From assembly GCF_011764425.1 (NCBI RefSeq), contig NZ_BLPF01000002.1:1054997-1118996 (forward strand): a stretch of 64,000 nucleotides of DNA, written 5' to 3'. The position numbers were made by a program, and so were the translations under genes. The notes beneath the pieces were generated by a model. That model saw only the letters and a list, made by a program, of their open reading frames with translations. It searched no databases and was not told the origin of the DNA. Origin of the DNA: Phytohabitans houttuyneae (GTDB taxonomy: Bacteria > Actinomycetota > Actinomycetes > Mycobacteriales > Micromonosporaceae). Positions 1 to 64,000 of the stretch are shown piece by piece; the first letter of the stretch is position 1; the number at the start of each line of letters is the position of its first letter.

Positions 1-3
1 CAT
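1..3 (-). CDS. Start codon of a gene leaving the left edge
   Basis: The first three bases read CAT, an ATG on the minus strand. It is preceded on that strand by a strong Shine-Dalgarno sequence (CAGGAGGTGG, positions 11-20) at normal spacing and by a DosR-box-like palindrome at 70-83. Only the start codon lies in the window, so the product cannot be named. It is probably another member of the box-controlled set. Confidence 0.45.
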
Positions 4-69
4 GAGACTTCCACCTCCTGATGAGATATCGACTCTTCTCACCGTGACGAGGTGGTGACGCTGGAAGCA

Positions 70-83
70 GGGTCGTTCGACCC
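70..83. promoter_or_regulatory. DosR-box-like operator
   Basis: GGGTCGTTCGACCC is a perfect inverted repeat around TT (AGGGTCG/CGACCCT when flanking bases are included). It lies 67 bp before the ATG at 3 on the minus strand and overlaps the last codon of the 83-457 gene, so a terminator role is an alternative. Confidence 0.55.
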
Positions 84-457
84 TACAGCGTGTCCGGACG
101 GCACCCGACCAGGGCGGCCGAGTCGACGATGAGGTCGGCGTCGAGGCAGTCCATGACGTGTGCGGCTGCGGTGCCGTCCTGGTCTACCAGGACTGGTGTC
201 ACGCCTGCGTTGACGAGGCTGCGCAGAGTATCTCGTTCGGCGCGGCCGAACCGTCCGTCGTGCGCGGTGGAGGCAAGGCACACGAAGTCGTGCCGGGGCA
301 GGGAGTCGCGCAGGCCGGCGACGACCGCCTTGGCTGTGCTGAGCGTGCGGCACACCAGGACCGTCTCGGCGGTCGTGGCCAGCTCGCAGATCGGGGCCAG
401 TACCGGTGGTGTGGCAAGGCGGTCAACGTCGACGTCGACCCGGACGACCGCGAGCAT
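83..457 (-). CDS. Hypothetical protein, 124 aa, box-controlled
   Basis: I do not recognise the family. The protein is soluble, without signal peptide or membrane helix, and has alternating hydrophobic strands and helices (LAVVRVDVDVD near the start, TVLVCRTL and TPVLVDQDG in the middle) that suggest a small alpha/beta fold. The start at 457 is chosen because GGAGGTCGCCAC precedes it directly; an in-frame extension to 487 has no ribosome binding site. A DosR-like box at 559-572 lies about 100 bp upstream, and the gene follows a universal stress protein on the same strand. Function unknown; coding status is supported by the binding site, the box and the position. Confidence 0.6.
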   Translation of the reverse strand: MLAVVRVDVDVDRLATPPVLAPICELATTAETVLVCRTLSTAKAVVAGLRDSLPRHDFVCLASTAHDGRFGRAERDTLRSLVNAGVTPVLVDQDGTAAAHVMDCLDADLIVDSAALVGCRPDTL

Positions 458-558
458 GTGGCGACCTCCGTTGCGCACGGACCGCACGGTCCGTCATCCG
501 GTTCCAGCCAACCGTCGCGGTCCGTGCGTCCGCCAGTCCCGCTCGGCCCGCTCAGGTC

Positions 559-572
559 GGGACCTTTGGCCC
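559..572. promoter_or_regulatory. DosR-box-like operator
   Basis: GGGACCTTTGGCCC lies about 100 bp before the start at 457 (minus). It sits in non-coding DNA only if the upstream USP gene ends at 609, as proposed for that gene. In the uncorrected reading it would fall in an odd coding tail. Confidence 0.6.
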
Positions 573-608
573 TTGTCAAAGTCCGCCGGCTCGGGGACGG
601 AAGCCGGA

Positions 609-1399
609 CTAGCCAGCCAGTGCCTTCTCGCGCCGGTCCGCCGCGGGGGCACCGTGCTGCCGGCGTGGGCTACCAGCACTGGGCTGGCGGCATGGCGCAG
701 GACCGCCTGGGTGACCGGTCCGAGCAGCGTCGGCCGGTCGCCCCGCGCACCGACGACGATCAGTGACGCGGTCCACGACTCGCGGATGAGCGCGTCCTCG
801 GGTGGTCCGGCCACCATCCGATGCGCGGCGAGCCGCACCGCCTGCATCTCTCCTGGACACGGCGCCCCGCCGGCGTGCAGGACGACCAGGCCCGTGCGCC
901 GGCGCCGCGCGGCGACGACGGCCAGCCGCAGGGCCGCGTCCGCGTCCGGTGAACCATCCATGCCGACCACGACCGGACCCGCCCGTTCGTCCTCTCGCAC
1001 GAACATGACCGGTGTCGCCGTCCGGGCGGCGAGTTGGATGGAGACCGACGTTTGCGGCTCTGTGCCGAGTGCTGCGAGCCCATGCCCGCCCAGGACGAGC
1101 AGGGATGCGGGGGTCGCCGCACGGCGAAGCACCGAGACCGGTGCCCCGTCCACCACCGCGGCCGAGACCAGCAGGCCGGGCTCGACGGTTCGGGCGTACG
1201 CGGCCGCCGTTTCGACGGCCTCCTCTGCCTCCTCGCGCTCTTCTCCGTGACCGGACGTGAACAGCGGCCAGACAAACGCGTGCACCACGCGAAGCCACCC
1301 GCCGGCGGCGGCCGCTTCCCGGGCGCCGGCCCGCACCGTCGCCGCGTCCAACCCAAAGTCCTTCACACCGACAACCACGGTGGTCCCGCCGAACCTCAT
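609..1399 (-). CDS. Universal stress protein (tandem UspA), apparent frameshift near the 3' end
   Basis: Two UspA domains in tandem, the arrangement of the DosR-regulated mycobacterial USPs. Domain 1 begins TTVVVGVKDFG and domain 2 GPVVVGMDGSPD. The ATP-binding G-2x-G-9x-G(S/T) pattern is degenerate in both halves, so ATP binding is doubtful. The start at 1399 follows GGAGGTGGCGGCC. Taken literally the frame runs on to 494 with an unrelated Arg-rich tail. Adding one base to the G run at 645-649 gives a natural ending (PPAADRREKALAG then TAG at 609) of 263 residues and frees the box at 559-572. I infer a one-base sequencing loss. Confidence 0.85.
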
Positions 1400-1488
1400 G
1401 GCCGCCACCTCCATGTGCACTGGTCGACCGGGTAAACCCGGTTGACACCTATTTGTCGTAGCTAATCGCGCTGGCAGCCGCTGCAATA

Positions 1489-1502
1489 GGGCCTTGGTAC
1501 CC
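1489..1502. promoter_or_regulatory. Weak DosR-box-like site
   Basis: GGGCCTTGGTACCC, 90 bp before the USP start at 1399. The right half deviates (TACCC for GWCCC). Placement fits, but the match is poor. Confidence 0.3.
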
Positions 1503-1543
1503 GACCTCACTCGGTTCGGCGTGGCCGTATGGCCCGCCCACTC

Positions 1544-1557
1544 GGGACGATCGTCCA
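1544..1557. promoter_or_regulatory. DosR-box-like operator
   Basis: GGGACGATCGTCCA contains a perfect 12-bp palindrome (GGACGATCGTCC). It lies between the divergent USP (start 1399) and small ORF (start 1699), about 145 bp from each. Confidence 0.45.
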
Positions 1558-1598
1558 CTGGGCCGGATATGCGGCGCGTTCGGCCGCGACCGCTGCTG

Positions 1599-1612
1599 CG
1601 GACCTTCGGCCC
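1599..1612. promoter_or_regulatory. DosR-box-like operator
   Basis: CGGACCTTCGGCCC, 86 bp before the small plus-strand ORF at 1699. One mismatch to the common form in the first base. Confidence 0.5.
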
Positions 1613-1698
1613 GGCCAGAGGTGACGGCCGGCCCTGAAGCATCCGTGTGCTCCGAGTGTCCAATGGAGCGAGGAATCCACAGTGGAGGAGGTAGCGGC

Positions 1699-1851
1699 AT
1701 GTCGACCCGCGAGGCGCTTCAGCTGGCTCGGCACTATCAGGATGTCGCCCGGCGCAATCCTCACGAATCCCGATTCTGGACGGCGCGGTCGCTCTACTAT
1801 GGGCGGACGGCAATGCGGAACGGTCGGCTGCCGGGCCCGCCGCTCAGATGA
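1699..1851 (+). CDS. Small basic protein, 50 aa, unknown
   Basis: A short ORF with a very good ribosome binding site (GGAGGAGGT at 1684-1692, spacing 6) and a box at 1599-1612. The protein starts MSTREALQLARHYQDVARRN and continues with an aromatic, basic stretch around FWTARSLYYGR. It is probably helical and cytoplasmic. No family is recognised. Its last 8 bases overlap the 3' end of the convergent dsrE-like gene. I rate it as a real small member of the regulon on binding site and promoter grounds, not homology. Confidence 0.55.
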   Translation: MSTREALQLARHYQDVARRNPHESRFWTARSLYYGRTAMRNGRLPGPPLR

Positions 1852-2368
1852 ACAGCAGCTGCGCGCCCTCGGTCTTCTCGATGAAGTCGGCGGCGCTGAT
1901 GATGCCCTCCACGGCGTCGTAAAGGTCGGACTCGTCAAGACGCATCATGTCCGCGGACATGCGGCAAGCCCACAGGTGTCCACCGGAGGCCACGATCTGT
2001 TCCAGGAAGTCCGGCACCTCGGGCACGCCGATGTCGTGGATCTGCTTCTTCATCTGGTGGGTCGCGAGCGCGGTCATGCCGGGCAGTCCGCCCAGGCCCT
2101 GCGGCAGGTGGGTGGCGGTGTTGCCGAGCATGGTGAACTTCAGGTCCCGCATCCGGCTCCTGGTGATGATGTCGAAGCCCCAGAACGTGAAGAACAGGTG
2201 CGTCTCGACGCCCTCGCCCAGCGCGGCGTTGGCCAGGATCAGACCCGGGTACGCCATGTCGAGGTTGCCCTTGGAGCAGATGATCGCCAGCTTGCGGCCG
2301 GTCGGGGCGTCGTCGCCGAAGTCTGGCACGAGGCCCGGCCTGGGGCGGGTGGCTTCGTCGGTAGTCAT
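1844..2368 (-). CDS. DsrE/DsrF-family sulfur-relay-type protein
   Basis: 174 residues. The core starts KLAIICSKGNLDMAYPGLIL and continues through a long hydrophobic segment (VETHLFFTFWGFDII), typical of the DsrE2/DsrE3-like branch of the DsrE/F/H superfamily. Cysteines at about residues 32 (IICSKG) and 134 (WACRMS) are candidates for persulfide carriage. The start at 2368 is the first Met with an AAAGGCGG-like site upstream. It is the last gene of a three-gene minus-strand operon after sulfide:quinone oxidoreductase and a TusE-like protein. The inferred role is accepting or trafficking sulfane sulfur released by sulfide oxidation. The partner assignment is inference. Confidence 0.8.
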   Translation of the reverse strand: MTTDEATRPRPGLVPDFGDDAPTGRKLAIICSKGNLDMAYPGLILANAALGEGVETHLFFTFWGFDIITRSRMRDLKFTMLGNTATHLPQGLGGLPGMTALATHQMKKQIHDIGVPEVPDFLEQIVASGGHLWACRMSADMMRLDESDLYDAVEGIISAADFIEKTEGAQLLFI

Positions 2369-2381
2369 GTCATGCCGCCTT

Positions 2382-2696
2382 TCACACGCAGCCGCGGGGC
2401 TTGGGCAGTCCGGCGATGTAGGCCATCTTCTTGGCCGGCTTTTTGGGAAACAGCGCAAAGAGCTCCTTGACCGGGATGCTGGCCATGGTCGACACCCGAC
2501 GCAGCGTCGCGGTCTCGCCGTGCGCGACGAAGTCCTGGCGCAGGAAGCGGATCGGCGCCCAGTGCGCGTCGGTGAGCTCCAGCCCGATCGCCGCGGCAAG
2601 GAGCCGGGCGAGATCCTCGTTCCACTCGTCGTACTCGGTCAGGAAGCCCTCAGCGTCGACGTGCACTTCGGCGGTACCGATGGTCGTGACGGGCAT
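2382..2696 (-). CDS. TusE/DsrC-like sulfur carrier
   Basis: 104 residues, the size of TusE/DsrC. The C-terminus ends PKPRGCV, with the invariant penultimate cysteine that carries sulfur in this family. The residue 11 positions before it is Ala, so the second cysteine of true dissimilatory DsrC is absent and the protein resembles TusE/RspA types. The start at 2696 has GGAGGAGTAGCG immediately upstream. That site overlaps the restored end (TAG 2699-2701) of the sulfide:quinone oxidoreductase gene, which indicates translational coupling. It most likely hands persulfide sulfur between the quinone oxidoreductase and the DsrE-like protein. Confidence 0.82.
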   Translation of the reverse strand: MPVTTIGTAEVHVDAEGFLTEYDEWNEDLARLLAAAIGLELTDAHWAPIRFLRQDFVAHGETATLRRVSTMASIPVKELFALFPKKPAKKMAYIAGLPKPRGCV

Positions 2697-2698
2697 CG

Positions 2699-3945
2699 CT
2701 ACTCCTCCTCGGTCGGCGGCCGGCGCTTGCCGGCCATGGACATGTGCGCCGGAAGCGGGATCCGCCGGCCCGGCAGCAGCAGGTGCCAGTACATCCAACG
2801 GAACGCCAGCTTCCCCAGTGATTGCGGGCCGTCTCCCTCAGCAGCGCGAACGGCCCCACCACCGGCACGGGATAAGTACCGGGCAGCGGTTCGGTGTCGT
2901 AGTTGAAGTCGATCAGCAGCCCTTTGCCGTCGCCGGACTCCACGAAGCAGTTGGCGTGGCCGTCGAACCGGCCGGTCATCGGCAGGCCGTGGATGAGCTG
3001 TAGGAAGTTCTCGGTGAACACATCGACGGAGAAGTGGGCCACCGAGCCGGCCTTGGAAGTGGGGATATCGTTGGCGTCCCCGATGGCGAAGATGTTGTCG
3101 TACGTGCGTGACAGCATCGTGTGCCGGTCCACCGGCACGTAGTTGAGCTCGTCGCCGAGCCCGGAACGGGCTATGAAGTCGGCGCCCATGTTCAGTGGCA
3201 CGGTCACCAGCAGGTCGAACGGGATCACCCGGTCGTCGTAGGACACCAGCGCCTTGGCCTGCTCGTCGATTCGCTCGACCAGGAAGTCCGGCTCCACAAC
3301 GATGCCACGCTCATCGAGCATCGAGCCCAGGCGCGCCGACGCGATCGGCTTGGTGAACGCGCCCGGCAGGGGAGTGGCGTAAACGATCTCCACCCGGTCG
3401 CGGATGCCGCGGTGACGCAGATATGCCTCCACCAGGAAGGTGAACTCCAGCGGTGCGACCGGGCACTTGATCGGCAGGTCCACGATGTGCACCACCAGCC
3501 TGCCGCCGTCGAACCGCTGCAGGGCCTGCGCCAGGGCGGTCGCCCCGTCGAGGCTGTAGAAGTCGAAAACGCTCGTGCGCCACAACGACCCGAGCATGCC
3601 CGGGGTCTGCTCCGGGTGAGGGCTCGTGCCGGTCGCGATGACGAGAAAGTCGTAGGCGATCCGCTGCCCGTTCGCCAGCCTGACCTGGCTGGCATCCGCA
3701 TCGACCCGGTAAACCTCGCCGAGGACGAGCTCGACGCCGCGGGGCAGGAACTTCCGCCGCGGCTTCACCACCTGGCTCGGCCGGTACCTGCCGAACGGGA
3801 TGAACAGGAACCCGGGCTGGTACTGGTGAGTCTCGGTCTGGTCCACCACGGTGATCCGCCACTGCCGGCGGTCCAGCAGGCGGTGCAGCTTGTTGACCAC
3901 CATGGTGCCCGCTGTACCCGCGCCGAGGACCACGAGCCGCTTCAT
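2699..3945 (-). CDS. Sulfide:quinone oxidoreductase-type flavoprotein, apparent frameshift at the C-terminus
   Basis: FAD-dependent pyridine-nucleotide-disulfide family, oxidising sulfide and reducing quinone at the membrane. N-terminal Rossmann motif VVLGAGTAG (residues 5-13), second FAD motif IFAIGDANDIP near 285, and two redox-candidate cysteines at about residues 161 (IKCPVAP) and 333. The start at 3945 has GGAGGCGGAC upstream. In the given sequence the frame breaks after NHWG. One extra C in the run at 2813-2816 restores KLAFRWMYWHLLLPGRR and a stop at 2699, giving 415 residues and a membrane-binding C-terminal helix typical of SQR. A DosR-like box lies at 4016-4029. Substrate is inferred from family and from the sulfur-relay neighbours. 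Confidence 0.85.
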
Positions 3946-4015
3946 GTCCGCCTCCTCGTATACCCCCCGCCGTATCTCTCAAGGTCACCGTATGACGGCT
4001 ACCGCTGTTGGCTCA

Positions 4016-4029
4016 GGGTCGGAAGTCCC
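4016..4029. promoter_or_regulatory. DosR-box-like operator
   Basis: GGGTCGGAAGTCCC, 71 bp before the sulfide:quinone oxidoreductase start at 3945. The flank CCCGCAA resembles the outer part of the mycobacterial consensus. Confidence 0.65.
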
Positions 4030-4100
4030 GCAATTGTCGGCCAGCGGTCACCTAGCCGCGGTGCGGCGCCGGTGGCCCACTTGAACCCGCACGAGCCATC

Positions 4101-4128
4101 GGTCCCGGATTCGGGGACCAAATAGCCC
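4101..4128. promoter_or_regulatory. Imperfect DosR-like site and inverted repeat
   Basis: GGTCCC (4101-4106) and GGGACC (4114-4119) form an inverted repeat. GGGACCAAATAGCCC (4114-4128) resembles a box with one extra central base. It lies 53 bp before the USP start at 4181. Spacing is wrong for the family, so it is a weak call. Confidence 0.3.
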
Positions 4129-4180
4129 TGAGTGGCACGCGACGTGCCCTGCAGGCTGGAATGGTAGGGAGGTGGGCGTC

Positions 4181-5050
4181 ATGACAGCTGTTGTGGTCGG
4201 CGTGGACGGCTCGCCAGCCAGCACCGCTGCGGTCGCATTGGCGGTTCGCGTGGCCTCGGAGCGGCACCGCCCGGTCCGCGTCGTGCACGCTTTTGTGTGG
4301 CCGCTATTGCATGTACCGGTCGGGCCGTCCCCGTATGGACCGGCGGACGGCGGGCTGCGGCACGAGGCCGAGCGGATCGTCGGTGAGGCCGTGGCGTACG
4401 CCGAAACGTGTGACGCGAGGGTGAGCGTTTCGGGCGACGTGATCGCTGGAGGTGTCTCGGCGGTCCTCCTGGCCGCCTCGCGCCACGCCTTCGCCATCGT
4501 GCTCGGGGATCGTGGCCTGGGCGGGTTCACCGGCCTGATGGTCGGTTCGGTGGCGGTGCAGGTCGCCGCGCACGCCACCTGTCCGGTGTTGGTGGCCCGC
4601 GGCACGGCGCGCGAGAACGGCCCGGTCGTGGTGGGCGTGGACGGTTCGCCGAACTCGGACCGGGCCGTCGCGTTCGCGGCGGAGGAGGCCGTGCTGCGCA
4701 AGACCGATCTCCTCGCGGTGCACGCCTGGACCGGACCCGTCTCCACCCGCCCCGGCGACATGCGACCGCTGGTGTACGACCCCGAGCAGGTCGCCGAGGA
4801 CGAGTCCCGGGTGCTGTTCGAGGCGACCGCCGGCCTGAACGAACGCTATCCGGATCTCCTGGTGGGACACCGGGTGGTGCGCGGCCGGGCGGCACACACG
4901 ATGATCACCCAGTCGCACGGCGCGCAGCTGGTCGTGGTCGGCGCTCGCGGACGGGGCGGCTTCGCCGGGCTCCTGCTGGGGTCGGTGAGCCAAGGCCTGC
5001 TGCACCACGCGGAGTGCCCGGTCGCGATCGTCCGGCCAACGGCGGCCTGA
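4181..5050 (+). CDS. Universal stress protein (tandem UspA, ATP-binding type)
   Basis: 289 residues, two UspA domains (about 1-140 and 150-285). Both carry an intact nucleotide-binding pattern: GDRGLGGFTGLMVGS in domain 1 and GARGRGGFAGLLLGS in domain 2. This places it with ATP-binding USPs such as Rv2623, which links ATP level to growth arrest. The start at 4181 is used rather than the GTG at 4172 because GGAGGTGGG (4167-4175) is correctly spaced for it. Monocistronic; CorA follows after 205 bp. Confidence 0.9.
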   Translation: MTAVVVGVDGSPASTAAVALAVRVASERHRPVRVVHAFVWPLLHVPVGPSPYGPADGGLRHEAERIVGEAVAYAETCDARVSVSGDVIAGGVSAVLLAASRHAFAIVLGDRGLGGFTGLMVGSVAVQVAAHATCPVLVARGTARENGPVVVGVDGSPNSDRAVAFAAEEAVLRKTDLLAVHAWTGPVSTRPGDMRPLVYDPEQVAEDESRVLFEATAGLNERYPDLLVGHRVVRGRAAHTMITQSHGAQLVVVGARGRGGFAGLLLGSVSQGLLHHAECPVAIVRPTAA

Positions 5051-5255
5051 CCGCCGCCCTCACCCGGCCAGGAAGGTCGGGTCGGCGACCGTACCGCCAT
5101 GAACAGGTCGGCCGGTATGGGATCTGCCGTGCCTACGCCCAGCGGACTGAATGTGCCGGATGGCCCCGCGGTCAAGGCGCAACGGCCCTGGCCACGGGGA
5201 GACAGGAAGTCTGCAATGGTGGTGCCCGCATGGCATCGACGGAGGGAGGCGGTCC

Positions 5256-6326
5256 GTGCTGGACAACGACCTGCGTCAGCCAGAACCAGCTCCCACTGTC
5301 GCATTTCCATCCCTTGTGGACGCCGGAATTTACCGTGACGGCCGTCGGGTGGCCAGTGGTCCCGACCTCGCACAGACCTACCGGCTGTGGCGCCAGCTGC
5401 CCGGCGCGATGGCCTGGATCGGCCTTTACCAGGCTGAAGAAGCACAGATGCTGGCCGCGGCGAACGAGTTCGGCTTGCACGAGCTCGCCGTCGAGGACGC
5501 CATCAGGGCACACCAGCGGCCAAAGCTGGAGCGCTACGGCGATACGCTCTTCGTCGTCCTGCGCGCCGCGCGCTACCTGGACGAGACCGAGCAGGTCGAG
5601 TTCGGTGAGATCCACCTGTTCGTCGGACCTGGCTTCGTGCTGACCGTCCGGCACAGCCATGCGCCCGACCTGGCGGCCGTGCGGCGTCGGCTGGAAGCCG
5701 AGCCCCATCTGCTCGCGCACGGTCCGGAGGCCGTGTTGTACGCGATTCTGGACCGGGTCGTCGACGGGTATGCCCCGGTCGTGGCTGGCCTGCAGAACGA
5801 CATCGACGAGATTGAGACGCAGGTCTTCCTCGGCGACCCGCGAGTGTCCCGGCGCATCTACGAGCTGTCCCGGGAGGTCATTGAGTTTCAACGCGCCACG
5901 CATCCGCTGCTGGGTATGCTGGGCGCGCTCATGGCCGGATTCCAGAAGTACGGCATCGGCGAGGAGCTGCAGCGATACCTTCGGGATGTGGCTGACCACG
6001 CAACCGCGGTGGCCGAACGTGTGGACGGGTTCCGCCAGCTGCTCGCAGGCATCCTGGCGGTCAACGCCACACTGGTGTCGCAGGCGCAAAGCGAGAAGAT
6101 GGAACGGCTCACCGAGGCCAGCTACGCCCAGAACGAACAGATCAAGCGGATTTCGGCATGGGCCGCCATCCTCTTCGCACCGACGCTCATCGGCACCGTC
6201 TACGGGATGAACTTCCGGCACATGCCGGAACTGCGCTGGGCCGCCGGCTACCCGATGTCGCTTGCCCTCATGGCCGCGGTCTGCAGTGCCCTCTACCTGG
6301 CCTTCAAGCGTCGGGGGTGGCTGTAG
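5256..6326 (+). CDS. CorA-family Mg2+/Co2+ transporter
   Basis: 356 residues. A long acidic cytoplasmic N-terminal domain is followed by two C-terminal membrane helices (starting at ISAWAAILFAPTLIG and YPMSLALMAAVC). The diagnostic GMN motif (VYGMNF) stands at the end of the first helix. The family forms pentameric divalent-cation channels of the inner membrane. The GTG at 5256 is the chosen start: GGAGGGAGGCGG precedes it and the upstream in-frame residues look non-coding. No box is clear in the 205-bp gap behind it. Co-transcription with the preceding USP is possible. Confidence 0.9.
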   Translation: MLDNDLRQPEPAPTVAFPSLVDAGIYRDGRRVASGPDLAQTYRLWRQLPGAMAWIGLYQAEEAQMLAAANEFGLHELAVEDAIRAHQRPKLERYGDTLFVVLRAARYLDETEQVEFGEIHLFVGPGFVLTVRHSHAPDLAAVRRRLEAEPHLLAHGPEAVLYAILDRVVDGYAPVVAGLQNDIDEIETQVFLGDPRVSRRIYELSREVIEFQRATHPLLGMLGALMAGFQKYGIGEELQRYLRDVADHATAVAERVDGFRQLLAGILAVNATLVSQAQSEKMERLTEASYAQNEQIKRISAWAAILFAPTLIGTVYGMNFRHMPELRWAAGYPMSLALMAAVCSALYLAFKRRGWL

Positions 6327-6334
6327 CCCGGATC

Positions 6335-6348
6335 GGGACCTTGGTCCC
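6335..6348. promoter_or_regulatory. DosR-box-like operator (best class)
   Basis: GGGACCTTGGTCCC, symmetric except the central TT, 78 bp before the alcohol dehydrogenase start at 6426. The same 14-mer recurs before the P-type ATPase (42002) and PPDK (61995). Confidence 0.75.
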
Positions 6349-6425
6349 GCCGCCGGGTACGAGGCGGCCCTGCACCGCCGTGCCAAGGGCGGAGCAGGTT
6401 GAGGGCAGGACGTAAGGAGGCGCTC

Positions 6426-7466
6426 ATGAAGGCACTGGTCTACGGCGGGCCCGGACAGAAATCCTGGACCGAGGTCCCCGATCCCACCATCACCGATCCA
6501 CGGGACGCGATCATCGAGGTCGACACCGTGACGATCTGCGGTACGGACCTGCACATCCTCGCCGGCGACGTGCCCGCCGTCGAGCCGGGCCGCGTCCTCG
6601 GGCACGAGGCGGTGGGCACGGTGGTCGACATCGGCACCGGGGTCACCGGCCTCAACCGAGGAGACCGCGTGCTGGCCTCGTGCATCTCCGCCTGCGGCGT
6701 GTGCCGCTACTGCCGGTCCGGCAGCTACGGGCAGTGCCTGGGCGGCGGTGGCTGGATCCTCGGCCACCGGGTCAACGGCGTCCAGGCGCAGTACGCCAGG
6801 TTGCCGTTCGCCGACCTGTCCACCTATCGGCTGCCGGCGAACGTGACCGACGAGGCCGCGGTGATGCTGGCCGACATCCTGCCCACGTCGTACGAGGTGG
6901 GTGTGCTCAACGGCCAGGTGCGGCCCGGCGACACGGTGGTCGTGGTCGGGGTCGGGCCGATCGGGCTCGCCGCGATCCTCACCGCCCGGCTCTACTCGCC
7001 CTCGCACATCATCGCCGTCGACAAGGCGGCGAGCCGGCTGCAGGCGGCCAAGCAGTTCGGAGCGGACGTCGCCGTCAACGCCGACGAGGACCCGCTGGAA
7101 GTGGTGCGAGCGATCACCGGCGGGCTGGGCGCGGACGTCGTGATGGAGGCGGTCGGTACGCCGCAGGCGTTCGAGGCATGCACCACGCTCGTGCGTCCGG
7201 GCGGTCGCGTTGCCAACATCGGCGTGCACGGCAAGCCCGCGCTGCTGCACCTCGAGGACCTGTGGATCAAGAACGTGACGATCACGACCGGCCTCGTCGA
7301 CACGTACTCGACGCCGAACCTGCTGACCATGCTCGGCGCCGGTCAGCTGGACGTGAACCACATGATCACGCACCGGTTCGCACTCGACGACTTCATGGCC
7401 GCGTACGACGTGTTCTCCAAGCCGGCGGAGACCGGCGCGCTGAAGGTGGTCCTGTCACACAGCTAA
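6426..7466 (+). CDS. Zinc-dependent alcohol dehydrogenase (MDR family)
   Basis: 346 residues. The catalytic zinc site is seen in TICGTDLHIL and GHEAVG. The structural zinc loop has its four cysteines in CISACGVCRYC plus the downstream GQC. The NAD-binding Rossmann motif is VVGVGPIGLAA. It resembles the bacterial class reducing short aldehydes or oxidising secondary alcohols. Under oxygen limitation reduction of acetaldehyde to regenerate NAD+ would fit, and pyruvate formate-lyase lies at 50-52 kb. The start at 6426 follows AAGGAGG (6414-6420). It is box-controlled (6335-6348) and followed by a strong terminator. Confidence 0.9.
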   Translation: MKALVYGGPGQKSWTEVPDPTITDPRDAIIEVDTVTICGTDLHILAGDVPAVEPGRVLGHEAVGTVVDIGTGVTGLNRGDRVLASCISACGVCRYCRSGSYGQCLGGGGWILGHRVNGVQAQYARLPFADLSTYRLPANVTDEAAVMLADILPTSYEVGVLNGQVRPGDTVVVVGVGPIGLAAILTARLYSPSHIIAVDKAASRLQAAKQFGADVAVNADEDPLEVVRAITGGLGADVVMEAVGTPQAFEACTTLVRPGGRVANIGVHGKPALLHLEDLWIKNVTITTGLVDTYSTPNLLTMLGAGQLDVNHMITHRFALDDFMAAYDVFSKPAETGALKVVLSHS

Positions 7467-7479
7467 GCAGTTCGCCTCC

Positions 7480-7511
7480 GGCCTGCCGTTGCGTACACCG
7501 AACGGCAGGCC
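7480..7511. terminator. Bidirectional hairpin terminator
   Basis: Perfect 11-bp stem GGCCTGCCGTT/AACGGCAGGCC with a 10-base loop, between the convergent alcohol dehydrogenase and USP genes. There is no T tract, as usual in actinobacteria. Confidence 0.75.
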
Positions 7512-7517
7512 ACCGGT

Positions 7518-8333
7518 TCATAGCGCGGTGGGCACGATCACGACGGGGCACGCGGATCGGGCGGCTAACGCCGTCAGTATCGGTCCGGGCGACCCACCGT
7601 CCGCCGCGCGGGAGTGCGGCGCCGCGACCACCACAAGCTGGGCGGTGCGGGACGCCGCGGACAGCACGATCACCGCGTCCAGGCCGTGGCGCACCGCGAG
7701 CCGTACCGTCACATCCGGATACTTTTCGGACCAGGTCTCCAGCAGGTCGAGAAACGCACCCTCCGCGGCGCTCAACCTCTCCTGGCCCGGCGGGCTTGCC
7801 AGCGCCGGCCACAGGTGTACGGCCGTCAGCGGCGCGCAGCGTCGATCCGCGGCTGCGAAGGCGAAACGTATGGCTGCCTCGGAGCCGGCGGTGCCATCCA
7901 CCCCGACCAGGACCGGCGATCGTGTCGGAGCACGGGTGGCGGGCATGCCGGCCGGACAGATGACGACCGGCACGGTGGCCCGTCCGAGCACGGCGGCGGC
8001 CACCGATCCCAGTGCCGCGTTGGCGGCCCGCTTGCCGCGCCGGTGACCGCCGCGTCCGAGCGCCAGCAGGCTCGCCTCACTCGCGCGGGTTACCAGCGTC
8101 CCGGCGGGGTCTCCGTCGAGGACCTCGGTGTTGACCCGGAGCGCGGGATGCACCGCCCGGATGCGCTCGGAAGCGGTCTGCAGGATCTTCGCCGCCGGGC
8201 CGGCCGAAACGAGTACCAGCGTGAGGGGAGCCGACCACAGCGCGGCTTCAGCGGCCGCCAGCTCAAGCTCCGGTCTCGGGCTAGAGGAGCCGTCGACGCC
8301 GACGACGACCTCTTGTACGGGCTCGTGTGGCAT
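7518..8333 (-). CDS. Universal stress protein (tandem UspA, degenerate ATP motifs)
   Basis: 271 residues with two UspA domains (VVVGVDGSSSP near the start; VLVGVDGTAGSE near residue 145). The nucleotide-binding loops are altered: GRGGHRRGKRAANAALGS in domain 1 and no Gly-rich loop in domain 2 (VVAAPHSRAADG). It probably signals without binding ATP. The start at 8333 is preceded by GGAGGTACGCG; the longer upstream frame is Arg/Gly-rich and rejected. A box lies at 8386-8399. Confidence 0.87.
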   Translation of the reverse strand: MPHEPVQEVVVGVDGSSSPRPELELAAAEAALWSAPLTLVLVSAGPAAKILQTASERIRAVHPALRVNTEVLDGDPAGTLVTRASEASLLALGRGGHRRGKRAANAALGSVAAAVLGRATVPVVICPAGMPATRAPTRSPVLVGVDGTAGSEAAIRFAFAAADRRCAPLTAVHLWPALASPPGQERLSAAEGAFLDLLETWSEKYPDVTVRLAVRHGLDAVIVLSAASRTAQLVVVAAPHSRAADGGSPGPILTALAARSACPVVIVPTAL

Positions 8334-8385
8334 CGCGTACCTCCACCCTCTGCCTCCAGAGTGGGCCTCCGCTGGCTGGGCGAAC

Positions 8386-8399
8386 AGGGCCAAGGGCCC
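8386..8399. promoter_or_regulatory. DosR-box-like operator
   Basis: AGGGCCAAGGGCCC; on the minus strand it reads GGGCCCTTGGCCCT, with C in place of A/T at the inner position of each half. It is 53 bp before the USP start at 8333. Confidence 0.5.
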
Positions 8400-8515
8400 G
8401 TGATGCGGACGCCGTTGGCCCCCCGCTGCTGCTGCCGAGCGGCTCTGGGAACCACACCGCCAACGGCGCAGGCTGTGGTGACAGATCCGCCGGACCGGGA
8501 GACCTTTGGTAGCCA

Positions 8516-9952
8516 CTAGGAACCGCGACCTGCGACCTTCACGCCATCACAGAGGACGGTTGTCGCCCGCAGCATCGCCCACTCCCGCCGCATCCCCGCG
8601 AGGAGGACCGGCAGGTCGGGGAAACGGTCCGCATCCACGTGGACGGTGATGGCCAGCGTCCCGGCATACGACACGGCTAGGAAAGATACGCCGAGGTTGC
8701 CGGCGAGGTTGCCGATCGGCAGCACGTCCAGTATCGGTGTCCCCAGCACGTGGACCGGTACCGGCGGTCCCGGGACGTTGCTCTCCACGAAGTGGATCAT
8801 CCGTTGGTGCCGGCTGAAATAGTTCGCGATACCCATCCGCGCCAGCCAGATGAGCAGCACGTTTCCGGCGGTGGGCGGCTGGTCGCGCTTCGCGCGTGCG
8901 GACTCGACCGCGATCGAGCCGAGCCGGGCCGCGGGATCCGGTTCTCCCGCGGGTAACCGGACAACGAACCCCCCGGTGCGGTTGCCGCCGCCGTCTAACG
9001 CCTCCGCGGAGGTCCGTAGTGACATCGCGACGGTGGCGTGCAGCCACAGCCCGTCCAGCGACTCGCCGCGGGTGTGCAGCAGCGCCCGCACGCCGGCCGT
9101 CGCGAGGCTCAGGACGACGTCGTTGACCTTCCCGCCGTGCCGGTGCGCCACCTGTTTGGCCTCGACCAGGTCGACGCGCATCACCGCCAGGCGCCTGCGG
9201 GGGCCGATTGGAGCGTTCAGTGAGGTCCGCGCTGCGTGCCGCAGTGTGGCGATCATCCGCCAGTGGCCGCGTACCATCCCGGCAAGCTGGCGGGGACCGA
9301 CCCGCCGGGGAGGCTGCCGGACGGCGGCCAGGCGGGCGCGTAGGTTGTCCGCCACCAGCGTGCTCCAGCTGGGCGCAGGGACCGGCACCCACCGTGGTAC
9401 CGGCCCATCCGTTTCTGGCAGCGCCCGCTCAAGAGTGGACAGGACCAGCCGGATGGCCGCCAGCCCATCGGCGAGGACATGGTGCAGCTTGACCAGGATC
9501 GCCACGCGGCCTTCAGCCAGCCCGGTCAGCAACCACATCCGCCACAACGGGTGTGCGCGGTCCAGCGGCCCGCTCATAAGCTGAGCGGCCAGACGAAGCA
9601 GCTGCGCCTGGTCTCCCGGCCACGGCACCCGCGCCGTCAACACGTGCCGGTCGACGTCGAACGCGCAGTCGTCGACCCAGACCGGCCGGCCAGCCAGTGG
9701 ACCGGCCGAGCGGATCACCCGGCGCAGCGGCGGTGCGGACACCAGCGCCCGTTCGACGGCCTGCCGGATGGTGGCAACGGACGGGCCGCCCTCGCCTCCG
9801 TGTGCCGCCGGGCGGTCCAGAACCAGAACGGCACCGATCGTCATCGGGGCGGCCGGAGTCTCGACCGCAAGGTTGATCATGTCGAACGCGTTGAGGCGCT
9901 CCGGTCGCGTATGCCGGCCGTTCTGGACTGCAAAGCTCTCGATCTCGATCAC
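8516..9952 (-). CDS. Wax ester synthase/diacylglycerol acyltransferase (Tgs1-like)
   Basis: 478 residues, full length for the WS/DGAT family that makes triacylglycerol or wax esters from acyl-CoA at the membrane or lipid body. The catalytic HHxxxDG motif is present as HHVLADG. The N-terminal signature RLNAFDMINLAVETPAAPM corresponds to the family opening (RLsxxDxxFLxxE.P). Its DosR-regulated relative tgs1 of M. tuberculosis stores TAG during hypoxia. The GTG at 9952 is the start with modest support (GAGGGG upstream); the Met at residue 25 would cut into the conserved region. Two boxes lie upstream. Confidence 0.9.
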   Translation of the reverse strand: MIEIESFAVQNGRHTRPERLNAFDMINLAVETPAAPMTIGAVLVLDRPAAHGGEGGPSVATIRQAVERALVSAPPLRRVIRSAGPLAGRPVWVDDCAFDVDRHVLTARVPWPGDQAQLLRLAAQLMSGPLDRAHPLWRMWLLTGLAEGRVAILVKLHHVLADGLAAIRLVLSTLERALPETDGPVPRWVPVPAPSWSTLVADNLRARLAAVRQPPRRVGPRQLAGMVRGHWRMIATLRHAARTSLNAPIGPRRRLAVMRVDLVEAKQVAHRHGGKVNDVVLSLATAGVRALLHTRGESLDGLWLHATVAMSLRTSAEALDGGGNRTGGFVVRLPAGEPDPAARLGSIAVESARAKRDQPPTAGNVLLIWLARMGIANYFSRHQRMIHFVESNVPGPPVPVHVLGTPILDVLPIGNLAGNLGVSFLAVSYAGTLAITVHVDADRFPDLPVLLAGMRREWAMLRATTVLCDGVKVAGRGS

Positions 9953-9996
9953 CGCCCCTCACCGCCATGTTCGGCAGCGAGGAGCGGGCAGCGGCA

Positions 9997-10010
9997 GGGC
10001 CCAAAGACCC
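9997..10010. promoter_or_regulatory. DosR-box-like operator
   Basis: GGGCCCAAAGACCC, 45 bp before the WS/DGAT start at 9952 (minus). Confidence 0.6.
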
Positions 10011-10045
10011 GGGAGTTCGGGAGGGGCAATATGGTCCCCCACGGC

Positions 10046-10059
10046 GGGACCGCGGTCCC
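10046..10059. promoter_or_regulatory. DosR-box-like operator, perfect palindrome
   Basis: GGGACCGCGGTCCC is fully symmetric over 14 bp. It lies 90 bp before the lipoprotein start at 10149 and also upstream of the divergent WS/DGAT gene. Confidence 0.65.
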
Positions 10060-10148
10060 CAAAGGAGCGGCCATTCGCCCCGCCTCGATGGGTGGCATGC
10101 GACATACCGTGGTGCTGTTACCCCCGCTAGCACCTGGGTAGGTGCGTC

Positions 10149-10790
10149 ATGAATTCCCTCGTGAGGCTCTGCGCGGCGACGGTCGGGATCCTGATGTTTG
10201 TGGCCGCGCCGAGCGGATGCGGCGAACAGCAACCGGAGGCGTCATCCACGCCCGAGACGACCGCATCCACGCCGCAACCGTCGGTGCCCCCGTCCGAAAG
10301 CCCGGAAAGCACGAAGTCGCCACAGACCCGCCGTCCGACGACGCCGCCGACCAAGCTCATGCCCTGCCGCGCCACGGACCTCGTTCTGAGCGGCGTAGAC
10401 AGCAGCGGCGCCGCCGGACATATCGGGTACCGAACGGTCGTCACCAACACCGGCACCCGATCGTGCGCTCTTCTCGGTGACCCCGTCGTCGTGGTCTATG
10501 TGGACTCGACCGGCCGGACCAGGACGCTGCCGACCGAACGCCACCGCGCGGACGGCGTCGCCGGCCCGATCCTGCAGCGCGGCCAGCGGGCCGAGATGAC
10601 GTTGTTGGTCGTCAACGGCTACGGCGGATACGACCGTTCCGCACCCGCATGCGCACATCCGGCGGTGTACCGCAACCTTTCCGCGAAGCTCAGAGGTGGC
10701 GGGATGGTCGGGCTGGATGGCCTCGTCCTCGACGTCAAGTGCGGCGCAATCACGGCGTACGACTGGGTCGGGGCGACCAGCGTCCCCTGA
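10149..10790 (+). CDS. DUF4232-like secreted lipoprotein
   Basis: 213 residues. An N-terminal signal peptide (hydrophobic VGILMFVAAPS) ends at a Cys (residue 25, PSGCGEQ) that can be lipidated, although the lipobox is not canonical. A Pro/Ser/Thr-rich linker follows (about 28-70), then a beta-rich domain with paired cysteines of the DUF4232 type found in actinobacterial exported proteins. The start at 10149 follows TAGGTGCG. It is divergent from WS/DGAT with a perfect palindromic box between them, so it may be box-controlled. Function unknown. Confidence 0.75.
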   Translation: MNSLVRLCAATVGILMFVAAPSGCGEQQPEASSTPETTASTPQPSVPPSESPESTKSPQTRRPTTPPTKLMPCRATDLVLSGVDSSGAAGHIGYRTVVTNTGTRSCALLGDPVVVVYVDSTGRTRTLPTERHRADGVAGPILQRGQRAEMTLLVVNGYGGYDRSAPACAHPAVYRNLSAKLRGGGMVGLDGLVLDVKCGAITAYDWVGATSVP

Positions 10791-10810
10791 GGTGGGAGGC
10801 CGAGGTCAGC

Positions 10811-10942
10811 ATGGTGCTCAAGGTGGACGTACCACGCACGCTGATCCGCGGAGACGTGGACGAAGGATACGGCCCGGTGGCCGACGCCTTCCGGCGCAAC
10901 TTCGCCGAGCGCGACGCCGGCGGGACGGGAACGGCCGTGTGA
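10811..10942 (+). pseudogene. N-terminal remnant of a serine hydrolase (beta-lactamase/EstB-like)
   Basis: The 43-residue ORF contains VDEGYGPVADAFRRNFAERD, which resembles the opening of actinobacterial serine hydrolases of the beta-lactamase/esterase B class, as I recall the family. It then stops, before the SxxK catalytic region. Three bases later the 3' end of the convergent nitroreductase begins. It reads as a gene truncated when the nitroreductase block arrived or by deletion. No alternative frame continues the homology. Confidence 0.5.
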
Positions 10943-10945
10943 GGA

Positions 10946-11920
10946 TCACCCGGACACGCTCGTCTCCTTGGCCAGAACGTCGAATAGTGAGCGTCGCGGT
11001 GTACCCCGAGCGGCGTTGCCGTAGCCGATCCGGAGCACCATCTGGGCGTATCCATGGCCGCTGACCAATCGCCGCAGCTCGGCGACCTCCAGGGCCTGGT
11101 TCACCGGCGAGGCGACCAGCCGCCGTGTCGTGGCGGTGAGCAGGACGCGCTGCAACGCCTGCCCGGCTCGGATCCAGTCATACGGCGTGTCGTCATGGGT
11201 GGTCAGCCGGACCAGGGTCGGGCGCCGCTCGAAGGCGGCGGCCGCTGCCGGCGGTCCGAAGTGGCGCAGCGGTAGCCGTCCGGTCGTGTCCTGCGGGGGG
11301 TAGGCGTACGACGGTATCCCGTCCCGCCGCTCCGGTTGGCCACCGGTCCACGCGTCCAGTTCGGCGCGGTAGCCCTCGTCTCGGTTGAGGACCTCGTCCG
11401 CGGTCCAGGTCAGAGACAGGATGGCGTCGCGCACGATGGGGTCGGCGACAGCGAGCCGGGCGCCCTCCGCGGCCGCCGCGGCGATCAGGTCGTCCAGTAC
11501 CGGCCAGGGCACCGCATCCGCCTGGAACGGGCGACGGTTGGTGTGACGGCGGGTGATCGCAGTGGCAAGCACCCCAGCCGTCGGGCTCGGCACCGTCGTC
11601 GGGCCCGCCTGAATGCGGGCGGCGAGCTCGTGCAGGCCAGGCTCCGGCAGCAGGCGCAGGACCGGGATCCGGCCGCGGGCGAGCAAGGCCAGTCGCAGGT
11701 TGAAGATCGCGGCGCCCACGCTGATGAACATCTGCCGGCCGCTTGGGTCCAGGTTGGACAGTTGCCGGGTCCGGTCCGCCCAGACCTCGATCTCGCGTCC
11801 ATGCACCCGGAATAACCACGGCTGGGTGTTGTGGATTGACGGCGCCGCGAGAGCTGCGTGGAGGCACTCGGCAACGGTGTCGACCGACAGCCGCGGTATG
11901 CGCCTTGTCCGGGAGCCCAT
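10946..11920 (-). CDS. Acg-family nitroreductase-like protein
   Basis: 324 residues, nitroreductase fold of the Acg type (Rv2032, Rv3127, Rv3131 in the DosR regulon). The N-terminal signature APSIHNTQPWLFRV and the C-terminal TTRRLVASPVNQALE block are typical. Acg structures suggest a lidded flavin site and a role other than classical nitroreduction, possibly flavin storage. The ATG at 11920 is chosen; it lies 2 bases after the stop of the upstream Rv1738-like gene, so the two are coupled. A TTG at 11926 is a less likely start. It belongs to the operon beginning with the USP at 13009. Confidence 0.88.
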   Translation of the reverse strand: MGSRTRRIPRLSVDTVAECLHAALAAPSIHNTQPWLFRVHGREIEVWADRTRQLSNLDPSGRQMFISVGAAIFNLRLALLARGRIPVLRLLPEPGLHELAARIQAGPTTVPSPTAGVLATAITRRHTNRRPFQADAVPWPVLDDLIAAAAAEGARLAVADPIVRDAILSLTWTADEVLNRDEGYRAELDAWTGGQPERRDGIPSYAYPPQDTTGRLPLRHFGPPAAAAAFERRPTLVRLTTHDDTPYDWIRAGQALQRVLLTATTRRLVASPVNQALEVAELRRLVSGHGYAQMVLRIGYGNAARGTPRRSLFDVLAKETSVSG

Positions 11921-11922
11921 GG

Positions 11923-12192
11923 TCAACGCTCCAGGCTCACATGCTCGTGCGTGGCATCCTCCAGGTCACCGGCGGCGGCGACCAGGAGCCGGTGACCGAG
12001 GTCGGACAGCGCTCGGGCGACCGCGATCTCGTCGCCGATAGCGGGGATGTCCGGCCTTTCCACGCGGCGCCGTGCCTGACCGTTGCCCACCAGGTCGTCG
12101 CGGATCTCGTCGTAAAGCTGCGCCTCGGCGTAGGTCCGGCAGTCGACCTCGCCGATAAGAATCTCGACGTTCCATCGTTTCATCGCGGCCAT
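11923..12192 (-). CDS. Rv1738-like DUF1876 protein
   Basis: 89 residues. The family pattern is clear: WNVEILIGEVDCRTYAEAQL, then PDIPAIGDEIAVARALSDLGHRLL. Rv1738 of M. tuberculosis is strongly DosR-induced, and its structure resembles ribosome hibernation factors, so a translation-silencing role is likely. The ATG at 12192 is 7 bases after AGGAGG; the second Met (12183) is less well placed. It lies between a USP and an Acg-type gene with tight spacing. A paralogue is at 47835-48110. Confidence 0.85.
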   Translation of the reverse strand: MAAMKRWNVEILIGEVDCRTYAEAQLYDEIRDDLVGNGQARRRVERPDIPAIGDEIAVARALSDLGHRLLVAAAGDLEDATHEHVSLER

Positions 12193-12223
12193 GACCGGAC
12201 CTCCTTGACCTGCTCGCCGGGGA

Positions 12224-13009
12224 CTACGGCAGCGGCACCGCCGCCACGGGGCAGCCGGCGAGATCTACCATCGCGTGCGTCACCAGGCCGCGGGCGAACG
12301 GCCCTGTCCCGCCGTGCCGTGACGAACCGACAACGACGAGCTGGGCGTCCATCGACGCCTCCGCGAGGGCCGGTACCGCGAGCTGGCCGTACTGGACGCT
12401 CAGCTGGACCGGCACGTCCGGGTACTTGCCCGCCCAGGCGGACACCGCTTCGTGAAGCATTTCGGCCGCCTCCGGCGTCCGCCAGGCACGCACGTGCAGG
12501 GCGATCACCGACGCACCGCGAAGGGCGGCTTGCTCGAAGGCGAACGCGATGCCGGGCTCCGCGCGCGGGTAGTCGTCGACCCCGACCAGCACCGGTCTCG
12601 GACTGGGCAACGCGCGCTGCGGGTCGACCGGCCGGTGCACCATTACCGGGCACCTCGCCTCGTGGACCACGCGTGTGGTCACCGGGCCCGCCGGCAGGGC
12701 GGGAAAGCGCGCGTCGCGGCGATGGCCCAGCACCAGAAGGTAGGCATCCGACGAGCGCGCGAGGAGGGCACGGGCCGGATCGCCGACGACCGCGGTTGTG
12801 CTGACTGCCAGGCCCGGATGTTCCGCGAGGGCCCGGGCGGCGGCGATGTCCAGGACTTCCTGGCTGTCGCCCGGCCCGGTCTCGACATGGACGACGACCA
12901 GCGGTGTGAGTCGGGCGGCAGCCTCTTCGGCGGCCAAGTCCACCGCCTGCAGCGCGCTGCACGACCCATCCACGCCGACGACAACCGGACCGAGGGGCTC
13001 CGCTGTCAT
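12224..13009 (-). CDS. Universal stress protein (tandem UspA, degenerate ATP motifs)
   Basis: 261 residues. Domain 1 starts GPVVVGVDGSCSAL and domain 2 RPVLVGVDDYPRAE. The Gly-rich loops are replaced (GHRRDARFPALPAGP and GSSRHGGTGPFARG), so ATP binding is unlikely. The start at 13009 is preceded by GGAGGCGGGTC. It is the first gene of a USP/Rv1738-like/Acg-like operon with 31 and 2 bp spacing. A box-like site is at 13064-13077. Confidence 0.87.
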   Translation of the reverse strand: MTAEPLGPVVVGVDGSCSALQAVDLAAEEAAARLTPLVVVHVETGPGDSQEVLDIAAARALAEHPGLAVSTTAVVGDPARALLARSSDAYLLVLGHRRDARFPALPAGPVTTRVVHEARCPVMVHRPVDPQRALPSPRPVLVGVDDYPRAEPGIAFAFEQAALRGASVIALHVRAWRTPEAAEMLHEAVSAWAGKYPDVPVQLSVQYGQLAVPALAEASMDAQLVVVGSSRHGGTGPFARGLVTHAMVDLAGCPVAAVPLP

Positions 13010-13063
13010 GACCCGCCTCCTTCGCTTGGTCTCAGCGTGCGGCGCGCGTACCCGCTGCGGGTA

Positions 13064-13077
13064 GGGGCGTCGGACCC
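13064..13077. promoter_or_regulatory. DosR-box-like operator
   Basis: GGGGCGTCGGACCC, 55 bp before the USP start at 13009. The left half has G for A/T at the fourth base. Confidence 0.45.
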
Positions 13078-13147
13078 GTATCGCCAGGACCTGTTGTCGT
13101 CATCTGCCTCTGTGCGTGCGGGTGCGAGGATCGTGGCCGCGGCGGCC

Positions 13148-14023
13148 TCAGCCTGCGAGCGTCGGCATCTCCCGGACCACGGCGACCGGGCAGTCCGCGT
13201 GGTGCAGCAGTTGCTGGCTGATCGAGCCGAGCAGCAGTCCGCGGAAGCCGCCACGACCGCGCGAGCCGACGACGACCAGCTGAGCGCCGCGGCTCGCGTC
13301 GACCATGATGCGCCCGGTCGGTCCGGGCACGACGTCGACCGCCACCTCGACGTGTGGGTACTTGCTGCGCCAGCTGGCCAGCAGTTCGTCGAGCTCCACC
13401 CGCTCGGCGGCGGCCTGCTCCGCCAGGTCGTAGTCGACCGGCCGCCACTTGGGCGCAGGTGGCGCCCAGGCCCGGATCACACGCAGCCCGGTGCCGCGTG
13501 CGGCCGCCTGCTCGAAGGCGTACTCGAGCGCGAGCAGTGCGCCGTCGGAGCCGTCCACGCCAGCGACAACCGGGCCGGCGGCCAGCTCTGGCCCGCCGCG
13601 CACGACCACGACCGGGCAATGCGCGTGCGCCGACACCGCGACGGTGGTAGAGCCGAGCAGAAGCTCCCCGAACCCGCCGTGGCCACGGCTGCCCAGGACG
13701 AGCAGCCGCGCCTCGCGCGAACGCTCCTGCAGGATGATCGCGGCGGATCCGCCGACGACCTCGCCGGTCACGGCCACCCGCGGGTGAGTCTGGTAAGCGC
13801 CGGAGACGGCGGCGTCGACCATCTTCTGCGCGTCCTCGCGGGCACCGCGGTCGGGCCAGTTGCGTGGTCCGGGCGAGATCGGCCCGGCGACCGCGAGCCA
13901 CTCGAAGACGAACATCACGGTGACGGGCGCGCCGGTGCGGGCTCCGTCGTCCAGCGCCCATCGGAGGGCAGCCTGAGCGCCTGCGGAGCCGTCGTACCCG
14001 ACGATGATGGGTCTTGTGTTCAT
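13148..14023 (-). CDS. Universal stress protein (tandem UspA, ATP-binding type)
   Basis: 291 residues. Both halves keep the nucleotide-binding pattern (GSRGHGGFGELLLGS and GSRGRGGFRGLLLGS). It is very close in sequence style to the USP at 20078-20950 (both have VVGYDGS openings, WALDD, HAHCPVVVVRG and SQQLLH..CPVAVV), which suggests a local duplication. The start at 14023 follows GGAGGACGCC. Confidence 0.9.
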   Translation of the reverse strand: MNTRPIIVGYDGSAGAQAALRWALDDGARTGAPVTVMFVFEWLAVAGPISPGPRNWPDRGAREDAQKMVDAAVSGAYQTHPRVAVTGEVVGGSAAIILQERSREARLLVLGSRGHGGFGELLLGSTTVAVSAHAHCPVVVVRGGPELAAGPVVAGVDGSDGALLALEYAFEQAAARGTGLRVIRAWAPPAPKWRPVDYDLAEQAAAERVELDELLASWRSKYPHVEVAVDVVPGPTGRIMVDASRGAQLVVVGSRGRGGFRGLLLGSISQQLLHHADCPVAVVREMPTLAG

Positions 14024-14082
14024 GGCGTCCTCCAGGTGACTTTCTACTGTGGAACGTAACGCTGCCGGCAGACCGGGCTGTA

Positions 14083-14096
14083 GGGCCGATGGTCAG
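14083..14096. promoter_or_regulatory. Weak DosR-box-like site
   Basis: GGGCCGATGGTCAG, 60 bp before the USP start at 14023. The right half is imperfect (GTCAG). Confidence 0.35.
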
Positions 14097-14124
14097 CCGG
14101 CTCCGTGACCTTCGGACGTCCCGA

Positions 14125-14138
14125 CGGACCCTCGTCCC
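14125..14138. promoter_or_regulatory. DosR-box-like operator
   Basis: CGGACCCTCGTCCC, 83 bp before the USP start at 14221 (plus). One mismatch, in the first base. Confidence 0.5.
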
Positions 14139-14220
14139 CAATCGTCGGGCCATGTGCCCCTGTGGTCCGGCCAGTCCGCGGCCTAGCGTCAAGGCACGGT
14201 ACGACGTGAAGGGGGATGCC

Positions 14221-14730
14221 ATGCGTCGCCATGGTGCCGGTCGGGTCATCGTCGGCGTCGACGGCTCGCTCGCCGGGCTACGGGCACTGCGTCTCGCGGT
14301 CGCCGAGGCCGGTCGCCGGGGCGTCGCGCTGCATGCGGTACGGGTCTGGAACTGTGACTCCTCGTGGCAGGGCGGCGCCGCTGGTTGTGACGGGGAGATC
14401 GGCCAGCAGGCGCACGCGGAGGTGGTTGCCGCGTTCGGCGCCGCCATGGGTTCCATGCCAGGCGACGTGCAGGTGGTCATCACGCCGGTCGCTGGGCGGC
14501 CGTCGAGCGCACTGGTCGACTATGCCTGCCGCGACAACGACCTGCTCTTCGTCGGCACGTCACAGCGACGGTGGTGGCGACGGTTGTTCCGACCTTCGAC
14601 CGCCCGGTCCTGTGCCGCTCGTGCCTGCTGCCCGGTCGTCGTTGTTCCGGCCGAATCCTTCGTGCGCAGCGCCGCCAGCCGCAGGCAGTCGCGGGCGATC
14701 TTCCGCGACCTCTCGGCGCTGAGCGGCTGA
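14221..14730 (+). CDS. Single-domain universal stress protein
   Basis: 169 residues, one UspA domain: RVIVGVDGSLAGLRALR at the start and CCPVVVVPAE at the end. The loop GTSQRRWWRRLFRPST replaces the Gly-rich ATP site with an Arg/Trp cluster. A basic tail of about 25 residues follows the domain. The start at 14221 has AGGGGG upstream. Box at 14125-14138; strong terminator downstream. Confidence 0.83.
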   Translation: MRRHGAGRVIVGVDGSLAGLRALRLAVAEAGRRGVALHAVRVWNCDSSWQGGAAGCDGEIGQQAHAEVVAAFGAAMGSMPGDVQVVITPVAGRPSSALVDYACRDNDLLFVGTSQRRWWRRLFRPSTARSCAARACCPVVVVPAESFVRSAASRRQSRAIFRDLSALSG

Positions 14731-14765
14731 TCGCCCTCACGACACTCTGCTGTGGACACACGATT

Positions 14766-14795
14766 CTGGGGCGCCGCTGGTAACGGCGCCCCCAG
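14766..14795. terminator. Hairpin terminator between convergent genes
   Basis: CTGGGGCGCCG and CGGCGCCCCCAG pair with one bulged base around a 7-base loop. Located between the USP (plus) and DoxX (minus). Confidence 0.7.
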
Positions 14796-14806
14796 TACAG
14801 TGCCGG

Positions 14807-15363
14807 TCACCTGAGCCAAGGCTCACGCTTGACGATGGGCAGCTTCGCCCAGTACCTCCCGAGGCCGAGGGTCGTGCCCGCGCCGACGAGGGCCAGCCCG
14901 GCCAGAACGCCCGCGTTGATCAGGTGGTCGTCGAGGAAGGGGTTGTTGTCCGGGGCAGGACGACCGTCCACATCATCACGTAGAGGATGCCGCCGGTGAC
15001 CGCGGCGATCCGGACGCCGATGCCTAGCACGAGGGCGAGGCCGATACCGGCAAGGCCGATCATGAACAGCCAGTCCGCCCAGGCGTCGCCGGCGATGTTG
15101 TGGTAGAAGTCCTCGAACGGCCCGGCAGCGCCGTTGGCGAGGAAGCCCTTGGTCGGCGAGCCGCCGTTGATCCAGGCGTTCTTCTCGGGCGTCTCGTGAC
15201 CGAGGCCGAACGTCTTGTCCAGGAATGCCCACAGGAAGGTCCAGCCCAGGGCGATCCGGACGCCGGCCCACACGTAGCGGGCGGCCTTTTGCGCGGTGCT
15301 CTCCGGCACCGGGACCGTCGTAGCGGTCGTCGGGGTGGTGGGCCGCTCGGCCATCGCCGTCAT
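14807..15363 (-). CDS. DoxX-family membrane protein, apparent frameshift
   Basis: An integral membrane protein with four predicted helices; the first is around VRIALGWTFLWAFLDKTFG, which is the DoxX signature region. DoxX proteins associate with respiratory or thiol-redox complexes. The frame breaks after MMWTVVLP. One extra base in the G run at 14952-14955 (C run on the coding strand) restores PDNNPFLDDHLINAGVLAG and a C-terminus ending KREPWLR, 185 residues in all. The start at 15363 (MTAMAERP) or 15354 cannot be decided from the weak GGAG. Box at 15464-15477. Confidence 0.82.
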
Positions 15364-15463
15364 GGCTCCACATCCTTTCTCGGTAGTCCCGCGCGCTGGC
15401 GGGCTACCTACAGTCCACGCCTTTCCACGGTTTCGCGGCAGGGCCGGCGGGCGCCACTTCTGC

Positions 15464-15477
15464 GGGACCTTGGACCC
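15464..15477. promoter_or_regulatory. DosR-box-like operator
   Basis: GGGACCTTGGACCC, 101 bp before the DoxX start at 15363. Confidence 0.65.
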
Positions 15478-15615
15478 ACCCGGCGCCGGGTCATACGGCA
15501 CTGTGGACGGTCAGGATGATCCGGCTTGCTCCGTCTGCGCGAAGCTGTCGCGGGGACCGCCCTCGTGCTGATGCACGTGTGGTGGACAGGGGCGCTCGCG
15601 GGCGGACCGAGGATT

Positions 15616-16611
15616 TCACCGGGCATCGCCGGCATCGGGCCGACCGTCGATTACGTCGGCCGGACCGCGCCGCGGTGTTGGCCAGCCCGGCTGGCCGTAC
15701 CCTATCCGCATCACCATTTGCGGGATGCCAAACCGGCCCAACGCAGTGCGCAGCCGCTCGCGGGCGGCTGGTACCTCGATGGGTTGGGACACCATGGACG
15801 CGACGAGCCGGGCGTCGGTGGCGGTAAGCAGCACACGCTGCAGCGCCTGTCCCACGGTGATCCGGTCGACGGCACTGTCCGCGGCGGACCCGAGGACAGC
15901 CACGAGAGGTTCTGCCCCGAAGTCCTGTCCCGGGACGTGCGGGCGCTCCCCGAACGGCCGCTGCGGGAGTAGATCCTGCGGTTCGGCGACCGGCCCGCCG
16001 GCGCGGGCGGGCACGCCGTCGGTGGCCGGTCCGCCCCGGGTCCAACCGGCGATCTCGGCCCGGTATCTCGGGTCGCGATCGAGGACGCGGTTCGCGCTGC
16101 GGGCAAGCTGCGCCAGAGCCCCGACAGCGGTGGCGCCGACGACGAGCTCCAGCCAGGCGCCTTCGGCGCGTGCCGCCTGGGCCAACCGCCAGCGGATCTC
16201 GCCCGGCACCGGCTCGGGAAAGAACGGCAGCCGGCTGCTGCGCCGGTGCGGGATGGCCGCGAGCAGGTCCTGTTCTGCCGGGCTGGCTGGTGCCGGGCTG
16301 TCCGGCACCAGCCGAGCGACCACATCCGGATCATCGGGATCCGGACAGAGCCGAACCCGCGCCGGCATGCCCGCGCAGGCTAAGACCAGCCGCATGTTGA
16401 AGACCGCGGCGCCACAGGCGAGATGAGCCGCCCAGTCTCCGAGATGGCCGTGACCGGCGGCGGGTAACGGCCGCCGGCGGTCGACCCGCACCTCGATGCC
16501 GCCGTCCCGCAGCCGAAACCGCCACGGCTGGCTGTTGTGCATCGAGGGCGCGCGCACGGCCGCCCGGACCGCCGTGTCCAGGACGGATGCCGTGTATCCG
16601 GTGACGATCAT
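15616..16611 (-). CDS. Acg-family nitroreductase-like protein
   Basis: 331 residues. APSMHNSQPWRFRL marks the N-terminal flavin-site motif, and DRITVGQALQRVLLTATDARLVASMV the conserved C-terminal block. Its start codon overlaps the stop of the upstream USP by ATGA, and GGAAGGAGCC precedes it. It is the last gene of a three-gene operon (Acg-like, USP, Acg-like) read from the box at 18577-18590. Confidence 0.88.
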   Translation of the reverse strand: MIVTGYTASVLDTAVRAAVRAPSMHNSQPWRFRLRDGGIEVRVDRRRPLPAAGHGHLGDWAAHLACGAAVFNMRLVLACAGMPARVRLCPDPDDPDVVARLVPDSPAPASPAEQDLLAAIPHRRSSRLPFFPEPVPGEIRWRLAQAARAEGAWLELVVGATAVGALAQLARSANRVLDRDPRYRAEIAGWTRGGPATDGVPARAGGPVAEPQDLLPQRPFGERPHVPGQDFGAEPLVAVLGSAADSAVDRITVGQALQRVLLTATDARLVASMVSQPIEVPAARERLRTALGRFGIPQMVMRIGYGQPGWPTPRRGPADVIDGRPDAGDAR

Positions 16612-17528
16612 AAACGGGCTCCTTCCGGTCGCGACCCGACGGCCGCTGCCGGCAAGGCCCCGGCCGATGCCCGCACGACCGCGACCGGCCCGTTCGCCCC
16701 GTCTACCACGCCGTGCGCGACGCTGCCGAACAACGCCCGTCCCGCCGGGCCGAGCTGGCCCCGGCCACGGTCGCCGACCACGAGCAGACGGCTACCGTGC
16801 GCGGCGCGCAGCAGTCCTGGCAGCGGGCGGCCGCCGTAGACGGCGCACTTCACCGGCACCTGCGGGTACCGGCGCATCCACGGCTCGACCGCACGCCCCA
16901 GCAGCTCGAGCGCGACCGGCTCGACAGAGAAATGTGTGGACAGGGTGGTCTCGTCGAACCAGAAGTCCTCACGCTGACGGGAGGTGACGTGGACGGCGGC
17001 CAGGACGCACCGGTGGTCGGCGGCCCGTTCGAACGCGAACTCCAGCGCCGGCCCGGGGTCGTCGTGCTCGTCCACGCCGACCACCACGTGGCCCAGCAGC
17101 GGAGCGTCGCGACCGGCGGTGATCGGGCGCACCACGACCACCGGAGCAGGGGCGTGGGCCAGCACGTGATGCGTCGTACTGCCGTACCCGCCCGGATACC
17201 GCCGTGCCGGTGGGCCTACGACCACCAGGTCGGCGCGGGCGGCCGCCGTGGACAGCAGGGGGCCGGGCCGGCCGGGCAGCAGGCGCAGCCGCACGCGATC
17301 ACCGCCGAGTCGGGCACGTGCGGTGCCGACAGCGCGGGCCAGAGATGGGTCAAACAGCTCGACAATCGCGAGCGAAGGTGACGGTGCCCGGCTGGCCAGC
17401 GGAGAGTCGGGTGGGCATGCGTGTAGCAGAACCAGGTCGGCGCCGCTGCTGAGCGCCTCGTCGGTCGCCCAGGCCAAGGCCTGCCAGCCGCCGCGGCCGC
17501 CGAGGCCAGCCAAGATCATTGATCGCAC
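16608..17528 (-). CDS. Universal stress protein (tandem UspA, divergent)
   Basis: 306 residues. Domain 1 is divergent (MILAGLGGRGGWQALAW) and lacks the ATP loop. Domain 2 starts HVVVGVDEHDDPG and keeps a lengthened Gly-rich loop (GDRGRGQLGPAGRALFGS). The GTG at 17528 is taken as start because GAGGAG sits 8-9 bases before it; the ATG at 17519 is possible. It is placed between two Acg-like genes with 3-bp spacing before and a 4-bp overlap after. Confidence 0.83.
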   Translation of the reverse strand: MRSMILAGLGGRGGWQALAWATDEALSSGADLVLLHACPPDSPLASRAPSPSLAIVELFDPSLARAVGTARARLGGDRVRLRLLPGRPGPLLSTAAARADLVVVGPPARRYPGGYGSTTHHVLAHAPAPVVVVRPITAGRDAPLLGHVVVGVDEHDDPGPALEFAFERAADHRCVLAAVHVTSRQREDFWFDETTLSTHFSVEPVALELLGRAVEPWMRRYPQVPVKCAVYGGRPLPGLLRAAHGSRLLVVGDRGRGQLGPAGRALFGSVAHGVVDGANGPVAVVRASAGALPAAAVGSRPEGARL

Positions 17529-17531
17529 GGC

Positions 17532-18515
17532 CTACTCCTCCCGTTCTGCGAACTCGATGACGTCGTCCGGGGCGCGGCGCGGCACCGATGGCAGCTCGCC
17601 GGACTCGGCCGGAATGCCCAGCCGCACCACGAGGTACGGCTCGCCGACGCCGGCGAGCAGATCCCGCATCAGGCGCCGTGGCCATGCCAGCTCGATCGCG
17701 TCCGAGATCGGCGCGGCGGCCAGACCCTCGAGCACCGCGGTGAGCAGCAGCGCGGACAGCGCCTCACCGGCCCGCAGCCAGGACCAAGGTGTGTCGTCCG
17801 GTCCGAACAGCACGGCGTACGCGGCGCCACGATCGTTGCCGCGGCCCGGCTCCAGCCTTGCGTCGCCGTCCAGTGCGTGGTCACGCAGCATCACCCGGCG
17901 CGGCACCTGGCGGACCGCCACGGTGGGTGGAACGCCGTCCCCCGCCCACGGCGGACGGTGGGTCCACCGGTACACCTCGTCCCGGTAGGCGGGGTCGACG
18001 ACCTCGGTGGCGGCGGCGTCCGCCGTGACAACGGCGAGCATCGGCATCTGGTCGAGGCGCACGACGTGCAAGAACGCGCCCTCCGCCTCCACCGCGATGC
18101 GCAGGCGCTCCAGGACCTCCGCCGCCACCGGCTGTTCGCCGAACGCCCGCCGGTCGGTGCGCCGGTCCGGGATCGCCTCGTCGAGGGCGATGTCGTGCGC
18201 GCTCGGATTATGCACGCCGGTGACGCGAAGCCGGGCGACACGGTCTACGTCTGCCGGCTCGGGAAACCGGCGCACCTCGACCTCGTGCCCGGCGGCCGCC
18301 AGCGCGACCCGCGCATGGTGCAGGGCGGCCCCGCAGGCCAGCGTCAGCAGGCGCCCGTCGGGATCGGTAACGGGCAGCTGGCGCCCGCGGTCGGCGTACA
18401 AATCGAGCGTGCCGGCGCCGACCCGCCATCGCCACGGCTGGGAGTTGAACGCCGACGGCGCCCGCAGCGCGCGCTGGGCCGCCTCCGCGAGCGGCTCGAT
18501 GATGTGGCGGGTCAT
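17532..18515 (-). CDS. Acg-family nitroreductase-like protein
   Basis: 327 residues with the motif APSAFNSQPWRWRV near residue 19 and a C-terminal RAPDDVIEF segment. In the flavin motif His is replaced (SAFNSQPW rather than SxHNTQPW). The start at 18515 follows CAGGAGGCACGGAC. It is the first gene of the Acg/USP/Acg operon, with a box 62 bp upstream. Confidence 0.88.
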   Translation of the reverse strand: MTRHIIEPLAEAAQRALRAPSAFNSQPWRWRVGAGTLDLYADRGRQLPVTDPDGRLLTLACGAALHHARVALAAAGHEVEVRRFPEPADVDRVARLRVTGVHNPSAHDIALDEAIPDRRTDRRAFGEQPVAAEVLERLRIAVEAEGAFLHVVRLDQMPMLAVVTADAAATEVVDPAYRDEVYRWTHRPPWAGDGVPPTVAVRQVPRRVMLRDHALDGDARLEPGRGNDRGAAYAVLFGPDDTPWSWLRAGEALSALLLTAVLEGLAAAPISDAIELAWPRRLMRDLLAGVGEPYLVVRLGIPAESGELPSVPRRAPDDVIEFAEREE

Positions 18516-18576
18516 GTCCGTGCCTCCTGGTCGGGGTGTCGAATCAACCGTGCACCGGGTATCGGTTGCCCCTGAA

Positions 18577-18590
18577 GGGCCGGAGGTCCC
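18577..18590. promoter_or_regulatory. DosR-box-like operator
   Basis: GGGCCGGAGGTCCC, 62 bp before the start at 18515. The flanks (GAA on both sides) match the outer bases of the mycobacterial consensus. Confidence 0.65.
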
Positions 18591-18626
18591 GAACGGATGG
18601 GCACCCGGGGCTGTTGCGGCGGTCCG

Positions 18627-19013
18627 TCAACCGTCAGCGGCGGCGACGGCGACACAGCGGCTGATGGGCGGCTGGGGCAGTACCTTCACGGACACTTGCA
18701 GCACACCACGCTCGTACGTTGCGGTGAGCGTCTCCTCGTCGGCCCTGCGGGGCAGTTGGACGGTACGGCTGAACGTGCCGTACCGGAACTCGGAACCTCG
18801 GTGGTGGCGCCAGTCCACACGCTCGACGTCGATCTTCAGCTCTCCGTCGTAGACAGAGACGGTGAGGTCCCGCGCGGGATTTACGCCCGGCAGCTCCGCC
18901 CGGACCACGTACCGGTCAGGTTCGGTGTACTCCTCGATGGCGATGTCGTGACCGGTCGCGGTGCGCAGCGCCCGTTCCAGCGGCAGCAGCAGGTGGTCGA
19001 GCGTGGCAACCAT
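18627..19013 (-). CDS. Hsp20/alpha-crystallin small heat shock protein (HspX-like)
   Basis: 128 residues. The alpha-crystallin domain (about 30-118) includes YVVRAELPGVNPARDLTVSV and the terminal beta strand YERGVLQVSVKV. It is an ATP-independent holdase; the related HspX (Acr) is the best-known DosR-induced protein. The C-terminal IxI motif is weak (LPQPPISR). The start at 19013 follows GGGAGGCGTC. It is divergent from the CBS-BON gene and shares one box with it. Confidence 0.9.
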   Translation of the reverse strand: MVATLDHLLLPLERALRTATGHDIAIEEYTEPDRYVVRAELPGVNPARDLTVSVYDGELKIDVERVDWRHHRGSEFRYGTFSRTVQLPRRADEETLTATYERGVLQVSVKVLPQPPISRCVAVAAADG

Positions 19014-19093
19014 GACGCCTCCCGACGTGAGCGATGCCTCCATCGGATCGCGCAGCAAGGCTCGTACTGAAGGGCCGCTTGCCAGCCGGTACA

Positions 19094-19107
19094 GGGCCGT
19101 CCGACCC
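19094..19107. promoter_or_regulatory. DosR-box-like operator shared by divergent genes
   Basis: GGGCCGTCCGACCC, flanked symmetrically by ACA and TGT. It is 81 bp from the Hsp20 start (19013) and 79 bp from the CBS-BON start (19186), so a single site probably serves both. Confidence 0.65.
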
Positions 19108-19185
19108 TGTTCTGCCCCGTGCCCCCGCAGTGCCATGGAAGTGAAGCCCCGCCGCTCCGGCGGGCGTGCCCGGAAGGAGAACGCG

Positions 19186-19893
19186 ATGAGAAAGTGGACG
19201 GTCGCGGACGTTATGACGACGGACGTCGTGGCGGTCCCCGAGGATGCCACCTACCGCACTATTGTGGAGCTCGTCGCGGAACGCCGCATCAGCGCCGTGC
19301 CGGTCGTCGACCCCGCGCGCAAGGTCGTCGGTGTCGTCTCCGAGGCGGACCTGCTCTACAAGGTCGAGTTCGCTGGTGCTGTCACGCATCGACGGATCTT
19401 CCCCACCCGCCGCCGCTCACCCCGGGAGAAGGGTGAAGGCATGATCGCGCGCGAGCTGATGACGACACCCGTGGTGACCGCCGGCACGACGACGTCACTG
19501 CATGCCGCTGCGCGCCTGATGACCGAGAAGGGCGTTAAGCGGCTCCCGGTGGTCACCGAGGACGGCACGCTCACCGGCATCGTTTCCCGCGCCGACCTGT
19601 TGAAGGTGCATCTGCGTACCGACGAGGAACTGAAGAACGACATCAGGCACGAGGTGCTGGAGCGCACCCTGTGGCTGGAGCCACTGGTGGTGGACGTCCA
19701 GGTCGACAACGGTGTGGTGACCATGCGCGGACACCTCGACCGGCGGACGCTGGCGGAGCTGGCCGCCCAGCTGGTTGCCGCTGTGCCCGGCGTGGTCGCG
19801 GTGGATGATCACCTGACCTACGCCCTGGACGACACCGATCTGGCCAGCTCCCAGTGGCACCGATCGCACCCTTTCAGCAGCACGGGGTGCTAG
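19186..19893 (+). CDS. CBS-pair plus BON domain protein (Hrp1-like)
   Basis: 235 residues. Two CBS motifs come first (VADVMTTDVVAVPEDATYRT, about 6-60; ARELMTTPVVTA, about 86-145), then a BON domain (about 155-220, VDVQVDNGVVTMRGHLDRR). CBS pairs bind adenosine nucleotides; BON domains bind membranes or phospholipid. The CBS part resembles Hrp1 (Rv2626c) of the DosR regulon. The start at 19186 has AAGGAGA upstream. A close paralogue lies at 57378-58058. Confidence 0.88.
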   Translation: MRKWTVADVMTTDVVAVPEDATYRTIVELVAERRISAVPVVDPARKVVGVVSEADLLYKVEFAGAVTHRRIFPTRRRSPREKGEGMIARELMTTPVVTAGTTTSLHAAARLMTEKGVKRLPVVTEDGTLTGIVSRADLLKVHLRTDEELKNDIRHEVLERTLWLEPLVVDVQVDNGVVTMRGHLDRRTLAELAAQLVAAVPGVVAVDDHLTYALDDTDLASSQWHRSHPFSSTGC

Positions 19894-20077
19894 AGCCATG
19901 ATGTCCTCCGCGCCCGCTCGGCGTGCACAAGCCGTAGGGGCGGCAAGCCGGTCACCCCCACGTGACGAGCTCGCCACACGCCATGGTTTCTGGATTGCCT
20001 CGCAGGGAAGCCGGCTCTGATCGCCATTCACGGACCGCACCTTGGCTCAGGTGCCTCGGTGGGGACATGGAGGAGCC

Positions 20078-20950
20078 ATGCCTACCCAGCAGCCCATTGT
20101 CGTCGGCTATGACGGCTCCGACGGTGCCGACGCCGCCCTGCGCTGGGCTCTTGATGACGCCGCCCGCACTAACACTGCTGTCGTGCTGGTGTACGCGTTC
20201 GAATGGCGCACAGTGGCCGGGCAGATCGGGCTAATGCCAACAGCCTGGCCCGACGACAGCGCGCGGGAGGAAGCCCACAAGTTGATCGCGGCGGCACTGG
20301 CGCGGGCCGGCAAGCTGCGGCCTGAGGTCACCGTCTCCGGCACGGTCGTGGACGGTACCGCCGCCGGCGTTCTGGTGGACCTGTCGTATCAGGCCAGCCT
20401 CACGGTTTTAGGCGCCCGGGGACGGAGCGCCTTCGCGGATCTGCTGGTCGGCTCGGCAAGCGTGGCGGTGTCCGCGCACGCGCATTGCCCGGTGGTCGTC
20501 GTCCGAGGGGAGCCGGCCACCCGTGGCCCGGTCGTCGTGGGTTTCGACGGCTCCGACTGTGCCCAGCTGGCCGTCGAGTTTGCCTTCGCGCAGGCGGCCC
20601 TGCGAGGCTCGGAACTGCGTCTGGTTCACGCCTGGGCGCGGCCTGCGCCGTACTGGCAGCTGCCAGAGGGCGATGTGCGGGAGGGGTTGCGTGCCGAGCA
20701 GACGGAGCTCGAGCAGGTCCTTCTCGGCTGGCGGGGCAGCTACCCTCAGGTGTCGTCGAGCGTGCACGTCGTCACGGCGCCGCCATCACCCGCACTGGTC
20801 GACGCGAGCGACGGTGCGCAGCTGGTCGTGGTCGGCTCGCGGGGGCAAGGCGGTTTTCGTGGGTTGCTGTTGGGATCGGTGAGCCAGCAGTTGCTGCATT
20901 ACGCGCACTGCCCGGTCGCCGTGGTCCGGGAGCGCCCCGCCCGAATGTGA
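20078..20950 (+). CDS. Universal stress protein (tandem UspA, ATP-binding type)
   Basis: 290 residues with intact ATP loops in both domains (GARGRSAFADLLVGS and GSRGQGGFRGLLLGS). A near paralogue of the 13148-14023 gene. The start at 20078 is preceded by GGAGGAG at normal spacing. In the 184-bp upstream gap I do not see a convincing box, so it may be regulated differently. Confidence 0.9.
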   Translation: MPTQQPIVVGYDGSDGADAALRWALDDAARTNTAVVLVYAFEWRTVAGQIGLMPTAWPDDSAREEAHKLIAAALARAGKLRPEVTVSGTVVDGTAAGVLVDLSYQASLTVLGARGRSAFADLLVGSASVAVSAHAHCPVVVVRGEPATRGPVVVGFDGSDCAQLAVEFAFAQAALRGSELRLVHAWARPAPYWQLPEGDVREGLRAEQTELEQVLLGWRGSYPQVSSSVHVVTAPPSPALVDASDGAQLVVVGSRGQGGFRGLLLGSVSQQLLHYAHCPVAVVRERPARM

Positions 20951-21118
20951 CCCCTGTCGTCGTGGTCTGCGGCGCAGAGCCAGCCCAGTCGGTACGGCAG
21001 CTGGGTCCGATCGTCGTGGGCCTAAGCGGGGCCGGCATGCTCGCACGGCCGCGATGTTCTGTGTTGCTCAGGCTGCACGGGACGCCGCTCGGGCCGGACG
21101 TGACCTGACAATCCACGT

Positions 21119-22818
21119 CTAGATCGGCACAGACCACACGATCCTGGTGCCGGCGGGGTCTCCGGGCATGGCCGCGAATTCGCCGCCATGCAGCTGGGCC
21201 CGATCGTGCAGGTTGACCAAGCCGCCGCTGGGCTCGGCGTCCGCCAGGCCGACTCCATCATCGAAGACGATCACGGTGAGCCGCCCGTCTCCCGCCTCGA
21301 CGCCGACCTGGACCGCGGTGGCGTGAGCATGCCGGGCAGCGTTCGACAACGTCTCGCGGATCACCGCCAACAGGTCCGGGCGTACGTCGTCGGGGACGGC
21401 ACTGTCAACCGGACCGGACAGGCGCAGCTCGGGCCGGAAGCCCAGCGACTGGGCAGCGCCCGCCACGAGGTCGCGGATCTCGGTGCGCAGGGCGGCGTTC
21501 GCCGGGGTACGCAGCTCGAAGATGGCTGTGCGGATGTCGCGGATGGTGGTGTCGAGGTCGTCGACGGCGCCGCTGATGCGTTGGGCGACGTCCGGTCTGG
21601 TGGCGAGTTGCGCGGCGGTCTGCAGTTGCAGGCCGGTGGCGAACAGCCGTTGGATGACGACGTCGTGCAGGTCGCGCGCGATCCGTTCGCGGTCTTCGAG
21701 CAGCAGGAGCTGTTCGCGTTCGTCCTGGGCGCGGGCGCGTTCGAGAGCGAGTGCGGCCTGCCCGGCGAAGGTGCGCAGCATGGGAATGTCCTCCGGCCGG
21801 GTGGAGGCGTCGCCGGGGTAGGCGACGACGAGCACGCCGTGCAGCGTGTCGGCGGCCGCGAGCGGCGTGATCAGCGCCGGACCGGTGCTGACCGAGCTGG
21901 GCCAGGCCGCGGCCTTCCCCAAGTCGTCGACGACGACGTAGCCCGCGCCGCTGACGGCCTTAGCGAACGCGCTGTCCGCCTGAGACACCACCGCACGGGT
22001 CAGTTCGGGTGCGGGGCCGTCGACGACTTCGACGGTGAGTTGGCCGGTTTCTTCGTCGGCGAGTAGGACGAGGACGAGTTGGGCTTCGGCGACTTCGCGG
22101 GCGCGGCGGGCGACGAGTTGTAGGGCGCTGGTGCGGTTGACTTGGCCGAGTAGCACGTTGGTGATTTCGGCGGTGGCGGCGAGCCAGCGTTCGCGGCGGT
22201 GTGCGGTGGCGAAGAGGCGGGCGTTTTCGATCGCGACGCCGGCGGCGGCGGCGAGGGCGACGGCGATTTCCTCGTCGTCCTGGGTGAACTCGGCGGCGCC
22301 TTGTTTTTCGGCGAGGTAGAGGTTGCCGAAGATTTGGTCGCGGATGCGGATGGGGGTGCCGAGGAAGCTGTGCATTGGTGGGTGGTGTGGGGGAAGCCGT
22401 AGGAGTTGGGGTGCTTGGTGATGTCTGGGAGGCGGACTGGTCGTGGGTCTTCGATGAGTAGGCCGAGCAGGCCGCGTCCGTGTGGCAGGTCGCCGATTTT
22501 GGCGTGTAGGTCGGGGGAGATGCCGTGGGTGATGAACTCGACGAGTGTGCGGTCGGGTCCGATGACGCCGAGCGCGCCGTAGCGGGAGCCGATCAGTGAG
22601 CAGGCGGCTTCGACGATCCGGGTGAGTACGCCGCGTAGCTCCAGGCCGCTGCCGATGGTGACGACGGCGTCCAGCAGGGAACGGAGCCTTTCCCGGCTGG
22701 TGACCACCTCGCCGACCCGGTCGAGTAGCTCTTGCAGCAGCTCGTCGAGCCGCACCCGGGACAGCGGGCTCAAACCCAGCGAAGGCGACGCCCACGCCTC
22801 CTCGTCCTCGCTCAACAC
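21119..22818 (-). CDS. DosS/DevS-like sensor histidine kinase (GAF-GAF-HisKA_3-HATPase), apparent frameshift
   Basis: After restoring one base in the G run at 22389-22393 the protein is 566 residues, against 578 for DosS. GAF-A spans about 50-200, GAF-B about 220-365. The dimerisation and phospho-acceptor helix has ARDLHDVVIQRLF with His about 385; a HATPase_c domain follows to the end (ETLSNAARHAHA as N box, FDDGVGL as G1). In GAF-A the stretch GFPPHHPPM aligns with the region I recall as holding the DosS heme ligand His149 (here about H146), so gas sensing by heme is likely. The break falls exactly in that stretch. GTG 22818 is the only available start and has no good Shine-Dalgarno. No response regulator gene is in the window. 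Confidence 0.88.
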
Positions 22819-22839
22819 GATCGGATCGTACTCGCCCTG

Positions 22840-23040
22840 TCACCGTGGAGTCACGGATCCGCCAGCGTCCAGCAGGTCCCGGACAGCACGTTCCGCGAGC
22901 AGCGGCACGTAGGTATGCACCCTGGCGTCACTGAACCGCGCGTACACCGCGGCGATTGCCTCGCCGACCCGCTGCGGGCTGTGGGTTCCGGCGTATCGGT
23001 GCTCCGAGCGGTTGCGAGCAGGGAGGGTCGTGCGGTGCAC
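22840..23040 (-). CDS. Small three-helix-bundle dimerisation-type protein
   Basis: About 66 residues, read to a TGA at 22840. The C-terminal half VGEAIAAVYARFSDARVHTYVPLL strongly resembles small actinobacterial proteins with a three-helix bundle dimerisation domain. It ends 21 bp before the kinase start, so the two are probably co-transcribed. The start is uncertain: the only upstream candidate is GTG at 23040, without a ribosome binding site and only 4 bp from a box. Confidence 0.5.
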   Translation of the reverse strand: MHRTTLPARNRSEHRYAGTHSPQRVGEAIAAVYARFSDARVHTYVPLLAERAVRDLLDAGGSVTPR

Positions 23041-23044
23041 CGGG

Positions 23045-23058
23045 AGGACCTTCGACCC
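23045..23058. promoter_or_regulatory. DosR-box-like operator
   Basis: AGGACCTTCGACCC, one mismatch. It lies just before the small three-helix gene and the DosS-like kinase on the minus strand, and upstream of Hsp20 on the plus strand. It could give autoregulation of the kinase. Confidence 0.5.
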
Positions 23059-23125
23059 CGGAGCGCCGCCACGCCGTCGTTGGACGGCCTCGGTCGCCGC
23101 GAGAAGGGCTGACGGCCTGGCTGCC

Positions 23126-23139
23126 GGGACCTTCGTCCC
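23126..23139. promoter_or_regulatory. DosR-box-like operator
   Basis: GGGACCTTCGTCCC, 55 bp before the Hsp20 start at 23194. Confidence 0.7.
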
Positions 23140-23193
23140 TAGCAGGTGGTTACTGACGGGCGTACGGATTGGGGTGAGACCAAGGAGGTCGTG

Positions 23194-23607
23194 ATGTCGA
23201 CGATCACGAGAACCCGTGTACTGACTCCGCTGGAGTGGGTCAACAACCTGTCCCTGTTCCCGTTCCTGGCGCCGGGTATCCGGATCGAGGAGTTCCTCGA
23301 GGGCGAGACGTACGTCATCCGGGCCGAGCTGCCTGGCATCGACCCGGCCAAAGACGTCACCGTGACGTGTGTGGACGGCGGGTTGCGGCTGCATGTCGAG
23401 CGCGCTGCCGGGCGTAAGGACAGCACTCACTCGGAGTTTCACTACGGGTCGTTCTACCGCAGTGTCCCGTTGCCCGCGGGTGCGCGGGAAGACACCATCA
23501 CCGCCGAGTACGCCGACGGCATCTTGACGATCAAGTTGCTGGTCGGTGAGGTCGAGGCGGAAGGCAAGCCGATTCCGATCACGGTCGCAGCGGCCAAGAA
23601 GAAGTGA
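23194..23607 (+). CDS. Hsp20/alpha-crystallin small heat shock protein
   Basis: 137 residues. Alpha-crystallin domain about 32-125 (YVIRAELPGIDPAKDVTVTC; final strand YADGILTIKLLV), ending in a Lys-rich tail. It is closer to mycobacterial HspX in length and C-terminus (GKPIPI as an IxI-like motif) than the paralogue at 18627. The start at 23194 has AAGGAGGTCGTG. It is followed by a strong hairpin and then a cyclic-nucleotide-domain gene. Confidence 0.9.
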   Translation: MSTITRTRVLTPLEWVNNLSLFPFLAPGIRIEEFLEGETYVIRAELPGIDPAKDVTVTCVDGGLRLHVERAAGRKDSTHSEFHYGSFYRSVPLPAGAREDTITAEYADGILTIKLLVGEVEAEGKPIPITVAAAKKK

Positions 23608-23622
23608 CCTCGCCCCGGGAGA

Positions 23623-23652
23623 GTCGGGCTCGGCCAGGGCGCCGAGCCCGAC
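23623..23652. terminator. Hairpin terminator
   Basis: Perfect 12-bp stem GTCGGGCTCGGC/GCCGAGCCCGAC with loop CAGGGC, after Hsp20. The same stem core recurs after GAPDH at 49150-49177. Confidence 0.75.
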
Positions 23653-23673
23653 CCGTACTCGAAGGAGCTGGCC

Positions 23674-24150
23674 ATGACCAGCACCCGCGCTTTGCTTGCG
23701 GACCATCCGTTCCTCGACGGCCTCGCACCGTCCTCACTGGATCGCCTCGCCGCCTGGGCTCACCCCGTCTACCGCAACCGCGGCCACCGGCTCTTCACCG
23801 CGGGACGGCCGGCGGAGCGCTTCTGGCTGATCCGCAGCGGCCGGGTCGCGCTGGACCTGCAGACGCTAGGCCGTGGCGACGTGGTCATCGAGACGCTCGA
23901 ACCCGGTGCCGTCCTGGGCTGGTCATGGCTGTTTCCACCCCGGCAGTGGCAGTTCGGGGCGGTGGTCGCCGAGCCGATCCGGGCCGTTGAGCTCAATGCG
24001 GCCGGCGTGCGCCACCTGATGGCCGACGACCCGGGGCTCGGGTACGAGCTGACCCGCCGCTTCATGGCGGTCATGCTGGACCGGCTCCAGGCGGCTCGTA
24101 CTCGACTGCTGGACCTATACGGCTATGCGGCGCCGCCCAGCACACCATGA
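23674..24150 (+). CDS. Cyclic-nucleotide-binding-domain protein without HTH
   Basis: 158 residues, a single cNMP-binding beta-roll (about 10-130; signature GRPAERFWLIRSGRVAL, phosphate-cassette region LGWSWLFPP). No DNA-binding helix-turn-helix follows, so it is not a CRP regulator but a stand-alone sensor or subunit. It is a clear paralogue of 26606-27082, which is embedded in the hydrogenase operon. The start at 23674 follows AAGGAGCTGGCC. Confidence 0.85.
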   Translation: MTSTRALLADHPFLDGLAPSSLDRLAAWAHPVYRNRGHRLFTAGRPAERFWLIRSGRVALDLQTLGRGDVVIETLEPGAVLGWSWLFPPRQWQFGAVVAEPIRAVELNAAGVRHLMADDPGLGYELTRRFMAVMLDRLQAARTRLLDLYGYAAPPSTP

Positions 24151-24215
24151 ACCGCTCACGCCAGGCGACCCAGCTGTGGTCGGACCCGATCGGGCGGTGA
24201 AGCCGCCGCCGGACG

Positions 24216-24635
24216 CTACAACGGCTCCGCCAGCAGTGCGACGTGTACGAACGGGTCGGCGTCGGCAACGCGCGCCCGAGGGTGCTGGCCGCGGTAGATG
24301 TCGCTGACCCGGCCACGCTCCGGCGCGCCCGTGCGGACCAGCCGGCCGATGCCGGTGTACCGCTCGCCTCGCACCTCGACCTCCACCGGGTAAGGCGTGG
24401 CGAAGTTACGCCACCATGACTTGGCGGCCGACGCGCCGACGTAGACGACCAGGTCGGGGCCGTGGCGGGCGTACTGGACGGGAAGTGTGACGGGCCGGCC
24501 GGTACGCCGGCCCCGGAACCGCAGCTGGCACAGGCCATGGTCAAGCACCGCATGCAGCACGGGCGTGTGCAGAGCAGTCAGCACGACCCGGTCGATCAGG
24601 GCGGTGTGCCGGCCGCCCGCTTCGCCTGAAGTCAT
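24216..24635 (-). CDS. Deazaflavin-dependent nitroreductase family protein (Ddn-like)
   Basis: 139 residues. The split-barrel flavin/F420 fold is recognised from the central RFRGRRTGRPVTLPVQYARHG and LVVYVGASAAKSWWRNF. Members such as Ddn and Rv3178 use F420H2. The start at 24635 (MTSGEAGG) is chosen over the upstream Gly/Pro-rich extension. It has its own box 36 bp upstream, although PhoU lies just upstream on the same strand. A second family member is at 58240-58719. Confidence 0.82.
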   Translation of the reverse strand: MTSGEAGGRHTALIDRVVLTALHTPVLHAVLDHGLCQLRFRGRRTGRPVTLPVQYARHGPDLVVYVGASAAKSWWRNFATPYPVEVEVRGERYTGIGRLVRTGAPERGRVSDIYRGQHPRARVADADPFVHVALLAEPL

Positions 24636-24670
24636 GGCACGAGCCTGGCGCCCGTCGACGGATTCGGGCA

Positions 24671-24684
24671 GGCCCGTTGGTCCC
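24671..24684. promoter_or_regulatory. DosR-box-like operator
   Basis: GGCCCGTTGGTCCC, 36 bp before the deazaflavin-family start at 24635 and just after the PhoU stop at 24720. Confidence 0.5.
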
Positions 24685-24719
24685 GGACCGGCAGGTCTTG
24701 CGGCCCGGACCACATCGGC

Positions 24720-25367
24720 TCAGCCGACAACCGCAGCTCCGGAGACGAGAAAGGTGACCCGCCGGCCGGCATTGACCGCGTGGTCCGCGTAACGCTCGTA
24801 GAAGCGGCCGAGAAGGGCGGCGTCGATCGCGGCCTCCGCACCATACCGCCAGCCGGGTTCGAGCAAGCGGGCCAGCAGGTCACGATGCAACCGGTCCACG
24901 ACGTTGTCATCCCGGTCGAGTTCGGCGGCTCTGGCCAGATCCGGCTCGGAGAGCACGCGGATCAGCTTGGCTGCCATCCGATCCGCGCCGCCAGCCATCT
25001 GCCCGAAAAGGGGGGCGAGCTCGGCCGGAACCGCAGGCTCGGGGTGCGCCCGCAAAGCTGTCCGCGCCACATGCTTGGCCAGATCTCCCATCCGTTCAAG
25101 GTCGGCCGCGACATGCAACGCCGCGAACATCACCCGCAGGTCGGTGGCGACCGGTGCCTGACGGGCCGTAGTGGCTTGCACCCGGTCCTCGATTCGCCAA
25201 CACAGGTCGTTGATCTGAACGTCGCCCGTGATCACCGACTCGGCGGCAGTCCGGTCGGCGGACAGCAGCGCTGTCGTGGCCACGCCGATCGCCGATCGGA
25301 CCGCCTCCGCGGTCGACACCAGCATCTCCCTGATCAGATCCAGCTCTTCCTGAAGCTCGATGCGCAT
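24720..25367 (-). CDS. PhoU-domain protein
   Basis: 215 residues, two three-helix PhoU repeats (IELQEELDLIREMLVSTAEAV at the start; RDDNVVDRLHRDLLARLL and FYERYADHAVNAGRRV in the second), with the metal-binding-type E/D clusters in LERMGDLAKHVA and YERYADHAV. PhoU normally modulates Pst transport and the PhoR kinase, and in mycobacteria it is linked to persistence. No pst genes are near. The start at 25367 has GGAGGGCGTCAC. It is divergent from the hydrogenase operon across two box-like sites. Confidence 0.88.
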   Translation of the reverse strand: MRIELQEELDLIREMLVSTAEAVRSAIGVATTALLSADRTAAESVITGDVQINDLCWRIEDRVQATTARQAPVATDLRVMFAALHVAADLERMGDLAKHVARTALRAHPEPAVPAELAPLFGQMAGGADRMAAKLIRVLSEPDLARAAELDRDDNVVDRLHRDLLARLLEPGWRYGAEAAIDAALLGRFYERYADHAVNAGRRVTFLVSGAAVVG

Positions 25368-25431
25368 GTGACGCCCTCCTGTCGTCTCGTCTCGTCATGT
25401 CAGGGTGTGACCGACGCGACAGCCGGCAGAA

Positions 25432-25445
25432 GGGGCGTTGGGCCC
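25432..25445. promoter_or_regulatory. DosR-box-like operator
   Basis: GGGGCGTTGGGCCC, 65 bp before PhoU (25367) in the divergent gap to the hydrogenase operon. Confidence 0.45.
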
Positions 25446-25453
25446 GCCGCGGC

Positions 25454-25467
25454 GGGCCGGTAGACCC
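25454..25467. promoter_or_regulatory. DosR-box-like operator
   Basis: GGGCCGGTAGACCC, 36 bp before the hydrogenase operon start at 25503 and 8 bp from the neighbouring site, so two dimers could bind side by side. Confidence 0.55.
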
Positions 25468-25502
25468 TGACCGCTCACGTACGGCTCTGGTGTGCTGGGG
25501 CC

Positions 25503-26609
25503 ATGGGTACCGCGCCCGTACTGCTGAACACCCTGGACCCCATGGTGGCGGCGCTTCGCGAGGACGCCTACCGGGTCGTGGGGCCGACGGTTCGCGACGG
25601 TGCGATCGTCCTCGACGAGTTGGAGACGGCCGCCGCTCTGCCCAGCGGCTGGGGTGTGGACGTCGGGCCAGGCGGATACCGCCTGAGCCGGCGGGCCGAC
25701 GCCGCCGCGTTCGCGCACGCGGCGAGCGCTCGGTCGTGGAAGTCGTACCTGCACCCGCCGCGCGAACCACTGTGGACCGCCGCGCGGGATGGAGAGGGTG
25801 GCTTTGCCGTGCGGGAGCCCGACGAGGACCCGGTGCGCTACGCCTTTCTCGGCGTGCGCGCGTGCGACCTACGCGCGATCGCTGTACTCGACCGGGTCCT
25901 CAGCGTACCCGGTGGTCGTTACGCGCGGCGCCGGGAGCGGGTGTTCATCGTGGCGGTGAACTGCACCGAGCCGGCAGCCACATGTTTCTGCGCGGCGACG
26001 GGCAACGGCCCCGCCGTCGGGGCCGGCTTCGACGTGGCACTGACCGAGCTGGCCGACCCGCACGGCGCGCGATATATCGCCGAGGCGGGGTCCGATCGCG
26101 GTGTGGCGCTGCTCGCCCGGCTCCCCGGCTCCCCGGCCTCCGAGACAGACGTCCGCGAGGCCCGCTCAGCCGTCGCGGCCGCGGCTGGGCGGATGGGCCG
26201 CAGCCTGCCCGCGGGCGACCTGCGCGATCTGCTCGCCGGAACACGTACCGCGGCGCGCTGGGACGACGTGGGCAACCGCTGCCTGACGTGTGGCAACTGC
26301 ACCATGGTCTGCCCCACCTGCTTCTGCAGCACGATCGAGGACGACACCGACTTGGCCGGCGACACCGCGCACCGGACCCAGCGGTGGGACTCCTGCTTCG
26401 ACATCGACTTCTCGTACCTGCACGGCGGTCCGGTACGACCGTCCGCGTCTGGCCGGTATCGGCAATGGCTCAGTCACAAGCTGGGCGCCTGGCACGACCA
26501 GTTCGGCGAGTCCGGGTGCGTCGGCTGCGGGCGTTGCATCGTGTGGTGCCCGGCCGGCATCGACATCACGGAGGAAGTGAACGCCCTGGCGGAGGAGGCG
26601 ACCACATGA
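25503..26609 (+). CDS. Hydrogenase iron-sulfur electron-transfer subunit (HydB/HyhB-like)
   Basis: 368 residues. The C-terminal part carries two [4Fe-4S] motifs, CLTCGNCTMVCPTC (about residue 261) and CVGCGRCIVWCPAG (about 340). The N-terminal domain with GVRACDLRAIAVLDRV is typical of the beta subunit of group 3b NAD(P)-linked hydrogenases and sulfhydrogenases. It passes electrons between the flavin subunit and the [NiFe] dimer. It is the first gene of a six-gene operon with overlaps throughout. The start at 25503 has only a weak GGGG site. A box lies 36 bp upstream. Confidence 0.9.
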   Translation: MGTAPVLLNTLDPMVAALREDAYRVVGPTVRDGAIVLDELETAAALPSGWGVDVGPGGYRLSRRADAAAFAHAASARSWKSYLHPPREPLWTAARDGEGGFAVREPDEDPVRYAFLGVRACDLRAIAVLDRVLSVPGGRYARRRERVFIVAVNCTEPAATCFCAATGNGPAVGAGFDVALTELADPHGARYIAEAGSDRGVALLARLPGSPASETDVREARSAVAAAAGRMGRSLPAGDLRDLLAGTRTAARWDDVGNRCLTCGNCTMVCPTCFCSTIEDDTDLAGDTAHRTQRWDSCFDIDFSYLHGGPVRPSASGRYRQWLSHKLGAWHDQFGESGCVGCGRCIVWCPAGIDITEEVNALAEEATT

Positions 26610-27082
26610 TCACCAATACGGCGTACCAGCTCCTCGCCGCCCATCCGTTCCTGGCCGGCATGGACCAACCGCAACTGAACCGGCTGGCGTCCTGGGGCCA
26701 CCGCTCCTCGTTCCACGCCGGTACGCGGATCTTCTCCGAAGGCGGCCAGGCGGACCGGTTCTGGCTGATCCGTGAAGGGCGGGTCGCGCTCGACACGCAC
26801 GTTCCCGGGCGGGGCGACGTGGTAATCGAGACCCTCGGGCCGGGGTCGGTGCTGGGCTGGTCGTGGCTGTTTTCGCCGTTTCGGTGGCACTTCGGCGCCG
26901 CGACGGTGGAGCCGACCCTCACCGTGGAGATGGACGGCAAGGGTGTGCGGCGCCTGTGCGATGAGGACCCGGTCATCGGGTACGAGTTGAACCGCCGCTT
27001 CGTGCAGGTTGTCGTCCAGCGGCTGCAAGCCACCCGCGTCCGCCTGCTGGACCTGTACAGCGGGCCGGGAGACCGGCGATGA
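26606..27082 (+). CDS. Cyclic-nucleotide-binding-domain protein in the hydrogenase operon
   Basis: 158 residues, one cNMP-binding beta-roll without HTH (GQADRFWLIREGRVAL; LGWSWLFSPFRWHFG), a paralogue of 23674-24150. Its ATG overlaps the stop of the iron-sulfur subunit and its stop overlaps the next start (ATGA both times), so it is translated in step with the hydrogenase subunits. It may be an accessory or regulatory subunit responding to a nucleotide. Similar genes sit in group 3b operons of other actinobacteria, as I recall. Confidence 0.85.
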   Translation: MITNTAYQLLAAHPFLAGMDQPQLNRLASWGHRSSFHAGTRIFSEGGQADRFWLIREGRVALDTHVPGRGDVVIETLGPGSVLGWSWLFSPFRWHFGAATVEPTLTVEMDGKGVRRLCDEDPVIGYELNRRFVQVVVQRLQATRVRLLDLYSGPGDRR

Positions 27083-27894
27083 CCGACCTGATGCTTCCCC
27101 TGCCGTACCGGGTCACCGCGCGGCGGCTGGAGGCCACGGACACTGTCACCCTCACACTCGCCCCGGTAGGTGAGGGGATCGGAACCTGGGAGCCGGGTCA
27201 GTTCACGATGCTCTACGGCTTCGGCGTCGGTGAGGTACCGATCTCGATCAGCGGCGGCGACGGCGGGCGGATCCACCACACGGTGCGGGACGTCGGGGCG
27301 GTCAGCCACGCGCTCTGCGGCACCGGCGTCGGTGGCCGGCTGGGCGTGCGCGGGCCGTACGGGCACGGATGGGATCCGGACAGCGCCGAGGGCAACGACC
27401 TGCTGCTGGTCGCCGGCGGGATCGGCCTGGCACCGCTGCGGCCTGTGCTGACCTGGGCGCTGGCCCGCCGCGAGCGGTACGGGCGGATCGCGCTGCTGGT
27501 CGGCGCCCGTACCCCGGCCGACCTGCTGTACCCGCGCGAGTACCCGGCCTGGCGGGCGGCTGGCGTCCAACTGCTCGTGACGGTCGACCGCGCCGACGCT
27601 GGCTGGGGAGGCCACGTCGGCGTGGTCACCACCCTGGTCGACCAGGCCGACTTTGCCCCGGACAACACCGTCGCGTTCGTGTGCGGACCTGAGCCGATGA
27701 TGCGCTTCACCGCCCGTGCCCTGGGCGCCCGCGGTGTGCCGGACCGCGCGGTGCGAGTCTCGTTGGAGCGCAACATGCGGTGCGGTATCGCCCTATGTGG
27801 ACACTGCCAGCTCGGCCCGCTGCTGGTGTGCCGCGACGGCCCGGTGGCCAGCTACGACGTGGCCGGCCAACTGCTCGACGTGAAGGAGCTGTGA
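27079..27894 (+). CDS. Hydrogenase FAD/NAD(P)-binding subunit (HydG/HyhG-like)
   Basis: 271 residues. Ferredoxin-NADP reductase type: a beta-barrel FAD domain (about 1-105; [22 protein letters not shown]), an NAD(P) domain (about 110-220; [24 protein letters not shown]) and a C-terminal [2Fe-2S] cluster site ([19 protein letters not shown]). It connects H2 oxidation or evolution to NAD(P)(H). It overlaps both neighbours (ATGA upstream, TGATG downstream). Confidence 0.92.
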
Positions 27895-28714
27895 TGGCTG
27901 CTCCGACGCTCGCGGTCTGGAAGTTCGCCTCTTGCGACGGCTGCCAGCTGAGCCTGCTGGACTGCGAGGACGAGCTGCTCACCGTGGCCGGCGCCGTACG
28001 CATCGCCCACTTCCTGGAGGCATCCAGCGCGGTGGAGCGCGGTCCGTACGACGTGTCGCTGGTGGAGGGTTCCGTCACCACACCGGCCGACCTGGCGCGG
28101 ATCCACCACATCCGGGAGCAGTCGGGGGTGCTGGTGACGATCGGTGCCTGCGCGACCGCGGGGGCATTCAGGCGCTGCGAAACGGCGCCGACGTCGACGA
28201 GTTCCGGCGAACGGTCTACGCCCACCCCGAGTATGTGGCAACGCTGGCCGACTCGACGCCGATCGCGGCGCACGTACCTGTGGACTACGAGCTGCGCGGC
28301 TGCCCGATCAGCCGCAGTCAGCTGCTGGAGCTACTCGGCGCCCTGCTGGCCGGGCGCCGGCCGCGTCTGCCCGCGTACAGCGTCTGTTTCGAGTGCAAAC
28401 TGCGAGGCACGACCTGCGTCCTGGTGGCCGACCGGACACCATGCCTGGGCCCGGTCACCCAAGCCGGGTGTGGGGCGATCTGCCCGGCCTACGGGCGTGG
28501 CTGCTACGGCTGCTTCGGCCCCACAGCCGGCGCCGACACCGGCACGCTCACCAGGGTGCTGCGCGCGGGCGGTCTTACCGGCGCCGACATTGCCCGCCTG
28601 TACCGGACGTTCAACGTGGCGGCCCCGGCCTTCACGGCCGCCGCCGTCGCGGCCGAGTCGGAGGCCGGCGGAGCTGCCGATCGCGAAGGGGATGGCGATG
28701 ACTCACCGCAGTGA
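27894..28714 (+). CDS. [NiFe] hydrogenase small subunit, apparent frameshift
   Basis: The N-terminus has the proximal-cluster ligands [11 protein letters not shown] (Cys 14 and 17), then the GACAT motif; the C-terminal half has [18 protein letters not shown] for further clusters. The frame breaks after GACATAG. One more G in the run at 28160-28164 restores [14 protein letters not shown] and a 273-residue subunit, normal for group 3 enzymes. There is no Tat signal, so it is cytoplasmic. It overlaps the large subunit start by 17 bp. Confidence 0.9.
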
Positions 28715-30002
28715 CCGCGCGTTGCGGGTCGAAGGTTTGGCCCGGGTCGAGGGCGAGGGCGGGATGCGCGTCCGGGTCGTCGACGGACAGGTCACCGACG
28801 TACAGCTGCAGATCTACGAGCCACCACGCTTCTTCGAGGGCTTCCTGCGCGGCCGCCGGTACACCGAACCGCCGGACATCACCGCTCGCATCTGCGGAAT
28901 CTGCCCGGTCGCCTACCAGATGTCCGCCTGCCAGGCCATCGAAGACGCCTGTGGCGTCGAGGTCGGCGGCACGCTGGCCGATCTGCGACGGCTCCTCTAC
29001 TGCGGTGAGTGGATCGAAAGTCACGCCCTGCACATCTACCTTCTGCACGCTCCGGACTTCCTCGGCTACCCCGGCGCCGTGGAGCTGGCCCGCGATCACC
29101 GGGACATCGTCGAGCGGGGACTGGCGCTGAAGAAGGTCGGCAACGAAATCCTGGAGGTGCTCGGAGGCAGGGCGATCCACCCGATAAACATTAAGGTCGG
29201 CGGTTTCTACCGCGCACCCGACCCGGCCACCCTCGCAGCCCTGCGCCCGGCTCTGCGGCGAGCGCGGGACGACGCGCTCGCGACCGTGTCCTGGGTCGCC
29301 GGGTTCGACTTTCCGGACTTCACCCACCCGCACGAGATGCTCGCCCTGGTGGAGCCGGGCCGGTACGCGATCGAGCGGGGCACGCCGTGCACTGACCGCG
29401 GTCTGACCTTTCCGGTCCGCGAGTTCGAGACCTACGTGCGCGAGGAGCAGGTTTCCCATTCCACCGCGCTGCACGCCCACCTGGCTGGTCGGGGCCGTTA
29501 CCTGACCGGACCGCTGGCCCGGTTCGCACTCAGCCGCCAGTGGCTGTCCCCGCTGGCCGCCCAGGCAGCGGCGGAGGCGGGACTGGACGGCGGCTGCCGG
29601 AACCCGTTCCGCAGCATCGTGGTGCGTGCGGTCGAGCTGGCCTACGCGGTCGAGGAGGCCCTGCGACTCATCGAGGAGTACGAGCCACCCACGGTGTCCG
29701 ATGTGGACGTCGTCGCACGCGCCGGCAGAGGGTACGGCGCGACCGAAGCACCGAGAGGGACGCTGTTCCACCGGTACGAGCTGGCCGGGGACGGGACCGT
29801 GCGGTCGGCCCGGATCGTTCCGCCCACATCGCAGAACCAGGCCGCGATCGAGGATGACCTGCGCCGGTTCGTACAGGACCGCCTGGCCCTGGACGACCAC
29901 CGGCTGACGCACGAGTGCGAGCAAGCGATCCGCAACTACGACCCGTGCATATCCTGTGCCACGCACTTCCTCGATCTCAGCGTGGAGCGGGAGACGACGT
30001 GA
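28698..30002 (+). CDS. [NiFe] hydrogenase large (catalytic) subunit, group 3b type
   Basis: 434 residues. The nickel ligands are present in the N-terminal motif RICGICP and in the C-terminal [10 protein letters not shown], with an 11-12-residue tail (ending SVERETT) for removal by the maturation protease encoded next. Motif style and the operon (flavin and dicluster subunits) indicate a cytoplasmic NAD(P)-coupled group 3b enzyme. The DosR-controlled Hyh of M. smegmatis, which evolves H2 under hypoxia, is the closest described case. The start at 28698 is preferred over 28692 by its AAGGGG spacing. Confidence 0.94.
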
Positions 30003-30457
30003 GCGCTGTCGTGATCGGAGTCGGCAATGCCTACCGGCGCGACGACGGCGTAGGCCCGGCGGTGGTCGCCCGACTGGGCTCCCATCAGCTGCCCGGCGTG
30101 CGGCTGGTGGACTGTGACGGAGAAACCGGACGTCTGCTGGAACTCTGGCGCGACGCAGACGTCGTCGTCATCGTCGACGCGGTCCGGGTCCGGCATCCGC
30201 AGCCGGGTCGGGTCCATCGGCGGAGCCTGGACCGGCCAACCTTTCGCGGCCGGCCGGCCAGCTCTCATGGCGCCGACCTCGGTGACGCGGTCGAGTTGGC
30301 CCGTGTGCTCGGCCGGCTGCCCCGGCTGTTGCTGCTGTACGCGGTGGAGGTGGCGGACACGTCGTTCGGCATCGGTCTCTCACCGGCGGTGGATGCAGCT
30401 GCCGACCAGCTGACCACCGAGGTCGTCGCGACCCTGCGCGCGCGAGTCTCGGCCTGA
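29999..30457 (+). CDS. Hydrogenase maturation endopeptidase (HyaD/HycI family)
   Basis: 152 residues. [19 protein letters not shown] is the family signature with the Ni-sensing acidic residue (RDDG), and VVVIVDAVR gives the second. It cleaves the large-subunit tail after nickel insertion. GTG 29999 overlaps the large-subunit stop (GTGA). It is the last gene of the operon and converges on the flavodoxin-like gene. Confidence 0.9.
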
Positions 30458-30462
30458 CCCGG

Positions 30463-30963
30463 TCAGCCGGCGCGTATCTCCGCGGCGATGTCGCGCGCCC
30501 ACGCGCGGACCCGGTCCGGGTTGCGGAAGTCACCGGCATGGCCTTCGCTGTCCATCCGGCGGGCGATGAACCCGAGCCAGCCACGGGTTTCGGTGCTGAG
30601 CCGTCCGCCGAAGGTGACGTGCCCACGCGCGTGCAGCGCGCGGATCGCCTCCAGCGCCTGCGGCGTTGGCGGCACCTCGGCCTCGTCGGCGGAGCTGTCC
30701 AGCGGTCCGCTGCTGAACAGCCACACCGGCGGCAGCGCGGGCCGACCGGCGAACCGGTGCGCGAACTGCCGGGCGTCGCGGTGCCATCCGGCCGCGTACA
30801 TCGCGCCGCCGAGGACGACCGCCGCGTACCCGTCGATGTCGTCGACCTCGGCAGCCGGGCGCACGTCGACGGCAAGGGCCGCGCCGCGAAGCTCTTCGGC
30901 GATCCAGCCGGCGATCTCAGCGGTCGAGCCGCCGGTGGTCGCGTAGGCAACGAGCACTGTCAT
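30463..30963 (-). CDS. Flavodoxin-domain protein (HemG-like)
   Basis: 166 residues. The N-terminal FMN-phosphate loop is VAYATTGGSTAEIAGWIAEEL, with YAAVVLGGAMYAAGWH as second FMN region. The length and the W/R-rich C-terminus (GWLGFIARRM) resemble HemG-type protoporphyrinogen oxidase or flavodoxin domain proteins. It follows cydB by 20 bp and is probably the third gene of the cytochrome bd operon. A role in heme supply or low-potential electron transfer is inference. The start at 30963 has AAGGAGGGATCCG. Confidence 0.85.
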   Translation of the reverse strand: MTVLVAYATTGGSTAEIAGWIAEELRGAALAVDVRPAAEVDDIDGYAAVVLGGAMYAAGWHRDARQFAHRFAGRPALPPVWLFSSGPLDSSADEAEVPPTPQALEAIRALHARGHVTFGGRLSTETRGWLGFIARRMDSEGHAGDFRNPDRVRAWARDIAAEIRAG

Positions 30964-30983
30964 TCGGATCCCTCCTTGGATCG

Positions 30984-31985
30984 TCAGGCGTCGGGGATGT
31001 CGCGGACGCCGATGCGGCGGCGGAAGACCCAGTAGGTCCAGCTTTGGTAGAGCAGGACGATTGGGGTGAAGGCGAGGGCGACCCAGGTCATGATTTTGAG
31101 TGTGTAGGGGGTGGAGGAGGCGTTGTCGATGGTGAGGTTGTTCGCGGTGTCGGTTGTGGAGGGTAGGACGTTGGGGAACAGGGCGGCGAAGAGGGTGGCG
31201 ACGGCGAGGGCGATGGCTGCGGCGGTGCCGAGGAAGGCCCGGCCTTCGCGGCCGGCGCGGTTGGCGGCGAGGCCGGCGACGAGTGCGGCGGCGGCGAGGA
31301 TGGCGAGGATGGTGGCGGTGGTGCCGCCGCGGATGTCGAGGATGGTCCAGGTCAGGAAGGCTACGGCGAGGGCGCCGGTGATCAGGCCGGTGCGGGCGGC
31401 TAGGGCGTTGGCGCGGGTGCGTATGTCGCCGGTGGTTTTCAGTGCGAGGAAGACGGCGCCGTGGGTGGTGAAGAGGGTGAGGGTGACGAGGCCGCCGAGT
31501 AGGGCGTAGGGGTTGAGTAGGTGCCAGAGGTTGCCGATGTATTCGTGGTCGGTGTCGAGGGGTACGCCGCGGACGATGTTGGCGAAGGCGATGCCCCAGA
31601 GCAGGGCGGGTAGGAGGGATCCGGCGATGATGGCTGTGTCCCAGCGGGCCCGCCAGGTGGGGTCGGGGCGTTTGCCGCGGTATTCGAAGGCGACGCCGCG
31701 CAGGATGAGGGCGGTGAGGATGAGTAGTAGGGGGAGGTAGAAGCCGGAGAAGAGGGTGGCGTACCACTCGGGGAAGGCGGCGAACATGGCGCCGCCGGCG
31801 GTGAGGACCCATACTTCGTTGCCGTCCCAGACGGGGCCGATGGTGTTGATGAGTACCCGCCGTTCGCGTTCGTCGTGGGCGAGTACGGGCAGCAGGATGC
31901 CGACGCCGAAGTCGAAGCCTTCCAGGACGAAGTAGCCGATGAACAGCACCGCGATGAGCAGGAACCACAGGGTCGAGAGGTCCAT
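30984..31985 (-). CDS. cydB: Cytochrome bd ubiquinol oxidase subunit II
   Basis: 333 residues, about eight membrane helices. The N-terminus MDLSTLWFLLIAVLFIGYFVLEGFDFGVG and the following GNEVWVLTAGGAMFAAFPEWYA are diagnostic. The base composition of the middle shows a strong run of G/C-ended codons on the minus strand. Together with CydA it forms the high-affinity oxygen-scavenging oxidase. Starts 13 bp after the cydA stop. Confidence 0.95.
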   Translation of the reverse strand: MDLSTLWFLLIAVLFIGYFVLEGFDFGVGILLPVLAHDERERRVLINTIGPVWDGNEVWVLTAGGAMFAAFPEWYATLFSGFYLPLLLILTALILRGVAFEYRGKRPDPTWRARWDTAIIAGSLLPALLWGIAFANIVRGVPLDTDHEYIGNLWHLLNPYALLGGLVTLTLFTTHGAVFLALKTTGDIRTRANALAARTGLITGALAVAFLTWTILDIRGGTTATILAILAAAALVAGLAANRAGREGRAFLGTAAAIALAVATLFAALFPNVLPSTTDTANNLTIDNASSTPYTLKIMTWVALAFTPIVLLYQSWTYWVFRRRIGVRDIPDA

Positions 31986-31997
31986 CGTGGATGCTCC

Positions 31998-33410
31998 TCA
32001 GTAGGCGAACGAGAGCGGGCGGTCTTCGGTGTCGTCGACGTCGGTGTCGGCGGGTGGCTGCGCTTCGGGCAGGCCGGCTCTGGCATAGCGCAGCAGCAGC
32101 CGGATCTCGATGAAGGCGAGCAGGCCGTACAGGAGCGTGAACCCGGCCAGTGACGTGACGACCTCGCCGGTGGAGACACTGCGGGAGACACCGTCGCGGG
32201 TGAGCATCTCGCTGAACACGATCCACGGTTGGCGGCCCATCTCGGTGAAGATCCAGCCGAACGCGTTCGCAGCCAGGGGCAGCAGCGGCAGGACCAGGCC
32301 GGCGCGAAGCAGCCAGCGCGATGCCGGTGCGCGCCCTCGCCGCAATGTCCACAGCGTCCAGACAGCGACCAGTGCGGCGAGCATGCCAAATCCGATCATC
32401 AGGCGGAAGCTCCAGTAGGTGACCGGGATGATCGGCGTGTAGGAGCCGGGACCGTACTCGGCGACGTACTGATCCTGCAGGTCGTTGATTCCTTTGACCT
32501 CGCCGTTCAGGTCGCCGGTGGCCAGCCAGGACAGCAGGTCGGGGATCTTGAGCGAGTAGACCTCGCGGCTGCCGTCGAGCGTGCCGATGGTGAAGACCGA
32601 GAAGGCGGCCGGCTGCTCGGTCTCGTAGAGCGCCTCCGCGGCGGCCATCTTCATCGGCTGTACCTGCGTCATGATCTTGCCTTGGACGTCGCCGGTGACG
32701 ATTGTCGCCGCCGCCGCGATGACGGTGACCCAGGCGCCGAGTTTCGCGGCGCTGCGGAAGGCGCTGGCCTGGTCGGTGCCGGGCCGGCGGATCAGGTGCC
32801 ACAGGGCGACGGCGAGTACGAGTGCGCCGGCGGTCAGGAAGCAGCCGGCGAGTGTGTGCGGGAAGGTGACCAGGGTGACCTTGTTGGTCAGCACGGCGCC
32901 GAAGTCGTGCAGCTCGGCGCGGCCGGTCTCGGGGTTGAAGCGGTAGCCGACCGGGTGCTGCATCCAGGAGTTGGCGGCGAGGATGAAGTAGGCGGACAGG
33001 ATGGTGCCGACCGCGACCGCCCAGATGCATGCGAGGTGTATGCGGCGGGGGAGTCGGTCCCAGCCGAATATCCACAGGCCGAGGAATGTGGATTCCAGGA
33101 AGAAGGCGAGGAGGGCTTCGATGGCCAGGGGTGCGCCGAAGATGTCGCCGACGAAGCGGGAGTAGTCGCTCCAGTTCATGCCGAACTGGAACTCCTGCAC
33201 GATGCCGGTGACCACGCCCATCGCGAAGTTGATCAGGAGTAGCTTGCCGTAGAAGCGGGTCAGCCGCAGCCACCGTTCGTCGCCGGTCCGCGCCCAGACC
33301 GTCTGCATGGTCGCGACCAGGCAGGACAGGCCGATCGTGATCGGTACGAACAGGAAGTGGTAGACGGTGGTGACGCCGAACTGCCACCGCGCCAGGTCGA
33401 GAGCGTCCAC
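31998..33410 (-). CDS. cydA: Cytochrome bd ubiquinol oxidase subunit I
   Basis: 470 residues, about nine membrane helices. The heme b595 ligand His is about residue 18 (TTVYHFLFVPITIG) and the b558 ligand His lies in VTFPHTLAGCFLTAG. The Q loop is of the short type. The GTG at 33410 has AAAGGGGAC upstream; the much longer open frame beyond it is antisense to hypF and not coding. A symmetric box at 33509-33522 lies 99 bp upstream and also 99 bp from the divergent hypF, so respiration and hydrogenase maturation may be switched together. Confidence 0.95.
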   Translation of the reverse strand: MDALDLARWQFGVTTVYHFLFVPITIGLSCLVATMQTVWARTGDERWLRLTRFYGKLLLINFAMGVVTGIVQEFQFGMNWSDYSRFVGDIFGAPLAIEALLAFFLESTFLGLWIFGWDRLPRRIHLACIWAVAVGTILSAYFILAANSWMQHPVGYRFNPETGRAELHDFGAVLTNKVTLVTFPHTLAGCFLTAGALVLAVALWHLIRRPGTDQASAFRSAAKLGAWVTVIAAAATIVTGDVQGKIMTQVQPMKMAAAEALYETEQPAAFSVFTIGTLDGSREVYSLKIPDLLSWLATGDLNGEVKGINDLQDQYVAEYGPGSYTPIIPVTYWSFRLMIGFGMLAALVAVWTLWTLRRGRAPASRWLLRAGLVLPLLPLAANAFGWIFTEMGRQPWIVFSEMLTRDGVSRSVSTGEVVTSLAGFTLLYGLLAFIEIRLLLRYARAGLPEAQPPADTDVDDTEDRPLSFAY

Positions 33411-33508
33411 GCTGCCGTCCCCTTTCAGCCGCTGAGCCAAGTAGTCGACCGGCGCTCGGTGTGCGGCCGTTCCTGGAGAGGATCTGGTCGCCAACCCGTC
33501 GGCCAGAA

Positions 33509-33522
33509 GGGCCGAAAGACCC
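33509..33522. promoter_or_regulatory. DosR-box-like operator between cydA and hypF
   Basis: GGGCCGAAAGACCC with extended symmetry GAAGGGCC/GACCCTTC. It is equidistant (99 bp) from the divergent cydA and hypF starts. Confidence 0.65.
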
Positions 33523-33542
33523 TTCCGCATGGGACCTGGCAG

Positions 33543-33556
33543 CGGACCTTCGGCAC
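33543..33556. promoter_or_regulatory. Weak DosR-box-like site
   Basis: CGGACCTTCGGCAC, 65 bp before hypF (33621). Two or more deviations in the halves. Confidence 0.3.
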
Positions 33557-33620
33557 TTACCCGCCGCCGGGGCCAGAGCACAGGCTGGCAGTGAACGCCA
33601 GACCGGCCCGAGGGGGAGAA

Positions 33621-35922
33621 GTGACCGCCACCATCACCCCGACGCAGCTGCACGGAGGCCTGCGGGTCGAAGTGCACGGCGTGGTACAGGGCGTCGGATT
33701 CCGCCCGTTCGTCTACCGGACGGCGACAAACTGCGGCCTGCGCGGCGACGTCCGCAACGCGGGCGGCCACGTCACGATCAGGATCGCCGGTCCCAACCAC
33801 GCCGTCGCCGCCTTCCTCGACCGCCTGGTGCGTGACGCCCCAGCCCAGGCCAGGATCGACCGCGTCGACACCGCCTTCCTGGACGGCTGGAGCACCGGCG
33901 TCGGCTTCCACGTCCTGGACAGCGTGGCGGTCGGCGGCGGGGGCCGCGACCTGCCACCGGACCTGGCCACCTGCGCGGCGTGCCTCATCGAGCTGTTCGA
34001 CCCCGCCGACCGCCGCTACCGATACCCGTTCATCAACTGCACCGACTGCGGTCCGCGCGCCACTATCGTCACCGATCTGCCCTACGATCGCGTCCGCACC
34101 ACGATGTCCGGCTTTGCGATGTGCACCGACTGCGCCGCTGAGTACCACGACCCGACCGACCGCCGGTTCCACGCCGAGCCGATCGCCTGCCCCACCTGCG
34201 GCCCGCAGCTGTCGTGGCGGGGCGGCGCCGTGGGTGAGGCCGCCCTCGCCGCGGCGGTCGAGACCGTCGCCGGCGGCGGACTCGTGGCGGTCAAGGGCAT
34301 CGGTGGCTACCAACTCGTGTGCGACGCGACCGACAGGGCGGCGGTGGCACGCATGCGCGCTGCCAAGCAGCGCCCGACCAAGCCTCTGGCCGTCATGGCG
34401 CCGGATCTGGACGCGGCCGGTCGGCTGGCCCACCTCGACAGGGCGCAACGCGCGCTGCTGATCAGCACTGCCCGCCCGATCGTCCTGGCCGCCCGGCGCA
34501 CCGACGCTCGCCTCGATGCCGGTGTGGCTGCCGGGCTGCCCGAGGTGGGAGTCTTTCTGCCCTACAGCCCGCTGCATCACCTCCTGCTGCATCGGCTGGC
34601 CCGTCCGCTCGTGGTAACCAGCGCCAACCGTGCCGGCGAGCCGATGGCCATCGACTCGGGGAGCGTGCTACAAACGCTCGGCTCGTTGGTCGACGGCGTG
34701 CTCGACCATGACCGGCCGATCCACTCGCGGTACGACGACTCCGTCGCCAGCGTGGTCGCAGGCGCGCCGAGAGTGGTGCGCCGGGCCCGCGGATATGCAC
34801 CCGAGGCACTCGCGCTGCCAGTGGCCCCACCGGAACCACTGTTGGCGGTCGGTGCGCAGCTCAAGCAGACGGCCGCGCTGGCGACCGGCGGGCAGGCGGT
34901 GCTCGGCCCGCACACCGGTGACCTGGAAGACGCCCAGTGCCTGGCCGCGTTCGAGCGGACCGTCGCCACGCTGGCCCGGCTGCGCGACGCCGACCCGCGA
35001 TTCGTCGCGCATGACCTCCACCCCGGGTACCTGTCCAGCCAGTACGCGGTCGCCCACTTCCCGGCTGGCCGGCGGCTGGCCGTCCAGCACCACCACGCAC
35101 ATGTGGCCGCTGTCGCCGCGGAGCACAGCCTGCCCGAGCCCTTCATCGGCGTCGCGTACGACGGTCTCGGGCTCGGCGACGACGGCACGCTCTGGGGTGG
35201 CGAGGTGCTACTTGCCGGCTACACCGGCTACCGGCGGATGGGCCGCTTCGCGCTTGCGCCGCTGCCCGGCGGTGCGGCCGCGGTCCGCCGGCCCGCCCGG
35301 ATGGCGCTGGGCTACATCTTCGGCGCCGAGGAGTTCGGCGGGCCGGTGCCCCCTCGCTCGCCGGCGATCTGCTCACCCGGCTGGACCCGCGCGAAGTGCG
35401 CGTCGTACGGCGGATGATCGAACGGCGCCTCAACACGCCGCTCGCATCGAGCGCGGGCCGGCTATTCGACGCCGTTGCCAGCCTGCTCGGCGTCGCCGAC
35501 GACAGCGGGTACGAAGGTGAGGCCGCGATCCGGCTCGAGGCCGCGGCCGCACCCTTCCCCACCGCGGCGGCGTTGCGGTGGCGTCTTGTCAGGCGAGGGG
35601 GCTGTGGGTGTACGACCCGGCGCCCACCCTTCGCGAGGCGCTGGAGCGTGTCGCCGTCGAGCCGGTCGGGCTCGTCGCGGCCCGCTTCCACACGACCGTC
35701 GCGGAGGTGACCGTCGCCCTGGTCTCTCGAGTGGGGGGTCCGAGTAGGACGGTGTGCCTGGGTGGCGGGGTTTGGCAGAACAGCCGGCTCGCCACGCAGA
35801 CCACGGCGGCCCTGCAAACCGCCGGGTTTCACGCCTACCTCGGTGCGCGGGTACCCGTGAACGACGGCGGCATCAGCTACGGGCAGGCGGTCGTCGCGGC
35901 CGCCCAGCTGGCCAGGAGGTGA
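33621..35922 (+). CDS. hypF: Carbamoyltransferase HypF, two apparent frameshifts
   Basis: 767 residues after restoring two single bases. Order: acylphosphatase domain ([14 protein letters not shown], about 16-30), zinc fingers ([32 protein letters not shown]), a YrdC domain (about 200-380; [15 protein letters not shown]) and a Kae1-like carbamoyltransferase domain with [12 protein letters not shown]. It makes the thiocarbamate for the CN ligands of the [NiFe] site with HypE. The first break is in the C run 35349-35353; the second falls between about 35552 and 35585, after which [12 protein letters not shown] and CLGGGVWQN continue in a third frame. GTG 33621 follows AGGGGGAG. Confidence 0.9.
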
Positions 35923-35927
35923 GTGCG

Positions 35928-36200
35928 ATGTGCCTGGGTATCCCCGGCAGGATCGTCGAGGTGCGGGCTTCGGCGGACCGGCCGGACCTGCGTACCGGCA
36001 TCGTCGACTTCGAAGGGCTCCGCCGTCCCGTCTGCCTGGTCTACACACCGGAGGCGCAGATCGGCGACTACGTCATCGTCCACGTCGGCTTCGCGATCAG
36101 CCGAGTCGACGAGGCGGAGGCGGCTCGCACACTCGCCGTCATCCGCGCGATACCGGACGCGCTCGCACGCGAGCTGGGGACGACGTTGGAGCGCACATGA
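35928..36200 (+). CDS. hypC: Hydrogenase maturation chaperone HypC
   Basis: 90 residues. The N-terminal [12 protein letters not shown] with essential Cys2 is diagnostic. HypC carries the Fe(CN)2CO group with HypD and delivers it to the large subunit. It starts 5 bp after the hypF stop (GGAGGTGAGTGCG as binding site) and overlaps hypD by ATGA. Confidence 0.95.
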
Positions 36201-37303
36201 AGTACCTCGACGAGTACCGCGACCCGGTGCTGGCCCGCCGCCTCCTCGAGGAGCTGCGCAAGCTGGCCACCAAGCCGTGGACCATCATGGAGGTCTGCGG
36301 CGGGCAGACCCATACGATTGTGCGGCAAGGCATCGACGAGCTGCTCCCGGCCGGCATCCGGATGATCCACGGACCGGGCTGCCCGGTGTGCGTGACCCCG
36401 CTGGCCATGGTGGACAAGGCAGTGGCGATCGCGGCACGGCCGGAGGTGACCTTCACCAGCTATGGGGACATGCTCCGGGTACCCGGGTCAACCGGCGACC
36501 TCGTGGGCGTCAAGGCCCGCGGCGGCGACGTGCGGGTGGTGTACTCGCCGCTGGACGCCGTCCGCATCGCCGAGGCACACCCCGACCGGCAGGTGGTCTT
36601 CTTCGCGGTCGGATTCGAGACGACCGCCCCGGCGAACGCCATGGCGGTGCTGCACGCCGCGGCTCGCGGGCTGGCCAACTTCACCGTCCTGGTCAGCCAT
36701 GTGCTGGTGCCGCCGGCGATCACCGCCATCCTTGACGCACCGGACAACGAGGTGCGCGGCTTCCTGGCCGCCGGACACGTGTGTGCGGTGATGGGCTACA
36801 CCCAGTACGAGCCGATCGCCGCCCGCTATCGCGTGCCGATCGTGGTCACTGGATTCGAGCCGCTGGACCTGATCGAGGGCATCCTGATGACCGTGCGGCA
36901 GCTGGAGGAAGGGCGCGCCGAGGTGGAGAACCAGTACGCCCGCGCGGTCCACCGCGCCGGCAACACCGCCGCCCAGGACGCGATCCGGGAGGTCTTCACG
37001 GTGACCGCGCGCTCGTGGCGCGGGGTCGGCGAGATTCCCGCCAGCGGCCTGGCGTTGGCTCCCCGGTACGCCGCCTACGACGCCGAGCACCGCTTCGCCG
37101 TCGAGAGCCTGAACACCACCGAGCACCCGGCATGCATCGCCGGTGACATCCTGCGCGGCACCCGCCTGCCGACCGACTGCGCGGCGTACGGCACGGCGTG
37201 CACACCCCGCACGCCGCTGGGCGCACCGATGGTGTCCGCGGAAGGCACCTGCGCCGCGTTCCACGGTGCAGGTCGCCAGCGATCCACAGTGGGGAGTCGA
37301 TGA
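36197..37303 (+). CDS. hypD: Hydrogenase formation protein HypD
   Basis: 368 residues. Signature blocks [20 protein letters not shown] and [16 protein letters not shown] supply the Fe-binding and thiol-redox cysteines; GYTQYEP and the C-terminal Cys cluster ([25 protein letters not shown]) hold the [4Fe-4S] cluster. It is the scaffold on which Fe(CN)2CO is assembled. ATGA overlaps at both ends. Confidence 0.95.
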
Positions 37304-38337
37304 TGAACCCGACCTGCCCGATGCCACGTGCGGAGACCGAGCGGGTGCTGCTCGGCCACGGCTCCGGCGGGCAGCTGATGGCCGAGCTGCTCGGCAAGGT
37401 CATCACCCCTGACCTGCTCGGACCCGGCGTGGCGGAGGACGCCGCCCTGGTGCCATTCAACGGCGGCCAGGCCGTGCTGTCCACGGACTCGTTCGTCGTC
37501 ACGCCGCGGTTCTTCCCCGGTGGTGACATCGGCTCGCTGGCCGTGCACGGCACCGTCAACGACCTGGCCATGCGGGGCGCAGCACCGGTCGCGCTGTGCC
37601 TGGCCTACGTACTGGAGGAAGGCCTGCCAATCGACGACCTGGCCCGGATCACCGCCTCGGTCGCCGCGGCCGCCCGCTCGGCCGGCGTCCCGGTCGTCAC
37701 CGGCGACACCAAGGTCGTCGGCCGCGGCGCCGCTGACGGCATCTACGTCACCACTACCGGACTCGGCGCGCTCCTGCCCGGCGCCCACGTCTCGGCCGCC
37801 CATGGCCGAGCGGGCGACGTCGTGCTGCTGTCCGGACCGATCGGCTGCCACGGCACCGCGATCCTCGCCGCGCGGGAGGACCTCGGCTTCGAATCCGAGA
37901 TCTCCTCCGACAGCCAGGCCCTGCACCGGTTGGTAGCCCGCATGATCGCCGCAGCCGGCCCGGACGTGCACACCCTGCGCGACCCCACCCGCGGCGGGCT
38001 GGCCAGCGCCCTCAACGAGATCGCGGATGCCGCCGCGGTGGGCATCGAGATCGAGGAGGCGCTGCTGCCCGTTCCGGCACCGGTCAGTGCCGCCTGCGAG
38101 CTGCTCGGCCTGGACCCGCTTCACGTCGCCAACGAAGGGTGTCTGGTGGCGCTGGTCTCGCCGCGGGCCGCGGACGCCGTCCTGGCGGCGATGCGCGACG
38201 GCCCGGAAGCCACCGCTGCCCGGGCCATCGGCACGGTCACCGCCGGACCGGCGGGCCGGGTCACCGCCCACACCCTGGTCGGGTCGACCCGGGTGGTCGA
38301 CATGCTGGTCGGCGAGCAGCTACCGCGCATCTGCTGA
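37300..38337 (+). CDS. hypE: Hydrogenase maturation protein HypE
   Basis: 345 residues. AIR-synthase-like fold; [15 protein letters not shown] at the N-terminus and the essential C-terminal PRIC, whose Cys is carbamoylated by HypF and dehydrated to thiocyanate. ATG 37300 overlaps the hypD stop (a second ATG follows at once). It is the last gene of hypFCDE. Neither hypA nor hypB (nickel insertion) is in this window. Confidence 0.95.
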
Positions 38338-38340
38338 GCA

Positions 38341-38357
38341 GAGCGGCCCGGCCGCTC
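38341..38357. terminator. Short hairpin between convergent genes
   Basis: GAGCGGC-CCG-GCCGCTC, 7-bp stem with a 3-base loop in the 29-bp gap between hypE and the convergent Acg-like gene. Confidence 0.5.
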
Positions 38358-38366
38358 CGGCTGCGT

Positions 38367-39353
38367 TCAGGCCGTGACCACCTCGATGGTCTGCGCGACC
38401 GGCAGGCGCGGCGTGTGCGGCGGACCGGCGGCGTCGGGGTCAGCGACACCCAGACGCAGGACCAGGTACGGATAGCCGACGTCGCTGATCACGCGACGCA
38501 ATGTCTGCCTCGTGCCGGGCAGCTCGATGACGGAGCTGAACGGCAGCACGCTCACGCCGAGCTCGGTCGCGACAAGCCAACCAGCCGACAGGGCCTGTCC
38601 GGCGCTGAGCCAGTCGGCTGGTTCGTCGCCCGGCCCGTAGAGCACCGCGTACGTGGCCGCCTTGTCGTGACCGGGGCCGACTGTGAGCGTTCCGGCGCGG
38701 ACGAAGTCGCGGCCCGGCACCGTCGTCTCCGGCGCGTGGCTGGGGATCACCGCGTCCGGGACGCCGGCGCCGTCCGCTCGGTCACCGCCGATCCAGTACG
38801 CCAGCTCGGTGCGCTGGTCCTCGTCGTTTGTCTCCACCTTGTCGGCGTGCGAGGCGGCCGCGGCCAGGTCAAGGGTCTGGTCGCGGGTGAGCAGGTGCAG
38901 GTGCAGACCCTTGGCCCGTACCGCGCGCTCGATCACGCCGATCGCCTCCTCGCTGGCAGGCGTGCCGCTGACTGGTCGGCGGTCGGTGTGGCGCACGCGG
39001 ACGGCCTGAAACAAGCGCATGGCCTCGGGAGTCACCCCGGTACGGTCAGCGAGGGTGATATGGGCGAGGTGGTTTCGGTCAGCGGCGTCGGGCAGCTTGC
39101 GCACGGCGGTCGACCAGCCCTCGGCGGACAGTGCGACCTCCGCGTGGTCCAGTGCCGTGCCACAGCTGATGGTCAGCAGCCGTCCCTCCGGGTCGGCCAC
39201 GTGCAACTGGCGGTCGCGTACGGCGTAAAGATCGAGCGCCTCGTCCGTGACCCGCCAGCGCCACGGCTGGGTGTTGTGCACGGACGGTGCGTACCCGGCG
39301 GCCGCGGCGGCCTCGGCCAGTACCGCCGCAGCCGGCCGATCGGCGTGGCTCAT
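38367..39353 (-). CDS. Acg-family nitroreductase-like protein
   Basis: 328 residues. Motif APSVHNTQPWRWRV near residue 22 and WLSAGQALSAGWLVATELGVSVLP in the C-terminal half. Its ATG overlaps the stop of the P-type ATPase (ATGA), so the two are co-translated. It is the last gene of the run beginning with DUF1918 at 43216. Confidence 0.88.
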   Translation of the reverse strand: MSHADRPAAAVLAEAAAAAGYAPSVHNTQPWRWRVTDEALDLYAVRDRQLHVADPEGRLLTISCGTALDHAEVALSAEGWSTAVRKLPDAADRNHLAHITLADRTGVTPEAMRLFQAVRVRHTDRRPVSGTPASEEAIGVIERAVRAKGLHLHLLTRDQTLDLAAAASHADKVETNDEDQRTELAYWIGGDRADGAGVPDAVIPSHAPETTVPGRDFVRAGTLTVGPGHDKAATYAVLYGPGDEPADWLSAGQALSAGWLVATELGVSVLPFSSVIELPGTRQTLRRVISDVGYPYLVLRLGVADPDAAGPPHTPRLPVAQTIEVVTA

Positions 39354-41944
39354 TCGATCACCCCTCCCGCCGGACCCATCCTAGTCGCCGAGCCGGTCGC
39401 CGGGATCGAGTTGCGCGGTCCCGAGGCCCGCTCCGCGAGCCAGACGGCGAGACCCGGCAGGGTCGCGACAGCGGCGCACGCTGCAAGATCGTTGGCAGAC
39501 AGGTACTCGGTTCCGAGCAGGTCGCGCAGCGGTGGCACCAGTACGCCAGCCAGCTGCATGAGCGCCGAGACCGCCACGGCGGCGGTGAGCGCGTGGTTGC
39601 GGCCGCCACCGGCACGGCGCGGCGCGCGTACGGCCAGGGCGATGCCGAGCTGCCCCAGGCCGAGGACGACGAAGGCGACCGACTGCCACGGCAGGTCCAG
39701 CGCGCTCGCGCCGACGGCGGCGGCCAGCACGACGGCGGCCAGCAGCGAGCCGGCGAGCAGTACGCTGCGCAGCAGGCCGGCGCCCAGGACGGATTCCTGC
39801 GGCGAGCGGGGAGGGCGGCGCATGGTGCCCGGTTCGGCCGGTTCGGCGCCGAGTGCAACGCCCGGCAGGCCGTGGGTGAGAAGGTTGATCCAGAGGATCT
39901 GGGCAGGCAGCAGCGGTACGGCGAGGCCCAGGAACGGGCCGGCGAGCATGACGAGGATCTCGGCGGTGCCGCCGGCCAGTGCATACCGCAGGAATCGGCG
40001 GATGTTGTCGTAGATGCGGCGGCCCTCGGCGACGGCGGCGCCGACGGTGGCGAGGTTGTCGTCGACGAGGACGAGGTCGGCGGCCTGCCTCGCGACCTCG
40101 GTGCCGCCGCCCATGGCGACGCCGATGTCGGCGCGGCGCAGGGCCGGTGCGTCGTTGACGCCGTCGCCGGTCATCGCGACCACGTGGCCCCGCTCCTGCA
40201 AGGCGGCGATGATGTCGAGCTTCTGCTCCGGTTGGATGCGGGCGAAGACCCGCCGGTCACCCACGCCGTACGCGGTGACGCCACCCTCGTCGCCGCGCAC
40301 GACGCCGTCGCCGCCACGCCAGATGCCCAGCTGGCTGCCGATCGCGGCCGCGGTCGCCGGGTGGTCGCCGGTGATCAGCACGAGGTGGATTCCGGCGTCG
40401 TCAAAGGCGGTCGCGATGCCCGGTGCTTGTGCGCGCAGCGGGTCGCCGACCGCGACCAGCCCAGCCGGGCGCAGGTCGTTCACGGTCCGAAGATCCGGCG
40501 CAGCGTCCGACTCGGCGGTGGCGACCGCGAGCACTCGAAGCCCGGCGGCGGCCATGCGGTAGGCGTTGGACAGCATGCCGCTCGGCGTCCGTTCCACCAG
40601 TGGGGCGGCCAGCACCGACTCCGGGGCACCCTTGCACACCAGCAGGTATCCGCCGTCGGGGCGGCGGTGCACGGTGGTCATGCGGCGGGTGTCCTGGTCG
40701 AACGGCACCTCGGCCACCCGGGTCCAGGCGGCGCGTTCGGCCTCCGGGTCCAGGCCGCACCGGCCTGCGAAGGCGACCAGCGCCGCCTCCATCGGGTCAC
40801 CGACTGCTGTCCACTGTGGATTTTCGCCGTCCGGTGGGGTGAGCGTCGCGTCGTTGCACAGCAGGACGGCCCGGGCGAGGTCCCGCAGGGCCGGTGGCGC
40901 CGCAACCGGGTGGTCCGCCGCGTCGAACAGCTCACCGGCTGGGCTGTATCCGCTGCCGCGTACCCGGTAGGTGACACCGTGTGCCGCGACCGCCTGCTGC
41001 ACCGCCATCCGGCCCTCGGTCAGCGTGCCGGTCTTGTCCGACGCGACGACGGTGACCGAGCCGAGCGTCTCCACCGCGTGCAGCCGGCGCGGGATAGCCC
41101 GGGCGCCGGCCATGCGGCGCGCGCCGAGGGCCAGAGCGAGGGTCACCACGGCCGGTAGCGACTCCGGCACCGCGGCCACCACGAGGCTCACCGCGGTGAT
41201 CGCCATGTCGATGGCAGCCCGCCCACTGGCCACGCCGATGGCGAAGACGACGGCGGACAACACGAGCGCGGTTATGCCCAACGTCCGGCTGAGACCGGCG
41301 AGCCGGCGCTGCAACGGGGTCGGGCCAGGCCGGGTCGTGGCGACAAGCTGCGCGATCCGCCCCAGAGCGCTGGCGGGCCCGGTCCGTACCACCGTGCCGG
41401 CCGCCCGGCCAGTCACCACGACGGTGCCCGCGTACACGTCGGCGCCTGCCTCTTGCGCGACCGGTACGGACTCGCCGGTGAGCGCGGCCTCGTCCACCTG
41501 GAAGCGGTGCGCCTCACGCAGTCGCAGGTCTGCCGGCACGACATCGCCCGGTTCCAGGTGCACCAGGTCGTCCCGAACCACGTCCGCCGCTGGGATCACC
41601 AGGTGACGGCCGTCGCGCACGACGCGCGCGGTCGGTGCGGTCATCCGGTCCAGGGCGGTGACCGCGGCGTCGGCGCGGACCTCTTGTGACACACCGATCA
41701 CGGTGTTCACGACAACAACGAGCAAGATGACGGCCGTGTCCGGATAGTCGCCGAGCACCGAGGTCACGGCGGCGGCTGCGATGAGCAGGACGACCAGCGG
41801 GTCGGTGAGCTGATGCGCGATCCGGGTGACGAGATGCCTGCGCGGCGGCGGCGCGACAGTGTTCGGCCCGTCGGCCCGCAGCCGGCTGGCGGCATCCCGC
41901 CCGGTGAGCCCGGAAACGTTCGCCGATGCCGTGGTCGCCACCAT
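39350..41944 (-). CDS. Cation-transporting P-type ATPase (CtpF-like, P2 class)
   Basis: 864 residues. Phosphorylation motif SDKTGTLTEG, actuator TGES, nucleotide-domain KGAPE, hinge TGDGVNDAPAL and the P2-type helix-4 motif VPESLPAV (PEGLP-like). The N-terminal cation ATPase domain starts GLTGRDAASRL. About ten membrane helices; it likely exports or takes up Ca2+ or another divalent cation. The DosR-regulated CtpF (Rv1997) is the best described relative. The start at 41944 follows GGAGGCTGGAGGC. A best-class box sits 58 bp upstream, inside the 3' end of the preceding nitroreductase gene. Confidence 0.92.
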   Translation of the reverse strand: MVATTASANVSGLTGRDAASRLRADGPNTVAPPPRRHLVTRIAHQLTDPLVVLLIAAAAVTSVLGDYPDTAVILLVVVVNTVIGVSQEVRADAAVTALDRMTAPTARVVRDGRHLVIPAADVVRDDLVHLEPGDVVPADLRLREAHRFQVDEAALTGESVPVAQEAGADVYAGTVVVTGRAAGTVVRTGPASALGRIAQLVATTRPGPTPLQRRLAGLSRTLGITALVLSAVVFAIGVASGRAAIDMAITAVSLVVAAVPESLPAVVTLALALGARRMAGARAIPRRLHAVETLGSVTVVASDKTGTLTEGRMAVQQAVAAHGVTYRVRGSGYSPAGELFDAADHPVAAPPALRDLARAVLLCNDATLTPPDGENPQWTAVGDPMEAALVAFAGRCGLDPEAERAAWTRVAEVPFDQDTRRMTTVHRRPDGGYLLVCKGAPESVLAAPLVERTPSGMLSNAYRMAAAGLRVLAVATAESDAAPDLRTVNDLRPAGLVAVGDPLRAQAPGIATAFDDAGIHLVLITGDHPATAAAIGSQLGIWRGGDGVVRGDEGGVTAYGVGDRRVFARIQPEQKLDIIAALQERGHVVAMTGDGVNDAPALRRADIGVAMGGGTEVARQAADLVLVDDNLATVGAAVAEGRRIYDNIRRFLRYALAGGTAEILVMLAGPFLGLAVPLLPAQILWINLLTHGLPGVALGAEPAEPGTMRRPPRSPQESVLGAGLLRSVLLAGSLLAAVVLAAAVGASALDLPWQSVAFVVLGLGQLGIALAVRAPRRAGGGRNHALTAAVAVSALMQLAGVLVPPLRDLLGTEYLSANDLAACAAVATLPGLAVWLAERASGPRNSIPATGSATRMGPAGGVIE

Positions 41945-41994
41945 GCCTCCAGCCTCCTGGCGGCGCCGCCGCGGGGGCAGGGCCGGCGTCCCGG

Positions 41995-43005
41995 TCAATC
42001 CGGGACCTTGGTCCCGCCGGCGGTGACCAGCACCTCCTCGAGCGGACGCCGGGCAGAGGCCGCGCTGAACGGCCCGTAGCCGAACCGCAGCACCGCTTGG
42101 GCGGCGTAGCCGTCAGAGGCGTCCTGCAAAAGCGCCCGCAGGTGAGGCACCTCCACCGGTTGGGTCATGATCGTCGAGGCCAGGCCGCGCACGGTCGCGG
42201 TCAGCAGTACCCGCTGCAGCGCCTGGCCACCACGCAGCCATTCGTCCGGTGTGTCGCCGCGGGTGTAGAGGACGGCGATCGTCGGTGCCCGCTCGAACGG
42301 AACGGGCTTGCGGCGGCGCGCCGGGCGAACCACGCTGAAGTCTCGGATCGGCACGACCTCCAACGCGTCCCAGGGGCCGAACGCCTCCGGTGGCACGCCG
42401 TCGCGGCGCTCCACTCCCGGACGGGTCCATTCGCTCAGCTCACGCCAGTACGCCGGGTCGTGACGGCGCCGTTGCTCGGCAATCCGCACCACATCGAGGA
42501 CCGCGTCGCGGGCCGCCGGGTCGGTGATGACCAGCCGGGCGCGTTCGGTGTCGGCGGCGACGGTCAGGTCGGTCAGCGCCTCTTCGGGCACCGGGATGTC
42601 GGTGAACGGCTGCCGGTTGGTGTGCCGGCGGGGGATCGCGTCGGCCAGCATGATCGCGGTGGCCGGCGGCCGGGTCGCCGGTCCGACGGTGACCCGCGCG
42701 ACCAGGTCAGGCTCGGACGGCTCCGGCAGCAGGCGCAGCACCGGCACGCGGCCACGCGCCAGCATCGCCGCCCGCAGGTTGAACACCGCCGCGCCCAGGC
42801 TGATGTACAGCTCACGACCGTTCGGGTCGAGCACGTCGAGTCGGCGGCCGCGATCGGCGAAAACCTCGATCGTGCCGCCGCACACCCGGAACCGCCACGG
42901 CTGGGTGTTGTGCACCGACGGCGCGGCGACGGCGTCCTCGAGGCACGCACGCAAGGCGCCCGACGGCACGCCGTCCGCATCGGCCGTCCAGTTGCCGCCG
43001 ATCAT
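41995..43005 (-). CDS. Acg-family nitroreductase-like protein
   Basis: 336 residues with APSVHNTQPWRFRV near residue 28 and WLRGGQALQRVLLTATVRGLASTIM in the C-terminal part. It is most similar in style to the 10946-11920 gene (both share the IEVxADR, LRLLPEP and RRHTNRxPF blocks), indicating duplication. The last codons (TAGGTKVPD) are the read-through of the box for the next gene. Start at 43005, probably coupled to DUF1918. Confidence 0.88.
   Translation of the reverse strand: MIGGNWTADADGVPSGALRACLEDAVAAPSVHNTQPWRFRVCGGTIEVFADRGRRLDVLDPNGRELYISLGAAVFNLRAAMLARGRVPVLRLLPEPSEPDLVARVTVGPATRPPATAIMLADAIPRRHTNRQPFTDIPVPEEALTDLTVAADTERARLVITDPAARDAVLDVVRIAEQRRRHDPAYWRELSEWTRPGVERRDGVPPEAFGPWDALEVVPIRDFSVVRPARRRKPVPFERAPTIAVLYTRGDTPDEWLRGGQALQRVLLTATVRGLASTIMTQPVEVPHLRALLQDASDGYAAQAVLRFGYGPFSAASARRPLEEVLVTAGGTKVPD
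42002..42015. promoter_or_regulatory. DosR-box-like operator inside a coding 3' end
   Basis: GGGACCTTGGTCCC, 58 bp before the P-type ATPase start (41944). It overlaps the final codons of the Acg-like gene 41995-43005. Confidence 0.7.
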
Positions 43006-43216
43006 CGCCCTTCACCCCTCCCGCGGTCGATCGCGCCGGCTCCACGCGCGCGTCGGCGCCCGGGAAGACCAGTGACTCGATGCCGCTGTCCAGCCACCTG
43101 ACGACATAGGGCGGGTCACCGGCGTTGTTGCGCACCGCGGTGACGACACCGACCCGATTCGGGTCACCGACGTGCGTGCCCTGCAGAACGAGGCGGTCGC
43201 CGACGTTGGCCTTCAT
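43002..43216 (-). CDS. DUF1918 small protein, probable frameshift at the 3' end
   Basis: About 71 residues after correction. The family pattern is clear (VGDRLVLQGTHVGDPNRVGVV; PPYVVRWLDSG; VFPGADARVEP): an SH3-like barrel of unknown function common in actinobacteria. Taken literally the frame reads on through the whole nitroreductase start. One extra base in the C run 43014-43017 gives a stop overlapping the nitroreductase start (ATGA). The start at 43216 has GGAGGGCACC; box at 43314-43327. Confidence 0.8.
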
Positions 43217-43313
43217 GGTGCCCTCCGATGAACATCGCCCCCGGTGGGAGCCTCTGCCCTGACCCTGCCGGCAGGCGGTGCCGCCGCTCCAGGGGCTTCC
43301 TGCCATGCGATTC

Positions 43314-43327
43314 GGGACCTTCGGCTC
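43314..43327. promoter_or_regulatory. DosR-box-like operator
   Basis: GGGACCTTCGGCTC, 98 bp before DUF1918 (43216). The right half is imperfect. It lies within the tail of a decayed kinase fragment. Confidence 0.45.
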
Positions 43328-43329
43328 CG

Positions 43330-43491
43330 CGTGGCCGCTCCCTCGCGGCGAGCGGGAGCCCGATCGTGAACACCGCGCCGCAACCGGCGTCGACTCGACC
43401 GCGACAGTGCCGCCGTGCGCAGCTCCAGGCAACGGCGCAGCAGCTCGCGGATCTCGAGGTCGTCCTCGAGGACCAGCACAGTACCGCTCAT
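43330..43491 (-). pseudogene. Scar joining a response-regulator N-terminus to a histidine-kinase C-terminus
   Basis: From 43491 the frame opens MSGTVLVLEDDLEIRELLRR, a receiver-domain start with the acidic pair. After about 24 residues the homology changes in another frame to the end of a kinase ATPase domain (AHGGTVAVESTP, then, with one more G, GCGAVFTIGLPLAARE). This is what an internal deletion between an adjacent regulator and kinase gene would leave. Receiver Asp, output domain, H box and most of the ATPase domain are gone. It cannot be functional. Confidence 0.6.
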
Positions 43492-43588
43492 GAGTTCAGC
43501 AGCCGGGGCCGACCGGCACGTGGTTGGGCGCGGTCAGGCCAAGCAAAGGAAGAGCCGCAGCCGCCGGGTACCAGCCGGACCGGGCTCC

Positions 43589-44707
43589 TCAGTGATAGCG
43601 GCGCAGCCCGCCGATGCCGTCCGGCAGGCCCGCCGCCTCGGCGGCGGTGAGAATCCAGACGTCGGCGCCGGTCAGCAGGCCGGCGCGGACAGCGACATCC
43701 ACCATCCGCCCGCGGCGGCAAGCGTGTCCCAGTGCTGTCCGATCGCCCGGGCTGGGCGCCGCCCAGAGGTGATCGCCGAACCATGCCGGGCGCGTGTCAG
43801 CAGGGTCGTCGGCCACGAGGAGCGTCTCCACCTGTCCGGCCGCCAAGGCCGCCAGCGTCGGGCACAGGCCCTGCACCGCGCGGCCGTCCGGGCCGGCGGC
43901 CTCGTTCAGCTGGGCCAACGCCGCTGCGGTCCGTTCAGCCACGTACGCGTCGAGAAGCTGCGCCACGGCCGCCGGGCGGTTGGCCGCCGACCCGTCGGCG
44001 CCTCGTCCGCCGGGCATCCGGCGGACATCGACGCCGTGCTCCATGCGTGCGAGCCGGTCACGCAACAACTGCGTCGCGCGCACATCGCCGGCGACGAGGA
44101 CCAGGTCGCCGCGCACCCGGTGCAGCTCCTCCACGACCGCCGTGGCGACCGCAGCCGCGTTGTGCTGCCAGGAATCCTCGGCACGACGCTGGTACCGCGG
44201 CTGAGACCAGCCGCCGGGCGCGTTCCGCTCGATCTCGTCGTCCGGGCCGAGGACACTGCGCTCGGCTCCGGTGAGCGCCCCGCGCGGCGCGGACACGAGG
44301 TCGGCACCGGTACGGTCGATTGCCACGATCACGTGTGGCGGTCGGCCTCGCAGCCAGGCCAGCAGCGGTCCGACGCGGGCAGGCGCCCCGAACGAGGCCA
44401 GATCATAGCGAGCTCCGCCCGGCAAAGATCGTGCCATCCGGAGCTCGCCAGCGGCCGCGAAGACCGCCACCTCGGTGGGGTACACCCGTAGGTCCGCGAG
44501 GTGCTGCCCAATGGCCGCCAGTGTGCGCTCGTCAGCGCCCTCGGCGCGCAGCCGCGCGGCCATCGCGCGCCAGCGCAGATAGAGATCCTCGCTCGTGTCG
44601 CCGGTCGGTTCGGACGGCTCAAGGCCCAAGTACAGCGATGCGGTCGCCGTCATCGGTTGGACGAGGTCTCGTATCGCGTCGAGGTCCGTGCGTTTCGTCG
44701 TCGACAT
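43589..44707 (-). CDS. Vms1/Ankzf1-type peptidyl-tRNA hydrolase-like protein (Rv2629-like, baeRF family)
   Basis: 372 residues with the eRF1-like core of the baeRF families: VIVAIDRTGADLVSA, then WSQPRYQRRAEDSWQHNAAAV (the catalytic-loop region with Gln), VLVAGDVRATQLL and a C-terminal LTAAEAAGLPDGIGGLRRY. Rv2629 of M. tuberculosis, DosR-regulated, belongs here. The probable role is release of nascent chains or rescue of stalled ribosomes during dormancy. The start at 44707 has GAGGGGGGACG. It lies 25 bp after the VOC gene, in the same operon. Confidence 0.85.
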   Translation of the reverse strand: MSTTKRTDLDAIRDLVQPMTATASLYLGLEPSEPTGDTSEDLYLRWRAMAARLRAEGADERTLAAIGQHLADLRVYPTEVAVFAAAGELRMARSLPGGARYDLASFGAPARVGPLLAWLRGRPPHVIVAIDRTGADLVSAPRGALTGAERSVLGPDDEIERNAPGGWSQPRYQRRAEDSWQHNAAAVATAVVEELHRVRGDLVLVAGDVRATQLLRDRLARMEHGVDVRRMPGGRGADGSAANRPAAVAQLLDAYVAERTAAALAQLNEAAGPDGRAVQGLCPTLAALAAGQVETLLVADDPADTRPAWFGDHLWAAPSPGDRTALGHACRRGRMVDVAVRAGLLTGADVWILTAAEAAGLPDGIGGLRRYH

Positions 44708-44732
44708 CGTCCCCCCTCGTGCAAGAGGTGCC

Positions 44733-45089
44733 TCAGGCATTGATGAAGCCCGGCGTCAGCAGCCCGATCAGGTTGCCTTCCGGGTCCTGGAACAGGGCGA
44801 AAGCACCGACGTTCGTGATCGGGGTTGGCCCTTTGACCTGACGGCCACCCAGCTCGCCGACCCGGCGCAGGGCGGCGTCCAGGTCGTCGACCTGCACGTA
44901 GATGGTCACGTACGGTGGCATCTGCGCCGGCGTCCGCATGATGCCGCCACCGACTCCGTCGCCGGTCTCCACCAGGCCATACTCGGGGTCCTGCTCGTCG
45001 ACCTTCCAACCGAACAGGTCCGCGTAGAACGCCTGCAGGCGTTTTGCGTCCCGGCCACCGATTTCCCAGTGCACCACCGGATGTGTCAT
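44733..45089 (-). CDS. VOC-family (glyoxalase/bleomycin resistance fold) protein
   Basis: 118 residues, two beta-alpha-beta-beta-beta units: HPVVHWEIGGRDAKRLQAFY in the first and PYVTIYVQVDDLDAALRRVGELGG in the second, ending FALFQDPEGNLIGLL. Metal ligands of the usual His/Glu type are possible. Substrate unknown. The start at 45089 follows GGAGGTACCAGCC. Probably the first gene of a two-gene operon with the Vms1-like protein. No clear box upstream. Confidence 0.85.
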   Translation of the reverse strand: MTHPVVHWEIGGRDAKRLQAFYADLFGWKVDEQDPEYGLVETGDGVGGGIMRTPAQMPPYVTIYVQVDDLDAALRRVGELGGRQVKGPTPITNVGAFALFQDPEGNLIGLLTPGFINA

Positions 45090-45198
45090 GGCTGGTACCT
45101 CCATCCGCACTCGCGCGGGGCGAAGCGGTGTCCCGCTGGGGGCGGTATGTGGGGACGGTAGCGCGCCCGCTGCCGGTCGCGAACGGGCCGGAGGACCT

Positions 45199-45233
45199 CA
45201 TCCGCCAGGACTTCAGCCCTGTCCTGGCGGATG
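45199..45233. terminator. Hairpin terminator
   Basis: Perfect 13-bp stem CATCCGCCAGGAC/GTCCTGGCGGATG with a 9-base loop, downstream of the SRPBCC gene (stop 45249, minus). It separates that gene from the VOC/Vms1 operon. Confidence 0.75.
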
Positions 45234-45248
45234 GGGCGTGCGACCCGG

Positions 45249-45905
45249 CTATCCCTGGGACGCGACCATTCCTTGCCGGCCGCGGGCGGTCCGCTCGGCG
45301 CGCTCCTTGATACCCAGCAACATCTTGCGCTCCATGAGGAGGCTGCCCGGTTCCAGGACGAACATGTTGTAGAGCCGCCGCACGGCCGACGCGTACGGCG
45401 TCGCGATCACGTTGCGCGAGATCAGCCGAGTGCCGCCGTCCACCGGGTAGAGCGCGAACGTCCACACCCATGCGGCGTTGTCGGCGCGCAGGCACAGTAC
45501 CCGCTCCGGTTCGAAGATCTCCACGGTCATGCTCGGTCCGTCCGCGCCGATCGGGAGCACGTCGCCGGCCTTGAGGTCCTGAAACTCGGGCAGGATCTCG
45601 TCGGCACTGTGCATGTCGAGCCCGAAGAGGTTTTCGATCCAGTCGTAGGTGTAGGCGCCGCCGCGGCGGCTGCCCATCTGCACGAGCCACGGCCAGATCG
45701 CTTCGGGCGGTGCGTCGATGGTCACCGCGCGGGTGGACAGCACATCGGGCTGTATGACGAGGTCGTCACCCGGGATTTCCCGTATGACCTCGTCGGGTGT
45801 GGCACCCCAGTGCAGGCAGCGGTCACGCAGCAGCAGCGGATAGGTGGAGGCCAGCGCGGCACCCAGCCCAGCCGCGGCAAGCGTCCAGCTCACTCGTCTA
45901 TTCAT
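45249..45905 (-). CDS. SRPBCC-fold membrane-anchored protein
   Basis: 218 residues. An N-terminal hydrophobic anchor (WTLAAAGLGAALASTYPLLL, about 6-25) is followed by a START/SRPBCC-like domain: TRAVTIDAPPEAIWPWLVQM, GGAYTYDWIENLFGLDMHSADEI and the TRLISRNVIATP strand. This group binds hydrophobic ligands; no specific function is known. The start at 45905 follows GGAGGACCG. Only degenerate box-like sequence lies upstream (CCGGGTTTCGACCC at 45950). Confidence 0.8.
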   Translation of the reverse strand: MNRRVSWTLAAAGLGAALASTYPLLLRDRCLHWGATPDEVIREIPGDDLVIQPDVLSTRAVTIDAPPEAIWPWLVQMGSRRGGAYTYDWIENLFGLDMHSADEILPEFQDLKAGDVLPIGADGPSMTVEIFEPERVLCLRADNAAWVWTFALYPVDGGTRLISRNVIATPYASAVRRLYNMFVLEPGSLLMERKMLLGIKERAERTARGRQGMVASQG

Positions 45906-46127
45906 CGGTCCTCCTCCGTCCGCGACCGGCCGCAGCTACGGACCCGGTACCGGGTTTCGACCCCTTCGGGTCATTCGGCACGCCGATCGCGGTCAGCATG
46001 GGCGGCAAACCGCAGGCTCCACCGCCCACACCTTCAAGCGTGCTGCTCCGGCTCCGAGTTGGCATGTGCCGTAGGTCCCGGGCGTGGGGGACCAACCGGC
46101 CGACCTCGACCCGCCGCAACGCTTTCG

Positions 46128-47378
46128 TCAGGCTGTCGTCCGGATCGCGACCGTGACGGCGTTGTCGTCTGCATGCACATCGGCCATTGCCTTGTTCGCG
46201 TCCGTTCGTCCGGCCACCGTCACGGCCAGCGAGCCCTCCTGACTCGCGGTGCCGGTGCGGCCGAGGTTGAAGGCGTACGTCCGAGACGCGCCCACCGCCG
46301 GTGCGTACATGTTGTCCAGGTGCACCCAGACGATCCCGCCACCCTGCGGTTCGACGCGTTCGCCGGTCCACCCGTCGCCCTCGCGGATGAGGTCGGCGGG
46401 CATCTGGAACATCAAGGCCACGTGGTCCGGCCGGACCACCTTCCGCACGGTGACTGTCACCCGCAGAGTGCCGTGCCGCACGCCGTCGACGGCAGGACCC
46501 AGCACCAGCGCCGCGGCGGACACCGCGAGGTCGGTCACCCGCGGGTTCGGCGGGAAGGTCGACGGACCCGCCACGAGGACGAACTTGCCGGACCGCCAAG
46601 CGTACGAGCGAGTCTGCCACTGCGGTAACGTTCCGTCCTCGCCACAGCACACCAGGAAGTCCGCCACCCGCACCCGCACGTACCCGGCCTGGGTAACCGA
46701 GAAGTCGCCGATCCTCTTGATCTGACCGGTCGTGGCGACGACGCGGCCGATTGTCATGATCTTGCCGTTCGCGTCCCGGTCAAGGGCCAACAGCTGCCAG
46801 CTGCCCCCCTCGTAGCCGGCGAAGACACTGACGACCGTCTCCTGTGCCCCGTCATGGTCAACGTCGCCGTAGGCGGCCTCGGTGAGGTGCAGGGGATCGC
46901 CGTTCGCGGGCGTGTTCTGACCATTGGTGAAACGCACCCAGCCCGACGGTCCAATGACGAACGCGTCGGACGGCCAGGCTGGAATGAATACCGTGGCGTT
47001 CCGCAGCACGCTCATCGGGATGCGCCCGTCTGGGACCGCCGCTGGCGGCTCGGTGGGCGCCGTTGTCGGCGATGGTACTGCCGGCTCGGTGGGTGCCGGT
47101 TGGGTCGGGCGGGGAGCCGCCGGCTGGTCGTCTTCGCCGCCGGTACGCGCGATCGCGTAAGCCAGCAGCGGCACGAGCAGCACCACGGCTGCCACGGCGG
47201 CCACTGTCAGCCACAGCCGCCGGCGATGTCCGTGCCCACCACCGCTGTCTCCTGGGTGGCCGCCGCCGGTCTCCGGCGGACCTCCAGCCGGCGGCGGACC
47301 GAGCGGAAGGGTGTCTGCCTCGTCCCAAGCGGGCGGGACGGGCGCCCTGCCCCGATCGACTACGTCCGGGGTACTCAT
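46128..47378 (-). CDS. Single-pass membrane protein with extracellular beta domain, unknown function
   Basis: 416 residues. Cytoplasmic Pro/Gly-rich N-terminus (about 1-52), one membrane helix (LWLTVAAVAAVVLLVPLLAY, about 55-75), a Pro/Thr linker and a large extracellular domain. The segment EAAYGDVDHDGAQETVVSVF resembles an FG-GAP/VCBS calcium-binding blade, and CCGEDG may form a disulfide. Three tandem ATGs occur (47396, 47387, 47378); the last has the best-spaced AGGGAG. No box. It looks like a cell-envelope protein not obviously in the dormancy set. Confidence 0.75.
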   Translation of the reverse strand: MSTPDVVDRGRAPVPPAWDEADTLPLGPPPAGGPPETGGGHPGDSGGGHGHRRRLWLTVAAVAAVVLLVPLLAYAIARTGGEDDQPAAPRPTQPAPTEPAVPSPTTAPTEPPAAVPDGRIPMSVLRNATVFIPAWPSDAFVIGPSGWVRFTNGQNTPANGDPLHLTEAAYGDVDHDGAQETVVSVFAGYEGGSWQLLALDRDANGKIMTIGRVVATTGQIKRIGDFSVTQAGYVRVRVADFLVCCGEDGTLPQWQTRSYAWRSGKFVLVAGPSTFPPNPRVTDLAVSAAALVLGPAVDGVRHGTLRVTVTVRKVVRPDHVALMFQMPADLIREGDGWTGERVEPQGGGIVWVHLDNMYAPAVGASRTYAFNLGRTGTASQEGSLAVTVAGRTDANKAMADVHADDNAVTVAIRTTA

Positions 47379-47770
47379 CTCCCTCATCTCCCTCATCGCG
47401 CGATGGAACGCGGACGGAGGGGGCGCGCTGCAGGCAGGAAGGGGAGAGCGCGTCATCCCGCGCACGCTCCTACATTCCAGAGTGGATAGCCGCCGGCGGC
47501 TGGACACACGGCCGGAAGGCCCGTGGCGCCGGGCCAGACAGCCCATCGCCCGCCCTCCTCTGAAGGTGGCGTACCGGTCGGCGACGCCCGCCGGCCTCTG
47601 CGCTGGCCGCCGACACCGGATTTCCGTCTTGGCGACGGTGGGTCTTGTGGTTTTCGGAACCACGGCCTGGCATTCCGGTGCCGGCGGAGCCGCCCCTTTC
47701 CGGCGGGCGTCACACCCTCACGCTGCTCCGCGTGGCCGCCGGCCGGCAGGGTCCTGTGCAACGTGTCGGC
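47379..47770. other. Gene-free interval
   Basis: About 390 bp between the membrane protein start and the box at 47771. Open frames here are Arg/Pro-rich shadows with no ribosome binding sites. I see no RNA gene or repeat. It may hold the promoter of the minus-strand gene and an untranslated leader. Confidence 0.5.
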
Positions 47771-47784
47771 GGGACCTTCGCCCC
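47771..47784. promoter_or_regulatory. DosR-box-like operator
   Basis: GGGACCTTCGCCCC, 51 bp before the Rv1738-like start at 47835. Confidence 0.65.
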
Positions 47785-47834
47785 TGGGAGCGCCGCCGCG
47801 GCGACCGGCAGGCTGTAGCTGTGAGGTGATCACG

Positions 47835-48110
47835 ATGACACGCGCGAAGCGATGGACCGTCGACATCTTCATCGACGAGCACGACGACGAGCGGCACACG
47901 CGCGCCGAGGCGCGCCTGCACACGCCGGATCGGATCGGCTTGGTCGGCACCGGCGAGGCGCGGCGCAATCCGGTGGATCGGGAAATACCCGAGATCGGTG
48001 ATGAGCTGGCGGTCTCCCGGGCGCTGTCCGACCTCGGTCACCGCCTGCTGGAAGCGGCGGCCGGCGACATCGAGCAGATCACGCGGAAGGGCGCGCACCT
48101 GCCCAACTGA
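47835..48110 (+). CDS. Rv1738-like DUF1876 protein
   Basis: 91 residues: RWTVDIFIDEHDDERHTRAE, LVGTGEARRNP, REIPEIGDELAVSRALSDLG. It is closer to Rv1738 than the copy at 11923-12192 and is its paralogue. The probable role is binding the ribosome or preventing translation in hypoxia. The start at 47835 follows GAGGTGATCACG. GAPDH begins 20 bp downstream, so they form an operon. Confidence 0.88.
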   Translation: MTRAKRWTVDIFIDEHDDERHTRAEARLHTPDRIGLVGTGEARRNPVDREIPEIGDELAVSRALSDLGHRLLEAAAGDIEQITRKGAHLPN

Positions 48111-48130
48111 AAGACCGGAGGCGAAGAAAG

Positions 48131-49141
48131 ATGAACTACCGGATCGCGATCAACGGGTTCGGCCGGATCGGCCGCAACTACCTGCGTGGGCTGCTGGACC
48201 GAAACCTGCTGGACGAAGGGTACGAGGTCGTCGCGGTCAACGACCTGTGGGAACCGGCCACTTTGGCGCACCTGCTGGCGTACGACTCGACGTTCGGCCC
48301 GCTCGACGCCGAGGTGAGTGTGGAGGAGACCACGATTGTCGTGGACGGCCGCCGGATCGCGACGTTCAGTGAACGCGAGCCGGAGCGGCTTCCGTGGGCG
48401 CAGGTTGGTGTCGATCTCGTGATCGAGGCGACCGGCAAGCTGCGTACCCGCGACGCGGCGGGCGGCCACCTCAAGGCCGGCGCGGGCCGGGTGCTGATCT
48501 CCGCGCCCGGCAAGAACGTGGACGCCACCATCGTGCTCGGTGTCAACGACGACGAGTATCACCCGCGGCAGCAGGTGATCTCCGCGGCCTCGTGCACGAC
48601 CAACTGCGCCGCACCCATGGTCAAGGTGCTGCAGGACGCGTTCGGCGTGTCCCGCGGCTACCTGACGACCGTCCACGCCTACACCAACGACCAGGCGGTG
48701 CTGGACACCCCGCACAAGGACCTGCGCAGAGCCCGTTCCGCCGCGGTGAACATCATCCCGACCAGCACCGGTGCGGCCAAGGCGATCGGCCTTGTGCTGC
48801 CCACGGTGGCCGGCCGGTTGGACGGTGTCGCGCTGCGGGTCCCGGTCGAGGACGGCTCGATCGTCGACCTGACCGCGGAGCTCGCGCTGCCGGCCACCGT
48901 CGCGGAGATCAACGAAGCCTTCGCAGCGGCCGCGAACGGAGCGCTCACCGGTGTGCTGCGCTACGCCGACCGGCCGCTGGTCTCCCGCGACATCGTCGGC
49001 GATCCGGCATCGTGCGTCTTCGACGCTGGGCTGACCCAGTCGGAGGGGAGCCTGGTCAAGGTCTTCGGCTGGTACGACAACGAGTGGGGCTACACCAACC
49101 GTCTGATCGACCTCACCACCCTCATCGCCGGGAAGGGCTGA
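48131..49141 (+). CDS. gap: Glyceraldehyde-3-phosphate dehydrogenase
   Basis: 336 residues. NAD-binding INGFGRIGRNYLRGLL, catalytic Cys in SAASCTTNCAAP with the partner His in HAYTNDQ, and the C-terminal WYDNEWGYTNRLIDL. It catalyses NAD-dependent oxidation of glyceraldehyde-3-phosphate. Placed behind a hibernation-type gene and a box, it is likely a stress isoform besides the housekeeping copy. The start at 48131 has GGAGGCGAAGAAAG. Confidence 0.95.
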   Translation: MNYRIAINGFGRIGRNYLRGLLDRNLLDEGYEVVAVNDLWEPATLAHLLAYDSTFGPLDAEVSVEETTIVVDGRRIATFSEREPERLPWAQVGVDLVIEATGKLRTRDAAGGHLKAGAGRVLISAPGKNVDATIVLGVNDDEYHPRQQVISAASCTTNCAAPMVKVLQDAFGVSRGYLTTVHAYTNDQAVLDTPHKDLRRARSAAVNIIPTSTGAAKAIGLVLPTVAGRLDGVALRVPVEDGSIVDLTAELALPATVAEINEAFAAAANGALTGVLRYADRPLVSRDIVGDPASCVFDAGLTQSEGSLVKVFGWYDNEWGYTNRLIDLTTLIAGKG

Positions 49142-49149
49142 CGGGAGGA

Positions 49150-49177
49150 TCGGGCTCGGCCGTCGCGCCGAGCCCGA
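49150..49177. terminator. Hairpin terminator
   Basis: 11-bp stem TCGGGCTCGGC/GCCGAGCCCGA, loop CGTCGC, after GAPDH. It has the same stem as the hairpin after Hsp20 at 23623-23652. Confidence 0.75.
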
Positions 49178-49219
49178 CCCGTCCCAGAGCCGCCGTAGGC
49201 CCGATGGCACGTCCGGTTC

Positions 49220-49233
49220 GGGACCTTCGACCC
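49220..49233. promoter_or_regulatory. DosR-box-like operator
   Basis: GGGACCTTCGACCC, 37 bp before the PNPOx-family start at 49270; preceded by TTC as in the mycobacterial consensus. Confidence 0.65.
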
Positions 49234-49269
49234 TGTCCGATAGCTCAGACCTATCCGAGGATCGGTGGC

Positions 49270-49737
49270 GTGTCGCGGCGCGTACTGGAGCAGATCGATG
49301 TCGCGGATTGCCTGCGGCTGCTCGGGAGCGTCTCGCTCGGCCGGGTCGTGTACACCGAAAAGGCGCTGCCGGCGATCCGTCCCGTCAACCATGTCCTGGA
49401 CGGCGATACGGTGATCATCCGTAGCCATCTTGGCGGGAGCCTGGCCACCGCGGTCGGTTCCGGGCGTGGGGTGGTGGTCGCCTACGAGGCAGACGACATC
49501 GACGTGGTCGACCAGCTCGGCTGGAGCGTCGTCGTCACCGGCGTCGCGCACCTGGTCGCAGACTCCCGCGAGGTGGCCCGCTACCAGGGGCTGCTGCGGC
49601 CGTGGGTGGACATCGCCACGGACTGCGTGATCCGTATCGAGGCGCGCATGGTCACCGGCTACCGCATCCGGGCTGCTGTGTCCTCAGTAGACGAGCAGGC
49701 CGCGGTCGCGGAACTGCCCGCGCACCCGCTCCAGTAG
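49270..49737 (+). CDS. Pyridoxamine 5'-phosphate oxidase-family (split-barrel flavin) protein
   Basis: 155 residues. Split-barrel features: LLGSVSLGRVVYTEKALPAIRPVNHVL, GDTVIIRSHLGGSLATAV and GWSVVVTGVAHLV. Members bind FMN, F420 or heme and act in redox stress; related genes are frequent in dormancy regulons. The GTG at 49270 is the likely start; the binding site is weak (GAGGATCGGTGGC). Its 3' end overlaps the convergent pflA gene by 54 bp. Confidence 0.82.
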   Translation: MSRRVLEQIDVADCLRLLGSVSLGRVVYTEKALPAIRPVNHVLDGDTVIIRSHLGGSLATAVGSGRGVVVAYEADDIDVVDQLGWSVVVTGVAHLVADSREVARYQGLLRPWVDIATDCVIRIEARMVTGYRIRAAVSSVDEQAAVAELPAHPLQ

Positions 49738-50433
49738 CGCAGGATCCGGTGCGGGCGTGCCGGCGAGCGGAAACCGCACGCCCAGCGCCTCGTACTTGGC
49801 CGCGCCGAGGCGGTGAAACGGCAGCACCTCAACCCGCTCCACCGTGGACAGGGATGCCGCGTGCCGGGCGGCGGCGTCCACGTTGGATGGATCGTCGGTC
49901 AGGCCGGGGACGAGCACGAAGCGGATCCACATCGGCACGCCCCGGTGGGCGAGGCGGCGGGCGAACCGCAGCGTGGGTGCGAGGTCGCCGCCGGTGACCC
50001 GGCGGTACGTGTCGGGGTCGCCGGACTTGATGTCCAGCAGGACCAGGCTCGTCGCGTCCAGCAGCGCGTCGCTGGCCCGGTCGCCGAGGAAGCCGGAGGT
50101 GTCAAGCGCCGTGTGCAGGCCGGCCTCCCGGGCCCGGTGCAGCAGCGCCTCGGCAAACTGTGGCTGCAGCAGCGGTTCGCCGCCGCTGACCGTGAGGCCG
50201 CCGCCGGCGACCTGGATGAAGCGGGTGTAGCCGGACACGATCGTCCACAGTGTGTCGAGTTCGGTGCGCTGACCGGGCCGCATCCGCCAGGTGTCCGGGT
50301 TCTGGCAGTACAGGCAGCGCAGCGGGCAGCCACCCAGAAACGCGACGAACCGCGTGCCAGGGCCGTCCACTCCCGTGGAGATGTCCCAGGAGTGGACCGC
50401 CCCGGCGATCGCTGTGCGGAGGGGGGTGCTCAC
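49684..50433 (-). CDS. pflA: Pyruvate formate-lyase activating enzyme
   Basis: 249 residues, radical SAM enzyme with the cluster motif [14 protein letters not shown] (CxxxCxxC) near residue 36 and [15 protein letters not shown] further on. It generates the glycyl radical on PFL using S-adenosylmethionine. GTG 50433 overlaps the PFL stop (GTGA), so the pair is translationally coupled. Oxygen-sensitive, in keeping with a hypoxia-controlled operon. Confidence 0.95.
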
Positions 50434-52664
50434 AGCGATCCGTGGAATGTCCGGGAGACGACGTCCCGCTGCTGTTCCGGGGTCAGGCGGACGAAGTTGA
50501 CCGCGTAGCCGGAGACCCGGATTGTCAGTTGCGGGTACCGCTCGGGGTGGGCCATGGCGTCTTCGAGGGTGGACCGGTCGAGCACGTTGACGTTCATGTG
50601 GTAGCCGCCGGCGTCGGTGTAGCCGTCGAGTACGCCGACCAGGTTGGTGATCTGCTCGTGGCGGCTGCGGCCGAGGCCGCCGGGGGTGATGGTGCTGGTG
50701 AGCGAGATCCCGTCGCGCGCGCTGTCGTAGGGCAGCTTTGCCACGGACAGGGCCGAGGCGACCAGGCCGTGCCGGTCGCGGCCGTTGCCGGGGTTGGCGC
50801 CGGGCGCGAACGGCTCACCGGCGCGGCGCCCGTCCGGTGTGTTGCCGGTGTTCTTGCCGTACACCACGTTGGAGGTGATGGTGAGCACCGACAGCGTCGC
50901 TTCGGCGCTGCGGTAGGTCGGCTGGCGGCGCAACCGGTCCATGAACGCCTCGACAAGCCACACCGCGATCTTGTCGGCGCGGTCGTCGTGGTTGCCGTAG
51001 CACGGAAAGTCGCCCTCGACACCGTAGTCGACGGCCAGTCCGGTCTCGTCGCGCAGCACCTTCACCTTGGCGTACTTGATCGCCGCCAGGCTGTCGACCG
51101 CGACGGACAGCCCGGCGATGCCGGTGGCCAGGAAGCGGTGGACGGGATAGTCGTGCAGCGCCATCTCCAGGCGTTCGTAGGCGTACTTGTCGTGCATGTA
51201 GTGGATGACGTTGAGCGCGTCGACGTACGTGGCCACCAGCCAGTCCAGGGTCCGTTCGAACGCGGCCACGACCTCGTCGTAGTCGAGGACCTCGCCGCCG
51301 ACCGGTGCGGTCGCCGGCGCGATCTGCTGGCCGGTGATCTCGTCGCGGCCGCCGTTGATGGCGTACAGCAGCGCCTTGGCGAGGTTGGCGCGGGCGCCGA
51401 AGAACTGCATGTCCTTGCCCACGCGCATGGCGGACACGCAGCAGGCGATCGCCGTGTCGGCGCCGTACGCGGGGCGCAGCAGCTCGTCATTCTCGTACTG
51501 CACCGCGCTGGTGTCCAGCGACACCTGGGCGCAGAACCGCTTGAACCCCTCGGGCAGGGCCGGCGACCACAGCACGGTCAGGTTCGGCTCCGGGGCCGGG
51601 CCCAGGTTGTACAGCGTCTGCAGGAACCGGAACGACGTGCGGGTGACCAGGGTGCGGCCGTCGCGGGCCATGCCGCCCAGCGATTCGGTGACCCACGTCG
51701 GGTCGCCGGAGAAGAGCTGGTCGTACTCGGGCGTGCGCAGGAAGCGGATGATCCGCAGCTTGATGACGAGGTCGTCGACCAGTTCCTGGGCCCGCTGTTC
51801 GGTCAGGCGCCCTTCGGCGATGTCCCGCTGCAGGTAGATGTCCAGGAAGGTGGCGGTGCGGCCGAGCGACATCGCCGCGCCGTTCTGCTCCTTGGTGGCG
51901 GCCAGGTAGGCGAAGTACAGCCACTGGACCGCCTCGCGTCCCGTGGTAGCCGGGCCGGAGATGTCGTACCCGTATGCGGCGGCCATCTGCTTGAGTTCGT
52001 CCAGGGCCCGCACCTGCTCGGCCAGCTCCTCCCGGTCCCGGATGACGGTGGGGGAGGAGGCGAACGCGTCGAGGCGGGCCTTGTCGGCCAGCCGGCCCGC
52101 GATCAGCTGGTCCACGCCGTACAGGGCCACGCGCCGGTAGTCGCCGATGATGCGGCCGCGGCCGTAGGCGTCGGGCAGGCCGGTGATGATGTGCGAGCGG
52201 CGGGCCTTGCGCACGGCGTCGGAGTAGGCGTCGAACACGCCTTCGTTGTGCGTCTTGCGGTGCGCGGTGAACGTCTGCTTCACCCGCGGGTCGAGGCTGT
52301 AGCCGTAGGCCGCCAGCCCGCTCTCGACCATGCGGATCCCGCCGTTGGGCATGATGGCGCGGCGCAGCGGGGCGTCGGTCTGCAGCCCGACGATCAGCTC
52401 CTTGTCCCGGTCGATGTAGCCGGGCCTGTGCGAGGTGATGGTCGACGGCGTGGCGGCGTCGACGTCGTACACGCCCTGGCGGCGCTCCTGCGCGAACAGC
52501 GGCCCCAGCCCGTCCCACAGCGCGGCCGTGCGCGCGGTCGGCCCGCTCAGAAATCCGGCGTCCCCCTCGTACGGGGTGTAGTTGTGCCGGATGAACGCGG
52601 CCACGTCTATCCGCTGCCGCCAGCCGTCGCCCACGAATCCGCGCCAGGCGTCGAGCCTCGTCAT
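50430..52664 (-). CDS. pflB: Pyruvate formate-lyase
   Basis: 744 residues. The catalytic cysteine pair is in [12 protein letters not shown], and the glycyl-radical motif [12 protein letters not shown] lies near the C-terminus. It converts pyruvate and CoA to acetyl-CoA and formate without oxygen. ATG 52664 follows GGAGGAAG; the ATG at 52676 is upstream of that site and less likely. It lies 28 bp after a single-domain USP whose box at 53216 probably drives USP-pflB-pflA. PFL is unusual in aerobic actinomycetes. Confidence 0.95.
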
Positions 52665-52692
52665 GACTTCCTCCATCGGTCGGGTGGCGGCG

Positions 52693-53160
52693 TCAGGCCG
52701 CAGGGGTGAGAACGGGGGCGGGCTCCGTTGCCCGTGCGGTGGCGACGACCAGGACGGCCGGGTGGCGATGATGGGTCAACTGCCGGGCGAGCGTGGCGGG
52801 AAGGCTTTTACGGCGCAGGCCGTTCGCGGTGTCGCTGCCGATCACCACGACGTCGGCGATGGTGGCCGCATGGCTGAGCGCGGTGACAGGTTCGGCGAGC
52901 ACCAGCTCGCGGACGATCGGTGGGCGCGGGGACAGGCCGGCCGCGGCCTCGGCTATGCGGTCGCGCTGCATGCGGTGCAGATCCAGCCGCGCCTCGAACA
53001 GCGCGTCCCGGTCGCGGGCTGCCGCCCGATCGCGGTCTGGCCAGGCCGTCACGACCAGGACGCTGGCGCCGATGCGCGCCGCTTCCCGCACCGCCCACCA
53101 CAACGCGTCGCGGGCGGCCGCTGACGCGTCGAGTCCCACGACGATCCGTTGCTGTGCCAT
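52693..53160 (-). CDS. Single-domain universal stress protein
   Basis: 155 residues: [20 protein letters not shown] at the start, [22 protein letters not shown] in place of the ATP loop (degenerate) and PAVLVV at the end. The start at 53160 follows AGGGAGGGTCAG. First gene of the operon with pflB and pflA; box at 53216-53229. Confidence 0.85.
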
Positions 53161-53215
53161 CTGACCCTCCCTGTCCGGCTACCTTCAGCTTTCGCCTTGC
53201 AGGTCCGGTCGGGCA

Positions 53216-53229
53216 GGGCCACAAGTCCC
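53216..53229. promoter_or_regulatory. DosR-box-like operator
   Basis: GGGCCACAAGTCCC, 56 bp before the USP-pflB-pflA operon (53160). Confidence 0.6.
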
Positions 53230-53260
53230 ATGATGATCGGGACCATGCCCATCACGGTCG

Positions 53261-54106
53261 TCAGTTGCAGTCGCCCGGCTCGCGGACCACCACCACCGGG
53301 CAGTGGCCGTGGCGCAGCAGATGCTGGCCGACGGTGCCCAGTGGCAGACGGCTGTACTCGCCGGCGCCGCGCGGACCTACCACCGCCAGCTGGGCGCGGC
53401 GGCTTGCCTCCACCAGCACCTCGGCGGCCGGGCCGCGAGCCATCTCCCACGTTGTGGATACCCGCGGGAACTTGTCCTTCCAGGCGGCAACCGTCGCGGC
53501 CAGGTGTCCGTGCGCGCGGTCGGGCACGGCGTCGCGGTCGTGGTGGCGCGGCGCAGACCAGGCCTGGATCGTATGCACGGCGAGCCCACGCCGGTCGGCG
53601 TAGTCGAAGCCGAACGCGAGCGCGCGCAACGACATCGCAGAGCCGTCGAGGCCGACCAGCACGTGGCCAGCGCCGGCGCTCGGATGCTCCGGCTCGCGCA
53701 CGACCGTGACGGGGCAATGGGCGTGGGCGGCCAGGGCCAGGCCGACCGAGCCGAGCACCGGACCAGTGAACCGATCCGGGCCACGGCTGCCCACCACGAC
53801 GAGGGAAGCATGGTGGGACTGCATGGTCAGGATGACGTGCGGCGGCCCGGCCAGCACAGCACCGGTGACGGTGACCCCGGGGCGTGCGGCCCGTGCGGCA
53901 CTGACGCCGGCGTCCACCACCGACTCGGCCTGCGCCCTGGCGGCAGCTGCGGGCCACGGCGCGCACGGACAGGCCATCCCCGGCTGGCACGCGTAGAGCA
54001 GGCGTACCGGCGCGCCGTGGCTGGCCGCCTCGTCCACCGCCCAGACAGCGGCGGCAACGGCGTCTTCAGTGCCGTCGAAGCCAACGACGATCGGTCCGGT
54101 CACCAT
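53261..54106 (-). CDS. Universal stress protein (tandem UspA, ATP-binding type)
   Basis: 281 residues with intact nucleotide loops in both domains (GSRGPDRFTGPVLGS and GPRGAGEYSRLPLGT). A CxC-containing insert (GMACPCAPWP) in domain 1 is unusual. The start at 54106 follows GAGGAAGATC. It lies 11 bp after the acyl-CoA synthetase/GNAT gene and is probably transcribed with it from the box at 56848. Confidence 0.9.
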   Translation of the reverse strand: MVTGPIVVGFDGTEDAVAAAVWAVDEAASHGAPVRLLYACQPGMACPCAPWPAAAARAQAESVVDAGVSAARAARPGVTVTGAVLAGPPHVILTMQSHHASLVVVGSRGPDRFTGPVLGSVGLALAAHAHCPVTVVREPEHPSAGAGHVLVGLDGSAMSLRALAFGFDYADRRGLAVHTIQAWSAPRHHDRDAVPDRAHGHLAATVAAWKDKFPRVSTTWEMARGPAAEVLVEASRRAQLAVVGPRGAGEYSRLPLGTVGQHLLRHGHCPVVVVREPGDCN

Positions 54107-54117
54107 GATCTTCCTCC

Positions 54118-56769
54118 TCACGCGGGCTGGCGCAGGCGGCGCAGCATCGGGTCGGGCTCCGCGTCGACACGCGCCAACCGCAGCTTCGCGTCGACCGCGA
54201 CAGCGCCGTCGGCGCCGACCAGGACGGGATTCAGGTCCAGCTCGGCGATCTCGGGGATGTCCTCGGCGAGCCGGCCGAGCCGCAACACAAGGTCTTCGAC
54301 CGCCGCGGTGTCGACCGGTGGCGCGCCGCGGTAGCCGGTGAGTAGCCGGGCGGCGCGCAGCGAGCGCCACATCTGCCCGGCATCCTGGCTGGTCATCGGC
54401 ACGAGCCGGAACACCCGGTCGCCGAGCAGGTCGGTGTGCACGCCGCCGAGGCCGAGCATGACCAGCGAGCCGAACAGCGGGTCGTGCACCACGCCCGCCA
54501 CGAGTTCGGCCTGCCCGTGTGCCATCGCCTGGACGAGCACGGGTGGGTCGGTGCGGCCGAGTGCGGCGCCGATGGCCCGATACGCGGTCCGTACCGCGTC
54601 CGCATCCGCCAGTCCGATGTGGACAGCGCCGATGTCGCTCTTGTGAACCAGATCCGGGTCAGCGGCCTTCAGCACGACCGGGTAGCCCGCCGCCGCGGCC
54701 GCCGCGGCCGCCTCCCGCTCGCCGCAGACCTGTTCCGAGGCGAGCACCGGGATGCCGTACATGCCCAGCAGGGCGGCGATCCGGGGGTACGGCTGCCAGC
54801 CCCCACCGTCGGCGAGAGCCGCCTCGACCAGCGTCCGCGCGCCAGTGCGGTCGAGATTGTGCAGTACCGGCCGGTCCCCGAGTGGCGTCCGCCGCCAGTC
54901 GCCGTACCGGGCGGCGTTGCCGAGCGCCCGTACGGCCTGCTCAGGGAGGTCATAGACGGGGGTACGGCGGCTGCCGAGCGCTGCTGGGGGGTCTGTCGCG
55001 CCGATCAGCACGGCGGCCGCGGTCAGGTGTTCGTGCCGGTCCAGGACCGGTGTCACCCGGTGCAGTACCGCGTCCACGTCGTTCGCCTTCGTGGCCGCTA
55101 CCACGAGCAGTACCGCGTCGATCTCGCCGCCGGCCGCGAGCGCGTCGACGGCGGCGGCGAACGCCTCCGGGCTGGCGCCCGCGCCGAGATCGAGCGGGTT
55201 GTCCGCCGCCGGCACCGCCGGTACCCGTAGGCCGACCGCCTCGGCGGCGTCGGCCGCCAGCACGTTCACGCCGCCGGCGTTGCCGATGATCGCAAGCCGG
55301 TCGCCGGCCGGCAGCGGCTGCTCGGTCAGCAGGCGCGCCGTGTCCAGCAGCTCGCCTAGGGTGTCCACTCGGATCACTCCGGCCTGGGCGAAGAGGGCGT
55401 CCACGGCCACGTCCGGCGCCGCGGCGGCGGCAGTGTGCGAAGCGCCGGCTCGGCGGCCCGCCGCGGACCGGCCGCTCTTGACGGCGAGTACGGGCTTGCG
55501 TCGCCCCAGCGCGCGAACCAGGCGGGCGAACTTGCGTGGATTGCCGAACGACTCCAGGTAGAGAGCGACCGCGCGGGTCGCCGGGTCGTCGTACCAGTAG
55601 GCGAGCAGGTCGTTGCCGCTGACGTCGGCCTTGTTGCCCAGCGAGACGAACGTCGAGATGCCGCAGCCGGTCCGGGCCGCCTGGGCCAGCAGGGCGATCC
55701 CCACCGCCCCGGACTGGGAGGCAATGGCCAGGCCGCCGGCCGGTGCGGCTGTGGGCGCGAAGCTCGCGTTGAGCCGCACATCACTCGCGGTGTTGACGAT
55801 GCCGAGGCAGTTCGGCCCCACCAGCCGCATGCCGTGCCCGCGAGCCAGCCGTACCAGGTCGGCCTGCATGTGCTGCCCGTCCTGCCCGGCCTCGCCGAAG
55901 CCGGAGCTCAAGATGACCGCCGCCCGGACCCCGGTCTGCGCCGCCTGCGTAAGCACGTCCCGTACCGCTGGACCGGGAACGGCCACGACGACCAGATCCA
56001 CCGGTTCCGGCAGTTGCGACAGCGACGGGTAGGACGGCGCGCCGGCGACCGTCTCCGCTCGCGGGTTCACCGCGTACACGGGCCCGTTGAACCCGCCCTC
56101 GACGATCGCGCGCAGCGTCTCGTGACCGATCCCACCCGGCCGCCGGCCAGCGCCGACGACCGCGACCGACCGCGGAGCGAGCATGGGCCGCATGCACTCA
56201 CGCTCGGCGACCCGGTCCCGGGCTTCGACCGCCAACAGGGTCGCATCATCGACGGCGGTGCCGACGTTGAGGTCCACAACGCCGTCTGCCAGGTGCGCGG
56301 CGGTGCCGCTGGTGAGGTCGCGGGCGACCTTGAGCATGCGGAAGTTGCCGGGCAGCACCTCGCCGGTGAGAGTGGCGATGCCATTGTCGCGGGCCTGGGC
56401 CGCCAGGTGTTCCAGCAGCAGCGTGCCGATGCCGCGTCCGCGGTGCGGCTCGGCGACAAAGACCGCGAACTCGGCCCGAGCGGGCGTCTTGGGGGACCGC
56501 TCGTAGGAGGCGACGCCGACCACCTCGCCGGAGGCCACGGCCACCGCCGCGGCGTGGTTCGCGCCCGGCGCGCGAACCAGCCGGTGCACCTCAGTGTCGA
56601 TCACGGATTGGCCGGGAGCGGCGAAGAAGCGCAACCGCAGGCTCTCGGGCGACGCCTCGGCGAACAGCCGGCCCAGCGCCGCGGCGTCCGTGTCGCCTGC
56701 GGGCCGGATCCGCACGATTCCGCCGTCCGCGGTCAAGGCGTCGCAGTCCTGCACCACGAACCTGGACAC
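54118..56769 (-). CDS. GNAT acetyltransferase fused to NDP-forming acyl-CoA synthetase (Pat/AcdAB-like)
   Basis: 883 residues. N-terminal GNAT domain (about 15-165; FVAEPHRGRGIGTLLLEHLA for acetyl-CoA binding), a CoA-binding Rossmann domain (about 195-290; PRSVAVVGAGRRPGGIGHE), succinyl-CoA-ligase-like domains (VGPNCLGIVN; ASQSGAVG) and a C-terminal ATP-grasp (about 660-880; GYPVVLKAADPDLVHKSDIG). Such fusions acetylate lysines, for example of acyl-CoA synthetases, or form acetate and ATP from acetyl-CoA. Downstream of PFL either would suit acetyl-CoA disposal. GTG 56769 follows GAGGAGCAGGTC. Box 79 bp upstream. Confidence 0.9.
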   Translation of the reverse strand: MSRFVVQDCDALTADGGIVRIRPAGDTDAAALGRLFAEASPESLRLRFFAAPGQSVIDTEVHRLVRAPGANHAAAVAVASGEVVGVASYERSPKTPARAEFAVFVAEPHRGRGIGTLLLEHLAAQARDNGIATLTGEVLPGNFRMLKVARDLTSGTAAHLADGVVDLNVGTAVDDATLLAVEARDRVAERECMRPMLAPRSVAVVGAGRRPGGIGHETLRAIVEGGFNGPVYAVNPRAETVAGAPSYPSLSQLPEPVDLVVVAVPGPAVRDVLTQAAQTGVRAAVILSSGFGEAGQDGQHMQADLVRLARGHGMRLVGPNCLGIVNTASDVRLNASFAPTAAPAGGLAIASQSGAVGIALLAQAARTGCGISTFVSLGNKADVSGNDLLAYWYDDPATRAVALYLESFGNPRKFARLVRALGRRKPVLAVKSGRSAAGRRAGASHTAAAAAPDVAVDALFAQAGVIRVDTLGELLDTARLLTEQPLPAGDRLAIIGNAGGVNVLAADAAEAVGLRVPAVPAADNPLDLGAGASPEAFAAAVDALAAGGEIDAVLLVVAATKANDVDAVLHRVTPVLDRHEHLTAAAVLIGATDPPAALGSRRTPVYDLPEQAVRALGNAARYGDWRRTPLGDRPVLHNLDRTGARTLVEAALADGGGWQPYPRIAALLGMYGIPVLASEQVCGEREAAAAAAAAGYPVVLKAADPDLVHKSDIGAVHIGLADADAVRTAYRAIGAALGRTDPPVLVQAMAHGQAELVAGVVHDPLFGSLVMLGLGGVHTDLLGDRVFRLVPMTSQDAGQMWRSLRAARLLTGYRGAPPVDTAAVEDLVLRLGRLAEDIPEIAELDLNPVLVGADGAVAVDAKLRLARVDAEPDPMLRRLRQPA

Positions 56770-56847
56770 GACCTGCTCCTCTCGTCCGCTTCTCAGCACA
56801 CTCCCTGAGGCACCGACCCGGACAGAGGCGATCCGCCCACCCGGCTC

Positions 56848-56861
56848 GGGACCATCGGCCC
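56848..56861. promoter_or_regulatory. DosR-box-like operator
   Basis: GGGACCATCGGCCC, 79 bp before the fusion gene start at 56769. Confidence 0.6.
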
Positions 56862-56865
56862 GCGG

Positions 56866-57180
56866 TCACCGCCAGCGGTCCGCGCGGCTCAGCCGTGCGG
56901 ACAGGCGCCGCTGTGCCAGGTCGACCGCCTCGGTGAACGTGTCCGCGACCGCCGAAACGTGAATGTCCACACCGGACACGTCGGCGTGCACCGCGACGGA
57001 GTACGGCCGGCGCAAGCCACGACTTGAGGCGCGGCTCAGGTTGAGCCGGACGAACAGCACGGGCCGCGGCGCGTGCTCCAGCGCGGCGGTCACCTTGCGA
57101 CTGGCGTACTGCACCAGGCCGGCGCGGATTGAGTCCTGCACGTACACCTGAGGCTGCGGTGGCGCGACCATCCGAGTCAT
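56866..57180 (-). CDS. Short HPF/RaiA-type ribosome hibernation factor
   Basis: 104 residues, only the N-terminal ribosome-binding domain: VYVQDSIRAGLVQYASRKVTAALE, then VRLNLSR...RRPYSVAVHADVSGVDIHVSAVADTFTEAVDLAQRRLSARL, split here to its key parts. The long-form C-terminal dimerisation domain is absent. The probable function is blocking the 30S decoding site in resting cells. The start at 57180 has GGGAGGGATCGCG. Box at 57246-57259; divergent from the CBS-BON gene. Confidence 0.8.
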   Translation of the reverse strand: MTRMVAPPQPQVYVQDSIRAGLVQYASRKVTAALEHAPRPVLFVRLNLSRASSRGLRRPYSVAVHADVSGVDIHVSAVADTFTEAVDLAQRRLSARLSRADRWR

Positions 57181-57245
57181 CGCGATCCCTCCCAGTAGCG
57201 AAGATCGTTCGTGCGACCACCATGGTCCGGTGCCGTTCCGGCGCC

Positions 57246-57259
57246 CAGGGCCGGCAGTC
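57246..57259. promoter_or_regulatory. DosR-box-like operator
   Basis: GGGCCGGCAGTCCC, 66 bp before the hibernation factor start at 57180. Confidence 0.6.
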
Positions 57260-57267
57260 CCGCCCGA

Positions 57268-57281
57268 GCCGGTCCTTGGTC
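57268..57281. promoter_or_regulatory. DosR-box-like operator
   Basis: CGGTCCTTGGTCCC, 97 bp before the CBS-BON start at 57378 and 8 bp from the preceding site. Confidence 0.5.
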
Positions 57282-57377
57282 CCCCCAGCCGCGGCACCTC
57301 GGCACTGACGCGGAGGTGGCGGCGGGCTCTACGGTCAAGACGAGAGATGAAACGACGGCCAGAAAGCGAGGCGGACG

Positions 57378-58058
57378 ATGAAGCTGTGGACGGTGGCCGA
57401 CGTCATGACGACGGACGTGGTCACGGTGAACGAGCAGGCGCCCTACCGCGAGATCGTCGACCTGCTGGCCACCCGGCAGATCAGCGCCGTTCCCGTGGTC
57501 GATGACTTCGACCGCGTGCTCGGCGTGGTGTCGGAGGCCGACCTGCTGCACAAGATCGAAACCGAGGGGCATCCGGACGCCCGCCGGGTGTTCGAGGGCC
57601 GGCGCCGGCGCGCCCGCCGGACCAAGGCGACCGCCGTGGTCGCCCGTGACTTGATGACCGTGCCCGCGGTAACGGTCATGCCGCACACCCTCATCCCCGC
57701 CGCGGCCCGTCGCATGGATACCGAGCATGTCAAGCGACTGCCGGTCATCAACGACCTCGGCCGCCTCGTCGGCATCGTCACCCGCAGCGACCTGCTGAAG
57801 GTGCACCTGCGCCCGGACCGCGACATCCGCCGCGACGTCGTGGAGGGCGTGCTGCACCGGGTGCTCGCCCTGCGGGACGGCACCGTCCGGGTGGAGGTCC
57901 ACGATGGCGTGGTGACGCTGGTCGGCGAGCTGGACCGGCACAGCGCCGCCATCACCGCGGTGCGCCTGACCGAGGCCGTCGCGGGCGTGGTCGCGGTGCA
58001 GGACCGGCTGACGTACCTGTTCGACGACAACGCACTCGCGATCGTCGGCGGCGCCTGA
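57378..58058 (+). CDS. CBS-pair plus BON domain protein (Hrp1-like)
   Basis: 226 residues, same architecture as 19186-19893: CBS1 (VADVMTTDVVTVNEQAPYRE), CBS2 (ARDLMTVPAVTVMPHTLIP; HVKRLPVINDLGRLVGIVTRSD) and BON (VRVEVHDGVVTLVGELDRHS). The two share long identical stretches such as ADVMTTDVV and SDLLKVHLR-type blocks, indicating duplication within the region. The start at 57378 has GAGGCGGACG. Two boxes lie in the divergent gap. Confidence 0.88.
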   Translation: MKLWTVADVMTTDVVTVNEQAPYREIVDLLATRQISAVPVVDDFDRVLGVVSEADLLHKIETEGHPDARRVFEGRRRRARRTKATAVVARDLMTVPAVTVMPHTLIPAAARRMDTEHVKRLPVINDLGRLVGIVTRSDLLKVHLRPDRDIRRDVVEGVLHRVLALRDGTVRVEVHDGVVTLVGELDRHSAAITAVRLTEAVAGVVAVQDRLTYLFDDNALAIVGGA

Positions 58059-58079
58059 CCGCTCGATCAGGCAAGGACT

Positions 58080-58109
58080 CGGGGTGCCGGCGCTCGGCCC
58101 GGCACCCCG
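58080..58109 (+). terminator. Hairpin terminator
   Basis: 11-bp stem CGGGGTGCCGG/CCGGCACCCCG with an 8-base loop, 22 bp after the CBS-BON stop. Confidence 0.75.
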
Positions 58110-58115
58110 ACGCAG

Positions 58116-58213
58116 GGCCGGTAGACATGCGGCAACTACCCGAACAGGGTGGGGCGGACCGAGGGACTTTCCCCGCGCCTACATGCGAGGTTCGACTCCT
58201 CGCCCGGCCACCA
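58116..58213 (+). other. tRNA 3'-end-like relic
   Basis: CGAGG-TTCGACT-CCTCG is a perfect T arm (stem 5, loop 7), followed by CCCGGCC-A-CCA as an acceptor strand with encoded CCA ending at 58213. GGCCGGT at 58116 could pair with six of seven acceptor bases. The 98 bases between do not fold into convincing D and anticodon arms. I take it as a tRNA fragment, as left at attachment sites of integrating elements, or chance. Confidence 0.4.
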
Positions 58214-58239
58214 CTCGCAACCGTGTTGTCATCGATGCG

Positions 58240-58719
58240 CTAGCCGCGCGTGACAAGAAATACCGGTGTCGCCGCCGCGGCCCGCTCGAACTCCTCCATC
58301 GGTGCATCCGGCCGCACGCCGATGTGGGGGCGGGCACCCGGTGCGAGCTTGAGGTAGCGGCGCAGGATCGGCGCGCGGTCGGCGACCGGCACCTCCGTCA
58401 GCTGGACCACCTCGCGACCGCGCCGGCGAAGGACCGCACGGCCGCCGGCCGCACGCACGTTGCGCACCCAGCCTGCCCGCGGTCCGAGCATAGACACCAG
58501 GTACCGCCGGCCCTCGTGGTCCGCGACGACAAGGGGGAGCGACACCGGCCGGCCGGTGTGACGGCCGGTCACCTCCAGCGTGACCCAGTTCGGCGGGGCG
58601 AGCACGCCGGCGGCGAACTGGGCCGCCGAGATCCGGTTGAGCACCCGTGCCAGACGGTTCGGCCTTCCGGTGGCGTACATCCAACGCTGTGCGCGCTGCC
58701 ACCACGGCACTCCACGCAT
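58240..58719 (-). CDS. Deazaflavin-dependent nitroreductase family protein
   Basis: 159 residues: basic amphipathic N-terminus (WWQRAQRWMYATGRPNRLARV), then the split barrel (LEVTGRHTGRPVSLPLVVADH; YLVSMLGPRAGWVRNVRAAGG). F420-type cofactor likely. The start at 58719 follows GAAGGGAGGCCCGC. No box was found; the gene lies beyond the tRNA-like relic and may be outside the dormancy set. Confidence 0.82.
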   Translation of the reverse strand: MRGVPWWQRAQRWMYATGRPNRLARVLNRISAAQFAAGVLAPPNWVTLEVTGRHTGRPVSLPLVVADHEGRRYLVSMLGPRAGWVRNVRAAGGRAVLRRRGREVVQLTEVPVADRAPILRRYLKLAPGARPHIGVRPDAPMEEFERAAAATPVFLVTRG

Positions 58720-58815
58720 TGCGGGCCTCCCTTCGCGCGCGGGCCGGTCAGGGCCGGCCCGCGCGCCTTGTGGCGTACTCGCCCGGTGAGCGACGGCAGG
58801 CGAGTAGCCGATCGG

Positions 58816-59211
58816 TCAGGCTCGTTCGACGACCAGGCGCCGTGCGCGCAGCAGGCGAGCCCACCAGGGGCGGCCGCTTGGTCTGAGGGCCGGTGCGGGC
58901 ACGCCCTTGATGCTCACCCAGCCTCCGGGTCCCATGTGGACGGATCCGACGGCGGGCCGGCCGCGGCGGCTGACCGCGACCGCCGTGACGGCGGCGACCA
59001 CCGTGGCGGCGGCCAGAATCTCGCGGACGTCGAACGCCGGTCGATAGTGGACCGTGCCGCGACCGACCACGTATGCGCCGATCGGCCGCGGGACGGCGCC
59101 GCCGCGCAGCACCGGTACCAGAATCGTTGGCTCGGGGCCGGGCAGGGTGACCGGCGGTCCCACCGGATCGGTCTGCGGGCCCTGGTCCGGGCGGACGATG
59201 GTGTCGAGCAT
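58816..59211 (-). CDS. Small membrane-associated protein downstream of PPDK, unknown
   Basis: 131 residues. Pro-rich N-terminus, a central hydrophobic helix (ILAAATVVAAVTAVAVS, about 65-81) and a basic C-terminus with WVSIKG and RPWWARLLRARRLVV. No family recognised. The start at 59211 has TAGGAGGCAAGCG, which spans the PPDK stop region (59222), so it is co-transcribed with PPDK. Confidence 0.65.
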   Translation of the reverse strand: MLDTIVRPDQGPQTDPVGPPVTLPGPEPTILVPVLRGGAVPRPIGAYVVGRGTVHYRPAFDVREILAAATVVAAVTAVAVSRRGRPAVGSVHMGPGGWVSIKGVPAPALRPSGRPWWARLLRARRLVVERA

Positions 59212-59221
59212 CGCTTGCCTC

Positions 59222-61900
59222 CTAACGGCTGTCGGATCCGGCCGCCGCGGTGGCGACCGCGGCGCGGCCGGCCTCCAGGCGGGCGATCGGGACCCGGAAG
59301 GGCGAGCAGGACACGTAGTCCAGGCCGACGGTGTGGAAGAAGTGGATGGAGTCGGGGTCGCCGCCGTGCTCGCCGCAGACGCCGATCTTCAGGTCCGGGC
59401 GGGCGGCCCAGCCCTCGTCCGCGGCGATCCGCACCAGGCGGCCCACGCCGGGCTCGTCGATTGACTCGAACGGGGAGACGCCGAAGATGCCCATCCCGAG
59501 GTAGCGGGGGAAGAAGGTGCCCTCCACGTCGTCGCGGGAGAAGCCCCAGCCGAGCTGGGTCAGGTCGTTGGTGCCGAAGGAGAAGAACTCCGCGGCACCG
59601 GCGATCTCGCCGGCCGTCACGGCCGCCCGCGGTACCTCGATCATCGTGCCGATCCGGACGTGTGGCAGGCCGCCGACCTCGTCGAGGATGCGTTCGGCCT
59701 CGGCCCGCACGGCCTCCAGCTCCTGCACGGCCGCGACCAGCGGCACCATGATCTCCGGCCGCGGCGACAGCCCGCGCGCGGTGCAGTCGGCGGCCGCCTC
59801 CGCGATCGCCCGCACCTGCATGGCAAACAGGCCGGGCACCACCAGGCCGAGCCGCACGCCGCGCAGCCCGAGCATGGGGTTCTGCTCGTGCATCCGCCGC
59901 ACGGCAACCAGCAGTGCGCCGTCCCGCCCGGGGTCCTGGCCGAGTGCCTCGGCCCGGGCCACCCGCGCGGTCAGCTCTTCCAGGGGTGGCAGGAACTCGT
60001 GCAGCGGCGGGTCCAGCAGCCGCACCGTGACCGGCAGCCCGTCCATCGCCTCGAAGATCTCCACGAAGTCGCCGCGCTGCAGCGGCAGCAGTGCCGCCAG
60101 TGCGTCCTGCCGCTCCTGGTCCGTCTCGGCGAGGATCAGCCGCTCGACGAGGGCGCGGCGGGCGCCGAGGAACATGTGCTCGGTGCGGCACAGGCCGACC
60201 CCCTCGGCCCCGAACCGCCGGGCCCGGGCCGCGTCAGCACCGGTGTCGGCGTTCGCGCGCACCTCCAGCCGCCGCGTCCGGTCGGCGTGCAACATCAGCC
60301 GGTGTACCGCGTCCAGCAGGCCGTCCTGCCCGGATGGCACCTCGCCCTCGAAGTAGCGGGCGACGGGGGAGGGGTGTACCGGCACCTCGCCGAGGAACAC
60401 CTCGCCGGTGGCGCCGTCGATGGACACCACGTCCCCTTCGACCACGACCGTGCCATCCACAGTGAACTGTCCACCGTCGGTGTCCACGGCGAGCGCGTCC
60501 GCGCCGCACACGCAGGTCTTGCCCATGCCGCGTGCCACCACGGCGGCGTGTGAGGTCTTCCCGCCGCGAGAGGTGAGGATGCCCTGTGCGGCGATCATGC
60601 CAGGCAGGTCGTCCGGGTTGGTCTCTCGGCGCACGAGGATGACCTTCTCGCCGGCCGCCGCCCGCTGCACCGCCCGGCCCGCGTCGAACACCACCCGGCC
60701 GCTCGCGGCTCCCGGCGAGGCCGGGACGCCGACGGCGAGCGGTGCGGGCGCGGCCGCGCGGTCGAAGCTCGGGAACATGAGGTGGGCCAGCTGGGCGCCG
60801 GAAACGCGGCGCAGCGCCTCGTCCATGTCGATGACACCCTCGTCGACCAGCTGCGCGGCGATCGTGAACGCCGCCGCCGGGGTGCGCTTGCCCACCCGGG
60901 TCTGCAGCATCCACAGCGTGCCGCGTTCGATCGTGAACTCGATGTCGCACAGGTCCCGGTAGTGGTGCTCCAGCTTGTCCATGATGGACAGCAGCTGGTG
61001 GTACGAGCGCGGGTCGATGCGCTCCAGCCGCTGCAGTGGCACGGTGTTGCGGATGCCGGCGACCACGTCCTCGCCCTGAGCGTTGGACAGGTAGTCGCCG
61101 TAGACGCCGCGTACGCCGGTGGCCGGGTCGCGGGTGAACGCCACACCGGTGCCCGAGTCGGAACCGAGGTTGCCGAAGACCATGGCCATCACGTTGACGG
61201 CCGTGCCGAGGTCTTGCGGGATCCGCTCCTGCCGGCGGTACAGCACCGCGCGTTCGGTGTTCCACGACGCGAACACCGCCTCGATCGCCAGGTACAGCTG
61301 CTCGTGGGGCGCCTGCGGGAAGTCGCGCCCGGTGTGGTCGGCGAAGACCTTCTTGTACACCTCCACGAGGTGGTGCAGGTCCGCCTCACCCAGCTCGGCG
61401 TCGGTGGCCACGCCGGCGTGCGAGCGGTGGGCGGCGAGCTCGCGTTCGAACGCTTCGCCAGGCACCCCGCACACCGTCTTGCCGAACATGCCGATCAGTC
61501 GCCGGTACGAGTCCCAAGCGAACCGCGGATCGCCGCTCTGCGCGGCCAGCCCGTGCACGCTCACGTCGGTCAGCCCGATGTCCAGGACCGTGTCCATCAT
61601 CCCGGGCATGGAAAACTTCCCGCCCGAGCGCACGGACAGCAGCAGCGGGTCGGCCGGGTCGCCCAATGTCTTGCCCAGCCGGTCCTCGACAAGCCGAAGG
61701 TGCGCGTTCACCTGGTCGAAGAGCCCCGCCGGCACGGTGCCGGCGGCCAGGTACGCGCGGCACGCCTCGGTGCTGATCGTGAACCCCGGCGGCACCGGCA
61801 ACCCCAAGCGGGTCATCTCGGCCAGGTTCGCGCCCTTGCCGCCCAGCAGGTCCTTGAGGTCCTTGCCACCCTCCACGAAGTCGAACACATACTTGGCCAT
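59222..61900 (-). CDS. ppdK: Pyruvate phosphate dikinase
   Basis: 892 residues. ATP-grasp domain with LLGGKGANLAEMTRLGLPVPPGF at the start, the mobile phospho-His domain with GGKTSHAAVVARGMGK (His about 453), and the PEP/pyruvate TIM barrel with FGTNDLTQLGWGFSRDD and the catalytic Cys-Gly region IGVCGEHGGDP. It interconverts pyruvate + ATP + Pi and PEP + AMP + PPi; under energy limitation it allows PPi-linked glycolysis or gluconeogenic PEP supply. The start at 61900 (MAKYVF). Best-class box 95 bp upstream. Confidence 0.96.
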   Translation of the reverse strand: MAKYVFDFVEGGKDLKDLLGGKGANLAEMTRLGLPVPPGFTISTEACRAYLAAGTVPAGLFDQVNAHLRLVEDRLGKTLGDPADPLLLSVRSGGKFSMPGMMDTVLDIGLTDVSVHGLAAQSGDPRFAWDSYRRLIGMFGKTVCGVPGEAFERELAAHRSHAGVATDAELGEADLHHLVEVYKKVFADHTGRDFPQAPHEQLYLAIEAVFASWNTERAVLYRRQERIPQDLGTAVNVMAMVFGNLGSDSGTGVAFTRDPATGVRGVYGDYLSNAQGEDVVAGIRNTVPLQRLERIDPRSYHQLLSIMDKLEHHYRDLCDIEFTIERGTLWMLQTRVGKRTPAAAFTIAAQLVDEGVIDMDEALRRVSGAQLAHLMFPSFDRAAAPAPLAVGVPASPGAASGRVVFDAGRAVQRAAAGEKVILVRRETNPDDLPGMIAAQGILTSRGGKTSHAAVVARGMGKTCVCGADALAVDTDGGQFTVDGTVVVEGDVVSIDGATGEVFLGEVPVHPSPVARYFEGEVPSGQDGLLDAVHRLMLHADRTRRLEVRANADTGADAARARRFGAEGVGLCRTEHMFLGARRALVERLILAETDQERQDALAALLPLQRGDFVEIFEAMDGLPVTVRLLDPPLHEFLPPLEELTARVARAEALGQDPGRDGALLVAVRRMHEQNPMLGLRGVRLGLVVPGLFAMQVRAIAEAAADCTARGLSPRPEIMVPLVAAVQELEAVRAEAERILDEVGGLPHVRIGTMIEVPRAAVTAGEIAGAAEFFSFGTNDLTQLGWGFSRDDVEGTFFPRYLGMGIFGVSPFESIDEPGVGRLVRIAADEGWAARPDLKIGVCGEHGGDPDSIHFFHTVGLDYVSCSPFRVPIARLEAGRAAVATAAAGSDSR

Positions 61901-61994
61901 CACCAGGCCGCCTCTCGCCTCGACGCAGGTCGTCACCTCTGTGGTACCAACGCGGGGCAGGCGGGGTGTAGGGCCGATCGGCTTCGTGCGGCGG

Positions 61995-62008
61995 GGGACC
62001 TTGGTCCC
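61995..62008. promoter_or_regulatory. DosR-box-like operator (best class)
   Basis: GGGACCTTGGTCCC, 95 bp before PPDK (61900) and directly after the ArsR-type gene stop (62021). Confidence 0.72.
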
Positions 62009-62020
62009 GCAACCGGGTCG

Positions 62021-62362
62021 CTAGCTGGACAGGTCTTCGCCGGCGCGGAGGTCGCCGAGCAGCTCCGCCTGGCTGCTGAGCACTTCGGTGAGGATGCGTC
62101 GCGCCACGGCGAGCAGCTCCGCGACCTGCGGGCTGACCAGCGAGTAGTACACCGCCGAGCCGTCCCGCCGGGTGACCACCAGGTTGGCCCGGCGCAACAC
62201 GGCGAGTTGTTGCGACAGGTGCGCCGGCTCGATGCCCACCTCGGGCAGCAGCTCAGAGACCGCGTGCTCCCGGAGCGCCAGCAGCTCCAGCACCCGGATC
62301 CGGGCCGGGTGCCCCAGCGTCTTGAAGAACTCGGCCTTCACCTGGTACAGCGGCGCACTCAC
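62021..62362 (-). CDS. ArsR/SmtB-family transcriptional regulator
   Basis: 113 residues, winged helix: LGHPARIRVLELLALREHAVSELL, then the recognition helix PAHLSQQLAVLRRANLV and the wing VTRRDGSAVYYSLVS. No cysteine metal site is visible, so the inducer may be non-metal or the site differs. GTG 62362 follows AAGGGGGTGG. It lies upstream of PPDK on the same strand, but PPDK has its own box. Confidence 0.88.
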   Translation of the reverse strand: MSAPLYQVKAEFFKTLGHPARIRVLELLALREHAVSELLPEVGIEPAHLSQQLAVLRRANLVVTRRDGSAVYYSLVSPQVAELLAVARRILTEVLSSQAELLGDLRAGEDLSS

Positions 62363-62532
62363 AGAGCCACCCCCTTCGGGTGGACACGCTACGTGGCCGC
62401 GATCCGGTTCGGTCGCTCCGGCAGGGTCGTGCCGTACTTTCGGGTCTCATGAGTTGCGAAGTTTAGAAAGTAGCGAGAACTGCAGTAGCGTGAGTCGCAC
62501 CTCAGGACGGCGGATTTGCAGAGGCAGGCACG

Positions 62533-62904
62533 ATGGCGATGATTGATACGACGCTGAAGGACGCGATGGGCATCGAGGGTGCCATCGGCGTCGCTCTCGT
62601 CGACTACACCAGTGGCATGACGCTCGGCGTGGCCGGCGGCTCGGCGGACCTCGACCTGTCCGTGGCCGCGGCTGGCAACACGGACGTCGTGCGCGCCCAG
62701 GTCCGGGCCATGGAGCTGGTGGGCCTCGGCGAAAACATCGAGGACATTCTGATCACGCTGGACACGCAGTACCACCTTATCCGGCCCGTAACGACGCGAG
62801 GCGGCCAAGGACTGTTTCTGTACCTGGCGCTGAACCGGAAGCGGGCGAACCTCGGCATGGCCCGGCACCAGCTGCGCCAGATCGAGGCCACGGTCGAGAT
62901 CTGA
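62533..62904 (+). CDS. Roadblock/LC7-like small protein
   Basis: 123 residues: GIEGAIGVALVDYTSGMTLGVAGG is the roadblock-type opening, followed by AAGNTDVVRAQVRAMELVG and ILITLDTQYHLIRPV. In actinobacteria such proteins often work with small Ras-like GTPases and sensor kinases, but none is adjacent here. The start at 62533 follows GAGGCAGGCACG. The 170 bp upstream are relatively AT-rich (around 62450-62480) and probably hold its promoter; no box. Confidence 0.7.
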   Translation: MAMIDTTLKDAMGIEGAIGVALVDYTSGMTLGVAGGSADLDLSVAAAGNTDVVRAQVRAMELVGLGENIEDILITLDTQYHLIRPVTTRGGQGLFLYLALNRKRANLGMARHQLRQIEATVEI

Positions 62905-63014
62905 GAAACGCCAGCGGGGGACCGCTTCTGTGCCGCGACGATGCCGATCCGATGAAGCACTCCGGACACGATGCCGACCTGGGATTCAGGGTGCGGACAT
63001 CGAAGGAGATCCGG

Positions 63015-63896
63015 ATGAACGGACGAAAGCTGTTCTGGCGCGGCGGCGTGGCACTCGCTCTGGTACTCGGCGGTTCGCTCGCCGCGCCCGCGGGCCCGGC
63101 GAGCGCTGCCAACATCATCAACACGTTCAAGACCACGCCGACGAGTGGCATGAACTCCACCTCGCCGAAGTCGGTGACCGTCACCTGCCCGAACAACACG
63201 TTCCTGTACGGGCCGGGCGCCGCCATCCAGGGTGGCAACGGGCAGGTGACGCTGGAGACGATGCGTCCGATGGGCGCGGCCAACCCGACCAGCGCCGTGG
63301 TGACGGCCCACGAGGTGGGCAGCTACTCCGGCAACTGGAGCCTCACGGCGACCGCCAACTGTGGACCGGCGGTCACCAACCTGCACGTCGAGCCGGGCCT
63401 GCTCGACCCGGTGGACTCCGACCGGGTCAAGGAGTCCGACGCGGCCTGTCCGGAGGGACAGAAGCTCTACGGCAACGGCTTCGACATCATCGGCGGGCTG
63501 GGCAACGTGTTCGTGCACGACATCATCACGACCGGTGCGCTCTCGTTGCGTTCGAACACGGTGCGCGCCACCGAGCACGGCACGTACACCCAGAGCTGGT
63601 CCCTGCGGTCGTACGCGGTCTGCGGCAACGCCGCCTCGACCCAGGAGCGCATCATCCGGGTCAGCGCGACCGACTCCACCGCGGAGAAGTCGGCCAACCG
63701 CTCCTGCCCGGTCGGCACCGAGGCACACGGCGCCGGCGCCCAGGTCACCGGTGACACAGTGGACCTGGACGGGCGGCTCACGATCGACCGGGTCGTGGCG
63801 GGTGAGTTCAACGGCCTCGCGATCGGCCACGAGAACGGCACCGTGAACGACAGCTGGAGCGTCACGATGTACGTCGTCTGCGCCAGCGCCACCTGA
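63015..63896 (+). CDS. Secreted protein with three cysteine-paired repeats
   Basis: 293 residues. Sec signal peptide (positive MNGRKLFWRG, hydrophobic VALALVLGGSLAAPAG, cleavage after ASA at about 31). The mature protein has three repeats, each opening with CP and closing with a Trp-Ser strand and Cys: pairs 58/116, 145/203 and 231/289, all exactly 58 apart. Likely a secreted beta-rich protein with three disulfides. Function unknown. The start at 63015 follows AAGGAGATCCGG. Confidence 0.8.
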   Translation: MNGRKLFWRGGVALALVLGGSLAAPAGPASAANIINTFKTTPTSGMNSTSPKSVTVTCPNNTFLYGPGAAIQGGNGQVTLETMRPMGAANPTSAVVTAHEVGSYSGNWSLTATANCGPAVTNLHVEPGLLDPVDSDRVKESDAACPEGQKLYGNGFDIIGGLGNVFVHDIITTGALSLRSNTVRATEHGTYTQSWSLRSYAVCGNAASTQERIIRVSATDSTAEKSANRSCPVGTEAHGAGAQVTGDTVDLDGRLTIDRVVAGEFNGLAIGHENGTVNDSWSVTMYVVCASAT

Positions 63897-63904
63897 GTCG
63901 AAAG

Positions 63905-63940
63905 CCGCCGGCCGCGCGGCTGGCCTGGCGCGGCCGGCGG
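63905..63940 (+). terminator. Hairpin terminator
   Basis: 13-bp perfect stem CCGCCGGCCGCGC/GCGCGGCCGGCGG with a 10-base loop, just after the secreted repeat protein. Confidence 0.75.
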
Positions 63941-64000
63941 AGACTTCGGGACATGTCGGTGCGAGCGGGAAGGGCCGACCGATAGCCCGACCAAGCACAT

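Follow-up and report, generated by a model that had tools for sequence, protein, structure and literature searches.

Genes and palindromic boxes of the window

The window, meaning the whole 64,000-nucleotide stretch analysed here, lies on contig C2 and carries 18 strict copies (boxes) of the palindrome GGGHC-N4-GDCCC. A scan of 60 of its ORFs found USP, Hsp20, CBS, nitroreductase-family and WS/DGAT classes. The minus-strand stretch 30984..33410 encodes subunits II and I of cytochrome bd oxidase. NiFe hydrogenase genes occupy 25503..30457 on the plus strand; their small-subunit frame is broken, and the best NCBIfam matches, all under the cut-offs, include sulfhydrogenase subunits. On the minus strand lie genes for pyruvate formate-lyase activase, pyruvate formate-lyase and a USP (49684..53160), pyruvate phosphate dikinase (59222..61903) and a DosS-like kinase with GAF, HisKA_3 and HATPase domains (21119..22375), whose frame is broken inside the first GAF domain and at whose head no box was found.

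Most boxes stand shortly before these and neighbouring genes. At the left end, GGGTCGTTCGACCC (70..83) precedes by 111 bp the start of a called left-flank ORF without a Pfam match, and GGGACCTTTGGCCC (559..572) lies 101 bp before the minus-strand ORF 83-457. GGGTCGGAAGTCCC (4016..4029) precedes, by 70 bp, minus-strand genes of sulfide-quinone-reductase-like, DsrC-like and DsrE-like type, and 220 bp from it in the opposite direction is the start of a USP gene. GGGACCTTGGTCCC occurs three times exactly, as the original prediction had it: at 6335..6348, preceding a zinc alcohol dehydrogenase gene by 77 bp; at 42002..42015, preceding a minus-strand P-type ATPase gene by 57 bp; and at 61995..62008, 91 bp before the pyruvate phosphate dikinase gene. 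Two boxes, GGGCCCAAAGACCC (9997..10010) and GGGACCGCGGTCCC (10046..10059), precede minus-strand WS/DGAT and USP genes by 44 and 93 bp. GGGACCTTGGACCC (15464..15477), which has weak partners 23 and 24 bp away, lies 100 bp before ORF 14920-15363 (minus strand), and GGGCCGGAGGTCCC (18577..18590) lies 61 bp before a minus-strand nitroreductase-family gene.

Several boxes separate divergent genes (minus-strand gene named first): GGGCCGTCCGACCC (19094..19107) between Hsp20 and CBS-BON, GGGCCGGTAGACCC (25454..25467) between PhoU and the NiFe hydrogenase, GGGCCGAAAGACCC (33509..33522) between cytochrome bd and hypF, and GGGCCGGCAGTCCC (57248..57261) between an S30AE-like gene, whose match is just under cut-off, and a CBS-BON gene. 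One-mismatch partner boxes lie 22 bp from two of these: GGGGCGTTGGGCCC (25432..25445) beside 25454, and CGGTCCTTGGTCCC (57270..57283) beside 57248. On the plus strand, GGGACCTTCGTCCC (23126..23139) precedes a second Hsp20 gene by 51 bp, the one-mismatch box GGGACCTTCGCCCC (47771..47784) precedes Rv2632c-like and GAPDH genes, and GGGACCTTCGACCC (49220..49233) stands 36 bp before a pyridoxamine-phosphate-oxidase-like gene. On the minus strand, GGGCCACAAGTCCC (53216..53229) lies 55 bp before the USP, pyruvate formate-lyase and activase genes, and GGGACCATCGGCCC (56848..56861) precedes by 78 bp a gene whose product combines GNAT and acyl-CoA-synthetase domains.

Abundance, spacing and position of the boxes

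The strict pattern is far more frequent than expected: shuffling predicts 3.6 copies (sd 1.9, maximum 10 in 100 shuffles). A pattern count over the 11.34-Mb genome gives 249 sites, so that the window, with 18 of them in 0.56% of the length (binomial p 1e-14), is about 13 times denser than the genome average, and the density contrast with the rest of the genome is borne out. The individual places listed cover the first part of the 249, and further dense clusters may occur elsewhere in this genome. Background tiles from the same genome (52 tiles, 1.04 Mb) hold 20 sites. Enrichment is confined to a spacer of four bases: across spacers 0–15, spacer 4 gives 18 window sites and each of the 15 others 0–4. 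An independent matrix, built from 26 published S. coelicolor OsdR sites with the window left out of training, finds 16 window sites at a score of at least 10 versus 1.7 expected; enrichment falls to 22 versus 5.4 at 8 and 82 versus 47 at 4 because non-strict sites score too.

The earlier figure of about thirty copies is reached only by adding to the 18 strict boxes 14 one-mismatch sites lying 20–125 bp before called starts (background tiles, 3.3 per 64 kb). The 22 positions named with it include all 18 strict matches, two coordinates needing correction (57246 to 57248, 57268 to 57270); three more fit with one mismatch (23045, 47771, 57268), and the site at 8386, with its 3-base spacing, falls outside the pattern. 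A CTTG or CTTC centre is found in six of the 18 strict boxes and CTTT in a seventh (559), making CTTN 7 of 18, and the spacer bases tend to S-W-W-S in the matrix counts. The proposed distinctive centre is thus real for a minority of sites and neither general nor new: in the published OsdR site table, AGGGACCTTCGGCCCC, with a CTTC centre, precedes SCO0216 and SCO0167 (PMC5069765).

The claimed placement, nearly always intergenic and mostly 35–100 bp before start codons, is largely borne out. By crude gene calls from our own script, used bare for the promoter-zone test and with three hand-added ORF stretches for the intergenic and distance analysis, 15 of 18 boxes are intergenic versus 5 of 20 background sites. 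Boxes 70, 559 and 42002 touch ORF ends; 559 does so only through one hand-added end, and 42002 shares bases with a gene's final codons. Box centres fall 20–125 bp 5' of a called start in 17 of 18 cases (all except 70) versus 3 of 20 in the background, in a zone that covers 9.6% of the window and was fixed after inspecting the distances. A TANNNT -10 element at a common distance was found in none of 23 site–gene pairs at offsets 26–36, with three matches in all. Control of most operons, as first proposed, is too strong a claim: 21 of 40 crude transcription units are headed by a strict or weak box, or 22 of 41 if the P-type ATPase unit is split at 42002 (18 strict and four weak boxes at 47771, 57270, 25432 and 24671; two hand-added ORF stretches; short ORF 14807-14971 dropped).

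Many boxes are paired, a feature absent from the original prediction. A weaker partner lies 21–24 bp away from 9 of 18 window boxes versus 0 of 20 background sites. Near dosR, among the named records listed, spacer 4 gives 210 sites versus 41–85 at the remaining spacers in the range 0–8. A partner at 21–24 bp accompanies 89 of these 210, which are not independent trials because the named loci (at least 80) are related and some share one genome or contig; the offset block itself was picked after viewing a profile that pools window and named loci. In the same profile offset 14 also has high mean matches, yet few reach 8 of 10 (0 of 36 and 18 of 420).

The DosR homologue and its distribution

One full-length close DosR/DevR homologue was found in the genome. 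It lies on contig C1, apart from the window, a separation likewise unseen earlier. Among solved structures it matches DevR best (3c3w, E 9e-74), and in the alignment D54, T82 and the LAEKTVKNYVS positions are identical, leaving the DNA-reading helix unchanged; in DevR numbering, D54 is the phospho-acceptor Asp, and K179, K182 and N183 belong to the DNA-contact helix. Boxes at C1:197549 and C1:197682 occupy the gap that separates dosR from a divergent nitroreductase-family gene. An intact DosS-type kinase gene, of which the broken window kinase is a paralogue, adjoins dosR. Among solved structures its product is closest to 2vzw (which bears the label probable histidine kinase response regulator) and to DevS GAF domains, and the positions equivalent to His149 and Tyr171 both match; it is predicted from sequence to be a haem-GAF kinase of DosS/DosT type.

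Motif number follows the regulator across the family. Over 150 genomes, kinship ignored, the motif averages 3.2 per genome with DosR versus 1.1 without, and a control pattern 1.3 versus 1.2; a genome is classed as lacking DosR when none of its 20 scored candidates reaches E<=1e-70. The core motif is missing in 13 of 124 DosR-bearing genomes; G091 has one. At least G081, counted as DosR-absent with 10 motifs, may have a DosR that was missed.

Conservation of single boxes is visible in two relatives of the same genus, G057 and G103. With the loose pattern GGGNCN4GNCCC, distances from box to start in window and relative are 77/78 (zinc alcohol dehydrogenase, G057), 57/57 (P-type ATPase, G103), 36/37 and 36/36 (pyridoxamine-phosphate-oxidase-like, G057 and G103), 67/69, 116/118 and 91/90 (pyruvate phosphate dikinase, G103). 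Cytochrome bd boxes are shifted (98 versus 125 in G057, 134 and 99 in G103), and no box was found within 150 bp for PhoU (G057, G103), acyl-CoA synthetase (G103) or CBS-BON (G057). The pairs kept for this test (n = 21; at least 65% identity, match starting within the first five residues; a companion comparison used a looser filter of 45% identity and 40 residues) show a box in both members in nine cases, in the window only in four, in the relative only in two and in neither in six (Fisher p 0.063), a result only suggestive of conservation. Five pyruvate formate-lyase clusters from other genera hold 15 sites at spacer 4 and 4–14 at other spacers from 0 to 8, and two from the same genus 17 at spacer 4 and 2–18 elsewhere in that range (18 at spacer 0), so box density alone is not clearly conserved.

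A predicted DosR-type regulon

The best reading takes the boxes as predicted binding sites for the DosR/DevR (OsdR) homologue of this genome, and the window as a dormancy or low-oxygen regulon island, at a probability of about 0.88. When oxygen falls, the DosS-type haem-GAF kinase would phosphorylate DosR at the Asp54 equivalent, and DosR-P dimers would bind a strong GGGNC-N4-GNCCC box some 27–116 bp ahead of a start codon. For about one box in two, DosR-P would also bind co-operatively to a weaker box some 22 bp, or two DNA turns, away. Bound DosR-P may then turn on the USP, Hsp20, CBS-BON, nitroreductase-family and WS/DGAT lipid storage genes, as well as those for cytochrome bd, NiFe hydrogenase, pyruvate formate-lyase and pyruvate phosphate dikinase. 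Counted against this reading are the regulator's place outside the island, the roughly half of crude transcription units without a box, the ortholog test that is only suggestive, the box density in the relatives' clusters, the lack of a -10 element at a common distance and the DosR-bearing genomes that lack the core motif.

It is unlikely that the boxes are read by another response regulator of LuxR/NarL type whose half-site is similar, with only a few belonging to DosR. Candidates abound: of 231, 150 were scored, giving at least 124 GerE-domain matches at E<=0.001, and DosR's next relatives in the genome are about 41–45% identical. The family-wide motif number nevertheless tracks the close DosR homologue, and G077, of the same genus, lacks both a close DosR and the core motif; the helix residues match DevR, and the same boxes precede dosR itself. 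Far less probable still are RNA hairpins or intrinsic terminators, into which a GC-rich inverted repeat could fold, since the boxes lie 5' of genes, several between divergent ones, and partners at 21–24 bp fit a protein on two DNA turns. As for terminators, none of nine terminator-like sites at positions 1-20000, a span with nine strict boxes, coincides with a box. At a genomic GC content of about 70–72%, an origin by chance or base composition is barely credible. Matches do occur in the background, 15 of the 20 touching called genes, and in the window two of 19 permuted half-sites, with 23 and 21 matches, outnumber GGGHC, while a third, with 18, equals it; these three are, however, abundant in the same background too (388, 228 and 260), GGGHC reaching only its 20, and shuffles, spacing, promoter position and the genome count all oppose chance.

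Systems of this kind have been described before; the density of the boxes here is unusual. The M. tuberculosis DosR consensus has the half-sites and spacer length of the window boxes, with a T-W-W-A spacer in place of S-W-W-S, and its regulon includes USP, Hsp20, CBS, nitroreductase-family and WS/DGAT classes; its DevR and DevS-type kinase have their counterparts on C1. A hydrogenase of M. smegmatis is under DosR control, and the window has a similar sulfhydrogenase-like gene set (matches below cut-offs). The strong and weak boxes at about 22 bp recall the pairs of M. tuberculosis, where a high-affinity DosR site is described beside a low-affinity one (PMC3029386).

The S. coelicolor OsdR/OsdK regulon, as set out in the regulon description and site table, spans SCO0167-SCO0219 with the 16-nt palindrome AGGGCCGATCGGCCCT (PMC5069765). 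It has half-sites, spacer length and CTTC-centre sites in common with the window, along with USP, nitroreductase-family, pyruvate phosphate dikinase, alcohol dehydrogenase and pyridoxamine-phosphate-oxidase genes, and osdR, like dosR on C1, has a site before its own gene. Its consensus spacer is GATC, whereas the window has CTTN in 7 of 18; it contains nitrate reductase, whereas the window has pyruvate formate-lyase, NiFe hydrogenase and cytochrome bd; and osdRK lies within the region, whereas the intact pair here is on another contig. A regulator inside the island is usual in S. coelicolor and M. tuberculosis, a trait not counted as defining. Within the literature collection searched, no paper turned up on DosR and hypoxia in Micromonosporaceae, nor on pyruvate formate lyase with DevR in Streptomyces.

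The DosR/OsdR dormancy switch of Mycobacterium and Streptomyces would extend to a dense island in Micromonosporaceae, its likely targets widened to fermentation and hydrogen metabolism through pyruvate formate-lyase and NiFe hydrogenase. A more tentative picture, itself rather doubtful, has a compact island apart from its regulator and a grammar shared across actinomycetes: a strong box and a degraded one, two DNA turns (about 22 bp) apart, would seat a DosR tetramer on one DNA face, with second-box strength setting each gene's threshold. In its bolder part, the broken, mosaic window kinase would be a remnant of, or a spare from, an arrangement with two sensors such as DosS/DosT. The 21–24 bp rule for paired boxes is sharp and testable, and could better regulon prediction in other actinomycetes.

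Boxes of the DosR type in the window

The window is best read as a regulon island of the DosR/OsdR type, a kind already known; its useful points are the density of boxes, the island's position apart from its regulator, the anaerobic gene set and a 22-bp pairing rule. The 64-kb window holds 18 copies of the strict box, GGGHC-N4-GDCCC, against 3.6 expected and a maximum of 10 in 100 dinucleotide shuffles. The original prediction proposed comparing this density with that of the whole genome (11.34 Mb, five contigs), and the comparison comes out in its favour: the genome-wide total of 249 strict sites (reversed-pattern control, 444) predicts 1.4 for the window (binomial p 1e-14). In that genome the window occupies C2:1054997-1118996. 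A background sample of the same genome (52 tiles of 20 kb, 1.04 Mb, no N) held 20, or 1.2 per 64 kb.

The spacer is specific too. With half-sites fixed and the spacer varied from 0 to 15, the window gave 18 sites at length 4 and 0-4 at every other length; in the tiles, length 4 was not raised (20 sites; others, 19-46). The stricter core motif, GGGACCTTNGDCCC, has 7 of the genome's 13 copies inside the window (p 3e-13). An independent matrix, whose only input was 26 published OsdR sites of S. coelicolor, scored at least 10 at 16 window sites, against 1.7 expected from the tiles.

Of 22 positions originally listed, 18 are strict boxes and three carry one mismatch, while 8386 has a different spacer; two coordinates were 2 bases off. 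The palindrome at 8386-8399, GGGCC-AAG-GGCCC, has a 3-base spacer, unlike the boxes. The three exact copies claimed for GGGACCTTGGTCCC were counted as exactly three, and the CTTG/CTTC centre is present in only 6 of the 18 strict sites. A CTTC centre is not new, being already found among the S. coelicolor OsdR sites.

Gene calls and transcription-unit grouping are crude. On these calls, 15/18 window sites are wholly intergenic, compared with 5/20 in background. The stretches 20-125 bp ahead of called starts, which make up 9.6% of the window, hold 17/18 box centres (background, 3/20). The exception, site 70, precedes a called left-flank ORF by 111 bp; a Pfam scan of that ORF gave no match. Several boxes are shared by divergent pairs: Hsp20/CBS-BON, PhoU/hydrogenase, cytochrome bd/hypF and S30AE-like/CBS-BON. 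Control of 'most operons' overstates the case: a strict or weak box heads 21/40 crude units, taking in 32/62 genes, or 22/41 units when the P-type ATPase unit is split at its own box. The unit-head check found no box before the window kinase or before several universal stress protein (USP) and nitroreductase-family genes. Strict boxes also lie beyond the window edges. The left flank has two (L035:8425 and L035:18119), one ~200 bp before a Ser/Thr protein kinase gene and another between USP and CBS genes; on the right, 26 kb away, L037:6532 lies between phosphoketolase and VTC-domain genes.

Paired boxes and conservation in the family

Promoters read in gene orientation first suggested a second, weaker box nearby. 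Across offsets 14 to 70, 22 bp gave the top mean match, for the window as well as for 210 sites near dosR in named records. A partner matching at least 8 of 10 defined positions (the cut-off) lies 21-24 bp away at 9/18 window sites and 89/210 named sites, and at 0/20 background sites; 57248/57270 and 25432/25454 are such pairs in the window. Other four-base offset blocks gave 12-31 of 210 in the named set and 0-5 of 18 in the window, where blocks 19-22 and 23-26 overlap the peak offsets. In layout, the strong-plus-weak arrangement recalls the adjacent high- and low-affinity sites bound co-operatively in M. tuberculosis (PMC3029386, PMC4973870).

Orthologous promoters in two same-genus genomes were compared using the loose form GGGNCN4GNCCC. 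Box-to-start distances (window/relative) are nearly unchanged for alcohol dehydrogenase (77/78 bp), P-type ATPase (57/57 bp), pyridoxamine oxidase (36/37 and 36/36 bp), PPDK (91/90 bp), S30AE-like (67/69 bp) and CBS-BON (116/118 bp); cytochrome bd boxes are shifted (98 vs 125; 98 vs 134 and 99 bp). A relative's box lies within 150 bp in 9/13 pairs with a window box and in 2/8 without (Fisher p 0.063), a result that is supportive, not decisive. Box density per se is not clearly conserved among the fetched clusters of relatives.

A core-motif count over 150 family genomes gave a mean of 3.23 copies in those where a close DosR was found (n=124) and 1.12 in the other 26 (Mann-Whitney p 5.7e-7); for the reversed control the means were 1.27 and 1.19 (p 0.35). 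One same-genus genome (G077) has neither close DosR nor core motif. Counter to the trend, 13/124 genomes with close DosR lack the motif. Another family genome, G055, holds 22 core motifs (reversed control, 0), compared with 13 in the window's own genome.

Genes of the island

Pfam searches covered sixty ORFs and NCBIfam searches ten. USP domains occur in nine ORFs, alongside two Hsp20, two CBS-BON and five nitroreductase-family proteins, one WS/DGAT acyltransferase and one Rv2632c-like protein. The set further includes cytochrome bd oxidase, sulfhydrogenase-like NiFe hydrogenase genes (NCBIfam scores below cut-offs), HypF, HypC, HypD and an AIRS-domain (HypE-type) protein, pyruvate formate-lyase with its activase, pyruvate phosphate dikinase (PPDK), GAPDH, a protein with GNAT and acyl-CoA-synthetase domains, and a DosS-like kinase (21119-22843, minus strand). 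These classes resemble those of the DevR regulon. They also resemble the S. coelicolor OsdR neighbourhood (PMC5069765).

A sulfide-quinone-reductase-like gene (2650-3945, minus strand), adjoined by DsrC-/DsrE-like genes, matches NCBIfam 'type III sulfide quinone reductase, selenoprotein subtype' (576 bits; cut-off 525). The hydrogenase small-subunit gene (27780-28700, plus strand) starts normally and then loses frame, judged by eye and from a partial Pfam match, unlike the intact large-subunit frame. The kinase frame is also broken; with two such frames in the window, reading errors are therefore possible.

Regulator and kinases

The DosR regulator gene is absent from the window. Both the GerE search and, among the sites listed, the motif map indicate 192-198 kb on another contig, C1, with four clustered strict sites and a fifth at 187 kb. 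The homologue there (C1:196871-197512) has 213 residues; among solved structures it matches M. tuberculosis DevR best (3c3w, E 9e-74), and the alignment is identical at Asp54, Thr82 and the recognition-helix positions. Among the named genomes listed, the closest DosR proteins (88-94% identity) belong to Micromonospora, Couchioplanes, Actinoplanes and relatives, which makes the Micromonosporaceae the window's most probable source. DosR binding to the boxes, its phosphorylation and an oxygen signal are predicted from homology.

Two boxes lie between C1 dosR and a divergent nitroreductase-family gene. An intact GAF-GAF kinase adjoins dosR; its first GAF matches solved DevS GAF domains and retains the haem-histidine and distal-tyrosine positions. 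The window kinase is 90% identical to it (L032:5162-6862, the C1 locus) over 1.7 kb, as a mosaic with (near-)perfect identity at ~21480-21769 and 22017-22813 and diverged tracts elsewhere; its frame breaks inside GAF domain one, shortly before the haem-histidine position. The mosaic resembles the outcome of gene conversion or of an assembly mix-up. A second DosR copy on the window's own contig (C2:255364-255915) is 99% identical, lacks the first 28 residues and is perhaps a partial duplicate. Upstream of it, within the same fetched stretch (L019), stands an ORF that is USP-like by eye.
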